Assembly: GCA_003024175.1 (NCBI GenBank)
Contig: MDYQ01000018.1
Coordinates: 221,554 to 285,553, forward strand
Direction: 5' to 3'
DNA length: 64,000 nucleotides
From: Planoprotostelium fungivorum
Lineage: Eukaryota > Evosea > Variosea > Cavosteliida > Cavosteliaceae
Shown: positions 1 through 64,000 of the stretch, one piece after another
How positions within the stretch are numbered: position 1 is the first letter of the stretch
Layout of the letters: every line of letters begins with the position of its first letter
Translations under genes and position numbers: made by a program
The notes under the pieces: generated by a model
The model's input: the letters and a program-made list of their open reading frames with translations, nothing else
Database searches by the model: none
What the model was told of the DNA's origin: nothing

Positions 1-2
1 GC

Positions 3-161
3 ACCTTCTCTACTCTTGACGTGATCTCATTCGAGCCACACATCGTCGGTGATCGAGATGGTGACACCAGCATCGTGGAACGAGGGCTGATGGATGATGA
101 TCCGTTCGACAAGAGAGAAGTTGCATTCACTTCACGATTGAATAAAGAAGACACACGCTGA
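3..161 (+). CDS. 3' end of an upstream gene, hypothetical (partial)
   Basis: An open frame runs from the window edge to a TGA at 159-161, about 52 residues. It is rich in Asp, Glu and Arg and ends ...TSRLNKEDTR. An AATAAA-like hexamer lies inside it near 140. It could be the last exon of a plus-strand gene that begins outside the window, convergent with NOG1, whose stop lies 90 bp away. No domain is recognisable, and the frame could be chance. Confidence 0.3.
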   Translation, partial: TFSTLDVISFEPHIVGDRDGDTSIVERGLMDDDPFDKREVAFTSRLNKEDTR

Positions 162-249
162 TGATGATGATGGTGTCAACGTCTTTGGATGCATCGATCG
201 TGCGTGATGCATGATGTCAACGAGAGAAAGGAAACACGACGGTGACTCT

Positions 250-2569
250 TTATCTGTGGTCTGCAGTACCTCTTCCTCTCTTTCCACTGAAGAGATGTTT
301 CGGCTTCAAGTTTGGAATGTGTCTGTCTGACTCTCCCTTCTTTGCCGCCTTTCCCATCTTCTTCTGGTTCTTCTTCGCCACACCTTCCACCTTCTCCTTG
401 GCCTGGATGTCCTTGAGTCCACTGTCTCTGCCCGGCGATTTAGACGACAGTCGCTGTCGCTTCTGCAACATCTCCTCTCCCGCTCCTTCTAATACGGCCG
501 ACACGGAGGCACTTCTCGTCCTCTTGTTGCCGGGGCCGCGAGATTGAGAGCGGCTTCGTGCGCCTTCTACGGCCTTTGAAGGGTCCATTCCAAGCTCTTC
601 GAGCTGGTCTTCCATGTCATCGATGGAGCCCTTCGTTCTGCCGTTCCTGGGCATGATGGCGTGGGAGCGACCTCTCTCGGTGCGGGCGATTTCTCTCTGG
701 ACGAGCTGAAGGAGGTCAGGAGGTCACGTCTATGCGATCGCACGCGCGATGATGTGGATGATGATGATGACGTTCTCACCTTCTTGTCTCTGATCTCCTT
801 GACGAGTTCGGCCTGCTCTTCGGTGAGCTCCATCTCTGGATCTTCCTCCAATCTCTTCTTCTCCAACGCCTCCAGCCTCGTCTCTTCTTCTGCCTCCAGC
901 TCTTCCAACTTTGCGAGAATGTCTGGGTCAACAAAGTCTGCAATGTTCTGTCCGTTGACAATCTCCGGAACAACGTCGAACCTCCACTCGTCGTCCTTCA
1001 GCTTGTACCTCTCTGAAATGACGTCAATCTACAACCTGCCACCGTGTGATCTCTCACTCTTCCACTCGAGGGAACCAAAGTGTTGCTCCCAGATGGGTTT
1101 GAGGAGCTCGTTCTCTTCGTATTGTCGAACGTAATTGTCTGCCTCTGTTGAAATCTTCTGCATTCTGTTCTTGACAGACTCGGGGATGATAGCACTACGA
1201 TCCTATGTTTGAGTCAGAACGGTTACACATTGTTGATGTCACGACGTGTGTGGATACAAGTAGACACATGCGTCGATGAGATGATGAAGACTTTTCACCT
1301 TGTCGTCTCTCGGTGTGGGTGTGGCCAAGTGGATTCTGGATAAGATATCGTTGGACTTCTTTCCTGACATCTTAGCCTCGACTCGGTTGGCCAAGAGTGT
1401 GTCACATGCTGCCTTCTTCACGGCAGAGACACCCTCTTCAGTCATGGTGCTCATGGGGACGATTGGAATCTCTCCATTGTTCGTCATCTTGTTGATGATC
1501 TTCTTGGCCTTGTCTCCCAAATCTTCGAATCGCTGCACGTCGATCTTGTTGGCACAGATGAGGAGGGGTTTGTTCGTGAAGAGAGGTTTGATGGAATGGA
1601 AGAGGTTGGCCTGAGTCTCGAGAGAGTAACCGCACTGCTCGGAGATGTCTATGACGAAGAGAACGGCGGCCCGAAGATGAGCGAGTGCAGTGATGGACTG
1701 CATCTCGATGGTGTTTCTCTGATCGAGGGGATGATCTAAGATACCCGGGGTGTCGATGACCTGCCATCTCAAGTATTCGTAATCGGTGTGACCAACAAAG
1801 AGTGATTTGGTGGTGAAAGGGTAAGGTTGAACCTCGACATCGGCACGTGTGACCTGATATGAGATGTGAGATGAGTGGAGGAGGAGGAGAGAGTGTTACC
1901 TTGTTGAGGAAAGAAGATTTTCCGACGTTGGGGTAACCGCAGAGAACGAGGGTGCGGGTGTTGGGATCGATGGAAGGAAGTCTAGAAAGATGCTGTCTGA
2001 CTTGCTCGAGGTAAGCCAGAGAGGAAGTGTGCCTCTTGATGAGTGTCGCCATTCTGTAATAAAGTGAGCCTCTGGAGTGATGTGATATGAGAGTTAAGCA
2101 CGTACCTTCCCAGAGCTGCCTTTTTCAGCTGCTTGCAACGGTAGAGAGAGTCTCCGTATTTGAGGAGCTTGAGATAGTCATTTGCAATCTGGTCGACCAG
2201 ATGTCTGGCCGTGTTCAATTGACCCAGGGCGAGCTTGTAATGATCGCGATCATACAGAATGTTGATGAGATCGGCGTAGAATGGGTGGATGTCCTATCCT
2301 TGGGTCAGATCCATCATCCGAGAAAATCATCAGAGATGTGTGCAACTCACCGTCAACAGAGGAAATTGATCCAAGATGAGAGAGAGCTTATCGTGGCAAT
2401 TCTGTTGTGTGTATTTCACCTTTCTCATGTAGAAAGCTCGGATACGAGTGATTGCATAACTGGGATGAACCACCGTGGGAGTCTTTCTCTGTGTCTTTGA
2501 GAGCATCACATCGATAAACTCCGTGGCCGTGGGGACCGTGGTGATGGTCTTGAAGTTATAGAGCACCAT
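250..2569 (-). CDS. NOG1: NOG1, nucleolar GTP-binding protein 1
   Basis: This is an Obg-family GTPase that acts in the nucleolus during 60S ribosomal subunit assembly. The start [20 protein letters not shown] at 2569 matches the usual family start. The long helical N-terminal region includes [20 protein letters not shown]. The G domain has G1 [10 protein letters not shown]3 [10 protein letters not shown] and G4 ANKID. The C-terminal tail is charged and ends [20 protein letters not shown], as in NOG1 orthologues. About seven exons are separated by introns of roughly 45-60 nt, giving about 650 residues, the normal family size. A short exon at about 2640-2733 splices in frame just upstream (CAG at 2634, acceptor before GAAGAGATGG), so an N-terminal extension is formally possible; a 5'UTR intron is more likely. 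No essential motif is missing. Confidence 0.96.
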
Positions 2570-2912
2570 CTCTTCCTGTCGATGTTAGAGACACTCAATG
2601 TGACGCCCTCAGAAGATGAAGAGGGAGGTGTTACCTGTTTGGATGATGGTTTGAGAATGAGAAACTGTGACACCCGATTTTTTCTCAGTTCAATGTCGCA
2701 TTGTGATGAAACCAGAAAAACAAGAGAAGTCAATGGTTCGAATTTATTCTCTCTCCAAAGGCGTCACGTTAGAGATGAAGACAATATCCTCTAGTTGATG
2801 AAGAGTTCGCGTCACCAAGATAAAGTAAAATCGATTATGTTGAAAGAGAAGAGTTATTACATGATGACACATTTATCTTTCTTCATCCTTCTCTTCACTG
2901 CTTCGATGATCC

Positions 2913-3395
2913 TCACGCAGCCTGAATGATCTCCTCTGGATCGACGGACGTATCAATCTTTCTCATAGAGCACAGCATCCTACCATCTATCTCCACCTTG
3001 GATGTTCTGACGGCCTCTAAGCATTCCGAGCCAAGCTTCATCTCACCGATCATCATCTCCAGCACATCAAGTCTATTCGCTGACTACAGTGTGAATCAGG
3101 TTGTTCTTCAAGGCGTCTTGGTTGTTCCATCCATGGTAGGTCTCATCAGATCGACGTAATACGAAGGGTATTACGTCCACGGTGGAGCCAATAATTTTCT
3201 CGATCTTCCTCTTTGAATTTGAGACTTTAAAAGCAAGCAGAGTCGAACTCTTTCAACTGCTCTCCGTCACCATCCAAGTGAAGTTCGAAGCATGCCCTGC
3301 GATCGTTTGAGCCGATCATCGATGGTGGTGTTCGTGCGCTCACTTCTATCTGTAGAGAGGCCACCTCCTTCTCAACAGATGGAGGACATCACTGC
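2913..3395 (-). pseudogene. Hypothetical gene, reading frame broken by single-base shifts
   Basis: Minus-strand reading gives a protein-like sequence in three consecutive frames with almost no gap between them. Block one (about 3395-3240) contains ACFELHLDGDGEQLKEFDSA. Block two (about 3240-3085) contains KIIGSTVDVIPFVLRRSDET. Block three (about 3082-2913) contains EMKLGSECLEAVRTSKVEID and ends at a TGA. The first switch falls at a TTTT run near 3228 and the second near 3081. Each needs one extra base, and there is no room for a normal intron. No family is recognised. It is either a decayed gene or a gene with sequence errors; no clean start was found. Confidence 0.45.
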
Positions 3396-3530
3396 TTAGA
3401 TGGTAATGATATTCAAACGAGTTACGGAGCAGGGCTGAGAGCTCAGGTTGATGATCGGTCACCACATCACATTTGACAGAAGATGAAATCATCATCACAC
3501 AATCTCTCATTCTACACTTCACGATCCTCT

Positions 3531-6500
3531 TTAATCTCCATAGACAGACGCCGGTCCCTCTCCCGACGTCGATTGGTCCGCTCCCGAATTCGTCACGGCC
3601 GAGTCCCCGTGAACGCTCGACTCATAGGATGCTTCTATGGTATTCTGTGACTGCAGAGATTGTGCGGTGGACCCTCCCCTCAAGTCCGTCATTCTCAAGT
3701 TGTTCGCCTGCGGTTGATTCGGCCCTCGCGTCTCATCGAGCAGAGATCTCCTGCAGCTGCTGATGGTGCGACCGATGAAGACGAAACCGCCGATCTTATT
3801 GAAGGTGTTGTAAGTGAAGTAGAGGCAGGGCAGCAGCTCGGTCAGGGCGAGGCCGACGAAAGAGAATATTGGGCTGATGTTGTTGACGGTGAAGATGATG
3901 ATGATGAAGATGGAGTGCAGGATGAAAGTGACGGAGAAGACGATGGTGTTGGTCAAGATGACCTTCTTCGGGGTGGTACCTCGTGTGTCGTTCTCTAGCA
4001 TGAGGCTGTACAACCTTAAGCCGTAGATGATGAAGAGCACTCCCATCACTAAGGAGATGACTGCGATCGCGATCGCATAAGTCAGAGATACGATCTGCGA
4101 ACGTCAGATCAGTGAGACTCGATGAAAAGAACAATAAAATGAAATAAATCCTTCTTCACCTGATCTTTGTGGTTGAGAGAGTTGAACGCGGACAGTGAAC
4201 GACCACCACATTCGTTTACGATGCCTTTGGATATCTCGTAGAAAGTGATGAGGAGGACGATGAACAGGATATAGAGGATGGCATTGACGATGATGACGAG
4301 ACGGACACCCAATCGAAATATACCCTTCGGTGTGACGGATAGAAGGCCTCCGGCCATGACCATCCTGTTACAAGTTACGATGATGATCGTGATGTCGATG
4401 ATGTATCTTTGATGATCGTCTGATGATGTCCATGATGATGGATGACGATATCTCACCAGAAGAGGACAATGAGGGTGAATGCAGTGAAGTGTAAGAAGTG
4501 CGGCAGGGCGATGAGAACAAAGGTCGTGACCACACCGTCCAGAGAAGAGAGGAAATAGATTCCACGAATGACACAGAAGGCAAAGATGAAAGGATTGATA
4601 CAATCGTTGATGACATACCTACCAACATCATCACTGTTATTCCACCATTCAAACGTTTCACTCACTCTCTCTTCTTCTTCAACGTGATGTAGAGGATGAT
4701 GCATGAGACGATGAAGGCGAGGGCGGCAGTTAGAATGTAAAAGGATCCGAGAATATCGGCCAGGACCAACTCTAAGGGTGCCGTGTCGAGCAGAGTGGCC
4801 TCTCTCCACTCTCTCACTCTCACGATGGGGAAGTACATTTGGTTGATGCTGCTGTTCAATATCTGACATCATCGTCACAACGACATCATCAGCGGCCACG
4901 TGGAGATTGATGATGGTGATGATGATGATGATTGCGATGATGATGTGATGATCGTTATGATGATGAAAATCTGGATGGTGATATGATGATCGTGATGATC
5001 TTGATGATGATCTGATGATCTTGATGGGTGAATGATACCGAATCGTCTCACCTCAGAACACAAGAAACGACCCGAAGACACTTGGATCATGCTGACGTTG
5101 ACATTCATCGGGGTCAGACCGGTGAGAGAACTGTCACTCCTGGCGAAATCAAAGGTAGTGTACGACTGTGAATCGGCTCCGATGTCTCTCAGGCCGATGC
5201 AGACCTGGAGACTTTCAGACCGAATGATGACGTCATCGTTCACCTGAACGGTTCCCAGAACGGGTGAATCGTATGCGATGGCCACACCGTCTCCTTGCAA
5301 GACACCGATGGTGACACCCCTTCCATTCTCTACCTGTCTCATTATTCAATCAATGACAACGAACGAGATATGTATAGAAATACTGATCATTATCGATAGA
5401 GGTGAGAAGACGTTGTAGTGATGAGATTCTTCTCTTATGAAATATCTTTGCTTGTCTTACACACGGTGATATGTTCTCTTATCGTACACGACAGACTCAC
5501 ACTGAACGTTCGACTCTGCCTCGTGTCGATGAAAGGTGGCACCGTCTTCATCTTCTTACCCAAAAATTGCAGAGAAGACACGGTGGACAGCACGACGCTG
5601 ATGCAACCCAGGGCAACCGAATTCTCATTGTACCGAATGAAATTGTTGTCTCCAGTCAGTGTTCCGGTCGTATTGCTGCACATGGAACCCTTTCCCGCTG
5701 AAAAAGTCAGTGGCGGGAGATTTGAAATTCGAATCACATGGAATGGCGGCGGGGAGGGAGGAATAGCACTGCGATGAGCCGCCCGTGCCGCAGGAGCAAG
5801 AGATAACGTCTAAATAATCTGAGGTGGATGCCCTGCACACTGCACTGTTCTTAATGACGTTGGAAGTGCCCGTGCCTTCTATGACTTGGAAGAAAATGTC
5901 TTGAGCCGACTTGAAATTTAAACCTGATGGAACGTCAATTTTACGTTGCAGAAGTACCAATTGATCGTTGTAATAAAAGATTCTCATTCCTACAAATGTG
6001 TAGAATGAATGATTTACAATGTTACATCATAAAACTTGTGTTTGTAACGATGATGAGCGATAGAATAAATCGTAATGTTTTCATTCTCACCCGATCGAAA
6101 AGTGTTCGAGTTGGTCACCGAAGGGCTAGTCCACTGCACACTGCGTGTGACTGCGGGAGACCACTTACCGCTGGTCCAGGTGTAATGATTCTTCCAGGTG
6201 GCCCCTGATCTAAGACAAGACGTTTGATCTTTTCCCGTGAAGGCGTAATTGACTCCCACGCTGGCGGTCTCGCTGACGACATCATAGCAACCTTTCTCTG
6301 CTTCGCAGGATTCTCTGATGAGATTGTGAGACGTTTCGAAGGGTGTGTATGTTGATGATGTATGATGATGCACGATGAGCATACACGATCATCGTCATGA
6401 TGGTGATGATATTATCATGATCATGGAACGATGCCTCTATTTCGTTGCGATAGTATTGAATGAAGATGATATGAATCGCAAACTCATGATGACGGATGAC

Positions 6501-9500
6501 GATGATCTCACTTTGTCATGTAGGGAACCAACCACCTCTCTCCCCCTCCTTTCATCCATCAACAATCATCATATCAAAACACGAGAATGGACTCACGGTC
6601 TCCGGTGGAATTTCCGTTGCAAGTGGAAGCGTTGTAGATGTACGTCAGACAAGAGTTGGGTATGTCCACCTCGATCGGAGCGAGACAGAAGGGCAATCTA
6701 AAAATAGCCGCCCACGGTGTATTCGTCGCAGGATAGATACGATTCATCGCGCAGGCACCTGTTACGACAAATTAAGACGTTTCACGTGATCGATACCGAG
6801 TGTGTCACTTACCTTCCGCTCCTCCACCGACTATGAGAGAGTTGACGCTGCAGTAACCAGAGTTCTCACATTCTCGTTCGTTTTGACATCTAAAAAAGGT
6901 GAGCTGATGAGAGATACAACTCAAAAGTGAATGATAAATGTAGAAATGAGAAAGAAGATGAAACAAAAGATTAAAAAAAAAGTAGAATCACAATCGATCT
7001 GTGGATGAGCCGGGTGGTTGTGCATTCAAATTGCAAGGCAGAGAGCACGATCCCATCTCACTACAACCCGCCACCGTGACATTATCGTAGACCTGAGTGA
7101 TGTCAATCGATGTCACGTGACGTGTCACACGAAGCTCACTTGATACGTTTCATCGATGGGGTTGGGCACGATACAGATCTGCCCCGTACAATTGGATGAT
7201 GTCGATTGAGGTAAGACCTTCACGTACGTGTTTCCTCCGTCTTCGCTCCAGCCACAGAAATCTCCCTGGCTATTTCATGTGAGTTATATGACATGTGTGT
7301 ATCAGTGATCAATTCAAATATCACATGTTTCTCTTCTCGTCTTCATTTTAGTATGATCTTCGTTTTACAACGGAGAGATTCAATACCAGAGATAAGAAGA
7401 AAGGATGGTAGATGTAGGAAACGAAAATTTCGATCTCACCTTGTACACGCCGTAGTGCACTGTGATCGCGTGAGGTTGCTGCACACTGCAGGATTGACGT
7501 TGCAAGTGAAGGAAGAAGCACAATCGGCCGACGAAACCGAGGCCTGTGGTTCCCACACTTTATCGAAGCACCAATTGAGACAGACGTTCTCCTCGATCAA
7601 GCAGGAGGAATCCTCGCAAGAAAGAGACGGACAATTGTAGTTGCTAAAAATAGATCATTGTCCGTCGCTTCCCTCTCGACTCACCCAGCACACACGGCGT
7701 TGATGACGGTGAGGCTATATTTAGCTTCGGGTTCAGTGAAGGGAATCGGTCTACAATCCATAGATAGAGTCAAATTATAATACCGATCAATCATACTGTT
7801 TTCATCCGTGTAGATCAGACCTGTTCGCATTCGGATGAGAACGATACGTACGTTACGTCTCACCCCAACTGGTAGCGAGGTCTGTCTTCTGTAATGTATT
7901 CATGGATGACAGCAGACAAGCTATAAACTCCCTTCCCTGCCTCTCACGATCTACAACGCAAGTCCTCCTCTGCACGTCACACTTGTTATTCCAAGTGGTG
8001 CAATCTGCATCGGATACGCAGGATAGAGCTTCTCGTGAGAAGTACTCGTCCTTACAGCTTCGATACAGATCATAGTCCTCCGTGTTGTAGCCATCGCTCG
8101 ACGTACAAGATCCTGAAGGGTGTCAGAATCGCATTCAGCTTCACGTTCCTTTTTTGGCGGGAAAATGAATCACCTGTCTGTGAGATGAACAAGTAATCAG
8201 CCAGGGCCGAAGTGACGCAGGAAGTGTCTCCACCTCTTCCGCATCTACAACGAGTCAATGGATGTCACATAAGATGTCACGGACAGGGAAGATACCGTGG
8301 AGGCGTTGGTCTGAGCACGACTGGACGGTATTTGGACCAATCGGCTGACACAGTCGGAATCCCAGCGTCCTAATCTGGAACAGCAAGGATCCGCGTTGTA
8401 GTTGTCCGACAGGTAGGGGGAGACGCACTCGGTCGTGTTGACCAGTTGGACGGAGGAATTATCGTAATCGAGTAGGACTTGGACTAGGGCCTTGCAGCCG
8501 TAGTAGTCGTTGGAGTAGGCGAGAGATGCGGTGGAGATCTGAAGAGAGGTTGGTATGGATGATGATGGGTCGATGATGCGATCGATCATGTGATCGTGTG
8601 ATCATGTGATGTGGATGATGATGGTGATCGCGATCATGTGGATGAACGATCGTGCTATCTCCGCTCATACAAATGATATCGATCATTTCATTCACTCACT
8701 TCACTCGCGACAAGCACGGGAAACAGAGTCGTGTTCTGTCCCATGGCCAACTGCCGTTTCAGTCGATTCTGAACGATCGAAAATCTCCCATAATTACACT
8801 CTGAAACCTTCTTCTCTGGATAATAGACAGCCCTGGCTCCCCTACCCCGTTCACGATCTACAACGCGCCAATCTCCCACCTCGAACTTTCTGAGAAGATT
8901 CTGGGGCCCACGGTGACACTTACGTCTGACAATTGAGATTCGTCGAGGAATACGGAATCTACACCGTTGTAGGTGTAGTTTAAAAGGACGGCGAAGGACA
9001 AGACGTTGGCTGCGGGTGGGAAAGATATTTGGGTGTCGTTCAGGATGAGGTTCTCCCACAGACCCGTCTGTGAAAATGGTCATCAGAAAGAGATGATGAT
9101 GATCGATTATTGGATGATGAGATGCCGATCATCGATTGGATGATCGGATGAACAGTCGATCACTCTGGAGATGATGATGGTGGTGATGAGTGATGATCGA
9201 GATGATCACCCTGAGCAATAAGGAGAAGACTGGATAAAAAGGTATACTATCTGTCGATGGAAACAGAGTCCAAGTATTAATACATCCAAACTGCCACGCC
9301 CTACATTCTCGTCACTCCAATACATCCAAATAAAACGACATCGTTAACTCACAGACAGGTGGATGATGTTCCGTTGTAACGAGCGATGTACATGCTTTGC
9401 AGCGATCTCGATTGATAATAACTGACTTGATCGAACCTCTTCAGCCTTAACGTGTCTCGCGTGTGGTTCGTCCGTAAAACGATCGAATAGGTGTTGGTGT

Positions 9501-10720
9501 TGTTGCTGTTGAGTTCCCACACGTTGAAGAAGAGATTGAGCATGACCCAGTCTCGGCCAAAATCGCTGGGGCAGACAAACATGGCAGTCTCATCGTTGCC
9601 ATAGTTGTTTGAGCCCCAGTATCCATCCGTGGTAGGTGTGACGTCATCGAAATCGTAGTAGAAATCTACGTCTACATCAGTGTAGACGGCCACGGAAATC
9701 TATTTTTCGAAATTTAATTTTTCGATGATGGCGATGATCATCATCACCTGCTCGCATCGTGTGATGTTGTATTGTCTTAACTCGGCGAAGCCCGCGACAT
9801 CTGTTGTCTTCGTCTCTACGACTCCTGGGATGATACAAGAGTAATCCGGGAGGGTCGGTGAACATGGTGGTGGTGTGTCATCTCCTTCTGCAGGGGTAAT
9901 GGAACGAGCGGTGATGTTGAATTTGACGTCGGTTGCAGCGGCTTGCACCATGAGAAAGTAAGTTCCGAGTTTATGAGATGGCTCGAAGGCACATTGGACC
10001 AATCCTAAGATGGCGTCTGGAAAATAGACGGCTCTCTGTTTGGATGAGTTAGAGTCGATGGTGGGAGAAGATGGAGTTGGTGATTGAGAAAGATGCACAG
10101 ATGAGATTCAGATGGAAGTGATTGAGATCGGCTGAATCGGATGCAGTCGATCGATGGTGAGATGGAATCGATATAGAAGGAGATCTCACGATGAATTCTG
10201 TGTCCGTTACGGGAGCCCGATTGTCCATGAGAAGGACCGCGTTTCCATATTCTGAAAGGACTCGAACATCTGCGGGTCGGATGAGCGACGAATGAGTTGT
10301 ATAGATTACCCAGGGAAGAACATGATGATCCTGTCAGCTGAAATCGATAATTCGCCGTTTGGGAAGGTCCTAACGTCTGACCTACCAACGTGACTCCATC
10401 TTGTAATAATGTCCATTTCTCATCGTATCGTGAACACAGAGAAGCATCACACTGTTTATCGTTGATCATTGTGTATAAGATTAGACGTTCACCTTTGTGC
10501 ACAGTTGGCATGCATTCTGTTTCGTGTAATCACAGATGCAATCTGTGATGGGTTGAGGTGCACAAGTCGGACAGACAGTGACCTCTGGATAATATAGTGT
10601 CTCATTATAAACCACTGAGAACTGAGCGAAGCTCATCGCCGTCCCCAAAGCTTCTGCGCTCTTCACGGTGTATTCTACCGATGTTGGGGGTAATGTGCTG
10701 GCGACATCTGTATGAATAAT
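3531..10720 (-). CDS. Giant cysteine-rich, multi-pass membrane protein (receptor-like)
   Basis: A chain of minus-strand exons reads as one long gene. The 5' part (about 10.7-4.9 kb) is an extracellular-type region rich in Cys, Asn-X-Ser/Thr and aromatic residues. It has repeated cysteine blocks such as VTVCPTCAPQPITDCICDY (near 10.55 kb), NADPCCSRLGRWDSDC (near 8.36 kb) and SDADCTTWNNKCDVQRRTC (near 7.97 kb). The 3' part (4859-3790) has six or seven hydrophobic spans, for example near 4720, 4480, 4300, 4060, 3930 and 3830. A Ser/Thr/Gln-rich cytoplasmic tail follows and ends VYGD at a TAA (3531). The layout resembles a surface receptor or adhesion protein with a large ectodomain. The membrane part recalls TOM1/TOM3-like or GPCR-like seven-helix proteins, but the family was not established. 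The 5' end is uncertain, and more than one gene cannot be excluded. Several introns hold GAT-rich microsatellites. Confidence 0.6.
4900..5035. repeat. GAT/ATC-rich microsatellite inside an intron
   Basis: An imperfect run of GATGATG/GTGATGATC units lies between the exons ending near 4875 and beginning near 5040 of the large membrane-protein gene. Similar GAT-rich tracts occur in other introns of the window (about 4375-4450, 8575-8640, 9090-9210, 37150-37240). They look like simple-sequence expansion inside introns rather than a separate element. Confidence 0.7.
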
Positions 10721-11529
10721 GTAAGCGGATCCATACAGCTACATATCAAAGGTACACACGTGATATGAAAGCAGCCCAGACGAGACATCTCAATAGCTGC
10801 CGCATCATATCGAGATGATGTGTGCGTCGAAAATACGAAGCAAGTAAGGAAGCAGTTTTTCCGGTTGCCGTAGCGACGATCTGCTGGACGCGGATTATGC
10901 ATACGCCCACCAGCCTCAACACAAGCATCTCCCCCGTCACAGCAAGGATCATCTGCAACCAGATGTAACTTATAGAGGTCCAGTCGGGTCGCGTGACTCG
11001 GCGGCGTTCGCGGGTTTCTCTCGGTCTGAAAATATCGCATATAAAATGGGTCGATTCTCCACGAATGATTCAATCTTATTCTCACTCTGATGCTTTCAGT
11101 ACTCCTGTTCGAATTTCGAGTGCTCTGGTGGAACCACAGGTGAAACGGCGTTTACCTGCGTCATGATCTCCATTTACTCTTGCCTATTCCCGCCCCATTC
11201 CAAATGCAAGGGGACTGCCTCTCAGCCCTCAGATACTGCAATGTGATCGTGCACCGCCGACAGCAGTGGTATATCTTACATGATTGTGGTGAGACTATTC
11301 CCCGCACAGTCTTTATTTTCTTGCCAGTTCGTATACGTGGTCCACAACCAGTTCTCTCGTCTTAAACTCTTGCTCGTACGCGAGCTGTCTGTCGTCATTA
11401 TGGCTCGTTCGCGGCGACTCGCTCACTCATTTAGATAAAGCATGCTCGCTCATCTTTGGCTTCAAGTGTTCTATCAAGCTGAAAAGATTTGTTACGTTGG
11501 ATTTCATCGATTGCCAAGCCTGCTTGGCG
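10721..11529. other. Unassigned stretch upstream of the membrane-protein gene
   Basis: No convincing gene was found here. A minus-strand open segment at 10746-10975 follows a good acceptor and contains a DPCCDGGDACVEAGG motif like the cysteine blocks of the neighbouring ectodomain, so a 5' exon of that gene may lie here. A second segment near 11360-11285 reads ENWLWTTYTNWQENKDC, faintly like part of a C-type lectin fold, but the flanks do not support one. Neither could be joined in frame. Confidence 0.3.
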
Positions 11530-12510
11530 TCAGACTTGTCTATCTGTCTGACTTACCATGATATGGAGGGGGCTCATGACTGTGTTCTCATAGATCTCCT
11601 CCTCTCTTCTCTTCTTCTCTTCTTCCTCTCTTCTCTTCTTCTCCCCTTCCTCTCTTCTCTTCTTCTCTCCCTCTTCTTTCTTCTTCTTCCTCTCTCCCTC
11701 TTCTTTCTTCTTCTCCCTGCTTTTCTTCTCTTTCTCCTTTTCTGCTCTTATCTTCTTCCCAGATGTTCTCACACCTTCGTTTGTATTCTCCTTCATACTC
11801 TTTCAATCTTCGTACATAATTCACCACTCACCTCTTCTATATTCATCCCTTCTTCCCCTTCGATATCTTCACGCCTTCGTCTCTCCCCTCTCTTCTCACT
11901 CCTCTCCTCTGTCATCTTCCTCTTGTTCGACAGACGCACTTTGAGTGGACGAGAGGACATGTTCAGCTTATTGGCAATCTTGTTGACTCCTCTGTCATGA
12001 TGGAGTCCTTCGGCTCTCCTCTTCTTTTGTGATGAAGAGGAGAAGGTGGTGGGTTGAGTCGATTTCTTCTGTTCGAGGTGATCTCTCTTGTGAGTTCTCT
12101 TGGTTGTTGGAGGTGGAGCCGACTTGTCCCATCGATCTTCCCATTGATCTTCATCATCGACGGTCAGATCCACATGACGATGGATCGAATAGTTGGGATC
12201 GATCGTTGGATTTCCCGGTGCATTGCAGGTGAACCATCCAGATGGATCGCTGCGGCTTCGATATCGTCTCTCGATCTCCTTGTTCTAAGCCTCTCATGTT
12301 ACTGTTGGAAATATCTGTAATGGGTGGAAGAGGAAGGTCCATCGGCTGACACCTAAGTATCGCTGTTCGTCCATTTGAGAAGGCGATTGATAATGGCAGT
12401 CCATCATCTCTTAAAATCCAAGGCAATTCGGTCCATTCAAGTTGTCGAAGAGACGTTCTATTTGATGCACGGGCCAGACAGACACATCATATGTAGACGT
12501 CGAATCTTTT
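11530..12510 (-). CDS. Hypothetical charged, low-complexity protein
   Basis: The minus-strand frame from about 12270 to 11840 reads NKEIERRYRSRSDPSGWFTC, then DLTVDDEDQWEDRWDKSAPP, then a Lys/Arg/Ser-rich region with KIANKLNMSSRPLKVRLSNK. A GTGAGT donor at about 11831 leads into a polypurine tract encoding almost pure Lys/Glu/Arg (11590-11790). An upstream frame at 12480-12290 contains SLRQLEWTELPWILRDDGLP but has an in-frame TGA, so its link to the rest is unproven. The composition suggests a disordered, possibly nuclear protein. No family is recognised and both ends are uncertain. Confidence 0.45.
11590..11795. repeat. Polypyrimidine (plus) / polypurine (minus) tract
   Basis: About 200 bp consist almost only of C and T on the plus strand, in CTTCTCTTCTTCC-like repeats. 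On the minus strand this is a GA-rich tract read as Lys/Glu/Arg repeats in two frames. Mirror-like symmetry of such tracts can favour triplex DNA. It may be coding or may be a repeat-expanded intron/UTR of the charged hypothetical gene. Confidence 0.75.
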
Positions 12511-13130
12511 GAGAACATTAGTCCAGTACATTACATTTAAAACTTGTTTTTCGATAATATCGACAGCGCGAAACCATGTCATCATTCATCAACATTAAAA
12601 GGCTACACTGGATTTGTCGTTATCTCCTCTCGAATACCACCTGCTCTTGTTTCAATGCTCATTATATTGCCGCCGTGGTAGAGGTGATCACACCCCACCC
12701 TCTTTCTTATTCCTCGCAATACTGGTCTCCCAAGGGAGAAGGGTCACCTGTGCGCAGCACTGACCCAAATGGATGACATTGACCCAATACGAACCCGACA
12801 CTCCATTCGTCAGAATGGCTATTCAGTCGGTGTCACGCTAACAACCGTGGCAGCCATATATTCACGTGCGGAGGGGTCGTGTAATGGTTGAATTACATTC
12901 TTCAGATTCAGAAGCGCACAAAAGGTCATCAGGCAGACAAAAAATTAAATTTAATTTTTATTTTATGAACAAGTCGAGATGGTGTCATGGAGCCGGGGGC
13001 TGTGGCTGATTATTCACAGATGCGTTGTGGTATTACAGAGTGAGGGCAAAACCACAAGGTCTAGCGCCATCCTATCTTTTTTCCATCTTCCGTGACACGA
13101 GTACAAAGTTGTGGCTTTTTGACAAGGCAG
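12511..13130. other. Intergenic stretch
   Basis: No gene is supported here. It contains an A/T-rich patch at about 12940-12965 (AAATTAAATTTAATTTTTAT) and no long open frame with gene-like composition. It separates the minus-strand charged gene from the plus-strand MORN gene, so it probably holds divergent promoters. Confidence 0.4.
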
Positions 13131-14156
13131 TCGGAGTGGTGAGATCACATTCTGTGATGCGTTCTGTGATGACCGATCGAAACAGAGCCAAGTTGCCAGT
13201 GAAGAGAAGAACGGTAAAGCCTTCTCCCTCAGGTCGACTTTCTTCTGTCCCATCGCAACCGATCAGTTTGAGAGAGATTTCGTCTTCTACCTCACAGATA
13301 ACGCTACCTTCTTCTACTTACAAGCTTTGAATCAGACAGATTACGAGGTGACTTGTCATCCATCTAGCGCTCTTCTGTCACATGCCTGATGTTGTCTCAC
13401 AGGCGTGGCTACAAGTGTTGCTCAGCCACAGTGCTGTCGACGCGAGCCTAGCCGAGTCGAAGACAGTGCATTCTACGATATCGGTAGTCACTACAGAAGT
13501 CCGTGGTAACGGTGACAAATACAAATATTTGTTGATTCAGATGATTATCATGGTCACGGAAAGTACACTTGGAAGAGCGGTAAAACGTATGTCGGAGAGT
13601 TAAAGCACGGTCGATTCCACGGAAAGGGTGAGTATGGTACGCAATCATCAGCTTATCTTTGCAGGAATTTCCACGTACAGTAATGGAAACCGTTATGAGG
13701 GATCGTTTGCATCAGATCTTTTTAACGGTCAAGGAACGTGTATCTGGAAGAACGGTGATGTGTACGTTGGACATTTTAAAGCTGGTATGTTTGACGGAAA
13801 GGGTAAGTCGATCACATCTGCACGAGCATGTGACACAATCTCAAGTGCATGATGATCTACGTCTTTAATTTTGGTTGTTGTGAATCGTTCGAGAGGTGTC
13901 CGACACTGTCAAGACCAGGCACACTTAGTGACCATGTTGATGATCGATCGATCAGCAGATCCTGTGGAGGGAGAGGACTGAACCCAGCTATGACTTCGTC
14001 GATCATCTGGCTCCAATTAGACTTCATCCATCAGAAACATGGATCACCATAAGCTCGGACCAGTGTTTCGATTTTTCAAGAAGCCTCTTCTCCTGCAAAT
14101 TTGAAGATCTTTTCTCCTTGACCCGCTCCAAACTTCGCATCCAAAACTCTGCATGA
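13131..14156 (+). CDS. MORN-repeat protein
   Basis: Two exons at about 13541-13611 and 13665-13804 join across a GTGAGT...TTTGCAG intron. They encode two and a half MORN repeats, including HGHGKYTWKSGKTYVGEL, GNRYEGSFASDLFNGQGTCI and GDVYVGHFKAGMFDGKG. MORN repeats bind membranes or scaffold partners. An upstream segment (about 13131-13350, STFFCPIATDQFERDF) can be spliced through 13397-13504 into the repeats, but that link is only probable. A downstream open exon at 13956-14156 (LWRERTEPSYDFVDHLAPIR) follows an acceptor and ends in TGA; it may be the last exon. The repeat number is low for a MORN protein. Exon order is supported by splice signals only. Confidence 0.55.
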
Positions 14157-14357
14157 AGCGAAACCACCGCAAGAGAAAGAACCCAATCAAGGTCAACCGA
14201 TGCAAAGACATTGAAGCCTTATCAACCAAGAGGCAGAAGAAAGATCGATTGAAAGATGCTACGGGGTGATTCTCATGTCTCAGTATCACATCTGGATGCA
14301 ATTCTGAGCGAATTACCATCAATACGACAAGCCTCGTCAATAAATTCAATTTTATAT

Positions 14358-15858
14358 TCAGAAGTAGCTCGCACTCGACTGTTCTATACTCTTACTGGCC
14401 CTTCTATCTTTCAATCGTATCGTCAACTTCTTCGCTCCACTCATGAGCCCTGCAAATCCTCTATTCGTCGAAGACTGAGGAACGGCCTGACCGGCTGGCG
14501 TCGCGACAGATTTCGCTTCTGTCTCCACGCTCAATTCTGTTTCATTCAGTTTCACGAGTCGTTGGAAGAGGAGGTCTTCACCTTCCACGTTGGCTGTCAA
14601 TTCTAAGAGCCGAATGACTCTCTCTAGACTGGCCTTCGATGTCTGATAAGCGACAGATAGACTCTCCCTCTGATATCGAACGAACGATCTGGGAAGGAAG
14701 ATCTACACCGAACGTCAACATCATGATGTTCATGATCGATCGCGATCGTCACCTTCTTCGCATCAGCCGTCAACATGACTTTCGGTGATAACATGAGCCT
14801 GGCGTTCACTTCCAATTGTCTCATCAAGTCACCCTCCGGTGAGAAGACTGGTACGTAGCCACCAAAGTTTCTCGATCTCAACAGACAAAAGTGAACGAGC
14901 GGATCGGTCACTGACTCAGTACCCCTGCACCATTCTGCACGGGAAGGCTCAGGGACAAATCTGCCTGGGCGTAGAGTCAGAAGAGATGGATGAAGAGGCG
15001 TGACGTCACCCGTGACAACGGCGAGGAGTTCTTGCAGGCAGTGACACGAAGAGCCTACGACGTACATCTTGGTGGATGACATTTCCTTTCGCAGCGTGCG
15101 GTTCTCTTGGCTGAGACATTGGAGGTGAAACGAGAGACAATTGTAGATGTTGATGCTGTCGAGACGATGAGTCGAATAGGGAGATCGTGCGAAAATTACG
15201 TGAAGATGAGTCTCTTGGTCCAAGACAATTCGGTCAGGGGATCGATCTGATTCATTCAGTTAGAACGCAATTCAAACGACGAGAATAGTTGTGAAGGAAT
15301 AAAGAAAGCGAAATGTTGCAGACGAAAAAAATTGATCTCACGTTCTGCAGTCGAGTGATTCGGAGGAGAAATTTGACGTACAGAGGGCTCTCCACCAGCC
15401 CTTTCCAATCGACCCACCCCCTCCCGTTGCTGAAATCCGCGATCAATCTCGCCACCCTCCTCATCAGCTTCTCTGACAACTCGACTGGATCGTGTTTCTC
15501 TACGGCCGTCTTCGCTTCGTTTAATATGATCCCTCCATCGTACAGCTGTGGACACTGAGACGGATCTACCATTGTCACTCACAACAAAGTGGTAATAGAT
15601 GTCTGAGCTGTCGTGAAACGAGACGTGAGAGCGAGAGAGAGACCGGATGATGCCGCGGTTCATCAGGGCGGTCTGTATGATTTGTACTGCGTTGCCTCGT
15701 TCGTGGCCGAGCCTCTCCATCAGCCAATTTGTTCCCTCCTTTCCTGTTGTGAGTTGAGAATGTATTACAATGATGAAGCGAATAGAATCGAAGAGAGAGG
15801 GTGGGATGAGAAGATTGAAACTACTAACCAGAAAAGGTTCTGAGTTGCCATTTTCCAT
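14358..15858 (-). CDS. DEP domain + DUF547 protein
   Basis: The start ATG at 15858 reads MENGNSEPFL, followed by a roughly 85-nt intron. Exon two is a DEP domain (GKEGTNWLMERLGHERGNAV to SSDIYYHFV), a fold used for membrane or GPCR-linked recruitment. A helical region follows (EKLMRRVARLIADFSNGRGW). The DUF547 region has FGGYVPVFSPEGDLMRQLEV, then a 50-nt intron, then FLPRSFVRYQRESL, matching the family's LP..F.WY pattern. The tail is Lys/Ser-rich and ends SSASYF. DEP+DUF547 proteins occur widely in plants, amoebae and other protists; their biochemical role is not known. The gene looks intact, with about six exons. Confidence 0.8.
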
Positions 15859-15909
15859 CGATCCTTCTCTTTCCTAAATTTCGAATGCCCTCCGAAGGAT
15901 GCAACAACC

Positions 15910-17690
15910 TCAACACCAACTTGTCGATCTAATCGTCTGAGTCACGCGTCCACAGAACGAGATCCTCACTTCCTTCTCTGATATGTCTTTGTTCATTCCC
16001 AATCGAAATGCGATGAGAGAAGCTTGTCTCTTCGGTTTACCTGTGTTCGATCTCACGTTACACTTGCTCTTCATCTTCCTCCTCAAGTCCTCCAAACTAA
16101 CCATGATTTGAGGCTCGGCCGATATCTCTGAATGTCATCAACACCACATCGACGATTGACTTCGATGCAAACCTCCCGCGAACGAGGACCGTGACGATTT
16201 AATCGAATTGAAGGTGCTCTCGTCCGGCCTCCACTCCACGATCTCAGCTTCCGAGTGATGATCAGACTCCTTCGTGTAGATGATGACGTCGTGCATCGTC
16301 ATCAATCTCAGCCCGGTGACAGGCGATGCCAGCTGAAGAGAGTGAAGTGGACTGGATGATCCACGTATCATGATGTCCCACGCGGTGACCCGGCCGGACT
16401 CGTGGCCCACGTAAACCCAATACTGATTCAAGCGTTGAGTCGGAGGAAAAGAGGACGACTCACTTTGAAAGGGTCGTCACGGTGGATCTGGAGGCAAGTG
16501 ATTGCATCTGTGGATGATGTGATCGATGTGTCCGTCGCATCGATGGTGTTCAGATCACCGAATTTTTCTAACGTCTTGGAACTCCTGGAAGATAAGATAC
16601 CCGAAGTATCCGCGGCGATGACGTGGATGTCGTCCATCACGATGGCGGTGACCATGTGAGATAACTTCTCTCTCAACGGCTCTGCCTTCTTCTCGTGTAA
16701 ATCATAGAGATCTAGAACGGATCCAGACACGGTCAACAGCCTGCCCGATTTGGGGTTCCATTTGACGAAGGAGAAGGTTGAAAAGTGATCGTGTGGTGTT
16801 CCTTGCAGTTCCAACTTTCCGGTCTGTAGATTCCACACTTGAAACATCTTGCGACCACCACGTAAGAGGAGGGGCCATGAGAGAGAGCAGAACTCTTGTA
16901 TCAAGGGTGGTGTGGCCAATTCCGTGTTCGAATAAGAAGCCTGTTTCGTTTGCATCAGTCACGGTCATTTTGCATCGTCTCACCCTCGTCACTCGATCCA
17001 ATGAATCATCCGCATCGATCTCGGAGCCGTTGGGCCCTCTTACCGAAAGTCTGGCACTGACTCTCTGATCCTTCTTTGTGAAGGATATAGACTTCCTCAG
17101 TTGACGTATGGCGATGCCCGCCGATCTCGCACATACGAGTGGAATCTCATGCGAAGTTCTCGGGTCCGCCCTGGGTACGACGGTTGCCCGGTCCGAATAG
17201 AGGATGATGACGCGAAGGTGATCGAAGACGATGGCGTCGGGCCGGATGTTGCATTCTCCCCTCTTGTGTGTGGGATCGGGAAAGCGATTGAGATGGAGGC
17301 GTGAGACGTCGTATGTCTGAACCCAGCCGTCTGAGTGATACGTGAGGACGTACGGAAACTCGATGGACATGCACTCGACTTCAGAGAGGCTCTCGATTGG
17401 GACGGGACTGACATCATGAGCTCGATCACTGACGAGTAGATGATGAGACTCACACGTCGCAGTTGAGTACTGGATTGTGATAGATCATGGTGCCGCTGTG
17501 TGCAAATGTTGATACGGTCCAGCCCGCCTCTAACAGATGGACTTCAGCTCTTCGATGATAACGATTTCCCTCTAAAAACTGCGGAACAGCCGACAGAGAG
17601 TACTTCTTGATCGTCATGTTTATGGAGCGTCGTGATAATGTTCGTGGTGTCAAGTTGCTGATTCGTGGCGTTCTGTAAAGATGGAAAGGC
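15910..17690 (-). CDS. Beta-propeller (WD40-like) protein, function unknown
   Basis: Exons on the minus strand encode short blade-like repeats: FPYVLTYHSDGWVQTYDVSR, GGRKMFQVWNLQTGKLELQG, FVKWNPKSGRLLTVSGSVLD and YWVYVGHESGRVTAWDI. These are typical WD40/quinoprotein-like blades with weak WD dipeptides. The C-terminus (VSLEDLRRKMKSKCN ... RSTSWC) is basic and ends at TGA 15910-15912. The first ATG in the reading frame is at about 17617 (MTIKKYSLSAV), but an acceptor at about 17690 and a GTGAGC donor near 17762 suggest one more 5' exon. The gene diverges from SART1, with little space between them. It could be an F-box/WD40 adaptor, but no F-box was recognised. Confidence 0.65.
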
Positions 17691-17847
17691 GTTCAGTTGC
17701 TGGTGCTCCTGTGGAAACGATGCTATCCTCCATCGTTGGGGAGCTTCGGGTGAAGAGCTCACGCAAAATGGCTTGGGTAGCTTTTTTCAAGAATTTTCTA
17801 CAACAGGAGATCTGATGTTGATTCCATCAGAAAAAGAAAGCGACATC

Positions 17848-20800
17848 ATGGACAAAGAGGTGAGGAGTTTGATAATATGTCTGTCGAATGATGAGGAGAG
17901 ACATCTGCGTATAGAGTCATCAGACTGAATTGTGAGCAGTCGACTTCAGATGCTAGAAATTCAGACAGCCACAGAGATAGAGAGGGTATGTTTATTCATT
18001 CCGACCCCTTCTATTTCCGCTGAAATGTTCCATCTTACGAATGATCTGATCGATATCGTAGGCCCTCGTCGTGATGATAGAGACGATGGAAGAAACAAGA
18101 GAAAAGACAGAGAAGAGGACGATAGAGACAGAAGAGACAAACGTCACCGCGAGGACGATGATCGTCGAAAGGTGATTTCCATTGCAAATGATCTCATTGC
18201 TGACCCTCTCAGGACGACAGCAGAAGGAGAGATAACCGACAAAGAGACGATAACAGAGACAAAAGTAGACATCGTGACGAAGATCGAAGAAATGTGAGGA
18301 CATGCTTCTCTCATTCTGCACCTCACAAATCAATAGGACAGCAGAAGTTCTAGAGATGATAGAACGAAAGAGTCACGTGACTCCAATCAGGGTGTGAGTG
18401 CCAGAGACAGTCGCGATCGACAGAAAGACGAGTGAGAAGACGATTTATTGTATTTTAATTTCCTCTCTATCCCATACTCTAATATCCAAGAGAAGAAAAC
18501 GAAACGATGAGAAGTCTGGTTTCGACGACAAACAACAGAACACATATGTACATTTATTGTATTTTATTCTTAGCCTCAACAGAGACGACTACGAATACAT
18601 GGGCAGTTCCAACGCCGCCGGAGAAATCACAATGTCTGTCGAAGAGACGAACAAACTGAGAGCACAACTCGGTCTGAAGCCTCTCGAAGTAGAAGACAAG
18701 AAGAAGGAGAGAGAAGAGAGAGACAAGATGATCGAACAGAACAAGAAGGATCAGAAGATCGTGGAGATCAACTCCCAGATCGAGAGGATGAAGAAGAAGA
18801 GGGCTCTCACCCAGAAATTGGCGGGAAAATCGATCGCAGAGGAGGATGGTGAGTGATGATCATGATGATGATCTTGCATCGTCATGATGATGAGTATCGA
18901 TCGGATGATGATGGTGAACAGATGAAGATGATGGATCAGCTGCATCGTGGGTTGTCAAGAGCAGAGAGAAGGAAAAGCAGCTCGCCGCTCAATTTGACGA
19001 CATGGACAAAGAACTGGTGAGCGTCTCCTCCAACATCATTCTCACTAAATTTTAATTTATTCTCATTTATTCTTATCTTATTTCAAAACGAACAACACCT
19101 GACGATTCACAGGAAGAGAAGAAGACCAAAAACGCTGGAAAACCTTCCACTTCCGGCCTCGTTGTAGATCACGACGTCGCCGATTTCGAGGAGACGGGGG
19201 AGCCCATCATCCTCACCCTCAAAGACGATTACATACTCAAGGTAATTTCCGAGAATCTTCCATCTACAACTCTAACGTCGATAGGACGATGGACTTAACG
19301 ATGACGAATTCCACTTGGAGAACGTAAACATGAGCGAGAGGGCCAGGGCAGTGAAGAACCAAGAGCTGAAGAAGAAGAAACCCATCTACAACGTGTTCGA
19401 GGAGCAGAAGAGCATCTTGGCTCAGTACGATGATGAGTCCGTGAGAAACCCACAGAAGCAGTTTGTCATCGGTGAAGGTGGTGTGACAGAAGAGAAGGAA
19501 GTGAGTGATGCATCATCAACATCGATCGTATCTCATCACATCACATGACCACATCGATCACATCACATCGATCTGCATCATCACATCACACTCACACACA
19601 ATCCAGCAACAAGAAGAAATCAGACAGAAACTGAAGTCCGCCGCCAAATTGTACAACCTCGACACCGACAAGAAGATCGCCACCGAATATCTCAGGGCCG
19701 ACGAAGTGAAGGCGAACCCCCAAGCCTTCAAGAAGAAGGGAGGAAAGAAGAGAGCGACGCGTCAGAAACAAGAAACCGAAGAAGACCCCGTCGACATTTC
19801 TGAGACCCCGGCACAAGTTGCCCCCGAATCGACCGAAGACATGGTGAGTTCACCTCGCGTGGACGATTTAACGTCGACAGTCGGTCGATCAGACGGATTC
19901 CAATGATTTGGGCTCGAGAAGTGCTTCGAGGAAGACACAGAGAGACAGCGAGAAGGCTGATGCTCAGAGCCGTCTGAAGGAGAAGAACTATCGATTGGCC
20001 GCATCGAAGGCAGCGGAGGACAGTCGATCGATGAGGGTGAGACATCGTCGATGTGATCCATCTCATCTTCCATGCAGGAGATGGATCAGCCCCTGATGGA
20101 CGATGATGAGAAGTTGGCGCAGGAACTGAAAAGAGCGAAAGAAATGGCGCAATCGAGGAAAGGCCACGAGGAGTCAGAGATTGCGGCCAGCGTGAAGAAG
20201 CAAGCGGGTGAGCCGAAAATAATCTATTTTATTTCGATTTATTCTCTGTCAGAGGAAGCCGCCCGAGTTGCCGAGACCCTCGCAGCCACATCAGTCCTCT
20301 TCTCTCCTACGACCGAATTCGTCAAGGTGAATGGCGCGTTGTAGTTGTCCGATTCCGACTCCATTCCAGAACATCCAAGTCGAAACGTACGACCCCAACG
20401 ACAGACAAGCACGCAGGAGACCGCAAGAGGCTGCGAGAGAGAGCGACAACGCCGGAGAAGAGTTGGCTGAAGAAATCAAGAGGGAAGCGAGAAGGAAGAG
20501 AGCAGAAGAGAAGGAGAGGCTCAGACAACAAGGAGGTGAACCGATGGAAGAGGGAGAGCAGAAGGTGGAAGAAGAAGAAGAAGAGGAAGGACCCGTCATC
20601 GTGCGTACAGTTTTGGCGGGAAAATTTCGTGACGGTTTTCCAGGAAGAGCCGCTGGTTTCGGATTCGCTGGCTTCCACTCTGGCTCTCATCAATTCGAAC
20701 AAGATGTTGGAAGTGCAAGATCAAGTGTATGTGGGAAGATCCAACGATAGAAAGTTGGATTACGCAGCCGAGAGAGACAAGAAGGTGATCATCATCATCC

Positions 20801-21423
20801 ATCATCATTCATCCATCGATGATCGTGAGCACGCGATCACGAACCGATCATGATTCTCATCGATCACGATCACGATCACGAACCATGATCTTCATCCATC
20901 ACGATCACCCGATCGCCATCCAACTGATCATCATGCAGCAAGGAATCAAAGACAGAGTCAACCTCGTCTACCGCGACGACGCCGGCCGAGTCCTCACCGT
21001 ACAAGAGGCCTTCCGTCAGGTGAATTCCGACGAAATCTCCGCAACCTGACCGTTCCCAGGCTTGCTGGAGATTCCACGGAATGGACCCTTCGAAGAATAC
21101 TCAGGCGAGGAGAATGAGACAGCTGGAGGAACAACAGAAGAAGATGAAGATGTCTTCCACCGACACACCTCTACAGACAGTGTCTGCGATGCAGAAGGAA
21201 CAAGAGAGGACTCAATCGGCTTTTGTCGTTCTCAGCAAGGGTAACAACACACACACGTGAGTTGGCGGGTTGTAGATGGGAGGCTGATGGAACTAGTGCC
21301 CTGCCGACTGCGGTAGAGTCGACCAAGGAGAGAGTGGCAAAGGGAGATGCTGCGTTTGAGGTGACGCCTCTCGTCATGCCGAGGAAGCAGAAGTACGGAC
21401 CGAAGAAGATGGCGAAGAAATAA
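17848..21423 (+). CDS. SART1: SART1/Snu66, U4/U6.U5 tri-snRNP component
   Basis: This nuclear spliceosome protein stabilises the tri-snRNP. The start MDKE at 17848 leads into four small RS/RD-rich exons (RRDDRDDGRNKRKDREEDDR), as in SART1 N-termini. The hallmark MSVEETNKLRAQLGLKPLEV follows at 18632. Later blocks match the family: PIILTLKDDYILK, QKSILAQYDDES, KKIATEYLRADEV, NLVYRDDAGRVLTVQEAFRQ and SSTDTPLQTVSAMQKEQER. The last exon ends KQKYGPKKMAKK with TAA at 21421-21423, and AATAAA follows at about 21439. There are about fourteen exons and the protein is near the usual 800 residues. It appears intact. One intron (about 20600-20640) contains TTTTGGCGGGAAAAT, an E2F-like motif. Confidence 0.95.
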
Positions 21424-21835
21424 GTGGTTCAGATGGAAATAAAAGAAGAGATGGTACGAAAAGAGGGGGAAAATGATTTTATTGTTTTTGAGAAGACATG
21501 ATAGGATGGTGTAGATCATACTGTGTGATGAGATGAAGGTCATTGTGGATGATGTGATTCTGTTAGATGTAAACTATTGTGCCAATGAAGTTGAATCCAT
21601 CTCTTGATGTGATCAATGAACATTACATCTGGGCAGATAGACCTCGATCTTCTGGTCAATATACACGCTCTTCCATTCTCTATGATCAGAGATATGTCTA
21701 TATCGATGAGAAGAACCATCCTGCCCCGTGTACTTTTGTCCAGACATTGTGCCGGAAAATTGATAGTGTGCGGATATCTTCCGAAACTTCCTGGAGTTTA
21801 ATAGATTCTTCCTGACTTCTTCCACACAAAAGAAC
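21424..21835. other. Intergenic stretch with a weak minus-strand ORF
   Basis: It holds the SART1 polyadenylation region and probably the promoter of the histidine-phosphatase gene. A minus-strand open frame at about 21613-21840 (MFFCVEEVRKNLLNSRKFRK) has gene-like composition but no recognised family and no splice partner. It is recorded as possible only. Confidence 0.3.
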
Positions 21836-23255
21836 ATGAGCAGTGCTGTAGAAGTCACTGCATCAGAGAACCTCACATCTCAGGTGATCGATCATCATCA
21901 CAACACATTCCATTAAAATGCATCAGGCAGACATGGTTTTGGAACCAAAGGACAGACTCAATCACATACCACTTTCGAATGGTGAGTTGTCACTGACTCG
22001 AAGTCAACAACCATGCTGATGATTTCACAGTGGACTCACCCAATGTTGACTTGCCAGAGAACCGTAAGAACAGAAAGAGAAACCTCAGCCTCAAAGACAA
22101 ATTGCCAAGTGTGACAGAACAGAAGGATGAGTCAGATTGGCCATATGAACTCGTGCTGGGTGAGACATCTCTCGATAGCTGATGTATTTTATCAACTGAC
22201 ACCTTTCAGTTCGTCACGGACAGAGTGTGAGTTTCGGTCGTCTTCACATCAACAGAGCATGGTATGTCGTAATCATATGACTGATCGAGAGTAGGAGGGT
22301 AACGAAGCCGTCTCACGCTCTAAGCTGGGAGATCTGTCTGCCTACACACCTGACTTCCAGAAGAAGCACTCGTCTTCATATCGTCTAACAGATAAGGGCA
22401 TCGCCCAAGCTAAATTGACTGGCACATATTTGAGAGACAAGATCGGAGATCATTACGATCGTTACTACACATCAGAGTATGTGAGGGCCATGGAAACCGC
22501 AGCTCTCTTGGGTGATTCCCATCTCATTTTCCATCGTCTAATCACTCGTCCACACCATCCTCTAACCTCATGCAGACCTGCCCGAAGCCCAATGGTACAC
22601 TGAGATCACCCTCCGTGAGAGAGACAAGGGACTTTTGGACAATGTCTCCTGGATCGAGCGAAACGAGAAATACGCAGACGAGATGAGAAGAAGAAAACGT
22701 GATGCGTGAGTGTCTAATGTAATCCCATCGTCGCTCATTTTGCATCATCAGTTTTTTCTGGGCTCCACCCGGAGGAGAGAGTTTGGCACAGATTTGCCAG
22801 AGAATCGACCACACGATGACTACTTTGAGAAGAGACTGTAGTAAGAAGAAGGTGCTCATCGTGTGCCACGGAGAGATCATGTGGGGCTTCAGAGTTCGTC
22901 TCGAGAGACTGTCTCAGATTCGATTCCATCAGATGACCAGCTCCGGGGTGTGTGTCTCATCCGATCTTCCCATCTCAATCATCTGATGTCACCATCACAG
23001 GACATGAAAGACAAGATCCACAACACACAGATCCTACAGTACACGAGAGTGCATCCCAAAACGGGTCAAGTCTATCCCGTCTTTAAGTTTATGAGAAGTA
23101 TTTGTCCATGGAAGCCCGAGTATGGCAGTGAAGAGTGGCTCGAGTTTGAGAGGCCAACTTATTCGAACGAAGACCTCATGCACTCTGTACAGACTGTGCC
23201 TAGATTCGTCAACAACAACAAGCCACCTGAATCAGAGGAGGACGTTGACTATTGA
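21836..23255 (+). CDS. Histidine phosphatase superfamily (PGAM-like) protein
   Basis: The ATG at 21836 is followed by three short exons and then the catalytic motif ELVLVRHGQS/EGNEAV, split by an intron exactly after QS. This is the RHG motif of the phosphoglycerate-mutase-like phosphatases, whose His is phosphorylated during catalysis. Further family blocks are YYTSEYVRAMETAALL, the acidic LPEAQWYTEITLRERDKGLL and the second catalytic His in VLIVCHGEIMWGFR. The C-terminus (KFMRSICPWKPEYGSEEWLE) is longer than in glycolytic PGAM and ends EDVDY*. About 340 residues are encoded in eight exons. The substrate is unknown; both metabolic and protein phosphatases occur in the family. The gene looks intact. 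Confidence 0.85.
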
Positions 23256-23383
23256 GATATATAAATCGTTTTCCCTTCTGTTTGTTTCCTCATCGTGATG
23301 ATGATGACGTCAAAAAAGTGATACGGTGAAAATCGAGAATAAAATGGATTTCGTGATGTGATGTCATCACATCGATCGACAGC

Positions 23384-24593
23384 ATGTTACAGAAAGATGT
23401 CGTACCCACGGCATATTTTCAATTGGAGCAGTCAGTCGCTGACGGTTACAATCCTACCATCGACAATGCTCTCCTCTTACCCGATGTGATTATTGTGACA
23501 TCACCATCCACCATCTCATTTCGACAGGAAGATCAACTGATGACTTTCTCTGTCACAAACGATGTGACCTACACCGACGAGAATGAAACCATCGAGTGGA
23601 TCTACGGCGATCTACCCCTCGTCATTGCCGTTCCACACGGTGGATATCTCTTATCACAGAGTCAAGAGGGAAAAAAACCATTTCAAGTTCCAACGCGCGC
23701 ATCGGGTTGCCACGAGCAGGTGATCATCGAACCACAGGAGATTGTCTGACCTCATAGAGGATATATTCACACAAGAATTGTCCAGACATCTCTTTTCATC
23801 CATCAAGAAAGAATTTGGTGGGACACCACACCTCATATTGTGCAGGCTGCACAGAAGTCAAGTCGACATGAACAGAGGGGAGATGGATGCCAGCGACAGT
23901 GAAGAAGGAAGAAGATCGTATCGGTATTATCACAACTGTATCAAGAGATCTATACTCTCCATCACATCGAATGGTGCTTCATCCACATTCGTATCATCTT
24001 CCATCTGATGAAAAGACAGCGTCTGAAGAAAATGATCGATCCGTGGGACTCTTTTTAGACTTACACGGACAGTCTCACGATCCCCGACACCAGATCGGCT
24101 ACATCATCCGAGGTGTCATTTACAATGAAAAGACGGACGATGAGATCGATGTGGACGATCACCTCACGAATACCTGCAGCATCCGTGGTTCTTTGAACGT
24201 GAGTCGTCCATCATTGCATCGAAATAAAATCACCCAGAATAAGACATTGTCCGCCGCCCTGAGAGGACAGAAGAGCCTGGGAAGCCTCTTAGAAGACAAT
24301 GGTTACTCTAGCGTACCCTCTCCCGCTCATCCCAGCCCCGGTACTGTTCCATATTTCAACGGGGGCTACTGCACCGCCACATACGGCTCCTCTACGACAA
24401 ATAAACAAGTGAGAACGATCGGTTTCCATGAGACGGAGAGTGACACGGACAGGAACGGAGTCGCATGAGTTCGATACAAATCGAATCGTCTTACCTGGGT
24501 GTGAGAGACAGTGAAGACAATCGGAGAAAGTTTGCAGAGAGTCTCGCAGTTGTCATGAAGAGCTGGATGATTGAATACATCCATTCAAAATAA
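23384..24593 (+). CDS. N-formylglutamate amidohydrolase-like hydrolase
   Basis: The ATG at 23384 starts MLQKDVVPTAYFQLEQSV. Family motifs in order: DLPLVIAVPHGGYL, RASGCHEQ, then DIFTQELSRHLFSSIKKEFG after a 40-nt intron (GTGATC...ATAGAG), HLILCRLHRSQVDMNR, YRYYHNCI, LFLDLHGQSHDPRHQIGYII, RGQKSLGSLLEDNGYSSVPS and PYFNGGYCTATYG. The HGG and DLHGQ motifs carry likely metal ligands. Introns of 40, about 46 and about 63 nt restore the frame, and the last exon (SSIQIESSYLGVRDSEDNRR) ends at TAA 24591-24593. Bacterial relatives remove formate from N-formylglutamate; the eukaryotic substrate is uncertain. Length is about 350 residues. The AATAAA overlaps the stop codon. Confidence 0.8.
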
Positions 24594-24638
24594 AAGTGGC
24601 AGATGATGTCAATCGACAATCAGTTCATCTTAAAGGCA

Positions 24639-24926
24639 TCATCCTTCGGATACATCGACATCGTCAACACTCTTGTTGATCCAATCGCTGATGAATTCAT
24701 TCGAAAACGACGGATCTACTCGATTGTCAAACATGAGTAACTGTACAATCTTGATGATGCGACCGTCGTGAATGGTGCTGTTGTCCTCTACTGATGGAGG
24801 CTGCCTGTCTGTTACGAAATGTTGCTGTCGTTGATTGATGGATTCACGAGAGGATGGGGCTGTGTCTGTGCGTTTGAGCGCGTGTTGTACAGCGTTCTCT
24901 CGTGGTGATGGCCTTGATGGCAACAC
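24639..24926 (-). CDS. Hypothetical protein, last exon
   Basis: An open minus-strand segment of about 95 codons ends at TGA 24639-24641. The distal half (GRIIKIVQLLMFDNRVDPSF, SNEFISDWINKSVDDVDVSE) looks like a folded helical protein. There is no ATG at the left end, so an upstream exon is expected between 24926 and 25010 but was not found. The gene is convergent with the amidohydrolase gene, 45 bp away. No family is recognised. Confidence 0.4.
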   Translation of the reverse strand: MLPSRPSPRENAVQHALKRTDTAPSSRESINQRQQHFVTDRQPPSVEDNSTIHDGRIIKIVQLLMFDNRVDPSFSNEFISDWINKSVDDVDVSEG

Positions 24927-25009
24927 GAAGGGACGGCAAAATTATAGAAAAGTTGATTTCCACACATCCATGGCTCAACCGTATCAATCGATTCGATGTA
25001 AGATCACAT

Positions 25010-25150
25010 GTTTTCTGCTTCAGGTAATAGGGAGTTCAAGTTTGATGAGATCACGAGACTGTGAGAGGTACATCTTTCGATCACCGATGAAGGTGGACGA
25101 TCTCTCGATCACGATCATCCGTCGATCACGATCTCTCGATGTGTATTCTT
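25010..25150 (+). pseudogene. Fragment of a TBC1D15-like Rab GAP gene
   Basis: This plus-strand stretch matches part of the TBC genes at 36.2-39.1 kb and 54.2-57.0 kb. TTCTGCTTCAGGT is followed, after a deletion of roughly 18 nt, by AGGGAGTTCAAGTTTGATGA and GAGACTGTGAGAGG. The intact copies read ...RLWEV with TGGGAG; here the Trp codon is TGA. Homology seems to continue into the adjoining GATC-rich intron. It is a third, partial and broken copy of the TBC C-terminal region, outside the inverted duplication and next to the phosducin-like gene. Confidence 0.6.
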
Positions 25151-25203
25151 CCACCAAAGACAGACAATGTGTTACTGCGTCAACTTTCCGAGTGACGTGA
25201 CGA

Positions 25204-26642
25204 TCAGCTAGAGTCTGGCATCAGCAGAATCCCATGGATTACGTTCAGCCACAGGAACACATTCCACAGAAACCTGCGAGAGACACAACAGAGCTCAACA
25301 ATATCAGTTCACTTTATCTTTTTCATTCTACATGTCATCACATCAACGGAAGCAGCCGAAACTGAAAGACGATGAGCCGATGATGATGACGATCTTTGTG
25401 TGCGTCTCACCCTGCTAAGAATTCATACAAGTGATCCACGTCATATGCGTGAGGTAGAGATTCGTTGATTCTAAGTTGTGCTGTCACCAAGTTTCCTCCT
25501 TTATTTTCGGTCAGTATTGTTCTTCTCAAGAGAATAAAAAGAGTGAAAGCATAGGAATGCATACGTAGAATGGTGAGAGAATCAAGATGCAATGATGATG
25601 TATGTAAGAGAACGAATGAAACGGACGATACCTCTGTAGATTGAGATGGCAGGTAAGGCAACTTCTTCAAAGTCATCCGACACATCGTGTGAGTAGATGC
25701 GGACGAATTTTGTAAACTGGTGTTGGATGGCCAGGCTGGCCAGTAGTTTGTTGATCTTCACACATGAGGGATGCCACTGTGATCATCGTCAGCCTTTCAT
25801 GATCGTCACACACGACAGACGTGATGCACGATGCAATGCATCACGTGATGCACCACGTCCGGGTGATGATGTTTGCATGAGCACTCACATCTTCGTAATA
25901 GTGGATGACAACAGAAACATCTGAAGCTTCAGAATCAATGCAATTGACAAACTCTTCTTGGGTGACGTTCATCAAGAAACCGAATGTCTTCTTCCTGAGA
26001 GAAGGTGAGATGGTGCAAGACATCGATGATGATGAAACGTGATTCGGTTGTATCGTACATCAGATGGATGTGATTCGAAGAGATGTCTCACCCTTTGAAT
26101 CGTTCCATCTGTTTCTTCCTGTATTCGGCAAAGAATTCATCGTCTTCGTCTTCTAACAACTCGTCGGGCTGTGAACATCAGACATTGGAAGCGACATTTC
26201 GACGTCACCTCTTCTTCTTTCTCTGTCTTTGCCTGTTCTCGGCTGGGATCCACTGTGATGGCCATCTTTTGTAGTCTGTGTTGGGTCTTCATGTTTTCGA
26301 TCTCTCTCTCGATCCTCTCCGATTCACGCGCTCTGGCTGCATCGGCGAGGACTCCTTTGACTCCAGTGTTTCCTTTGCTTCTCAAGATGGGTCTCTCTGC
26401 AGGTTCTTCGTCTACCTTCGTTTATGATTAGATTGAGAGATGTAATCGGCTGGTGACAGAGTGATTCGGTATCGAACGTATCAGACACATCGCTTGTGGA
26501 AGATCCAGCTCACCCATGTAGTCGTGGGTGCTAGTTCGTTTCCGTCTTCATCTTCATCTGTTCTGACTCTTCGACTCTCCGCTGTCTCTTCAGCGTGTAC
26601 GCTGTATTGCTTCTCAGCCGAAAGGGCTCCCATGTGCATCAT
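25204..26642 (-). CDS. Phosducin-like protein (thioredoxin fold)
   Basis: Phosducin-like proteins are cytosolic co-chaperones that work with the CCT chaperonin in folding G-protein beta-gamma or cytoskeletal proteins. The N-terminal helical part contains ADAARARESERIEREIENMK and ends EDEDDEFFAEYRKKQMERFK. The thioredoxin-fold part reads FGFLMNVTQEEFVNCIDSEA, VSVVIHYYED, then CVKINKLLASLAIQHQFTKF, then DDFEEVALPAISIYRGGNLV and LPHAYDVDHLYEFLAG. The VVIHYYED and LPAISIYRGG motifs are diagnostic. The most upstream in-frame ATG is at 26642 (MMHMGALSAEK). The C-terminus after the last intron (FLWNVFLWLNVIHG, stop at 25204) is unusual and hydrophobic, so the last acceptor is less certain. About eight exons. 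Confidence 0.85.
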
Positions 26643-26926
26643 TTCGGACGATTTGTTGAGATGAACCGAATGTTGATGCGAAATAAATTTGTGTGGACAT
26701 TTTGATGTAGCGTTGTAGACTTTGAGCCTGTGACAACACGATCGTGATCGCAGAGTGAATTGGTATCACTAGTCCTCGTTGAAAGATTCTCTGTTTCACC
26801 TATCGATCGAGCGTGAAGGGAGGGACAACGTACAAAGTGTGAAGTATACCAATAGATGGAATACCTCTGCCAGATGGAGAGACACGCTTTAGTAATAATA
26901 ATAATAAGTTGGTCTTTATGTACTTT

Positions 26927-27178
26927 TTATATGATCTGAACGTCTGATCGCTCATCGATTGGTGGAATTCCGTCGCCCATGGCGGACATGGTGGATCCGT
27001 ATAGCCTACCCTCATCACTGACAGAAGTCCAGTTGGACAGGTCAAAGGGGCTCTTCACGAGAGACATCCAAAATGACTCCTCAGACGTGGATTCCATTCG
27101 GTTATCATCGGTCGATGATGCCCCGTCATATCGGTTGTGATGAGAAGTAGAAAGATTGCTGCTCTCGTTAATCGTCAT
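26927..27178 (-). CDS. Small hypothetical Ser/Asp-rich protein
   Basis: An ATG at 27178 opens an 83-codon frame (MTINESSNLSTSHHNRYDGA ... DERSDVQII) ending at TGA. Composition is Ser/Asp/Asn-rich and probably disordered. A second overlapping frame downstream (TFRSYKKYIKTNLLLLLLKR) includes a TAA/TTA repeat and is probably not coding. It lies upstream of the phosducin-like gene on the same strand. No family is recognised. Confidence 0.35.
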   Translation of the reverse strand: MTINESSNLSTSHHNRYDGASSTDDNRMESTSEESFWMSLVKSPFDLSNWTSVSDEGRLYGSTMSAMGDGIPPIDERSDVQII

Positions 27179-27338
27179 ATTATATCGTTCGTGTTCGTGT
27201 TGTTGCTGAAATATGCATCATCGCGTCTGACCAACTTCACATTCGGGCTGTAACTCGCTCAGATTTCTCCGACTTTTCCTATTTCTCCGCAACCCCGACA
27301 CAAAATTAATGCCCTCTTTGAAGATTAACCCAGGCAGC

Positions 27339-27632
27339 TCACAATCCACAAACTTCACTCCCGACTATCCACACATCCTCTATACACAAAGACCCCAGAC
27401 TCTCAGCTTTGATTGTTTCCGTCCTTCTTGGTCGATGCAAAGGATCGTTGAGCAGATTCGACAGAGAGCTCAACCCTTTCGGCTTGGCAGACGGAGACAC
27501 GGCCTCCTTCTCTTGTCCTCTGGCCGTCGTCGTCGGTGCTGATAGATTCTGTCTCATCATCGGCTGCCCGGTCGTCGTCTGTCCGCTCGGTGTTGATGTG
27601 TTGACCCCCTGAGGTGTCGCCCAGCCACTCAT
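27339..27632 (-). CDS. Small hypothetical disordered protein
   Basis: An ATG at 27632 opens a 97-codon frame: MSGWATPQGVNTSTPSGQTT, then a Ser/Thr/Pro-rich stretch, then AKPKGLSSLSNLLNDPLHRP and an end of EVCGL*. The composition (T/S/G/Q/P-rich with a short conserved-looking basic segment) favours this frame over the two overlapping ones. It is divergent from the GH19 gene. No family was recognised, and an extra 3' exon is possible. Confidence 0.4.
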   Translation of the reverse strand: MSGWATPQGVNTSTPSGQTTTGQPMMRQNLSAPTTTARGQEKEAVSPSAKPKGLSSLSNLLNDPLHRPRRTETIKAESLGSLCIEDVWIVGSEVCGL

Positions 27633-28005
27633 CACTTGCCATGAACACGGAAGTAACAAAACTCAACTCTCCCGGCAACTTGAAACCAAACAAAGACACA
27701 CTCCTTCTAAAGAATGTAAAATGCCCGGCATTCAGTGTTCAACTCGAGGTGGGCTACGTCTTCAAACCCCAATCCATGGATCCATCTGTACGGTCTATAC
27801 GCCATTCAGAAGGAGCAGTGACTTCTGGTTCGGAGAGGAGACCTTTCAACTCCTGTCCGTCACTCGTTCGATCGTTTGTAACGCGTTCCTTACCGCGAGC
27901 TTCACCTTACGCTACCGTGCCACACGCCTGTCTGGCGATTCTTCGAAGGTGATTTCCACGGCAGCAGTTTGTCAAGGTGGCCCTTCATTCTCTCACACCA
28001 CAACT
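27633..28005. other. Promoter and 5' region of the GH19 gene
   Basis: Several open frames cross this stretch, but none has a recognised domain or splice support. It separates the divergent small hypothetical gene from the secreted GH19 gene and probably carries promoters for both. Confidence 0.35.
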
Positions 28006-29319
28006 ATGGCGATCAAAGTCTTCTTGTTGGTGGCTCTCATCTCGTGTGTTGCCCTTGTCGCCGCTCAGAACTGCGGCTGTGCTGGTGGACTCTGCTGCTC
28101 GCAGGTGATGGATCATACATATCGGGTGGCGATTCTGATGGATGTTTGTAGTGGGGATACTGTGGAACTGGAAACGACTACTGCGGAAATGGCTGCAGAG
28201 AAAACTGTGGAGGTAACAACAATAACAACAACAACAACAATGGCAACCGTAACGGACCTTATGGAGCCATCGAGATGGTCGATCGACCGGGACAGGACCT
28301 GGGCGATGCCGGTACCGCTGGAAACGCCGAAGACTGTCAGGCCCAATGTTTCCGTAGAGGAGATTGCAGATCGGTGAGCCTTTCCATGCTCGGTCCATCC
28401 ATTCTGACACGTAATCAGTGGGCCTTCGACACCTGCGGTAACCGTTGCTGGTTGAAGGGAGGAGTCCCAGGCACTACCAACGCCGGCTGCAGAGCTTCGG
28501 GTGAGATCACATCTCTCCTCCATTCCAACATCTGATCTCATTCGCAGGCGCCATCAACAGAGGAAACGACAACAACAACAACGGAGGCGTCACCCAGGAC
28601 CAGTTACGTGCTGTCATGGAGAATGGCCTGCCTTACGATTACATCAACGATCTGAACGACGTCCTGAACAAGTACGGGTTGAACACTCCCCTCCGCAGAG
28701 CTGGATTCTTGGCCCAAGTTAGACACGAGACCGCCGGTCTCACCACTTTCTACCAGGTGCACCATCTTCCATCTCCATCACGAACACGTGATGAATCATC
28801 CTCTAACAAACTTTGTAGCCTCTCGACGGTGGAGCCGGTGCCATCCACATGCTTCCCGCCAACTTTAGAATCGCCTGTGAGGATGAACCCGAGATCAGAG
28901 ACGCTTTCGTAAGAAGCTTCGGCTCTTGCCGTGGAGGTTCCGACCTGGACGCTGGCAGAGTGAGCTCCTCATCCAACTTCAACTCTCCCATCACGATCGG
29001 CATCATCAACATCCCCATCTTCATCTTCTCCACTTTACATCTCCATCATCATCATCGTGATCTGACGTCCATATAGTTACTCGCCAACCCCAGACTGGCC
29101 TTCTTAACCGGAGCATGGTGGATGGCCCAGGGAGGTGCCAAGATTCTGGGAGGACCTTGCGGTGACCTTAGACCCGTCTTAGACCAAGGTTTGGGCGGTC
29201 AGAATCCACTGAGCGGTTACTACCTTGTCTCTCGTTGCATCTTTGGTGGAAACTTTGACGCCGGATTGGCACAGAGAGTGAGATACTACGATCTGGCCAG
29301 AAGAGTCTTCGGTGCATAA
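28006..29319 (+). CDS. Secreted hevein-PAN-GH19 chitinase/lysozyme-like protein
   Basis: Start ATG at 28006. A signal peptide (MAIKVFLLVALISCVALVAA) is followed by a chitin-binding type-1 (hevein) domain: NCGCAGGLCCSQ, intron, WGYCGTGNDYCGNGCRENCG. An Asn-rich linker leads to a PAN/apple-like domain (AEDCQAQCFRRGDCRS, WAFDTCGNRCWLKGG). The catalytic part is GH19/lysozyme-like: RRAGFLAQVRHETAGLTTFY with the catalytic Glu in HET, IHMLPANFRIACEDEPEIRD, FLTGAWWMAQGG, and the end YYDLARRVFGA*. It likely cleaves chitin or peptidoglycan outside the cell or in phagosomes. The protein has roughly 330 residues in seven or so exons. AATAAA lies at about 29329. The gene looks intact, and a mirror copy could lie beyond the right end of the window. 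Confidence 0.88.
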
Positions 29320-29514
29320 TGTTACAATAAAAGTACGATGGAACGTCGTGTTTCGTGTGATGAGATGAAGATCGGTCAAGTTGTTTTGCCCGAGATCGCG
29401 ATGAAGGATCGATGGAAGGACATCATTACTGATGGAGAGATGCACGGTGACGATCAACATCACCTATCCCATCATCTACAGAAGAAAAGAGAAGAACAGA
29501 CGAATTTATATCTT

Positions 29515-32228
29515 CTAATGACGTAGAGGCTTCTTGATTCTGTCCATGCGAGCCTTCACCCCTTGCAACTTGTGCGAAGTCGTCCCGCCCGCCTGCCATC
29601 CCTTCTGAAACGCAATGTTGAATTTACTGTCTCCCGGGCTGACACACATCTTGCACTGAACGAACACGTTGACACCAGTCAGCGTTTGTGTGGGATCCGC
29701 TGCATGTATAACGGTGGCATTGTCTGAATATCCATACGACACGGTGATGATGCAAGGTGCATCGATACCGATGGTGACGTTCTCCTTTCCGGTGTTGAAG
29801 CTGACGTTGCCGGGAGAGAAAAAGGCCGCCGTGAGGGTGCGATTGGTCAAGTGCTGTACGGCGTGTAAATCTCCGTTGGCACGGATCACTCGAATGGAGC
29901 TGCGTAGAGTAGGGAGGAGAGAAGAGAAGTTCTTCTGGTTGAGGCCGGGGACGGTGACGTAGACGAAAGAGCCGGTGTCTGTGGTTAAAATGGGCTTGAA
30001 GATCTTCGCTGTGACGGGAACGTTTTGTGGTGCGATGGTCTGCCAGTTGCCGCTGACGTTTCCGTTGGACACGTTGAGAGTAAGACCGGAAGGAGATGGG
30101 AAGTAGTAACCCACGAGATCTTGATGCAGCCACTGTGGATTCTATATTCTACCGTAAATAAAAAGATTTAAACTTTTACATCGGATGAATATTTTTTCGA
30201 CGTGACGAAAAGAGTGAGAAGAAAAGTGGCTCACGCGGAAAGTCTTAGATGGCACAGAGAAGACGCCGGTGTCAGTGGAAAAGTCTCCCCTCGATATGCG
30301 ATGGTCTAAAGTAGTGATGACGGGGAGACCCTTGCTCTGCACGATGTCCGTAGCCACGACAACATACAATCCTCCGAAAAAATGCCACGATCTGTTGATT
30401 TCTGTCAGCTAACAATCTTCTTAGGTGTGAATCTCACTTTTTGTATGATAGTTGGGAGTTGATGGGGCTGAGAAAGTCCATGGCAGACAGAGCAGTCCTT
30501 CCGTTGCTGACGCTCCCCACGAATTTCTTCAAACCCTGTGACGTTGTAGAAGGATCGAACGTAAGGTACGTACGATGACACGGTTCGAGCAGGTGAGCTT
30601 GTGGGATGCAGGATCGACTGTGACACCTGCCAGAGTCTAAATTCAGGTGCGTAAAGTACGTACGTACCCGGTGGAGTGTAGCCCCAGAACACTTGACTAG
30701 GTACATAGTCCATTCCGTTGACATAATTGTACACCACTCCATCACTGTAGTGCTGACTCTGTATGCCCTGACCATTGTAGCATTCCGAAGTGTACGTACG
30801 AGGTGACAGCATCTACAACGTTGTAGATCGATTTTTTATGAAAGATGATTATTTGGATGGAGATCGCCCACCTTGAGGCCCACGACAAAATTGTCACTAC
30901 GATAAGAGACATAATCTGTCTTGTAAAATACTTTGACTCCGTTCAACTTGAAAGGGTTGACACCCTGAAGAGAAGAGTTGACCTGCAGTCTTGCCATGGC
31001 CGTGGCCAATGCGGTGTCGTTCCATTGTTGTGCAGTGCTCCTGCACGGAGATCAACGAAAATCCCATGAAAACTCGACGAAAACTCACTGGATGAGCTTC
31101 CACGCTCCGGAGTACCTGGCGGAATTGGGACCGTACGTGACTCCCCTTCCCATCTGATGGAAGTCCCAATTTGCGACACCGTTGGCGTGATAGATGCTCC
31201 AGACTGAAGATCTGATGAAGAGAGACACGGCCGATTTCTGTGCAGCGTTCGGGTTCAATCCTACAGTGTCCCACAGATCGAAAATATCCGCGGCCTGATG
31301 TGCGATGAGACGTGGATGATGAGATCGAGCTCACAAAGATCTGTCCGTAGCCTGCGAAATAGGGGAGGCCACCGTGTTGGATGAAAGAACCGTCGGAGTT
31401 GATGCCGTCTTGGTAGCTGACCAGATCGCAAGCGCGATTGACTTGATCCATGGCGCTCAGAAGGAGTGATTCATCTCGGGTGACGATGGACAGGTAGACA
31501 GCAACCAATGCCGTATCAGACAGATTCGCTCCTGTTTTTTTCCGTCAGATCACATCTTCATCACATGAATCATCTTGTGAATCAAAAGAATCATCATCTC
31601 ACCCGTATACTTCTTCACGTATAGACCGCCGCGGTTCAAAAGTCGAACACATCCCTCTTTCTGCTGAGCACTCAGCTGATTACGAACAGCCAGAGCCACA
31701 CAAGAGAGACCAGCCGTTTTAGGAGTCTTGATGACCTGATACCACCAGTTTGGATTCCACAGCCCGGGCGTATTACACGGGCAGTTGTCGTAGCCATTGT
31801 TAGGTAAACACTTTTGGCCCTCGGGAAAATCGTGGGCGAACCAATAGTCCATAGCTCTCCTGTTGGGGGATCAGAAGGACATTGAGGATCATGCGAAAAC
31901 ATACTTGACCGCAGACAGAGTGGCTGTATCGTTCGTCTGATACCAATGCATTGCGCCGGCACCTTCAAGAAGGTCAGATCTGATCCGATCGATTGTTATC
32001 GATGTCCTCACTGGTGAATGTCCAGTGATTAACTGCGTCCCAGGTAGCTCTGGAAGCCTGACAGCCGGAGGTGTAATCAACATTAGAGAAGGATCCAGTA
32101 GGAGTCAGAGTGGCCATTGCTTTGGAAGATGCCACACTCTGTTTCGAGAGTATCCTTAGAGCCACATCATCTACGACAGAAGCTGATGCGCTCAGACATA
32201 TGACGAGGAAGGTGAAGACGCCCCTCAT
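29515..32228 (-). CDS. Polysaccharide lyase family 8 enzyme (left copy)
   Basis: PL8 lyases cleave uronic-acid polysaccharides such as hyaluronan, chondroitin or xanthan by beta-elimination. The ATG at 32228 starts a signal peptide (MRGVFTFLVICLSASASV). The alpha-toroid part has GLWNPNWWYQVIKTPK and DGSFIQHGGLPYFAGYGQIF, which carry the family's catalytic Asn, His and Tyr, plus NWDFHQMGRGVTYGPNSARY. The beta-sandwich part reads MLSPRTYTSECYNGQGIQSQ, SWHFFGGLYVVVATDI, TTLDHRISRGDFSTDTGVF and DLVGYYFPSPSGLTLNVSNG. It ends RMDRIKKPLRH with TAG at 29515. About ten exons encode about 735 residues, normal for PL8. It looks secreted and intact and is convergent with the GH19 gene. Confidence 0.9.
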
Positions 32229-32749
32229 CTTCGTATGTGTGAAAAATGTTTTTAAGCAGCGACCCCGCTGTATAGACAGATTTTACTTGGCTTGGAACAA
32301 GGAGACAAATGTGTCATACTGAAGGCAGAGTGTGACACCACAGTCAACTTCAAGACCTTCGCTACCCAAGAAGTAATCGATGTAACAGCACATCCACTAT
32401 ATTTTATATATGGAAGTCTGCCCCGTTGAAATGCTTGTAATAGCCGTAAAGGCTTTATAATATAAAGCCTGTGATTTTGTGATGTCGGCGGCGGTATCGG
32501 AGCTTCAATTGGTCGGCAACGGGGCCCGAGGATTTTCCTCGTCGGCAACGGAATCCGAGCATTCTCTGCAATGCGTGTCATCACGTCAGCTGACTGCAAG
32601 CTCACTATTAATCCATCCTGCTTCCCCGATGGTTCGTGGGTTGTTACCGCGTTTCATCACGTGAAACCATCGGAATGTACCCTCCGAACGATCTCACGTA
32701 AGCACCGAGTTAGAGGAAGGACGAAATCAATTCAAACCAATCAAACAAG
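32229..32749. promoter_or_regulatory. Divergent promoter region, PL8 / dehydrogenase (left)
   Basis: About 520 bp separate the start codons of the minus-strand PL8 gene and the plus-strand dehydrogenase gene. It contains a TATA-rich patch at 32400-32465 (TATATTTTATATATGG, TATAATATAAAGC) and no supported ORF. The right counterpart (60765-61359) is longer by about 75 bp, and this is one of the most diverged parts of the arms. Confidence 0.5.
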
Positions 32750-34218
32750 ATGAGCACAGAGTACAAATTTCAAGGATGGATGGGTGAACCTATCTCTGCA
32801 CAATCTCATATGTACAACATTCCTCGACTCATTTCACTCTCAGGTCTGGACAAGGACTCTCACAAGGGTAACCTCGTCTGGAAGGAATTCGAGCCTAAGA
32901 CTTGGGAGGAGACTGATGTCGATATCAAGATCACTCACTGCGGTATCTGTGCCAGTGACGTCCACACTTTGTCCAGTGGATGGGGTCCAACGCCTTACCC
33001 CATCTGCGTCGGCCATGAGGTCGTAGGAACCATCGTCCGCATTGGATCGAAAGCCGAAGCAGGTGAGGCTCGCTCTCACGCACTCTTCGTAGTCACTCAC
33101 GGTCCCAGGTCTGAAGATCGGCGATCGGGTCGGTGTTGGAGCTCAATGTGGATCGTGCCTCAGCTGCCACCGCTGCAAGACAGACATGGAGCAATACTGC
33201 GACCAGGGTCAGATCTTCACCTACACCGGTAGATACCCCGACGGAACCATGTGAGATATGGAGCTTCTTCTTCGTTATCTCATGGAGAATCAGATCCCAG
33301 GGAGGCTACGGAGACTACATTCGTGTTCCCTCGCACTTCGCGATCCCGATCCCTGAGGGTGAGCATTCGATCTTATCTTTTCCTTGACTTAAAATCAGGA
33401 CTTCCATCTGACGTAGCAGCTCCCATGCTGTGCGGTGGCATCACCGTGTACTCACCCTTGAAGGTAACGAACTTAAATACGTCCGTCATATTTTGTGACA
33501 TTTTATCAGCACAACGGAGCCGGTACTACTGCCAAGAACGTCGGTATCGTTGGAATCGGAGGAGTGAGTTAGGAATAATACAAAGGGTCTGATAGGAGTG
33601 CCAGCTCGGACACTTTGGACTCCTCTTCGCTAAGGCTATGGGAGCTGAAGTCACCGCCATCTCACACTCTGAGAAGAAGAAGGCTGATGCTCTCGAGATG
33701 GTGAGTCAATCTATATGATATCCATTCATGTCCTCGTTATACACAGATGTGAAATCTTACCACCTCCAGGGAGCCACACACTTCATCAACACGAGTGAGC
33801 AAGATTGGGATCAGAAGAACAAGCGCACATTGGACCTCATCATCAGCACTTCCAACGATGAATCCATTCCATTCGACAAATATCTCAACCTCTTGAAACC
33901 CTACGGAAGGATGGTTCTCGTCGGTGTCCCCAGCAACTGGAAGGTAGAGGTCGGTCTGTGGACTCTGCTTATCAACGGAGTGTTCATCGGAGGTGATGGA
34001 GATTCGGCGGGAAGATGAGTGACAAGGTGACAGCTTCTGCCATCGGTACTCCTGTGGACATTCGAGAGATGCTGGAGCTGGCTGCCAAGCAGAACATCAA
34101 GACATGGATGGAGCCCTACCCCATGGACAAGGTGAACGAGGCCCTCAACCACTTCAATGAGAGAGGAATGAGATACAGAGCTGTGCTCTACAACCACAAG
34201 CACATCGAGGAGAAGTAA
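32750..34218 (+). pseudogene. Zinc alcohol dehydrogenase (CAD-like), frameshifted left copy
   Basis: This is a medium-chain dehydrogenase of the cinnamyl-alcohol-dehydrogenase/YahK type: NADP(H)-linked, zinc-dependent, cytosolic. Motifs: catalytic-zinc Cys in KITHCGICASDVHT, CVGHEVVGTI, structural zinc knuckle GAQCGSCLSCHRCKTDMEQY, and the Rossmann motif GIVGIGG/LGHFGLLFAKAMG. Exon joins are GT-AG and most introns are near 60 nt. Compared with the right copy, two extra bases (GGTGATGGAGATTC against GGTGAGAGATTT) lie at about 33995. They shift the frame and give a TGA about seven codons on. The downstream C-terminal frame (ASAIGTPVDIREMLELAAKQ to KHIEEK) remains open but is out of phase. The protein would lose about 70 residues unless the indel is an assembly error. 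Confidence 0.82.
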
Positions 34219-34468
34219 CCATGAGGGAGCATATCCCTCCGTTGAGATGAATAAAACATCATGCATTCTCTTTTCAATTGCACAGTACTCTCTTCAGATG
34301 GACGATAACGCCAACCACTGCTCCTCTTCCAAGCCTGCGGCATCGGCCCATAGTGGTCAGAAGAGCACACAATCGAACACTTCGACATTCTTTATTTCAG
34401 GATGAATGAAAATTTTCTCCTCCGTGGAGAAAGGAAAATCACGACAACTCTGTCGATCGGATTGAAGC

Positions 34469-35859
34469 TCACTTTCGACTGACTTTCATCGTGTACTCAT
34501 AGATGACACCAGATAGACTGGAGAAGACGCAAGAATAGAGACAACGAGGTAAGACACCCTTATAGAGGGCCCTGGGACCTGTTCGAGTCGGTGTCTCTTC
34601 GTGATGATGAGTAGTGTCTTCAAGATCACCTTCCGTCTTGACGATGGATCTTAAACCCTGCCACGTGTTTGCGTAGAAATAAGCGGCTTCTCCCGGACGT
34701 GAAAAGTGTTGCGTCTGCAGGCGTGTCTTAACTACCTGTGAAGAATGACATCAGATGGTGTCGTGCCGATGGATGATGGAAGTTCGTGTGATGATCGTGA
34801 TCTCACCTCTAACGGGTTTGTAACGAGCACCATGGTCACACCTGCAGTCGCTCCTGCGGCGAATTGTGCCAACAAGTTTTGCTCGATGACTTTCTGTCAT
34901 CTCATCACGACATTGCGAGAATCAAAGTCTGATCGATGTCTCACCGAATCCGTCTGCGGTCGGATCTTGTGTGCTAGATGAGAGAATGCTTCCTTGCACG
35001 ATTCATACGAAGCCCACCACACGGCTGATGACGGGACGTTTGTCATGAGAACGGCACCGAAGCCTCTATAGAAGCCTTTGATACCATCTGCTCGGTAGAT
35101 CTGACCGATGGCATCTGAAATGAGTCACACACTTGGCCGAGCAGGATGTAGTGAAATGTTTCTCACCCGTTGCGTTCTTGTATCGCTTGGATTTCTCGTT
35201 CTGAATGAATAATCTCTGCACGACCACATCTACCGGTGCGTAAAATAAATTTGAAGTTAGATCGGCCAGGCCTCCGGCGGCGAGAGACACCCAGACTGCT
35301 AAAGAGAAGATGAGCGTGATGTGGTGACGATTCTATCTTCGTATGGACGTGATGACGGTACTTGCCTGATCGTCCATCTTTACGTCCATCTGATGCGTAA
35401 TCGGATAACTTTGAACGGAAAAAGTTGTAGCTGAGGAGATAAACTGCGTTTCCGGGGATATTACCTATGGTATTGGGCCAATAGCCAGTGTACATACCTT
35501 GATGCACTTTCAGATGGATGTCAACGTGTAAAATGAGCATCGATGGGTCAGATGATGCGATCGATTGTCACCTCTGAAGCCTGCAGTCTTTATGGAAGTT
35601 CTGATGTCAGCGAGATTCATCCTCTGAAAGCGTTGAGCTCGATTGACAATCGTCATTTTCTCACCTTCTGAGTTGTCTGTATTCTAGTTCTTAAGACATC
35701 AAAAGGATGGTATATGACACTCTCAGCGACATAGATGCTAGTAGCCGTGAAGGCGAGTGTGGGTAGGTGTAGCTGATCCCAGGATGTCCTCACATCGTAT
35801 ATCAGATCACCATCATCCTTCTCTGTCAGTGATGAAGATGTAGGTTGGGGTTGTGTCAT
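34469..35859 (-). CDS. Mitochondrial carrier (SLC25 family), left copy
   Basis: This is a six-helix inner-membrane transporter built of three repeats. ATG at 35859 (MTQPQPTSSSLTEKDDGDLI). Repeat signatures are VIYHPFDVLRTRIQTTQK, FYAPVDVVVQRLFIQNEK and VTNPLEVVKTRLQTQ, each a form of P-x-[DE]-x-[LIVAT]-[RK]-x-[RK]. Matching second signatures include DGIKGFYRGFGAVL and GPRALYKGVLPRC. The spacing and the VQRLFIQ variant recall SLC25A44-like (branched-chain amino acid) carriers, but the substrate is not certain. It ends EYTMKVSRK* at 34469. About seven exons encode about 340 residues. It is intact and essentially identical to the right copy. Confidence 0.88.
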
Positions 35860-36216
35860 TTCCCCCTGATGTGATCTGATCTGTCCGAGGGCTGAGAATT
35901 CTCAGAATAAATGAAATTTTCCGAACTATGCCTGAAACTGCTGTGTCTTGTCATCCGTTGAAGTATATAACCCAACAGAAGTTCAATAGACATTGGCAAT
36001 TGAATGGACTAACCATTACCGAAGCAATTTCAATCTCACTTTGGCTGGAAATCATCAGCTTCCGTGACGTCCTCGCCGGTGTAGTTTCGCGGTACACCGT
36101 TCACGGGCTTGATAGTACATCGTTGGACAGTGAAAACAAGAGGAACGTCAACGGGCTGAAGAGAGGGAAGGATGAATGCTTGAACAATTGACACTATTAT
36201 CACTCTGTGACGTTCT
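35860..36216 (+). other. Gap between SLC25 and TBC genes; possible small ORF (left)
   Basis: This is the 5' flank of the SLC25 gene and 3' flank of the TBC gene. A plus-strand open frame (about 35928-36191) reads RHWQLNGLTITEAISISLWL and GLDSTSLDSENKRNVNGLKR. Its right counterpart (57372-57097 minus) starts with ATG (MKFSELCLKF) and differs by in-frame insertions of 15 and 6 nt. The opposite strand is also open over part of the segment (GVPRNYTGEDV). Which strand is coding, if any, is undecided. Confidence 0.3.
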
Positions 36217-39111
36217 TTATTGTGACTGTGCCTCTAAGAAGAGATTGGCTGGTGCCGTTGACGGCTTGCGGCCCCACTCTGCTCGGCTCTGTATGGACTT
36301 TTTCAGCTCGGGGTCCACCTTCTGTTCCTCGTCAGCTCTTCCTTCTCTCTCTCTCACCGGATCATCTCTGAAGTGAACGAACAACTGCTCGGCGTGGATC
36401 AAAGTCTTGTTCAAATCGATCTTGTCTGACTTGTCGTTCGTAAACTGGATGTTTGTCAGATATTCTGCTCGTGATGACAGAGGTGATGTGTTCACCTTGA
36501 TGAGATCGTCAAAGTTGGATGTCTCTGACATGATCTCGGTCCTGAATGAGATGATGATCGAACAGGCGATGAAGAGATGGAAGTTGGGTGTAAGGTGGTT
36601 TGTCCAACAGACCTGTCGTTGTCAGTACGATCGTGTGATCGCGATCGATGATCGTGATCGATGGATGATCGTGTTCGATCTTCATGGTGTCGCTCAGATG
36701 ATCGATGATGATGTCCACCTCCCACAGTCTCATGATCTCATCAAACTTGAACTCCCTCTTAAAATGAATGAGAAGCCACCTGAAGCAGAAGAACATGTTC
36801 AGACATTCTCTCTTTCGTGTTCAAGTCAAGGCGAACGATACATCACGTATACATCGTAAAAGGATATCTAAGAAGGCGTGCATGTCAGGGTCCAACGTTT
36901 GTAGAACGTTTGATAATTGTAAGAGCTGCGTGTGCATGCCATTCTGATCTCTGTGGAAATTGTTCTCGAACGATTGCATCAGGCCGTGGAAGGACCAGAA
37001 GGCAGCAGATTCGTCTCGCATGACATAGAAGATGGGAGAGAGGAATTCGTTCATGCCTTGGACGTAGCCTGGATCGCTTAAGAAGATGATCACGAGATGA
37101 TGATGTGCGTGATGTGATCATGTCTCGATCATTGATGGAAAATGACCATGATTTCGAATTTGGAGTGTATGGTGATGATCACCTCATCATGATGTGATGA
37201 TCGATGATGTGATGATCGATGATGAATGATGATAACAAAACACTCACCCAGATCGTAATTCATAAAGACATACGTGAGTAAAATATCGTGCAAGCTCTTC
37301 AAATGAGGATTCTTCGCATCACCGTTGGCGTAAAACTCCACGTGTCGATCCGTTCGTAGTACATCCTTCTCTGAGATATTTTCACATTTCCATCCTGCGT
37401 CTCCACTGGTCTCACCTATGGCGTGTGCCTTTCTCTCCAATTTAGTGAACTTGCAGTTTGGATCCTTGTGAAACATGTTCCAGACACCCTTCCATTTCTC
37501 ATATTCGTCTCTGATGTCTTGAATACAAGAGTACAAAAAAGATGTCGAGTTGAAAAGAAGTTCAAAATATCATTTCTCTTTGGACAAGAATGAAATAAAT
37601 GTGGACGACTCACCTCTTCTCTTTCTCGATGGCAGTCCTCTCTTCTCTGGTAGAAGACCATGGATAATATCCCAATAGATACCTCCACACTTCACCTCTG
37701 ATTTCTTCTTTCGCTCCCTACCATCGTCATCACGTGATCTCATCTACTTCGAGCCCATACGAAATAAAATAGAATAAAACACACCCCGCGGAAAATCATC
37801 TCCTTTGCCTTCTGTGGCTCTACAATGGCTCCCCGTTCATCCTGAAGACTTTTCCACGAAATTTCATCCACTGGATCCGTTCGCTGAACGATCGGTAATA
37901 CCAACTGCGGTGCCGGCTTCAACACCTCCTCCACGATCTCGAAACCTCCCTCACTACAACGAGCCTCAGATATTTGGGACGTCCCAAATATGACGTCATC
38001 ACCTGATTCGGGTTTCCGATATCTTCTCGGGTTTGGCCTCGGACTTCCGATCTTTCGGTGATTGGATTGTCTTTGCCTTGTTGTCTCCACCGTTGGCGAT
38101 GCGGTCCAATTGCTGCCCTGCGTTTCTGGCAAATTGGGTCACCTTGGAGAAGCTCTCGAATAGGTTCTGAGAGAAACTCTCTTCCTGGAGGAGACGATCA
38201 GATGATGCAATGATGGATGGGTGGTGCTGACGTCGATGGTTCTGTAGAAGTGATCGTCGTGATGTAGAAGACGTGCTTGAGGTGATGTCCCATGATGATG
38301 ATGATGCATACCTTTTTGGGTGTCTTGCTTACGTCTGGAGTCATGTGTAATGCAGGAGGTTGTGCTTGGTTGTTTCCATCTAGAGTTGAAGGGTAACTGT
38401 AACTCTTATTCAGAGATTCTAGACTTGTCCTCAGATTATCGTGCGACGCTGGATCCTCTGTGATGACATCAGTTTCACGATCATCATCATCTACACGTGC
38501 AATGGAGGTGATGGTTCTGATGATGGAAGATGATCTCACCAGAATATTCACTGAGAAAGAATAGATTGGGCTCATCATCTGATCTTCTCAGAGTGGCAAA
38601 CATTCTGAGCGCACCCAGAAACTCTCTCACACCTGTAGACGGTGAGTGATGATGTGGTACAACAACATCCACCTCCAGAATGGAAGAACATGGGAGGGAA
38701 TGCGAAGCCCTCCTTTGAGATGAGAATCATGTGGCTGACTCCGATCGTAGGAATGAATCTCTTTAGACTGCGAAGGTCTCCGATAGACACTTTCATTGCG
38801 TAAGGTTGACTGGCTGCACGAGCGGCTTGGTCTATGTCGTTTCAGTCTCTTCGATCGATGATCCGATGCACCTCTCGCTTTGGGGTCCCAAGATAAAAAG
38901 ATGTGGTTACCCTGTGATTGATTAAAGAGAATACGTGATGGTGCGTTTCAGAACCTGTTTTAATATTCTAAGAGAACCAGGGATGACTTGGTCTTTAGAG
39001 GGGTAAATGAAGACGTCATCTCGGCTGTAGACGATTTGTTCCTGTTTGAATCATGAGAAGAGAGAAGAATCCATATTAGTTCACCCCAATGATTAAACCT
39101 TTCGTCGCCAT
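36217..39111 (-). CDS. TBC1D15/17-like Rab GTPase-activating protein (left copy)
   Basis: TBC proteins switch off Rab GTPases; TBC1D15-type members act on Rab7 in late endosomes and at mitochondria. ATG at 39111 (MATKGLIIG/EQIVYSRDDVFIYP). The N-terminal lipid-binding-like region has VSIGDLRSLKRFIPTIGVSH. The TBC domain starts AKEMIFRG and EVWRYLLGYYPWSSTREERT, then HVEFYANGD...LHDILLTYVFMNYDLG, DPGYVQGMNEFLSPIFYVM with the glutamine finger, WSFHGLMQSFENNFHRDQNG, FKREFKFDEIMRLWE and NFHLFIACSII. The conserved arginine-finger IxxDxxR motif appears as SEKDVLRTDRHVEF. The C-terminus is charged and ends FLEAQSQ at 36217. About 12 exons. It appears intact; the right copy has a C-terminal frameshift. 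Confidence 0.9.
37970..37991. repeat. 22-bp perfect palindrome in a TBC intron
   Basis: ATATTTGGGAC is followed directly by its reverse complement. It lies in the intron between the exon ending near 38000 and the exon beginning with EGGFEIVEEVLKPAP. The same palindrome is present in the right arm at 55304-55325. Confidence 0.85.
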
Positions 39112-39704
39112 GCTCTCTGGATTTTTGATGTGATGTTGTGGCCGAAACACACGTTGTTTGTCAGCTCCCGAACCGCGAAAGGGCGTCGGAAACACAAGCT
39201 CACGAGGCACAGAACCGAAGTTGCTAGAGTTGGGTTGTGGGCAAGGTGATCGCACCTTAGGTCCCTCTCCTTCAGATTATCACTCCACGATGACAACGCC
39301 ATCTCACTCAAGTCATCAAGATCCGTAAACGATTACAATCAGGAATGATCTGATTCGATCAGGATTGAAAGAGTAACCTCTTGGTAGTGTCATCACATGC
39401 CATCGAGCTGATCCCATAAAATTCCTCCAACTCCACACGAAAAATTACGATGCTGCCATCTTCGTATAGAGGAGAGGGTCCACTGTATCTGGTGCCTCTC
39501 CTCTCCTCTCCAGAGGTGATCTCGATCGGATCATGCGATCGATGCTAATGTGTGATCATCAGGTGATCTCTTACACAACCAGGAACGATGGATAGCGAAA
39601 TAGAAGAATGCGGTTACATCGTCGTTCATTGATTTATTCAAATCTCTTACCAAATTCGACACTCGATGTGTGAGAAGATGAATCGATCCTTCATTTATCC
39701 CGCG
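39112..39704 (+). pseudogene. Decayed hypothetical gene (left) in the TBC-sedolisin gap
   Basis: The right arm carries a minus-strand coding-like segment here (about 53400-53900). The left counterpart is visible at about 39370-39465 as IKFLQLHTKNYDAAIFV followed at once by a TAG. Most of the remaining exons fall in a block of about 320 nt that is absent on the left. The rest of the gap holds the TBC promoter and sedolisin 3' flank, with no other supported feature. Confidence 0.5.
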
Positions 39705-41518
39705 TTACAATTTACTGAGGTAAGCGCTCAGTTTGTCAAATCTAGGTGAGCCGAGACCCGAGAGAGGATCCCACCCCACCGTAGCGTTGAAACCCTCATC
39801 ACAACATCCATCCGAATTACAATTGTTCCTCCCGTTCGTCATATCATTCCACACCGAAGCTGGTGCCTCGTAGACGGCCGGATTGACAAACCCCAACGTC
39901 TGCTTTCCCTTCTGCAGCCTCCGTTCGTTGATGAGAGAGATCATCGCCGCGATGACCGGTGTCGATGCAGACGTCCCCGATATGGTCTGGATCTGCCCTT
40001 GAACTAAGATGGCGTAGTTGCTTCCCAGCGCAGCGATGTCTGGATAGCCTCTACCACTCGAGGCGAACGATGATCGATCGGGTAAGCTGGGAGCGGTGGC
40101 GAGATAATGAAGGACGGCGGAATCTTGGTAGGCGGGTCGTTTGAAGGTGGAAGAGAAACCACCACCGGTGGTGAAGTCACATCCGTTGTCGTCCGTACAC
40201 GTGACTTCGGGGTTTCCGCTCTCTGGGCCCACGGTAGCTCCAACGGTGAGTACGTATGGTGAATTGGCGGGAAAATAGGGGTTGAAGCCGCAGCCGGAGG
40301 TCTGTCCGATGACGCCATCGTCTGTAGATATTTACTCTCGATTCACTTTCGATTCACTTATTCGCTTATCTTTTGATTATGATTCACTTATAAAAAATGA
40401 TGTCTCAATTATAGTTCGATGATATCGGGAGAATATGAACGAACCTCCAGAGCCGACGACAATGGTTACGCCTCGAAGGTTGATCTTGCACACTTCCAAG
40501 TTGAAGCGTTTCATCATGTCAGGAGACTGCTGGTTCTCGAAGCTAGCGTAAGAGACAGAGTGAACTTGTGCGATTTGACGAGCTTGAGACAGTCGGATGA
40601 TCCAATCGTAGAATGGCTCAGACGAACTGCTGTCGATGGAGTTGTAGTGTGTCTCCATCGATTGTGAGACGGCGATGAGATATTGTACGTCCAAGTTTGA
40701 TTCTAGACAATCGTCGGGGCACTGTGAGATTGAGTTGGAGTTGAGACATGAGACTCACCGCATGATCAGAGTTGTCACCGGTGCCCGTTGAGAGAGGGAT
40801 GAGGGGGAGAGAAAATTGCGTCTGGAAGTCGCTGAGGTCCTCGGGTGAGAAGCCCTGTCCTTCGGCCTCGTAGATAGCCTGGGTGGCCATGCTTACGGTG
40901 TTGTTGCTGATCTTGTAGTAGGAATTGATGAGGGAAGGTGTGACTTCATAGTCATCATCGTAGAGGGAAGCGATGGAACGAGTGATCTTGCGAGGGATGA
41001 TCTTGGGAAGATCCAAATTGAGGATGAATTGTACGTCGTTGACGATCTGGAACGTGATCAGATGAGAACCAAGTTGAAGAGATCACCTCATTGGGGATGG
41101 TATGAAAATCAGACTTGAAGTAGAGCCTCTCGATCGCCTCGGGACGTTTGAATGCATGGAATTGGGCATCCAGCAGAGTCTCGAGTTTTGAGATGGAATC
41201 GGTTACCTTGATGTATTCTCCTGTCGTCTCAAATGACAGACCTTGTAGGTTGAGCCAGGCCTCTACACGTCCAACAGCTTCCCTATTGATAAACATCTCG
41301 TTTATTTCAGCGAGACTCTTGTGTTGCCCGTAAAAGCGTGATGATGGCTCAGAAGTCTTACGAAGGAGGGAATCGCATGTGGCAGCTGCATTGTCAAAGT
41401 TTGAGATGGCAAACACAACAGAGTGTATCAAGTCAGGAGATGCTCTTCCGATTCTGTTCCAGACACTGCTTGCAGTTGTGAATAAGATCAGACAGAGGAA
41501 GGTGATTCGCATCATCAT
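39705..41518 (-). CDS. Sedolisin (S53) serine-carboxyl peptidase, left copy
   Basis: This is a tripeptidyl-peptidase-like acid protease with a pro-domain, likely secreted or lysosomal. The ATG at 41518 gives a signal peptide MMMRITFLCLILFTTASS. The pro-domain contains KTSEPSSRFYGQHKSLAEIN and IKVTDSISKLETLLDAQFHA. In the catalytic domain ESNLDVQYLIA holds the Glu and Asp of the S53 triad, and SGTSASTPVIAAMISLINER holds the Ser. SGCGFNPYFPANSPYVLTVG and FNATVGWDPLSGLGSP (calcium-site region) are also present. It ends DKLSAYLSKL* at 39705. About 520 residues in four or five exons. The right copy differs by one visible residue (SPRF against SPKF). An inverted repeat lies just upstream of the start. 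Confidence 0.92.
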
Positions 41519-41530
41519 GATGTGATGAGA

Positions 41531-41579
41531 CAATAAAAATCATTTTACGACATAATGAGTCGTAAAATGATTTTTATTG
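41531..41579. repeat. 21-bp perfect hairpin upstream of sedolisin (left)
   Basis: Two 21-nt arms, CAATAAAAATCATTTTACGA plus one base and its exact complement, flank a 7-nt loop (ATAATGA). It begins 13 nt upstream of the sedolisin ATG, so it lies in the leader or core promoter. Each arm contains an AATAAA reading outward. It is repeated at 51393-51441. Confidence 0.9.
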
Positions 41580-42061
41580 GCATTTGTAATTCACTATGGG
41601 TCGACCAGAAACAAAGGACGAATACAATCTCTCTAACTCTCTCTACTCCCATCAGTATCTCGTCTCATTTTGCTCCATCTCTGAGATATCGAAACTCTCG
41701 ATCACCTGACTCTCAGCGGTGAAACCAGCCTATGGACTGTCCTCCTGGTGAAGGAGTTCATCTGTTTTGAGAAGGCGAGCTGAGGTGCACCAGACTCTCG
41801 CAGTAGCTCTGTAGTGGACTCGACGGAGAGGGAACGATGTCAACTACTTTTCGACGAGAATGCGAATGCGATCGATGTGACGACTTCTTGTACAAGACTT
41901 GAGCCGGTCTTTGTGCGGAGATCTTGACGATGACTCATCAAGTCTGTTCTAATGAGATATTCCAATTTTCACATTTGCGTCAAATCACTTCATCGTCTAT
42001 CTCATCGTCACATCATTTTATTTGGATGAATCATGATGAAGTTTGTGTCCTTGGAGAAAAA
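41580..42061 (-). pseudogene. 5'-deleted remnant of a small ORF (left)
   Basis: On the right arm, 51046-51270 encodes a 74-residue ORF. The left counterpart keeps the 3' part on the minus strand (LRESGAPQLAFSKQMNSFTR, about 41810-41700) but lacks about 155 nt containing the start codon and first half. The rest of this interval shows no supported gene. Confidence 0.5.
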
Positions 42062-42632
42062 TCAAGCGGCAGGGGCGTACCCCCTCTGTACAACGGCAGC
42101 GTCGATGGCATTCTCTGGAGTGGCCGAAGCGGGTGACTCATAACCTGCCGTGTCTGACTTCCACTTCTTATCTCTCACAGTCACATCGACTCGGTGGATC
42201 TGATTTGAAGTCAATGATAGAGTCGATATGTCAGGGGTTCACCTCAGAGTTGACGTCCTTGATGACGAGCTGGAGGTCGTTTTCTTTCGGTACCAGGAAA
42301 AATGTGTTGGGCAGAAGATCTTTGGCAGCAGATTCTAAAGACTCTTCTGTCGAATAAAATCGAAAGTAGCTAGGTATTCTCTTGGCAAAGTATGAGGGGC
42401 CAATGCAAAAGATTCCAGTCTCAGGGTCGTATTTGTTCTTCTGCGCAGTTTCTATCCAGTTGAATGCCTCTTCTGTATTGTGATACTGCTCAAACTCTGC
42501 ACTTGCATTCTTGAGATGCCAATTGCGAAGATACATATCGTGAATGCCCTCTCCTGGGTGGCTGGCGATAAACTTGGTGACATCATAGATATACTCGTCT
42601 ATTGTGATGAATGTCTGCTTCTTGTGTGACAT
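42062..42632 (-). CDS. Cytochrome b5-like heme-binding protein (left copy)
   Basis: The ATG at 42632 starts MSHKKQTFITIDEYIYDVTK. FIASHPGEGIHD contains the first heme His (family motif HPGG, here HPGEG), and FEQYHNTEEAFNW supplies the likely second axial His. The N-terminal YIYDVTKFIASHPGE follows the b5 pattern. A GTGAAC intron after DVNSE joins a C-terminal exon (IHRVDVTVRDKKWKSDTAGY ... YAPAA*) ending at 42062. About 150 residues, soluble, with no membrane anchor seen. HPGEG for HPGG is a small deviation. It shares a 101-bp divergent promoter with the DPH6-like gene. Right copy: 50185-50755. Confidence 0.75.
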
Positions 42633-42733
42633 CGTGACTCTCTGTGTTTGAATTTCTCACCAGCTTCGCGTATCACGTGATCCCCTCGTTTCTGCGAATG
42701 CGTTTGACACCGGGTGGTGATTAGACTCATCGC
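42633..42733. promoter_or_regulatory. Compact divergent promoter, b5-like / DPH6-like (left)
   Basis: Only 101 bp separate the two divergent start codons. No TATA-like element is visible. The sequence is conserved between arms (right: 50084-50184). Confidence 0.55.
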
Positions 42734-43894
42734 ATGAGGACTGCGATCTCCTTCACGGGTGGTAAAGATTGTGTCACCACACTTCACCTATTGAAGCATC
42801 CGAGCACATACGCATGGAGGTTACCTAATTCATTGACTTCCTCTACATATCACGGAGCAGATGGTTTCAGCACGCGATCTCTCACGCATGAAGGACAGTT
42901 TGATCCTGTTCTCCTCGTCACATTTGTTCCCGCTTCTTCATCGACACCCACTCGCTTTCTGGCGCATCCATTAGACATCATCGAGAAACAAGCGGCTGCT
43001 CTCGGTTTACCCTGGATAACTTTACCCATCACGGCTGATGGACAAGGAACAGAGGGTTTCATGAAAGGTACGATTTAGTTGTCGAATCATTCTTGACCTC
43101 TTTAGGTTATCGCACAGCATTAAGTCGATTGACAAAACCGATATCAGAAGGAGGAAGAGAGATCGAAGCCATCGCCACAGGTGGGTGTGAAGATCATCTC
43201 TGCCATCTGATTCGTACAGGGGACATAGACGATGTCTGTAATAATTTCATGGCAAAGACTCTCGCTCCTCTCTCACCGGGTGATCATGACCATCCTCCTG
43301 TTGGGGCTGAAACATGACGCAGACATGCATCTACTCAGACCCTTATGGGACATCAAGAGACCCAGATTGTACGAACTGATGAGAGAATATGACATCTATG
43401 CCATCATCAGGTGTGATCAAGTTCGTCACGGTGGATCATCCTGTGACAGTGATCGTTGACATCTTTCAGTTGTGCTGATCCACGGATGATGCCTGGTGAA
43501 GAGAAGGAAGACAAAGAAGAGGTCGCCAGACAGCTCGTGGGTGGCTCTGCAGAACGAAATCGAGTCACTTCAGTGGTGAAGGTGACCGCATCCCGAGGGA
43601 TGATCAACTGACACGTTACAGAGCGATGATGACAAGACGATCGAGAAGGTGATCATCCGATCATGATCGTGAACGTAATCATCAATTTCAACTTGACGAA
43701 CGAAACAGGTGGACGCTGCAGGAGAGAGAGGAGAGTGGCACAGTATGGTCCTCCGTTGCAAGATGATGAATGATCGGGGTGTGGGGATCAAAGTCAGAGA
43801 AGAGAAGAGGCAGAAGGAAGGAGAGTATATCGTCTTCGCTTCGTGGGATTCAGCAGAGTTATTTACAGAGGAATGCAAGATACACGATGTTTAG
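42734..43894 (+). CDS. DPH6-like diphthine-ammonia ligase (left copy)
   Basis: This is an ATP-PPase that amidates diphthine on elongation factor 2 (last step of diphthamide synthesis). ATG at 42734 opens MRTAISFTGGKDCVTTLHLL, the PP-loop. Then RFLAHPLDIIEKQAAALGLP, GREIEAIATGG, MHLLRPLWDIKRPRLYELMR, and the C-terminal VDAAGERGEWHSMVLRC, matching the family's D.AGE.GE.H signature. It ends ELFTEECKIHDV* at 43894. About 285 residues in six exons. The PP-loop ends in Cys (GGKDC) rather than the usual Ser. The gene is intact and ends 47 bp from the receptor-kinase stop. Right copy: 48923-50083. Confidence 0.88.
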
Positions 43895-43941
43895 TCTCTG
43901 CTGCACGATCGTGAACCACGAAAATGAATGTAACGTGAATT

Positions 43942-46900
43942 TTATTCATTGGAGAGATGAGGCGAAAAGCTATACGTGTCGTCGCTCGATGCTGGCTGTC
44001 GATTGGCTTCTTCCTTATTTTGTCGATAAGCTTGACCGGATGTGCTGAAGTCTCCAAACAATTTCGCCGGCTGTACAGAACAGTAAGACCGCAGCATCGT
44101 GACGATCTCCCGGCTCGTGATTCTGTCTTTCGATTCGAGTTGCCAACTGATAAACGTTCAACTCTTGTACCGACATGTAATTCACCATCTCTGCATGATT
44201 GTGCCGTGAATTTCTTCTCCTTTCGTGACTAACTTTCCTCCACCCAGTACATAATCTTTGACCTATCTCGTGTCATTACAATGACGATTTATATGATAAT
44301 GTACCTCGGAGGAATTCATCTGACCGTATGGAGTCTCTCCTGCATTCATCACTTCCCTGCCTCCGTTAACCATCGATTCATCAGCAATGGTAAATTACCA
44401 GAAGAGAACACCGTAGGACCAGATATCAGAAGAGAAAGAATAAATCCCTTTCGTCATGACTTCTGGTGCCTGTGCTTTTGATCAACAATGTGCGCTTAAG
44501 CTGAACCAGTGTAATAGATAAACAATATAGGACTCACACTCCACCGTTGGTCGTTCTCCTCGCTCCTCTCCAGTCTTTTTTTCCCTCCTCTAATCGCATT
44601 ACCTATGATATTCGCTCAATTCAACAGTATCTATAAACACTACACACCGAAACCTGCCAACTTGGCCGTATCACCCTTGATCAGCACATTTCTCGCTGTC
44701 ACGTCAGTGTGGACGATGTCTGCTGATTCTAGATACGATAAAGCTTTCCCGATCTGAAGCATTCTACATGATAGATATTAATCGATACATGAAACTAAGA
44801 TCTCACAAGTTGTAACGGTCGTTCATCAGGGCATCCTTCTGGTCTGCCAATTCAGCGAGCTTCTCTGACAAGTTGTATTCCAACAGTTCGTATACGATCG
44901 ACACATCTCCGTTGACGTCTGCATATTGAGAGAGATGTTGAACCACGTTCGGATGATGCAAAGCCTTCCTTCATCAGTCCATCCCTTCGTCATCTCGACT
45001 CACCTTGACCACTGACACCTCGTAACGTGCCCTCTCTCGTCCTTCCTCTCCTATCATCCTCTTAACCGCCACGTGCGTAGTACCCGATTGTAAGCCTCGG
45101 TATACGGTCGAATGGTCCCCCGTTGCGATCTTCTCTTCTATCGTAATGTAACCCTGATGACCTTCAGTGTCTCAAAATGAAATTTGCGGACTCACCGTAT
45201 CAACAGATTCCATGGGTACCTCATTCATATCGACCTGTATCCTCCATCAGATTCGCTCGATTCTTCTGATGGAATTCATCACCTGAGCAGCAGATCTTCT
45301 CCTTCTCAAGACGATGAAAATGATGATAGCCGCGAGGGACAGAAGTGCGACTGATCCAATGACGACTCCTGGATGGAGTCAAGCTCGTTCCTTTCATCTT
45401 GTTGGCTCACCGATGATGAGAGGAATATTGGATGATGCAGCAGAAGGAGGTTTCACTGGTGATGCACCGACGGTGAAATTGGTGAGGTGATTGCAATGGC
45501 ACGTCACGATGTAGCTCGTAAGATTACGTTCCGTATCACAACCATCGGCACTCCATGTGTCAGTTGTTACGTTGTAGAACAAGCAAGATAAGGACATGAG
45601 CTGTTCCACGGAAGAGACGCCGTGAGTGGGTATATCGATCGTGATGTCCTCCGGTGAATCTGACACCTGTCATGACATGTCAATCGAATGGTTCTGATTT
45701 CGAAATCGACTTCACCTCTACCACCGTACCAGTCTCATCCGTAATAGTCAATCCGTACACCTCCGCGGATAAATTCTCCGGGGGAGCTTGAAATCCACCG
45801 CTGCTGTAATTGTACCCCATGAAGATCACGAACGTCGGTGGGCTCTCTCCACGATCTCTCCTCGATGAGGTTAGAGAGCTGAGAAGAGACAGACTGATGA
45901 CTGCCGTCGCCTTGATGGAGTCCACGGCAGCAGGAGATCCAATTTGTAACCGTACGGCACCGGTCGAATTGATCGTTCCTCTCGTCGTGTCGTAAGCGAT
46001 CAGAGAGAGTGATGGTGCGGTGATGCTCGTGGGATTGGACGATGTCTTGTTGGCAAACAACTGTGAGATGACGGTGTAGACAGCTCCTGCTGAGACTGTG
46101 GCGTTGGCAGCTCCGATTTTCTGTACGGTCTCGTTTGCCTGGGTATCTGAGATGGCTGAAACGATCGTGGTCGCTGAAATGAAAGAGCTGGCGCTCGTAT
46201 CGCTGGTAACCAAAGAGCTCGAGGTCGAGGAAATAGCCGATGAAGTGATCGTTCTGATTAAGCACCTATCGGTTGAAGAAGAGCAGTTGTACTGTTCGAT
46301 CGTAACTGTGCCACCGCAATCGTCCAAGAAGGACGTTGGAGTGGCAGTGGAGAATCCCGATGCGATGGAGCAGAAGAGATCACCGTCGTCTGTCTCGAAT
46401 CGTGTCGTGCTCGGATTGCCAAAGTGGACAAGTTGTTGCCCTTGAGAGATCTGATAGGACGTGGAGAAGATTCGGACATCACCTGACGATGACGTCAGTC
46501 GAACGATCATGATGATCGCATCACCGCTGATCACCATGATAGGTGTCACGGGATAGTTGAACTGAGATGTCTGTACGGTCAATTGGCCGTTCGTGGAGGT
46601 GACTGCCGGTGAGCGGCTGTCAATGTTCGATCGATTGAACGTTGTATGCAAGATAAGACCACCGCCTCCGTTCAGCATGACCTCTTTGTATCTTTCAGCG
46701 TGGATGGTAATATATGGCATCACCTGATCCACTCGATGTGAAATCGTTACGCAAGAAACGAGAAGATGTGAGATTGATCTGCTGGGTATTGATGATACCT
46801 GATTGTGATGAGTGGTGAAACATGTCCTCCGTCTCACTGTTGGCAGAAATGATATCTGAAAACGTGCAGTTGTCTATGGACATGGATCCCAGATTCATCA

Positions 46901-47785
46901 GTAGATCATCCCCATTTGCATTCGTACTCGATACGATCGAATTCGAAAGTGAGAATGATCCGGATGTGACTTTCATCAGAGACAGTTGATTCGAATCGAA
47001 CGTGCAGCCATCTACGTTGAGATCTTTTTCGACCGTAATAAGTGAGAAGGAATTGTTGTCATGGTTTCGAAATGTGCAGTTCTTCATATTCAGTGATTGT
47101 ACTTGAACAGCTGAATGACGTTACGAGAGAGTGAGAGGGGATGAGATCACACCTGATCCATTTAAAGCATAGTTTCCGATGAATATCGAATTGTACAACG
47201 TGACGGCGCCGAGACTGCTATAAATGGCACCACCAGATCTCGCTTGATTGTCCTCAAAGGTGCTACCGTCATCTTTTCATGTGAACCTCCATCCACATCA
47301 TTCGAACTCACCATACAAAATGAAAGGAACGAACAACGCTGCTCCCAAATTGGCACGATTGTTCTTGAAATAGCATCGAGTCGTATTGGCAGAGAAGGAA
47401 GCCTCTGAATGAGATCAATCAGACCATGCATCATACAGATAGCTCACGGACGGCCCCTCCGATGCTAGTACCACATTCATTATCGATGAAAGATGCATTT
47501 TTCATGTACAACGTTCCGGCGCTAACGATACCCTGACCGACAGCAAGCACGTTATTCGTGAATGTCGAATCATATACGCTGAGGGATCTCACAACGACAA
47601 GATCTAGACTGCTCAGAGGTAAGATGGGGGTATCGCACTCACTCGTTTGGCCATGGCAGGAGTTGAATGTAGAATTGGAGATTGTGATGTTATCGAAACC
47701 CGTGAAGAAAGCCACGGCAGTTCCTGTGAAGCTACACCTCAAGACTGCAAAGTGTCGATGAGAAGACAGGAGTGGATTGAGCTCA
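43942..47785 (-). CDS. Receptor: beta-helix ectodomain, GPS motif, one TM, kinase domain
   Basis: Exons from about 47785 to 43942 read as one protein. The ectodomain has right-handed beta-helix-like repeats (SLSVYDSTFTNNVLAVGQGI, MKNCTFRNHDNNSFSLITVE, SMSIDNCTFSD). A Ser/Thr-rich GAIN-like region follows (LTITDETGTVVEV, ITIDIPTHG). The GPS motif has SCLFYNVTTDTWSADGC and TCHCNHLTNF, with the HL/T cleavage site. One membrane helix (GSVALLSLAAIIIFIVLRRR) precedes the kinase: IATGDHSTVYRG, VAVKRM, HPNVVQHLSQY, HTDVTARNVLI, KLAGFG, APEVMTKGIYSFSSDIWSYG, GETPYGQM, CWQLESKDRIT. It ends SPHLSNE* with TAA inside AATAAA. HRD is HTD and DFG is GFG, so catalysis may be impaired. No start codon or signal peptide was found; a 5' exon may be missing beside the breakpoint. 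Confidence 0.8.
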
Positions 47786-47819
47786 CTATTGGGAGGAGAT
47801 TAATAATTATTTTCTCCCC

Positions 47820-47882
47820 GACAGCCCTCGCAAGGGAACGATACTAGGATGGGTGAGGTGAGTTCAAATCTCACTGCTGTCG
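47820..47882 (+). ncRNA. tRNA-3'-half-like element A (possible tRNA relic)
   Basis: A 5-bp T-stem (GTGAG/CTCAC) encloses a 7-nt loop TTCAAAT, the pattern of a tRNA T-arm and B box. TGCTGTC plus G follows, then ATTTTT, like an acceptor strand, discriminator and Pol III terminator. GACAGCC at 47820 can pair with TGCTGTC at six of seven positions. Only about 31 nt remain for the D and anticodon arms, roughly 10 too few. It is therefore a truncated tRNA (Ser-like 3' end), a tRNA-derived element, or coincidence. Confidence 0.35.
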
Positions 47883-48070
47883 ATTTTTCATCGCTTATGC
47901 GTGGAGTTTTGAGGGATCTGACACAGCTATATCATGTTATCGATCGTCGTCTTTCACGTTGTTAATTTTTGGGAATTTACACTGCAAGCGTTTCGTACGA
48001 TAATCCAATTTTTGGATTTTTCGGGATAATAATCATCGTTGTAGATGTTTTCTTTTTTCCATCGAGTCCG

Positions 48071-48108
48071 AGGGTGGTGAGTTCAAATCTCACTGCTGTC
48101 GATTTTTT
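48071..48108 (+). ncRNA. tRNA-3'-half-like element B
   Basis: GGTGAGTTCAAATCTCACTG and the following CTGTCGATTTTTT repeat element A about 219 bp downstream, again with T-arm geometry and an oligo-T run. No matching 5' half or A box lies upstream. The two copies are direct repeats next to the right-arm breakpoint. Confidence 0.4.
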
Positions 48109-48206
48109 CCAAACACAATACACGCATATCTCCCTCTTTATTCCATCAGGAGAAGACATGCATCCGTCCGAATGTATAATCTACATCTCCTGCGATACTC
48201 AATAAG

Positions 48207-48875
48207 TATCATAGGTAATGCAATTGGAGGAGGGGAAAAAAGACTGGAGAGGAGCGAAAAGAACGACCAACGGTGGAGTGTGAGTCCTATATTGTTTATC
48301 CATTTCACTGGTTCAGCTTAAGCGCACATTGTTGATCAAAAGTACAGGCACCAGAAGTCATGACGAAAGGGATTTATTCTTTCTCTTCTGATGTCTGGTC
48401 CTACGGTGTTCTCTTCTGGTAATTTACCATTGCTGATGAATCAATGATTAACAGAGGTAGGGAAGTGATGAATGCAGGAGAGACTCCATACGGTCAGATG
48501 AATTCCTCCGGGGTATATTAGCATATGAATCGTCATCGTCATGACACGAGATAGGTCAAAGATTATGTACTGGGTGGAGGAAAGTTAGTCACGAAAGGAG
48601 AGGAAATTCACAACACAATCATGCAGAGATGGTGAATAACATGTCGATACGAGAGTTGAACGTTTATCAGTTGGCAACTCGAATCGAAAGACAGAATCAC
48701 GAGCCGAGAGATCGTCACGATGCTGCGGTCTCACTGTTCTATACAGCCGGCGAAATTGTTTGGAGACTTCAGCACATCCGGTCAAGCTTATCGACAAAAT
48801 AAGGAAGAAGCCAATCGACAGCCAGCATCGAGCGACGACACGTATAGCTTTTCGCCTCATCTCTCCAATGAATAA
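48207..48875 (+). pseudogene. Orphan kinase C-lobe cut off at the duplication breakpoint
   Basis: The exons match the 3' half of the receptor kinase: GNAIGGGEKRLERSEKNDQR, APEVMTKGIYSFSSDVWSYG, ETPYGQMNSSG, KDYVLGGGKLVTKG, CWQLESKDRITSREIVTMLR and SPHLSNE*. The breakpoint falls eight bases upstream of the acceptor of the first exon, inside the intron that follows GFG in the left copy. No N-lobe, transmembrane helix or ectodomain is attached. Frames and splice sites are still intact, so the event is recent or the product is used. It could be transcribed from sequence in the spacer. Confidence 0.88.
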
Positions 48876-48922
48876 AATTCACGTTACATTCATTTTCGTG
48901 GTTCACGATCGTGCAGCAGAGA

Positions 48923-50083
48923 CTAAACATCGTGTATCTTGCATTCCTCTGTAAATAACTCTGCTGAATCCCACGAAGCGAAGACGATATACTCTCCTTC
49001 CTTCTGCCTCTTCTCTTCTCTGACTTTGATCCCCACACCCCGATCATTCATCATCTTGCAACGGAGGACCATACTGTGCCACTCTCCTCTCTCTCCTGCA
49101 GCGTCCACCTGTTTCGTTCGTCAAGTTGAAATTGATGATTACGTTCACGATCATGATCGGATGATCACCTTCTCGATCGTCTTGTCATCATCGCTCTGTA
49201 ACGTGTCAGTTGATCATCCCTCGGGATGCGGTCACCTTCACCACTGAAGTGACTCGATTTCGTTCTGCAGAGCCACCCACGAGCTGTCTGGCGACCTCTT
49301 CTTTGTCTTCCTTCTCTTCACCAGGCATCATCCGTGGATCAGCACAACTGAAAGATGTCAACGATCACTGTCACAGGATGATCCACCGTGACGAACTTGA
49401 TCACACCTGATGATGGCATAGATGTCATATTCTCTCATCAGTTCGTACAATCTGGGTCTCTTGATGTCCCATAAGGGTCTGAGTAGATGCATGTCTGCGT
49501 CATGTTTCAGCCCCAACAGGAGGATGGTCATGATCACCCGGTGAGAGAGGAGCGAGAGTCTTTGCCATGAAATTATTACAGACATCGTCTATGTCCCCTG
49601 TACGAATCAGATGGCAGAGATGATCTTCACACCCACCTGTGGCGATGGCTTCGATCTCTCTTCCTCCTTCTGATATCGGTTTTGTCAATCGACTTAATGC
49701 TGTGCGATAACCTAAAGAGGTCAAGAATGATTCGACAACTAAATCGTACCTTTCATGAAACCCTCTGTTCCTTGTCCATCAGCCGTGATGGGTAAAGTTA
49801 TCCAGGGTAAACCGAGAGCAGCCGCTTGTTTCTCGATGATGTCTAATGGATGCGCCAGAAAGCGAGTGGGTGTCGATGAAGAAGCGGGAACAAATGTGAC
49901 GAGGAGAACAGGATCAAACTGTCCTTCATGCGTGAGAGATCGCGTGCTGAAACCATCTGCTCCGTGATATGTAGAGGAAGTCAATGAATTAGGTAACCTC
50001 CATGCGTATGTGCTCGGATGCTTCAATAGGTGAAGTGTGGTGACACAATCTTTACCACCCGTGAAGGAGATCGCAGTCCTCAT
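48923..50083 (-). CDS. DPH6-like diphthine-ammonia ligase (right copy)
   Basis: Mirror copy of 42734-43894, with start ATG at 50083 and the same PP-loop (SFTGGKDCVTT) and C-terminal VDAAGERGEWHSMVLRC. All reading segments are identical in length and apparently in residues to the left copy, with the same splice sites. There is no sign of decay. It diverges from the b5-like gene across 101 bp and converges with the orphan kinase fragment. Confidence 0.88.
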
Positions 50084-50184
50084 GCGATGAGTCTAATCAC
50101 CACCCGGTGTCAAACGCATTCGCAGAAACGAGGGGATCACGTGATACGCGAAGCTGGTGAGAAATTCAAACACAGAGAGTCACG

Positions 50185-50755
50185 ATGTCACACAAGAAGC
50201 AGACATTCATCACAATAGACGAGTATATCTATGATGTCACCAAGTTTATCGCCAGCCACCCAGGAGAGGGCATTCACGATATGTATCTTCGCAATTGGCA
50301 TCTCAAGAATGCAAGTGCAGAGTTTGAGCAGTATCACAATACAGAAGAGGCATTCAACTGGATAGAAACTGCGCAGAAGAACAAATACGACCCTGAGACT
50401 GGAATCTTTTGCATTGGCCCCTCATACTTTGCCAAGAGAATACCTAGCTACTTTCGATTTTATTCGACAGAAGAGTCTTTAGAATCTGCTGCCAAAGATC
50501 TTCTGCCCAACACATTTTTCCTGGTACCGAAAGAAAACGACCTCCAGCTCGTCATCAAGGACGTCAACTCTGAGGTGAACCCCTGACATATCGACTCTAT
50601 CATTGACTTCAAATCAGATCCACCGAGTCGATGTGACTGTGAGAGATAAGAAGTGGAAGTCAGACACGGCAGGCTATGAGTCACCCGCTTCGGCCACTCC
50701 AGAGAATGCCATCGACGCTGCCGTTGTACAGAGAGGGTACGCCCCTGCCGCTTGA
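50185..50755 (+). CDS. Cytochrome b5-like heme-binding protein (right copy)
   Basis: Mirror of 42062-42632. ATG at 50185, HPGEG and YHN heme-ligand candidates, intron after DVNSE, and C-terminal exon IHRVDVTVRDKKWKSDTAGY ending YAPAA*. The first exon is identical to the left copy at protein level. It looks intact. Confidence 0.75.
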
Positions 50756-51045
50756 TTTTTCTTCAAGGACGCAAACTTCATCATGAAATAAAATGATGTG
50801 ACGATGAGATAGACGATCAAGTGATTTGACGCAAATATGAGAATCGAAGTATCTCAATAGAACAGATTCGATGAGTCATCGTCAAGATCTCTGCACAAAG
50901 ACCGGCACAAGTCTTGTACAAGAAGTCGTCGCGTCATCGCATTCTTGATTGTCATCGATTACGTCAGACACAGGACAAATTCTTCTTTTGCAGCGTACGC
51001 TTGTTGTGTCTTTGGATCGCTAATATTCAAATTATTCTAGCAACA
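50756..51045. other. Intergenic stretch (right), 5' flank of the small ORF
   Basis: No supported gene. It is similar to the left arm only in its first part; from about 50945 the right arm carries sequence absent on the left. It ends with ATTATTCTAG just upstream of the CAACAATGG start context of the 74-codon ORF, which could be an intron acceptor. Confidence 0.35.
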
Positions 51046-51270
51046 ATGGAGGCTCCAGGGGAGGTGGTGGACCGAAACCCAATTCGAGGGAAGAGAAATC
51101 GAGAGCCAGAGGGTTTCATCGAAACATCATTCCCTCACCCTCAAGTCCACTACAGATCTATAAAGCTACTGCGAGAGTCTGGTGCACCTCAGCTCGCCTT
51201 CTCAAAACAGATGAACTCCTTCACCAGGAGGACAGTCCATAGGCTGGTTTCACCGCTGAGAGTCAGGTGA
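51046..51270 (+). CDS. Small hypothetical protein (intact only on the right)
   Basis: ATG at 51046 in the context CAACAATGG opens 74 codons: MEAPGEVVDRNPIRGKRNRE, then PEGFIETSFPHPQVHYRSIK, then FTRRTVHRLVSPLRVR*. The basic, Pro/Arg-rich composition suggests a disordered or nucleic-acid-binding peptide. No family is recognised. The left arm has lost the 5' half through a difference of about 155 nt. An intron ending TTCTAG may precede it. Confidence 0.4.
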   Translation: MEAPGEVVDRNPIRGKRNREPEGFIETSFPHPQVHYRSIKLLRESGAPQLAFSKQMNSFTRRTVHRLVSPLRVR

Positions 51271-51392
51271 TCGAGAGTTTCGATATCTCAGAGATGGAGC
51301 AAAATGAGACGAGATACTGATGGGAGTAGAGAGAGTTAGAGAGATTGTATTCGTCCTTTGTTTCTGGTCGACCCATAGTGAATTACAAATGC

Positions 51393-51441
51393 CAATAAAA
51401 ATCATTTTACGACTCATTATGTCGTAAAATGATTTTTATTG
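51393..51441. repeat. 21-bp perfect hairpin upstream of sedolisin (right)
   Basis: The same hairpin as at 41531-41579, 13 nt upstream of the right sedolisin ATG (51454), with the loop read as TCATTAT. Both arms of the large duplication retain it without change. Confidence 0.9.
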
Positions 51442-51453
51442 TCTCATCACATC

Positions 51454-53267
51454 ATGATGATGCGAATCACCTTCCTCTGTCTGATCTTATTCACAACTGC
51501 AAGCAGTGTCTGGAACAGAATCGGAAGAGCATCTCCTGACTTGATACACTCTGTTGTGTTTGCCATCTCAAACTTTGACAATGCAGCTGCCACATGCGAT
51601 TCCCTCCTTCGTAAGACTTCTGAGCCATCATCACGCTTTTACGGGCAACACAAGAGTCTCGCTGAAATAAACGAGATGTTTATCAATAGGGAAGCTGTTG
51701 GACGTGTAGAGGCCTGGCTCAACCTACAAGGTCTGTCATTTGAGACGACAGGAGAATACATCAAGGTAACCGATTCCATCTCAAAACTCGAGACTCTGCT
51801 GGATGCCCAATTCCATGCATTCAAACGTCCCGAGGCGATCGAGAGGCTCTACTTCAAGTCTGATTTTCATACCATCCCCAATGAGGTGATCTCTTCAACT
51901 TGGTTCTCATCTGATCACGTTCCAGATCGTCAACGACGTACAATTCATCCTCAATTTGGATCTTCCCAAGATCATCCCTCGCAAGATCACTCGTTCCATC
52001 GCTTCCCTCTACGATGATGACTATGAAGTCACACCTTCCCTCATCAATTCCTACTACAAGATCAGCAACAACACCGTAAGCATGGCCACCCAGGCTATCT
52101 ACGAGGCCGAAGGACAGGGCTTCTCACCCGAGGACCTCAGCGACTTCCAGACGCAATTTTCTCTCCCCCTCATCCCTCTCTCAACGGGCACCGGTGACAA
52201 CTCTGATCATGCGGTGAGTCTCATGTCTCAACTCCAACTCAATCTCACAGTGCCCCGACGATTGTCTAGAATCAAACTTGGACGTACAATATCTCATCGC
52301 CGTCTCACAATCGATGGAGACACACTACAACTCCATCGACAGCAGTTCGTCTGAGCCATTCTACGATTGGATCATCCGACTGTCTCAAGCTCGTCAAATC
52401 GCACAAGTTCACTCTGTCTCTTACGCTAGCTTCGAGAACCAGCAGTCTCCTGACATGATGAAACGCTTCAACTTGGAAGTGTGCAAGATCAACCTTCGAG
52501 GCGTAACCATTGTCGTCGGCTCTGGAGGTTCGTTCATATTCTCCCGATATCATCGAACTATAATTGAGACATCATTTTTTATAAGTGAATCATAATCAAA
52601 AGATAAGCGAATAAGTGAATCGAAAGTGAATCGAGAGTAAATATCTACAGACGATGGCGTCATCGGACAGACCTCCGGCTGCGGCTTCAACCCCTATTTT
52701 CCCGCCAATTCACCATACGTACTCACCGTTGGAGCTACCGTGGGCCCAGAGAGCGGAAACCCCGAAGTCACGTGTACGGACGACAACGGATGTGACTTCA
52801 CCACCGGTGGTGGTTTCTCTTCCACCTTCAAACGACCCGCCTACCAAGATTCCGCCGTCCTTCATTATCTCGCCACCGCTCCCAGCTTACCCGATCGATC
52901 ATCGTTCGCCTCGAGTGGTAGAGGCTATCCAGACATCGCTGCGCTGGGAAGCAACTACGCCATCTTAGTTCAAGGGCAGATCCAGACCATATCGGGGACG
53001 TCTGCATCGACACCGGTCATCGCGGCGATGATCTCTCTCATCAACGAACGGAGGCTGCAGAAGGGAAAGCAGACGTTGGGGTTTGTCAATCCGGCCGTCT
53101 ACGAGGCACCAGCTTCGGTGTGGAATGATATGACGAACGGGAGGAACAATTGTAATTCGGATGGATGTTGTGATGAGGGATTCAATGCTACGGTAGGGTG
53201 GGATCCTCTCTCGGGTCTCGGCTCACCTAAATTTGACAAACTGAGCGCTTACCTCAGTAAATTGTAA
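51454..53267 (+). CDS. Sedolisin (S53) peptidase, right copy
   Basis: Mirror of 39705-41518. It has the same signal peptide, pro-domain, ESNLDVQYLIA acid pair, SGTSASTPVIAAM serine motif and C-terminal calcium-site region. One substitution is seen near the end (SPKF for SPRF). Splice sites and stop are conserved, so both copies are probably functional. Confidence 0.92.
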
Positions 53268-53399
53268 CGAGGGATAAATGAAGAATGGTGAACGATCGAT
53301 TCATCTTCTCGCACATGGAGCGTCGAATTTGGTAAGAGATATGAATAAATAACCACATTCTTCTATTTCGCTCTCAGCAACGGAGACCCACACATTCAT

Positions 53400-53900
53400 C
53401 GTTCTGATTGCTTTCCTCCCCTCTTTGATTCTACGGCCGCCTAAAGATATCAGATACCTGTGTCATCTGCTCACCTGCGTGGCATCGTGGAGGGCCATGA
53501 CCACACCCTTGTCTCTCTCGTCCCTCACAAAATTATTCACTTGTTCAATTCAACTTGATTCTCTTCGTCTTCTCACCTCTTTCATAAATACCTCATCGAG
53601 GTCCATGTTTGTAAAGAGATCACCTGACGATCACACATCAGCATCGATCGCATGATCCGAACGAGATCACCTCTGGAGAGGAGAAGTACCGGATGCAGTG
53701 GACGAGGATGGCAGCGTCGTAATTTTTCGTGTGGAGTTGGAGGAATTCGATGGGATCAGCTTGATGGAATGTGATCACACTACCAAGAGACGATCTTTTA
53801 GGCAACTCTGTGCTTGACCAAGAGTCGTAGGTGATCCTGATCCAATCAGATCATTCCTGATTCTAATCGTTTACAAATCTTGATGACGTTGTCATCGTGG
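53400..53900 (-). CDS. Hypothetical gene, coding-like only in the right arm
   Basis: Minus-strand exons read ELPKRSSLGSVITFHQADPI and FLQLHTKNYDAAILVHCIRY up to SSPE before a GTGATC donor (about 53693). Then MDLDEVFMKE (about 53605) precedes a GTGAGA donor, then NNFVRDERDKGVVMALHDAT (about 53545-53480) precedes a GTGAGC donor. The composition and consistent donors suggest a genuine small gene. The 5' and 3' ends are not resolved and no family is recognised. The left homologue has a stop codon and a deletion of about 320 nt. Confidence 0.45.
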
Positions 53901-54183
53901 AGTGATAATCTCAAAGGGAGAAAGCACCAAGGTGCAATCACCATAATCGAGTGAACCAGGGTCAACGGCTGTGACGCGACCAAGAGGACCTACGGCTGCC
54001 GCATGAACAGCCGTGCGATCACCTTGCCCACAACTCTAACAACTTCCATCCTGTGCCTTACGTGAGCTTGTGATTCTCCATTTTACGCTTTCCTTCTTCG
54101 ATACAAATTTGTGTTTCCGACGCCCTTTCACGGTTCGGGAGCTGACAAACGAAACACAACATCACATCAAAAATCCAGAGAGC

Positions 54184-56985
54184 ATGGCGACGAAAGGTTT
54201 AATCATTGGGGTGAACTAATATGGATTCTTCTCTCTTCTCATGATTCAAACAGGAACAAATCGTCTACAGCCGAGATGACGTCTTCATTTACCCCTCTAA
54301 AGACCAAGTCATCCCTGGTTCTCTTAGAATATTAAAACAGGTTCTGAAACGCACCATCACGTATTCTCTTTAATCAATCACAGGGTAACCACATCTTTTT
54401 ATCTTGGGACCCCAAAGCGAGAGGTGCATCGGATCATCGATCGAAGAGACTGAAACGACATAGACCAAGCCGCTCGTGCAGCCAGTCAACCTTACGCAAT
54501 GAAAGTGTCTATCGGAGACCTTCGCAGTCTAAAGAGATTCATTCCTACGATCGGAGTCAGCCACATGATTCTCATCTCAAAGGAGGGCTTCGCATTCCCT
54601 CCCATGTTCTTCCATTCTGGAGGTGGATGTTGTTGTACCACATCATCACTCACCGTCTACAGGTGTGAGAGAGTTTCTGGGTGCGCTCAGAATGTTTGCC
54701 ACTCTGAGAAGATCAGATGATGAGCCCAATCTATTCTTTCTCAGTGAATATTCTGGTGAGATCATCTTCCATCATCAGAACCATCACCTCCATTGCACGT
54801 GTAGATGATGATGATCGTGAAACTGATGTCATCACAGAGGATCCAGCGTCGCACGATAATCTGAGGACAAGTCTAGAATCTCTGAATAAGAGTTACAGTT
54901 ACCCTTCAACTCTAGATGGAAACAACCAAGCACAACCTCCTGCATTACACATGACTCCAGACGTAAGCAAGACACCCAAAAAGGTATGCATCATCATCAT
55001 CATGGGACATCACCTCAAGCACGTCTTCTACATCACGACGATCACTTCTACAGAACCATCGACGTCAGCACCACCCATCCATCATTGCATCATCTGATCG
55101 TCTCCTCCAGGAAGAGAGTTTCTCTCAGAACCTATTCGAGAGCTTCTCCAAGGTGACCCAATTTGCCAGAAACGCAGGGCAGCAATTGGACCGCATCGCC
55201 AACGGTGGAGACAACAAGGCAAAGACAATCCAATCACCGAAAGATCGGAAGTCCGAGGCCAAACCCGAGAAGATATCGGAAACCCGAATCAGGTGATGAC
55301 GTCATATTTGGGACGTCCCAAATATCTGAGGCTCGTTGTAGTGAGGGAGGTTTCGAGATCGTGGAGGAGGTGTTGAAGCCGGCACCGCAGTTGGTATTAC
55401 CGATCGTTCAGCGAACGGATCCAGTGGATGAAATTTCGTGGAAAAGTCTTCAGGATGAACGGGGAGCCATTGTAGAGCCACAGAAGGCAAAGGAGATGAT
55501 TTTCCGCGGGGTGTGTTTTATTCTATTTTATTTCGTATGGGCTCGAAGTAGATGAGATCACGTGATGACGATGGTAGGGAGCGAAAGAAGAAATCAGAGG
55601 TGAAGTGTGGAGGTATCTATTGGGATATTATCCATGGTCTTCTACCAGAGAAGAGAGGACTGCCATCGAGAAAGAGAAGAGGTGAGTCGTCCACATTTAT
55701 TTCATTCTTGTCCAAAGAGAAATGATATTTTGAACTTCTTTTCAACTCGACATCTTTTTTGTACTCTTGTATTCAAGACATCAGAGACGAATATGAGAAA
55801 TGGAAGGGTGTCTGGAACATGTTTCACAAGGATCCAAACTGCAAGTTCACTAAATTGGAGAGAAAGGCACACGCCATAGGTGAGACCAGTGGAGACGCAG
55901 GATGGAAATGTGAAAATATCTCAGAGAAGGATGTACTACGAACGGATCGACACGTGGAGTTTTACGCCAACGGTGATGCGAAGAATCCTCATTTGAAGAG
56001 CTTGCACGATATTTTACTCACGTATGTCTTTATGAATTACGATCTGGGTGAGTGTTTTGTTATCATCATTCATCATCGATCATCACATCATCGATCATCA
56101 CATCATGATGAGGTGATCATCACCATACACTCCAAATTCGAAATCATGGTCATTTTCCATCAATGATCGAGACATGATCACATCACGCACATCATCATCT
56201 CGTGATCATCTTCTTAAGCGATCCAGGCTACGTCCAAGGCATGAACGAATTCCTCTCTCCCATCTTCTATGTCATGCGAGACGAATCTGCTGCCTTCTGG
56301 TCCTTCCACGGCCTGATGCAATCGTTCGAGAACAATTTCCACAGAGATCAGAATGGCATGCACACGCAGCTCTTACAATTATCAAACGTTCTACAAACGT
56401 TGGACCCTGACATGCACGCCTTCTTAGATATCCTTTTACGATGTATACGTGATGTATCGTTCGCCTTGACTTGAACACGAAAGAGAGAATGTCTGAACAT
56501 GTTCTTCTGCTTCAGGTGGCTTCTCATTCATTTTAAGAGGGAGTTCAAATTTGATGAGATCATGAGACTGTGGGAGGTGGGACATGATCGATCATCGATC
56601 GCATCAGGATGATTTCGATCATCTGAGTGACATCGATGACGATCATCCATCTCACGATCATGCTGACGATGAAAGGTCTGTTGGACAAATCACTTAACAC
56701 CCAACTTCCATCTCTTCATCGCCTGTTCGATCATCATCTCATTCAGGACCGAGATCATGTCGGAGACATCCAACTTTGATGATCTCATCAAGGTACACAT
56801 CATCTCCGTCATCACGAGCAGAATGTCTGACAAACATCCAGTTTACAAACGACAAGTCAGACAAGATCGATCTGAACAACACTTTGATCCACGCCGAGCA
56901 GTTGTTCGTTCACTTTAGAGATGATGCGGTGAGAAAGAGAGAGAAGGAAGAGCTGACGAGGAACAGAAGGTGGACCCTGAGCTGA
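54184..56985 (+). pseudogene. TBC1D15/17-like Rab GAP, right copy with C-terminal frameshift
   Basis: Mirror of 36217-39111 from ATG 54184. The N-terminal region and TBC domain (DPGYVQGMNEFLSPIFYVM, FKREFKFDEIMRLWE) are intact. In the last exon a GA repeat has two extra bases (GGTGAGAAAGAGAGAGAAGG against GGTGAGAGAGAGAGAAGG on the left). The frame changes after FVHFRDDAV and stops at TLS* (56983-56985), replacing about 45 residues of the left protein. The TBC domain itself is complete, so the product may still be active; 'pseudogene' is therefore tentative. The intron after RLWE is also rearranged relative to the left. Confidence 0.8.
55304..55325. repeat. 22-bp perfect palindrome in a TBC intron (right)
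   Basis: The same palindrome as at 37970-37991 (ATATTTGGGAC and its complement), unchanged between arms, inside the intron before EGGFEIVEEVLKPAP. Confidence 0.85.
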
Positions 56986-57066
56986 AAAAGTCCATACAGA
57001 GCCGAGCAGAGTGGGGCCGCAAGCCGTCAACGGCACCAGCCAATCTCTTCTTAGAGGCACAGTCAC

Positions 57067-57423
57067 AATAGAGAACGTCGCAGAGTGATAGTAGCGTCAA
57101 TTGTTCAAGCATCTATCCTTCCCTCTCTTCAGTGCGTTGACGTTCCTCTTGTTTCCACTGTCCAACGATGAACTATCAAGCCCATGAACGGTGTACCGCG
57201 AAACTACACCGGCGAGGACGTCAAAGTCACGGAAGCTGATGATTTCCAATTCGTGAATTTGGAGCCAAAGTGAGATTGAAATTGCTTCGGCAATGGTTGT
57301 GCCATTCAATTGCCAATGTCTATTGAACTTCCGTTGGGTTAAAAACTTCAGGCATAGTTCGGAAAATTTCATTTATTCTGAGAATTCTCAGCCCTCGGAC
57401 AGATTAGATCACATCAGGGGGAA
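57067..57423 (-). other. Gap between TBC and SLC25 (right); possible 91-codon ORF
   Basis: On the minus strand an ATG at 57372 opens MKFSELCLKFLTQRKFNRHW ... LWLQIHELEIISFRDFDVLA ... CLNN* (57097). Compared with the left arm it carries extra 15-nt and 6-nt blocks, both multiples of three. The plus strand of the same segment is also open (MNGVPRNYTGEDVKVTEADD). It may be coding on one strand or simply the SLC25 upstream region. Confidence 0.35.
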
Positions 57424-58814
57424 ATGACACAACCCCAACCTACATCTTCATCACTGACAGAAAAGGATGATGGTGATCTGATATACGATGTGAGGACATC
57501 CTGGGATCAGCTACACCTACCCACACTCGCCTTCACGGCTACTAGCATCTATGTCGCTGAGAGTGTCATATACCATCCTTTTGATGTCTTAAGAACTAGA
57601 ATACAGACAACTCAGAAGGTGAGAAAATGACGATTGTCAATCGAGCTCAACGCTTTCAGAGGATGAATCTCGCTGACATCAGAACTTCCATAAAGACTGC
57701 AGGCTTCAGAGGTGACAATCGATCGCATCATCTGACCCATCGATGCTCATTTTACACGTTGACATCCATCTGAAAGTGCATCAAGGTATGTACACTGGCT
57801 ATTGGCCCAATACCATAGGTAATATCCCCGGAAACGCAGTTTATCTCCTCAGCTACAACTTTTTCCGTTCAAAGTTATCCGATTACGCATCAGATGGACG
57901 TAAAGATGGACGATCAGGCAAGTACCGTCATCACGTCCATACGAAGATAGAATCGTCACCACATCACGCTCATCTTCTCTTTAGCAGTCTGGGTGTCTCT
58001 CGCCGCCGGAGGCCTGGCCGATCTAACTTCAAATTTATTTTACGCACCGGTAGATGTGGTCGTGCAGAGATTATTCATTCAGAACGAGAAATCCAAGCGA
58101 TACAAGAACGCAACGGGTGAGAAACATTTCACTACATCCTGCTCGGCCAAGTGTGTGACTCATTTCAGATGCCATCGGTCAGATCTACCGAGCAGATGGT
58201 ATCAAAGGCTTCTATAGAGGCTTCGGTGCCGTTCTCATGACAAACGTCCCGTCATCAGCCGTGTGGTGGGCTTCGTATGAATCGTGCAAGGAAGCATTCT
58301 CTCATCTAGCACACAAGATCCGACCGCAGACGGATTCGGTGAGACATCGATCAGACTTTGATTCTCGCAATGTCGTGATGAGATGACAGAAAGTCATCGA
58401 GCAAAACTTGTTGGCACAATTCGCCGCAGGAGCGACTGCAGGTGTGACCATGGTGCTCGTTACAAACCCGTTAGAGGTGAGATCACGATCATCACACGAA
58501 CTTCCATCATCCATCGGCACGACACCATCTGATGTCATTCTTCACAGGTAGTTAAGACACGCCTGCAGACGCAACACTTTTCACGTCCGGGAGAAGCCGC
58601 TTATTTCTACGCAAACACGTGGCAGGGTTTAAGATCCATCGTCAAGACGGAAGGTGATCTTGAAGACACTACTCATCATCACGAAGAGACACCGACTCGA
58701 ACAGGTCCCAGGGCCCTCTATAAGGGTGTCTTACCTCGTTGTCTCTATTCTTGCGTCTTCTCCAGTCTATCTGGTGTCATCTATGAGTACACGATGAAGG
58801 TCAGTCGAAAGTGA
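57424..58814 (+). CDS. Mitochondrial carrier (SLC25 family), right copy
   Basis: Mirror of 34469-35859, ATG at 57424 and TGA at 58812-58814. The three carrier signatures (HPFDVLRTRIQ, APVDVVVQRLFIQ, NPLEVVKTRLQ) and splice sites are the same as in the left copy, and the readable protein segments are identical. It looks functional. Confidence 0.88.
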
Positions 58815-59287
58815 GCTTCAATCCGATCGACAGAGTTGTCGTAGTTTTCCTTTCTCTACACGGAGGAGAAAATTTTCATTCATCCTGAAATAAAGGATGT
58901 CAATGTGTTCATAACGATCAGTCGGAGCCTTCTAACCAAAGTATGGGCCGATATAGCAGTCTTGGAAGAGTAGCCACTATTTGGCATCAGTATCTCATCT
59001 TTTTTGTATTCACAATCCTGCGACGAATCAAATGGCTTCTGTCGGGATGTAGAGTAAAGCAAAGACGCATGTCGTGCATTCAATTCGAAGAGGGAGGCAG
59101 AGATGCGAGGTCACATCTTCTGTTCATGTTGGTAGATGAGGAGACAGAGGGTGAGGTGAGAGATGGATGCTCATCTGACACACAAATGTCTTGTTCGTCT
59201 CAAATTTTCACGTGAGAATACTGTGCAAGCGAAATGAAAATGCAAGATGTTTTATTCATCTAATGGAGGGGTACTCCCCCGAAGAGG
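58815..59287. other. Intergenic stretch with a right-arm-specific block
   Basis: This lies between the 3' ends of the convergent SLC25 and dehydrogenase genes. About 224 nt (roughly 58960-59210) have no counterpart on the left arm. The flanking CACTATGGGCC-like sequence is only partly shared. An open frame across it (MGRYSSLGRVATIWHQYLIF) has no recognised domain. TTTATTCATC at about 59251 is the dehydrogenase poly(A) signal on the minus strand. Confidence 0.4.
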
Positions 59288-60764
59288 TTACTTCTCCTCC
59301 TCGATGTGCTTGTGGTTGTAGAGGACAGCTCTATATCTCATTCCTCTCTCGTTGAAGTCGTTGAGGGCATCATTTACCTTGTCCATGGGGTAAGGCTCGA
59401 TCCATGTCTTGATGTTCTGCTTGGCAGCCAGCTCCAGCATCTCTCGGATGTCCACAGGAGTACCGATGGCAGAAGCTGTCACATTGTCATTCATCTTCCC
59501 GCCAAATCTCTCACCTCCGATGAACACTCCGTTGATAAGCAGAGTCCACAGACCGACCTCTACCTTCCAGTTGCTGGGGACACCGACGAGAACCATCCTT
59601 CCGTAGGGTTTCAAGAGGTTGAGATATTTGTCGAATGGAATGGATTCATCGTTGGAAGTGCTGATGATGAGGTCCAATGTGCGCTTGTTCTTCTGATCCC
59701 AATCTTGCTCACTCGTGTTGATGAAGTGTGTGGCTCCCTGGAGGTGGTAAGATTTCACATCTGTGTATAACGAGGACATGAATGGATATCATATAGATTG
59801 ACTCACCATCTCGAGAGCATCAGCCTTCTTCTTCTCAGAGTGTGAGATGGCGGTGACTTCAGCTCCCATAGCCTTAGCGAAGAGGAGTCCAAAGTGTCCG
59901 AGCTGGCACTCCTATCAGACCCTTTGTATTATTCCTAACTCACTCCTCCGATTCCAACGATACCGACGTTCTTGGCAGTAGTACCGGCTCCGTTGTGCTG
60001 ATAAAATGTCACAAAATATGACGGACGTATTTAAGTTCGTTACCTTCAAGGGTGAGTACACGGTGATGCCACCGCACAGCATGGGAGCTGCTACGTCAGA
60101 TGGAAGTCCTGATTTTAAGTCAAGGAAAAGATAAGATCGAATGCTCACCCTCAGGGATCGGGATCGCGAAGTGCGAGGGAACACGAATGTAGTCTCCGTA
60201 GCCTCCCTGGGATCTGATTCTCCATGAGATAACGAAGAAGAAGCTCCATATCTCACATGGTTCCGTCGGGGTATCTACCGGTGTAGGTGAAGATCTGACC
60301 CTGGTCGCAGTATTGCTCCATGTCTGTCTTGCAGCGGTGGCAGCTGAGGCACGACCCACATTGAGCTCCAACACCGACACGATCGCCGATCTTCAGACCT
60401 AGGACCGTGAGTGACTACGAAGAGTCACGGGAAAGCGAGCCTCACCTGCTTCTGCTTTCGATCCAATTCGGACGATGGTTCCTACTACCTCATGGCCGAC
60501 GCAGATGGGGTAAGGGGTAGGGCCCCATCCACTGGACAAAGTGTGGACGTCACTGGCGCAGATACCGCAGTGAGTGATCTTGATGTCGACATCGGTCTCC
60601 TCCCAAGTCTTGGGCTCGAATTCCTTCCAGACGAGGTTACCCTTGTGAGAGTCCTTGTCCAGACCTGAGAGTAGAATGAGTCGAGCGAATCGAATGCCGT
60701 ACATATGAGATTGAGTAGAGATAGGTTCACCCATCCATCCTTGAAATTTGTAGTCAGTGCTCAT
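59288..60764 (-). CDS. Zinc alcohol dehydrogenase (CAD-like), intact right copy
   Basis: Mirror of 32750-34218 without the frameshift. ATG at 60764 (MSTDYKFQGWMG), catalytic zinc site KITHCGICASDVHT, CVGHEVVG, structural zinc cysteines (GSCLSCHRCKTDME) and a Rossmann segment. The frame stays continuous through VFIGGERFGGKMNDNVTASA and IGTPVDIREMLELAAKQNIK to KHIEEEK* at 59288. About 350 residues, nine exons. It shows several substitutions against the left copy (SAQS/STQS, TWMEP/TWIEP, NEALNHF/NDALNDF), more than the other gene pairs. The likely role is reduction of aldehydes with NADPH. Confidence 0.9.
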
Positions 60765-61359
60765 CTTCTTTGTTTGTTTGGTTTGATTTGACTCCGTCCC
60801 TCCTCTAACTCGGTGCTTACGTGAGATCGTTCGGAGAGGTATATTTCGATGGTTTCACGTGATGAAACGCATTAACAACCCACGAACCATCGGGGAAGCA
60901 GGATGGATTACTAGTGAACTTGCAGTCAGCTGACGTGATGACACGCATTGCAGAGAATGCTCGGATCCCGTTGCCGACGAGGAAAATCCTCGGGCCCCCG
61001 TTGCCGACGAGATGAAGCTCCGATACCGCCGTCAATCACCACTGAGTCTTCCGACGACTTTGAACCGGTCAGCGCGCACCCGTCGATGGCCTAGTTAGAC
61101 GGTCGGTTCGTTGAGCAACAGATGAATATCATATTCTGACCTTCTGTAACACGGCTTTTAGGACGTGCATTTCAATAGCAGACTTGGTAAATTATAGTGG
61201 ATGTGCTGTTCATCGATTACCGTTCTTGAGTAGCGAAGTTGGCTGTGGTGTCACATTCTGCCTTCAGTATGACACATTTGTCTCCTTGTTCCAAGCCAAG
61301 TAGAATCTGTCTATACAGCGAGGCCACTGCTTAAAAACATTTTTCACACAGACGAAAAG
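60765..61359. promoter_or_regulatory. Divergent promoter region, dehydrogenase / PL8 (right)
   Basis: 595 bp lie between the two divergent start codons. The sequence is recognisably homologous to 32229-32749 but heavily diverged. It includes a right-only block near 61030-61140 and lacks the TATATA patch seen on the left. No ORF is supported. Confidence 0.5.
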
Positions 61360-64000
61360 ATGAGGGGCGTCTTCATCTTCCTCGTCGTATGTCTGAGCGC
61401 ATCAGCTTCCGTCGTAGACGACGTGGCTCTAAGGATACTCTCGAAACAGAGTGTGGCATCTTCTAAAGCAATGGCCACTCTGACTTCTAATGGATCCTTC
61501 TCTAATGTTGATTACACCTCCGGCTGTCAGGCTTCCAGAGCTATCTGGGACGCAGTTAATCACTGGACATTCACGAGTGAGGACATCAATAACAATCGAT
61601 CGGATGAGATCTGACCTTCTTGAAGGTGCTGGCGCAATGCGTTGGTATCAGACGAACGATACAGCCATTCTGGCTGCGGTCAAGTATGTTTTCGCACGAC
61701 ACTCAATCTCCTTCTGATTTCCCAACAGGAGAGCTATGGACTATTGGTTCGCCCACGATTTTCCCGAGGGCCAAAAGTGTTTACCTAACAATGGCTACGA
61801 CAACTGCCCGTGTAATACGCCCGGGCTGTGGAATCCAAACTGGTGGTATCAGGTCATCAAGACTCCTAAAACGGCTGGTCTCTCTTGTGTGGCTCTGGCT
61901 GTTCGTAATCAGCTGAGTGCTCAGCAGAAAGAGGGATGTGTTCGACTTTTGAACCGCGGCGGTCTATACGTGAAGAAGTATACGGGTGAGATGATGATTC
62001 TTTTGATTCACAAGATGATTCATGTGATGAAGATGTGATCTGACGGAAAAAAACAGGAGCGAATCTGTCTGATACGGCATTGGTTGCTGTCTACCTGTCC
62101 ATCGTCACCCGAGATGAATCACTCCTTCTGAGCGCCATGGATCAAGTCAATCGCGCTTGCGATCTGGTCAGCTACCAAGACGGCATCAACTCCGACGGTT
62201 CTTTCATCCAACACGGTGGCCTCCCCTATTTCGCAGGCTACGGACAGATCTTTGTGAGCTCGATCTCATCATCCACGTCTCATCGCACATCAGGCCGCGG
62301 ATATTTTCGATCTGTGGGACACTGTAGGATTGAACCCGAACGCTGCACAGAAATCGGCCGTGTCTCTCTTCATCAGATCTTCAGTCTGGAGCATCTATCA
62401 CGCCAACGGTGTCGCAAATTGGGACTTCCATCAGATGGGAAGGGGAGTCACGTACGGTCCCAATTCCGCCAGGTACTCCGGAGCGTGGAAGCTCATCCAG
62501 TGAGTTTTCGTCGAGTTTTCATGGGATTTTCGTTGATCTCCGTGCAGGAGCACTGCACAACAATGGAACGACACCGCATTGGCCACGGCCATGGCAAGAC
62601 TGCAGGTCAACTCTTCTCTTCAGGGTGTCAACCCTTTCAAGTTGAACGGAGTCAAAGTATTTTACAAGACAGATTATGTCTCTTATCGTAGTGACAATTT
62701 TGTCGTGGGCCTCAAGGTGGGCGATCTCCATCCAAATAATCATCTTTCATAAAAAATCGATCTACAACGTTGTAGATGCTGTCACCTCGTACGTACACTT
62801 CGGAATGCTACAATGGTCAGGGCATACAGAGTCAGCACTACAGTGATGGAGTGGTGTACAATTATGTCAACGGAATGGACTATGTACCTAGTCAAGTGTT
62901 CTGGGGCTACACTCCACCGGGTACGTACGTACTTTACGCACCTGAATTTAGACTCTGGCAGGTGTCACAGTCGATCCTGCATCCCACAAGCTCACCTGCT
63001 CGAACCGTGTCATCGTACGTACCTTACGTTCGATCCTTCTACAACGTCACAGGGTTTGAAGAAATTCGTGGGGAGCGTCAGCAACGGAAGGACTGCTCTG
63101 TCTGCCATGGACTTTCTCAGCCCCATCAACTCCCAACTATCATACAAAAAGTGAGATTCACACCTAAGAAGATTGTTAGCTGACAGAAATCAACAGATCG
63201 TGGCATTTTTTCGGAGGATTGTATGTTGTCGTGGCTACGGACATCGTGCAGAGCAAGGGTCTCCCCGTCATCACTACTTTAGACCATCGCATATCGAGGG
63301 GAGACTTTTCCACTGACACCGGCGTCTTCTCTGTGCCATCTAAGACTTTCCGCGTGAGCCACTTTTCTTCTCACTCTTTTCGTCACGTCGAAAAAATATT
63401 CATCCGATGTAAAAGTTTAAATCTTTTTATTTACGGTAGAATATAGAATCCACAGTGGCTGCATCAAGATCTCGTGGGTTACTACTTCCCATCTCCTTCC
63501 GGTCTTACTCTCAACGTGTCCAACGGAAACGTCAGCGGCAACTGGCAGACCATCGCACCACAAAACGTTCCCGTCACAGCGAAGATCTTCAAGCCCATTT
63601 TAACCACAGACACCGGCTCTTTCGTCTACGTCACCGTCCCCGGCCTCAACCAGAAGAACTTCTCTTCTCTCCTCCCTACTCTACGCAGCTCCATTCGAGT
63701 GATCCGTGCCAACGGAGATTTACACGCCGTACAGCACTTGACCAATCGCACCCTCACGGCGGCCTTTTTCTCTCCCGGCAACGTCAGCTTCAACACCGGA
63801 AAGGAGAACGTCACCATCGGTATCGATGCACCTTGCATCATCACCGTGTCGTATGGATATTCAGACAATGCCACCGTTATACATGCAGCGGATCCCACAC
63901 AAACGCTGACTGGTGTCAACGTGTTCGTTCAGTGCAAGATGTGTGTCAGCCCGGGAGACAGTAAATTCAACATTGCGTTTCAGAAGGGATGGCAGGCGGG
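61360..64000 (+). CDS. Polysaccharide lyase family 8 enzyme (right copy, cut by window end)
   Basis: Mirror of 29515-32228. ATG at 61360 with signal peptide MRGVFIFLVVCLSASASV; the same NWWYQVIKTPK, DGSFIQHGGLPYFAGYGQIF and NWDFHQMGRGV active-site blocks. The frame is open to the window edge (FNIAFQKGWQAG), where about 24 codons of the left protein remain unseen. Differences from the left are few and near the N-terminus (TPTG/TSNG, TATL/TAIL). It is probably functional. Confidence 0.9.

What the first reader, a model, noticed from the sequence alone, without database searches (positions are those of the whole stretch)
29588..64000. Gene-rich inverted duplication with arms of at least 15 kb around a 3.6-kb spacer
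Nine to ten consecutive genes on the left are repeated in mirror order on the right. Coordinate sums are constant within blocks (93588, 93507, 93283, 93295, 92972, 92817), and coding identity is close to complete. Such a structure may be a recent palindromic duplication, a chromosome-end or isochromosome-like fusion, a breakage-fusion-bridge or amplification product, or two haplotypes joined head-to-head by the assembler.
Basis: seen in the sequence. Interest (0 to 1): 0.85.

Follow-up and report, generated by a model that had tools for sequence, protein, structure and literature searches.

The report
Contig-end fold-back, probably assembly artefact
The mirror-image stretch really is in this sequence, but it looks like two versions of the same chromosome region stuck together head to head by the assembly software, because other contig ends in the same assembly fold back in the same way.

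Summary
The inverted repeat is in the sequence as described: arm A 29588-44610, arm B 48207-64000, spacer 3,596 bp. Base 64000 is the end of contig C116. The arms are a mosaic: six tracts (10,801 bp) are exactly identical, and the stretches between are about 4-21% divergent with indels. The contig's last 2,280 bp match the other arm exactly. The other end of the same contig also folds back (outer 9,856 bp exact), as does the right end of C25. Sampled contig ends have near-identical second copies more often than interiors: 15 of 23 against 3 of 23. All three fold-back loops contain DNA that also occurs on another contig with other flanks. Simplest reading: two homologous copies, probably haplotypes, were joined head to head, and the contig stops where copy B merges with sequence already used beside copy A. 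A true palindrome homogenised by gene conversion is not excluded, because no reads could be examined. Low interest as a biological structure; useful as a warning about this assembly.

The parts
29588..44610 (+). Left arm A of the inverted repeat (15,023 bp)
   Evidence: BLASTN and global alignment
48207..64000 (-). Right arm B (15,794 bp), mirror of A; ends at the contig end
29588..31867 (.). Exact tract 1 (2,280 bp), identical to 61721-64000 inverted; runs to the last base of the contig
33153..33996 (.). Exact tract 2 (844 bp), = 59511-60354 inverted
34485..35820 (.). Exact tract 3 (1,336 bp), = 57463-58798 inverted
36747..39140 (.). Exact tract 4 (2,394 bp), = 54155-56548 inverted
39793..41807 (.). 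Exact tract 5 (2,015 bp), = 51165-53179 inverted
42144..44075 (.). Exact tract 6 (1,932 bp), = 48742-50673 inverted
44611..48206 (.). Spacer / loop, 3,596 bp
44616..47792 (-). Most of a receptor-type gene (weak beta-helix match below its cut-off, GPS motif PF01825; kinase part recognised by eye only, no family match); 89% copy at C446:32751-35915, with one 1,011-bp exact run and different flanks
47858..48201 (.). Dispersed repeat (copies on C113, C4, C329, C414, C450 at 71-84%; C294:52-296 at 99%) that abuts the B-side junction
48201..48207 (.). Suspected false or rearranged junction between repeat and arm B
64000..64000 (.). End of contig C116, inside the B copy of exact tract 1
29515..32229 (-). 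Polysaccharide lyase family 8 gene (approximate limits); its last about 70 bp lie left of arm A, and its mirror copy in B is cut by the contig end
   Evidence: PF08124, PF02278, PF02884
32750..34217 (+). Zinc alcohol dehydrogenase gene in arm A (approximate limits), mirrored in B
   Evidence: PF08240; PF00107 below its cut-off
34469..35850 (-). Mitochondrial carrier gene in arm A (approximate), mirrored in B
   Evidence: PF00153
36217..39130 (-). RabGAP-TBC gene in arm A (limits very approximate), mirrored in B
   Evidence: PF00566 in the frame 36821-37117
39705..41520 (-). Sedolisin / tripeptidyl-peptidase-like gene in arm A (approximate), mirrored in B
   Evidence: PF00082, PF09286; Tripeptidyl-peptidase 1 chain 3edy_A E 2.9e-42
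42231..42632 (-). Cytochrome b5-like gene in arm A, mirrored in B
   Evidence: PF00173

Best explanation
Assembly artefact. Two homologous copies of one about 15-kb region, most likely the two haplotypes of a heterozygous organism, were laid head to head in one contig. The assembler followed copy A outwards, passed through a loop made largely of DNA that also occurs elsewhere in the genome, returned along copy B in the opposite direction, and stopped where B can no longer be told from the sequence already used next to A. SHOWN: the mosaic arms; the contig end inside an exact tract; the same layout at the other end of the contig and at the end of C25; loops that contain DNA with second copies elsewhere; an excess of duplicated sequence at sampled contig ends. 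INFERRED: that A and B are alleles rather than paralogs; that B would continue as the sequence already used beside A; and that the head-to-head step came from a repeat-mediated mis-join or from an inverted chimeric read (the second is set out below as a sub-case).
For: (1) Window base 64000 is the contig end, and the last 2,280 bp equal arm A exactly. A longer exact two-copy tract (2,394 bp) is present in full in both arms, so a 2,280-bp tract should not by itself have stopped the assembler. (2) The same contig folds back at its other end: C116:1-9856 equals the inverse of 26001-35856 at 100%, inner 593 bp at 98.65%, spacer about 988 bp. (3) The right end of C25 folds back: 85168-89505 against 95884-91452, exact runs of 681 bp (at the contig end) and 1,698 bp, the rest divergent, spacer about 1.9 kb. 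(4) Full-length second copies at 94% or more for 15 of 23 sampled contig ends (10 of 23 at 100%) and for 3 of 23 interiors (2 of 23 at 100%); Fisher p = 0.0007 and 0.017. Not all candidates were scored, so the end counts are lower bounds. (5) Each of the three loops contains a segment found on another contig with other flanks: 44616-47792 on C446 (89%), C116:17419-18395 on C167 (99.6%), C25:89912-91340 on C108 (96%). In the two C116 loops at least one limit of the shared segment falls at an arm junction. (6) The same mosaic of exact and divergent tracts is seen between pairs on separate contigs: C294/C113 with exact runs of 816 and 673 bp, C4/C329 with 330 bp. (7) Arm differences are 233 transitions to 139 transversions with large indels, which speaks for real divergence and not read error. 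(8) Arm DNA from 36.7-41.8 kb occurs in the two arms only, and the flank 24.5-29.5 kb has no full-length second copy.
Against: No sequencing reads or depth were available. The window holds no N, and nothing marks either junction as broken. Most sampled interiors (20 of 23) are single copy, so the assembly is not simply an uncollapsed diploid. A true long palindrome would also tend to break contigs. Some related copies lie on one contig away from its ends or in tandem (C446:35936-36936 against 92418-93254 inverted, 87%; C2 end against C2:101026, 96%), which real segmental duplication would also give. No other continuation of the arms was found: the about 100 bp of each inner arm edge held in the query matched the two arms only. 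Third copies of the rest of the arms were not validly tested (one search did not even report the query's own place). Blind frequency of fold-backs is low: apart from C116 itself, 1 of the 22 other ends sampled.
Confidence: 0.8

Rival explanations
1. A true genomic palindrome: an old inverted segmental duplication whose arms are kept partly identical by arm-to-arm gene conversion. The exact tracts are recent conversion tracts; the divergent stretches with indels are where conversion was blocked.
For: Mosaic of exact and 4-21% divergent tracts with indels between the exact tracts; no N in the window; the kinase-like gene that spans the A-side junction has its two parts in the same order as on C388, so the A-spacer join looks native; related inverted copies elsewhere on C446.
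Against: The same layout at both ends of C116 and at the end of C25 points to contig ends rather than to a locus. In each case the contig stops inside an exact tract, although a longer one is present in full in both arms here. Of 50 windows of 300 bp, 30 are at 100%, 15 at 96.3% or less, and only 5 at 98.6-99.7%, each of which holds a tract edge; conversion tracts of different ages would be expected to show intermediate identity.
Confidence: 0.13
2. Sub-case of the best explanation (its odds lie inside the 0.8): inverted chimeric molecules made before assembly, by whole-genome amplification or a missed hairpin adapter, gave fold-back reads that joined arm A to its own complement; leftover reads of the second haplotype then built arm B.
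For: Fold-backs with loops of about 1-3.6 kb at contig ends. One paper describes palindromic, inverted chimeric reads from multiple displacement amplification (PMC13265396, passages).
Against: The library type is unknown. Arms of pure fold-back reads would be identical to each other, so a second haplotype is still needed. Loops made of DNA with copies elsewhere fit repeat mis-joins at least as well.
Confidence: 0.25
3. Breakage-fusion-bridge, isochromosome or chromosome-end fusion in the sequenced cell line.
For: Inverted repeat next to a contig end.
Against: Arms 4-21% divergent in places; no telomere-type repeat in the stretches read around the fold-backs; both ends of the contig and a second contig show the layout.
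Confidence: 0.02

Closest known systems
Allelic palindromes of the 2013 Adineta vaga (bdelloid rotifer) draft assembly
   Same: Homologous, partly divergent gene blocks in mirror order on one contig or scaffold
   Different: 23 palindromic homologous blocks were recounted there (PMC5916493, passages). Here three fold-backs were found, all at contig ends, which is where I looked; interiors were not searched for palindromes as such. A later A. vaga assembly showed a single palindrome (PMC7749112, one passage), A. ricciae showed none (PMC5916493), and artificial palindromes from erroneous scaffolding are named as a risk (PMC7953838, passages)
Uncollapsed haplotypes (haplotigs) in assemblies of heterozygous genomes
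   Same: Sequence present twice with patchy divergence; contig ends duplicated elsewhere (my finding)
   Different: Here the two copies are joined head to head in one contig instead of lying on two contigs. Of PMC8178825 I saw the abstract and the section list
Y-chromosome palindromes kept identical by gene conversion
   Same: Large inverted repeats with long identical tracts
   Different: Those are described as evolving in a highly concerted way (statement in PMC7953838, passage); here exact tracts alternate with 4-21% divergent ones and the outer arm ends at a contig end

Membership tests
Head-to-head joined homologous copies (assembly artefact) | Outer arm ends at a contig end, inside sequence identical to the other arm | tested here: met
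   Window base 64000 is the contig end; 2,280 bp exact; also C116 start and C25 end
Head-to-head joined homologous copies (assembly artefact) | Same layout recurs at other contig ends of the assembly | tested here: met
   2 of 23 ends sampled fold back: C116 start (the window's own contig, chosen on purpose) and C25 end
Head-to-head joined homologous copies (assembly artefact) | Arms each at half depth, or reads that do not span the junction | not testable with these tools
   No reads or depth available
Head-to-head joined homologous copies (assembly artefact) | The two copies are alleles of one locus | tested here: inconclusive
   Similar mosaic divergence between pairs on separate contigs; only two copies of 36.7-41.8 kb; no segregation data
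True palindrome with arm-to-arm gene conversion | Inverted arms on one molecule around a spacer | tested here: inconclusive
   Present in the contig, but one molecule is not shown
True palindrome with arm-to-arm gene conversion | Both arms flanked by their own unique sequence | tested here: inconclusive
   Arm A has a flank; arm B has none in the assembly because the contig ends
Chromosome-end fusion / hairpin telomere | Telomere repeat or closed hairpin at the centre | tested here: not met
   No TTTAGGG or CCCTAAA in the window, C116:1-19000, C116:26001-36000 or C25:84001-95884, although TTTAGGG arrays occur on C71; spacers of about 1-3.6 kb

The most novel reading that the evidence does not exclude
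The genome of this eukaryote really carries homologous copies as palindromes with short loops, and exact tracts of 0.7 to at least 9.8 kb are homogenised by very recent conversion between arms while neighbouring stretches stay 4-21% divergent: a genome that cannot be split into haploid sets, as once claimed for Adineta vaga.
Probability: 0.1. Interest if true: 0.75.

Novelty: not a real feature. Interest (0 to 1): 0.15.

Why it matters
Gene counts, copy-number claims and synteny drawn from this assembly near contig ends would be inflated: at least six recognisable genes here appear duplicated and probably are not. The same kind of structure was once read as evidence for genomes without meiosis, so a plain contig-end control (does the other end, and do other contigs, fold back too?) is worth applying before such claims. 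If the palindromes proved real, they would reopen that question in another eukaryote.

Tried and rejected
Recent perfect duplication: rejected by the 4-21% divergent stretches. Sequencing error as the source of the differences: unlikely from transitions over transversions and large indels. Selection as the cause of the exact tracts: unlikely, because inferred introns and intergenic DNA inside the tracts are identical too. Telomere fusion: no telomere-type repeat (TTTAGGG and CCCTAAA counted, TTAGGG on one strand only). A tRNA gene or a known RNA family in the loop: none by ARAGORN (window) or Rfam at E up to 0.1 (44000-49000). Naming the organism: not achieved; paper searches and one find gave no match to a 36.86-Mb, 471-contig assembly, and the rRNA search failed. 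An amoebozoan origin is only my guess. Searches with 15-kb queries did not report the query's own place, so their silence on further copies is not evidence; the 5.1-kb query did report it. The paper search listed nothing used here.
Full report
What is there. The window is the last 64 kb of contig C116 (285,553 bp) of a eukaryote-like assembly of 36,859,091 bases in 471 contigs. The inverted repeat is real as sequence: A 29588-44610 and B 48207-64000, with 3,596 bp between. It carries, in A and mirrored in B, a polysaccharide lyase family 8 gene, a zinc alcohol dehydrogenase, a mitochondrial carrier, a RabGAP-TBC gene, a sedolisin-like peptidase and a cytochrome b5-like gene (families found in arm A frames), and open frames I could not name. 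One of these resembles a diphthamide-ammonia ligase to my eye, but no family matched.

The arms are a mosaic. Six tracts totalling 10,801 bp are exactly identical. In 300-bp windows of arm A, 30 of 50 are at 100%, 5 of 50 are at 98.6-99.7% and each of these holds a tract edge, and 15 of 50 are at 96.3% or less, down to 79% in a window that BLAST could not align fully. Evenly spread differences would give a longest exact run near 220 bp.

Contig end. The last 2,280 bp of the contig are identical to 29588-31867. A 2,394-bp exact two-copy tract is present in full in both arms, so exact tracts of that size were crossed. I infer that the contig stops because nothing distinct follows, that is, B runs into what was already used beside A. 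The left flank 24.5-29.5 kb has no full-length second copy; the matches listed are short (93% over about 290 bp on C447, 97% over 98 bp on C458) or of lower identity. Arm DNA from 36.7-41.8 kb occurs in the two arms only. For other parts of the arms a third copy was not validly tested.

Other contig ends. The start of C116 is also a fold-back: 1-9856 equals the inverse of 26001-35856 at 100%, the inner 593 bp at 98.65%, spacer about 988 bp; 19001-26000 was not read, so the continuity of that arm is inferred. The right end of C25 is a third: arms 85168-89505 and 91452-95884, exact runs of 681 bp (at the contig end) and 1,698 bp, 96% overall. I sampled 250 bp from 23 contig ends and 23 interior places. 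A full-length second copy at 94% or more was found for 15 of 23 ends and 3 of 23 interiors; at 100% for 10 of 23 and 2 of 23 (Fisher p 0.0007 and 0.017). In some searches only 40 of about 150 candidates were scored, so the end counts are lower bounds; all were scored. The three interior hits come from two contig pairs (C4/C329 twice, C446/C214). Interior places were taken near earlier repeat matches, which if anything favours duplication. The C71 right end (subtelomeric repeat) and the partial matches of the C94 and C447 right ends are not counted as copies. Eleven of 16 fetched starts were used; five were left out by eye. Two of the 23 ends fold back, one of them on the window's own contig.

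Loops. The window's loop holds a receptor-type gene (GPS motif; kinase part by eye, no family match) whose stretch 44616-47792 has an 89% copy at C446:32751-35915, with one exact run of 1,011 bp. That copy ends within about 20 bp of the A-side junction and then runs into unrelated DNA. Its other limit, 47792, lies 415 bp short of the B-side junction, with a dispersed repeat between; that repeat abuts the junction at 48201-48207. The continuation of the kinase-like gene lies in arm A, in the order seen on C388, so the A-side join looks native and the B-side join is the suspect one (inference). The loop of the C116 start has a 99.6% copy on C167 with other flanks, starting at one arm junction and ending about 12 bp short of the other. 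The C25 loop has a 96% copy on C108, whose limits lie 407 and 111 bp inside the loop.

Reading. Fold-backs at three contig ends, each stopping in an exact tract and each with a loop containing DNA that occurs elsewhere, fit homologous copies joined head to head by the assembler. The exact tracts would be collapsed or truly homozygous segments used twice. That the copies are alleles, and how the head-to-head step arose (repeat mis-join or inverted chimeric read), is inferred. A true palindrome with gene conversion remains possible, because no reads were available.

Literature. Palindromic homologous blocks of the 2013 Adineta vaga assembly were recounted as 23 by PMC5916493, which found none in A. 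ricciae and allowed that true differences might be involved (passages); PMC7749112 found a single one in its own A. vaga assembly (one passage); PMC7953838 counted 19 and notes that artificial palindromes can arise from erroneous scaffolding (passages); PMC13265396 describes palindromic reads from whole-genome amplification (passages); PMC8178825 treats uncollapsed haplotypes (abstract and section list). The Y-chromosome comparison is taken from PMC7953838. Of PMC12716839 I saw passages only, and of PMC11702301 a find with no hits; neither is used in the argument.

Noticed in passing
44616-47792 (-): Receptor-type gene with a GPS motif (PF01825, 41 bits), a weak beta-helix match below its cut-off, and by eye a membrane stretch and the first part of a protein kinase domain: possibly a GPS-kinase receptor.
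   Followed up: partly
47857-47888 and 48076-48107: A 32-bp unit, twice identical 219 bp apart inside a dispersed repeat; it looks like the 3' half of a tRNA by eye, but ARAGORN and Rfam give nothing.
   Followed up: partly
L071 (C71:78414-78693): TTTAGGG arrays at a contig end next to a subtelomeric repeat shared at 97-99% with at least nine other contigs.
   Followed up: no
L078 (C446:34436-38436): C446:35936-36936 has an 87% inverted copy at C446:92418-93254, about 56 kb away on the same contig.
   Followed up: no
L040, L042, L045, L046, L048: Starts of C117, C163, C232, C255 and C301 have 37-43% G+C, lower than most other starts read; C163 and C301 share a short stretch by eye. Possibly another organism or a repeat-rich fraction.
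   Followed up: no
L002 (C446) against 44616-47792: A 1,011-bp exact run inside a pair that is otherwise about 84% identical: the exact/divergent mosaic is not confined to the fold-backs.
   Followed up: partly
Whole-genome DNA searches with 15-kb queries did not report the query's own place, so their negatives are not informative.
   Followed up: yes
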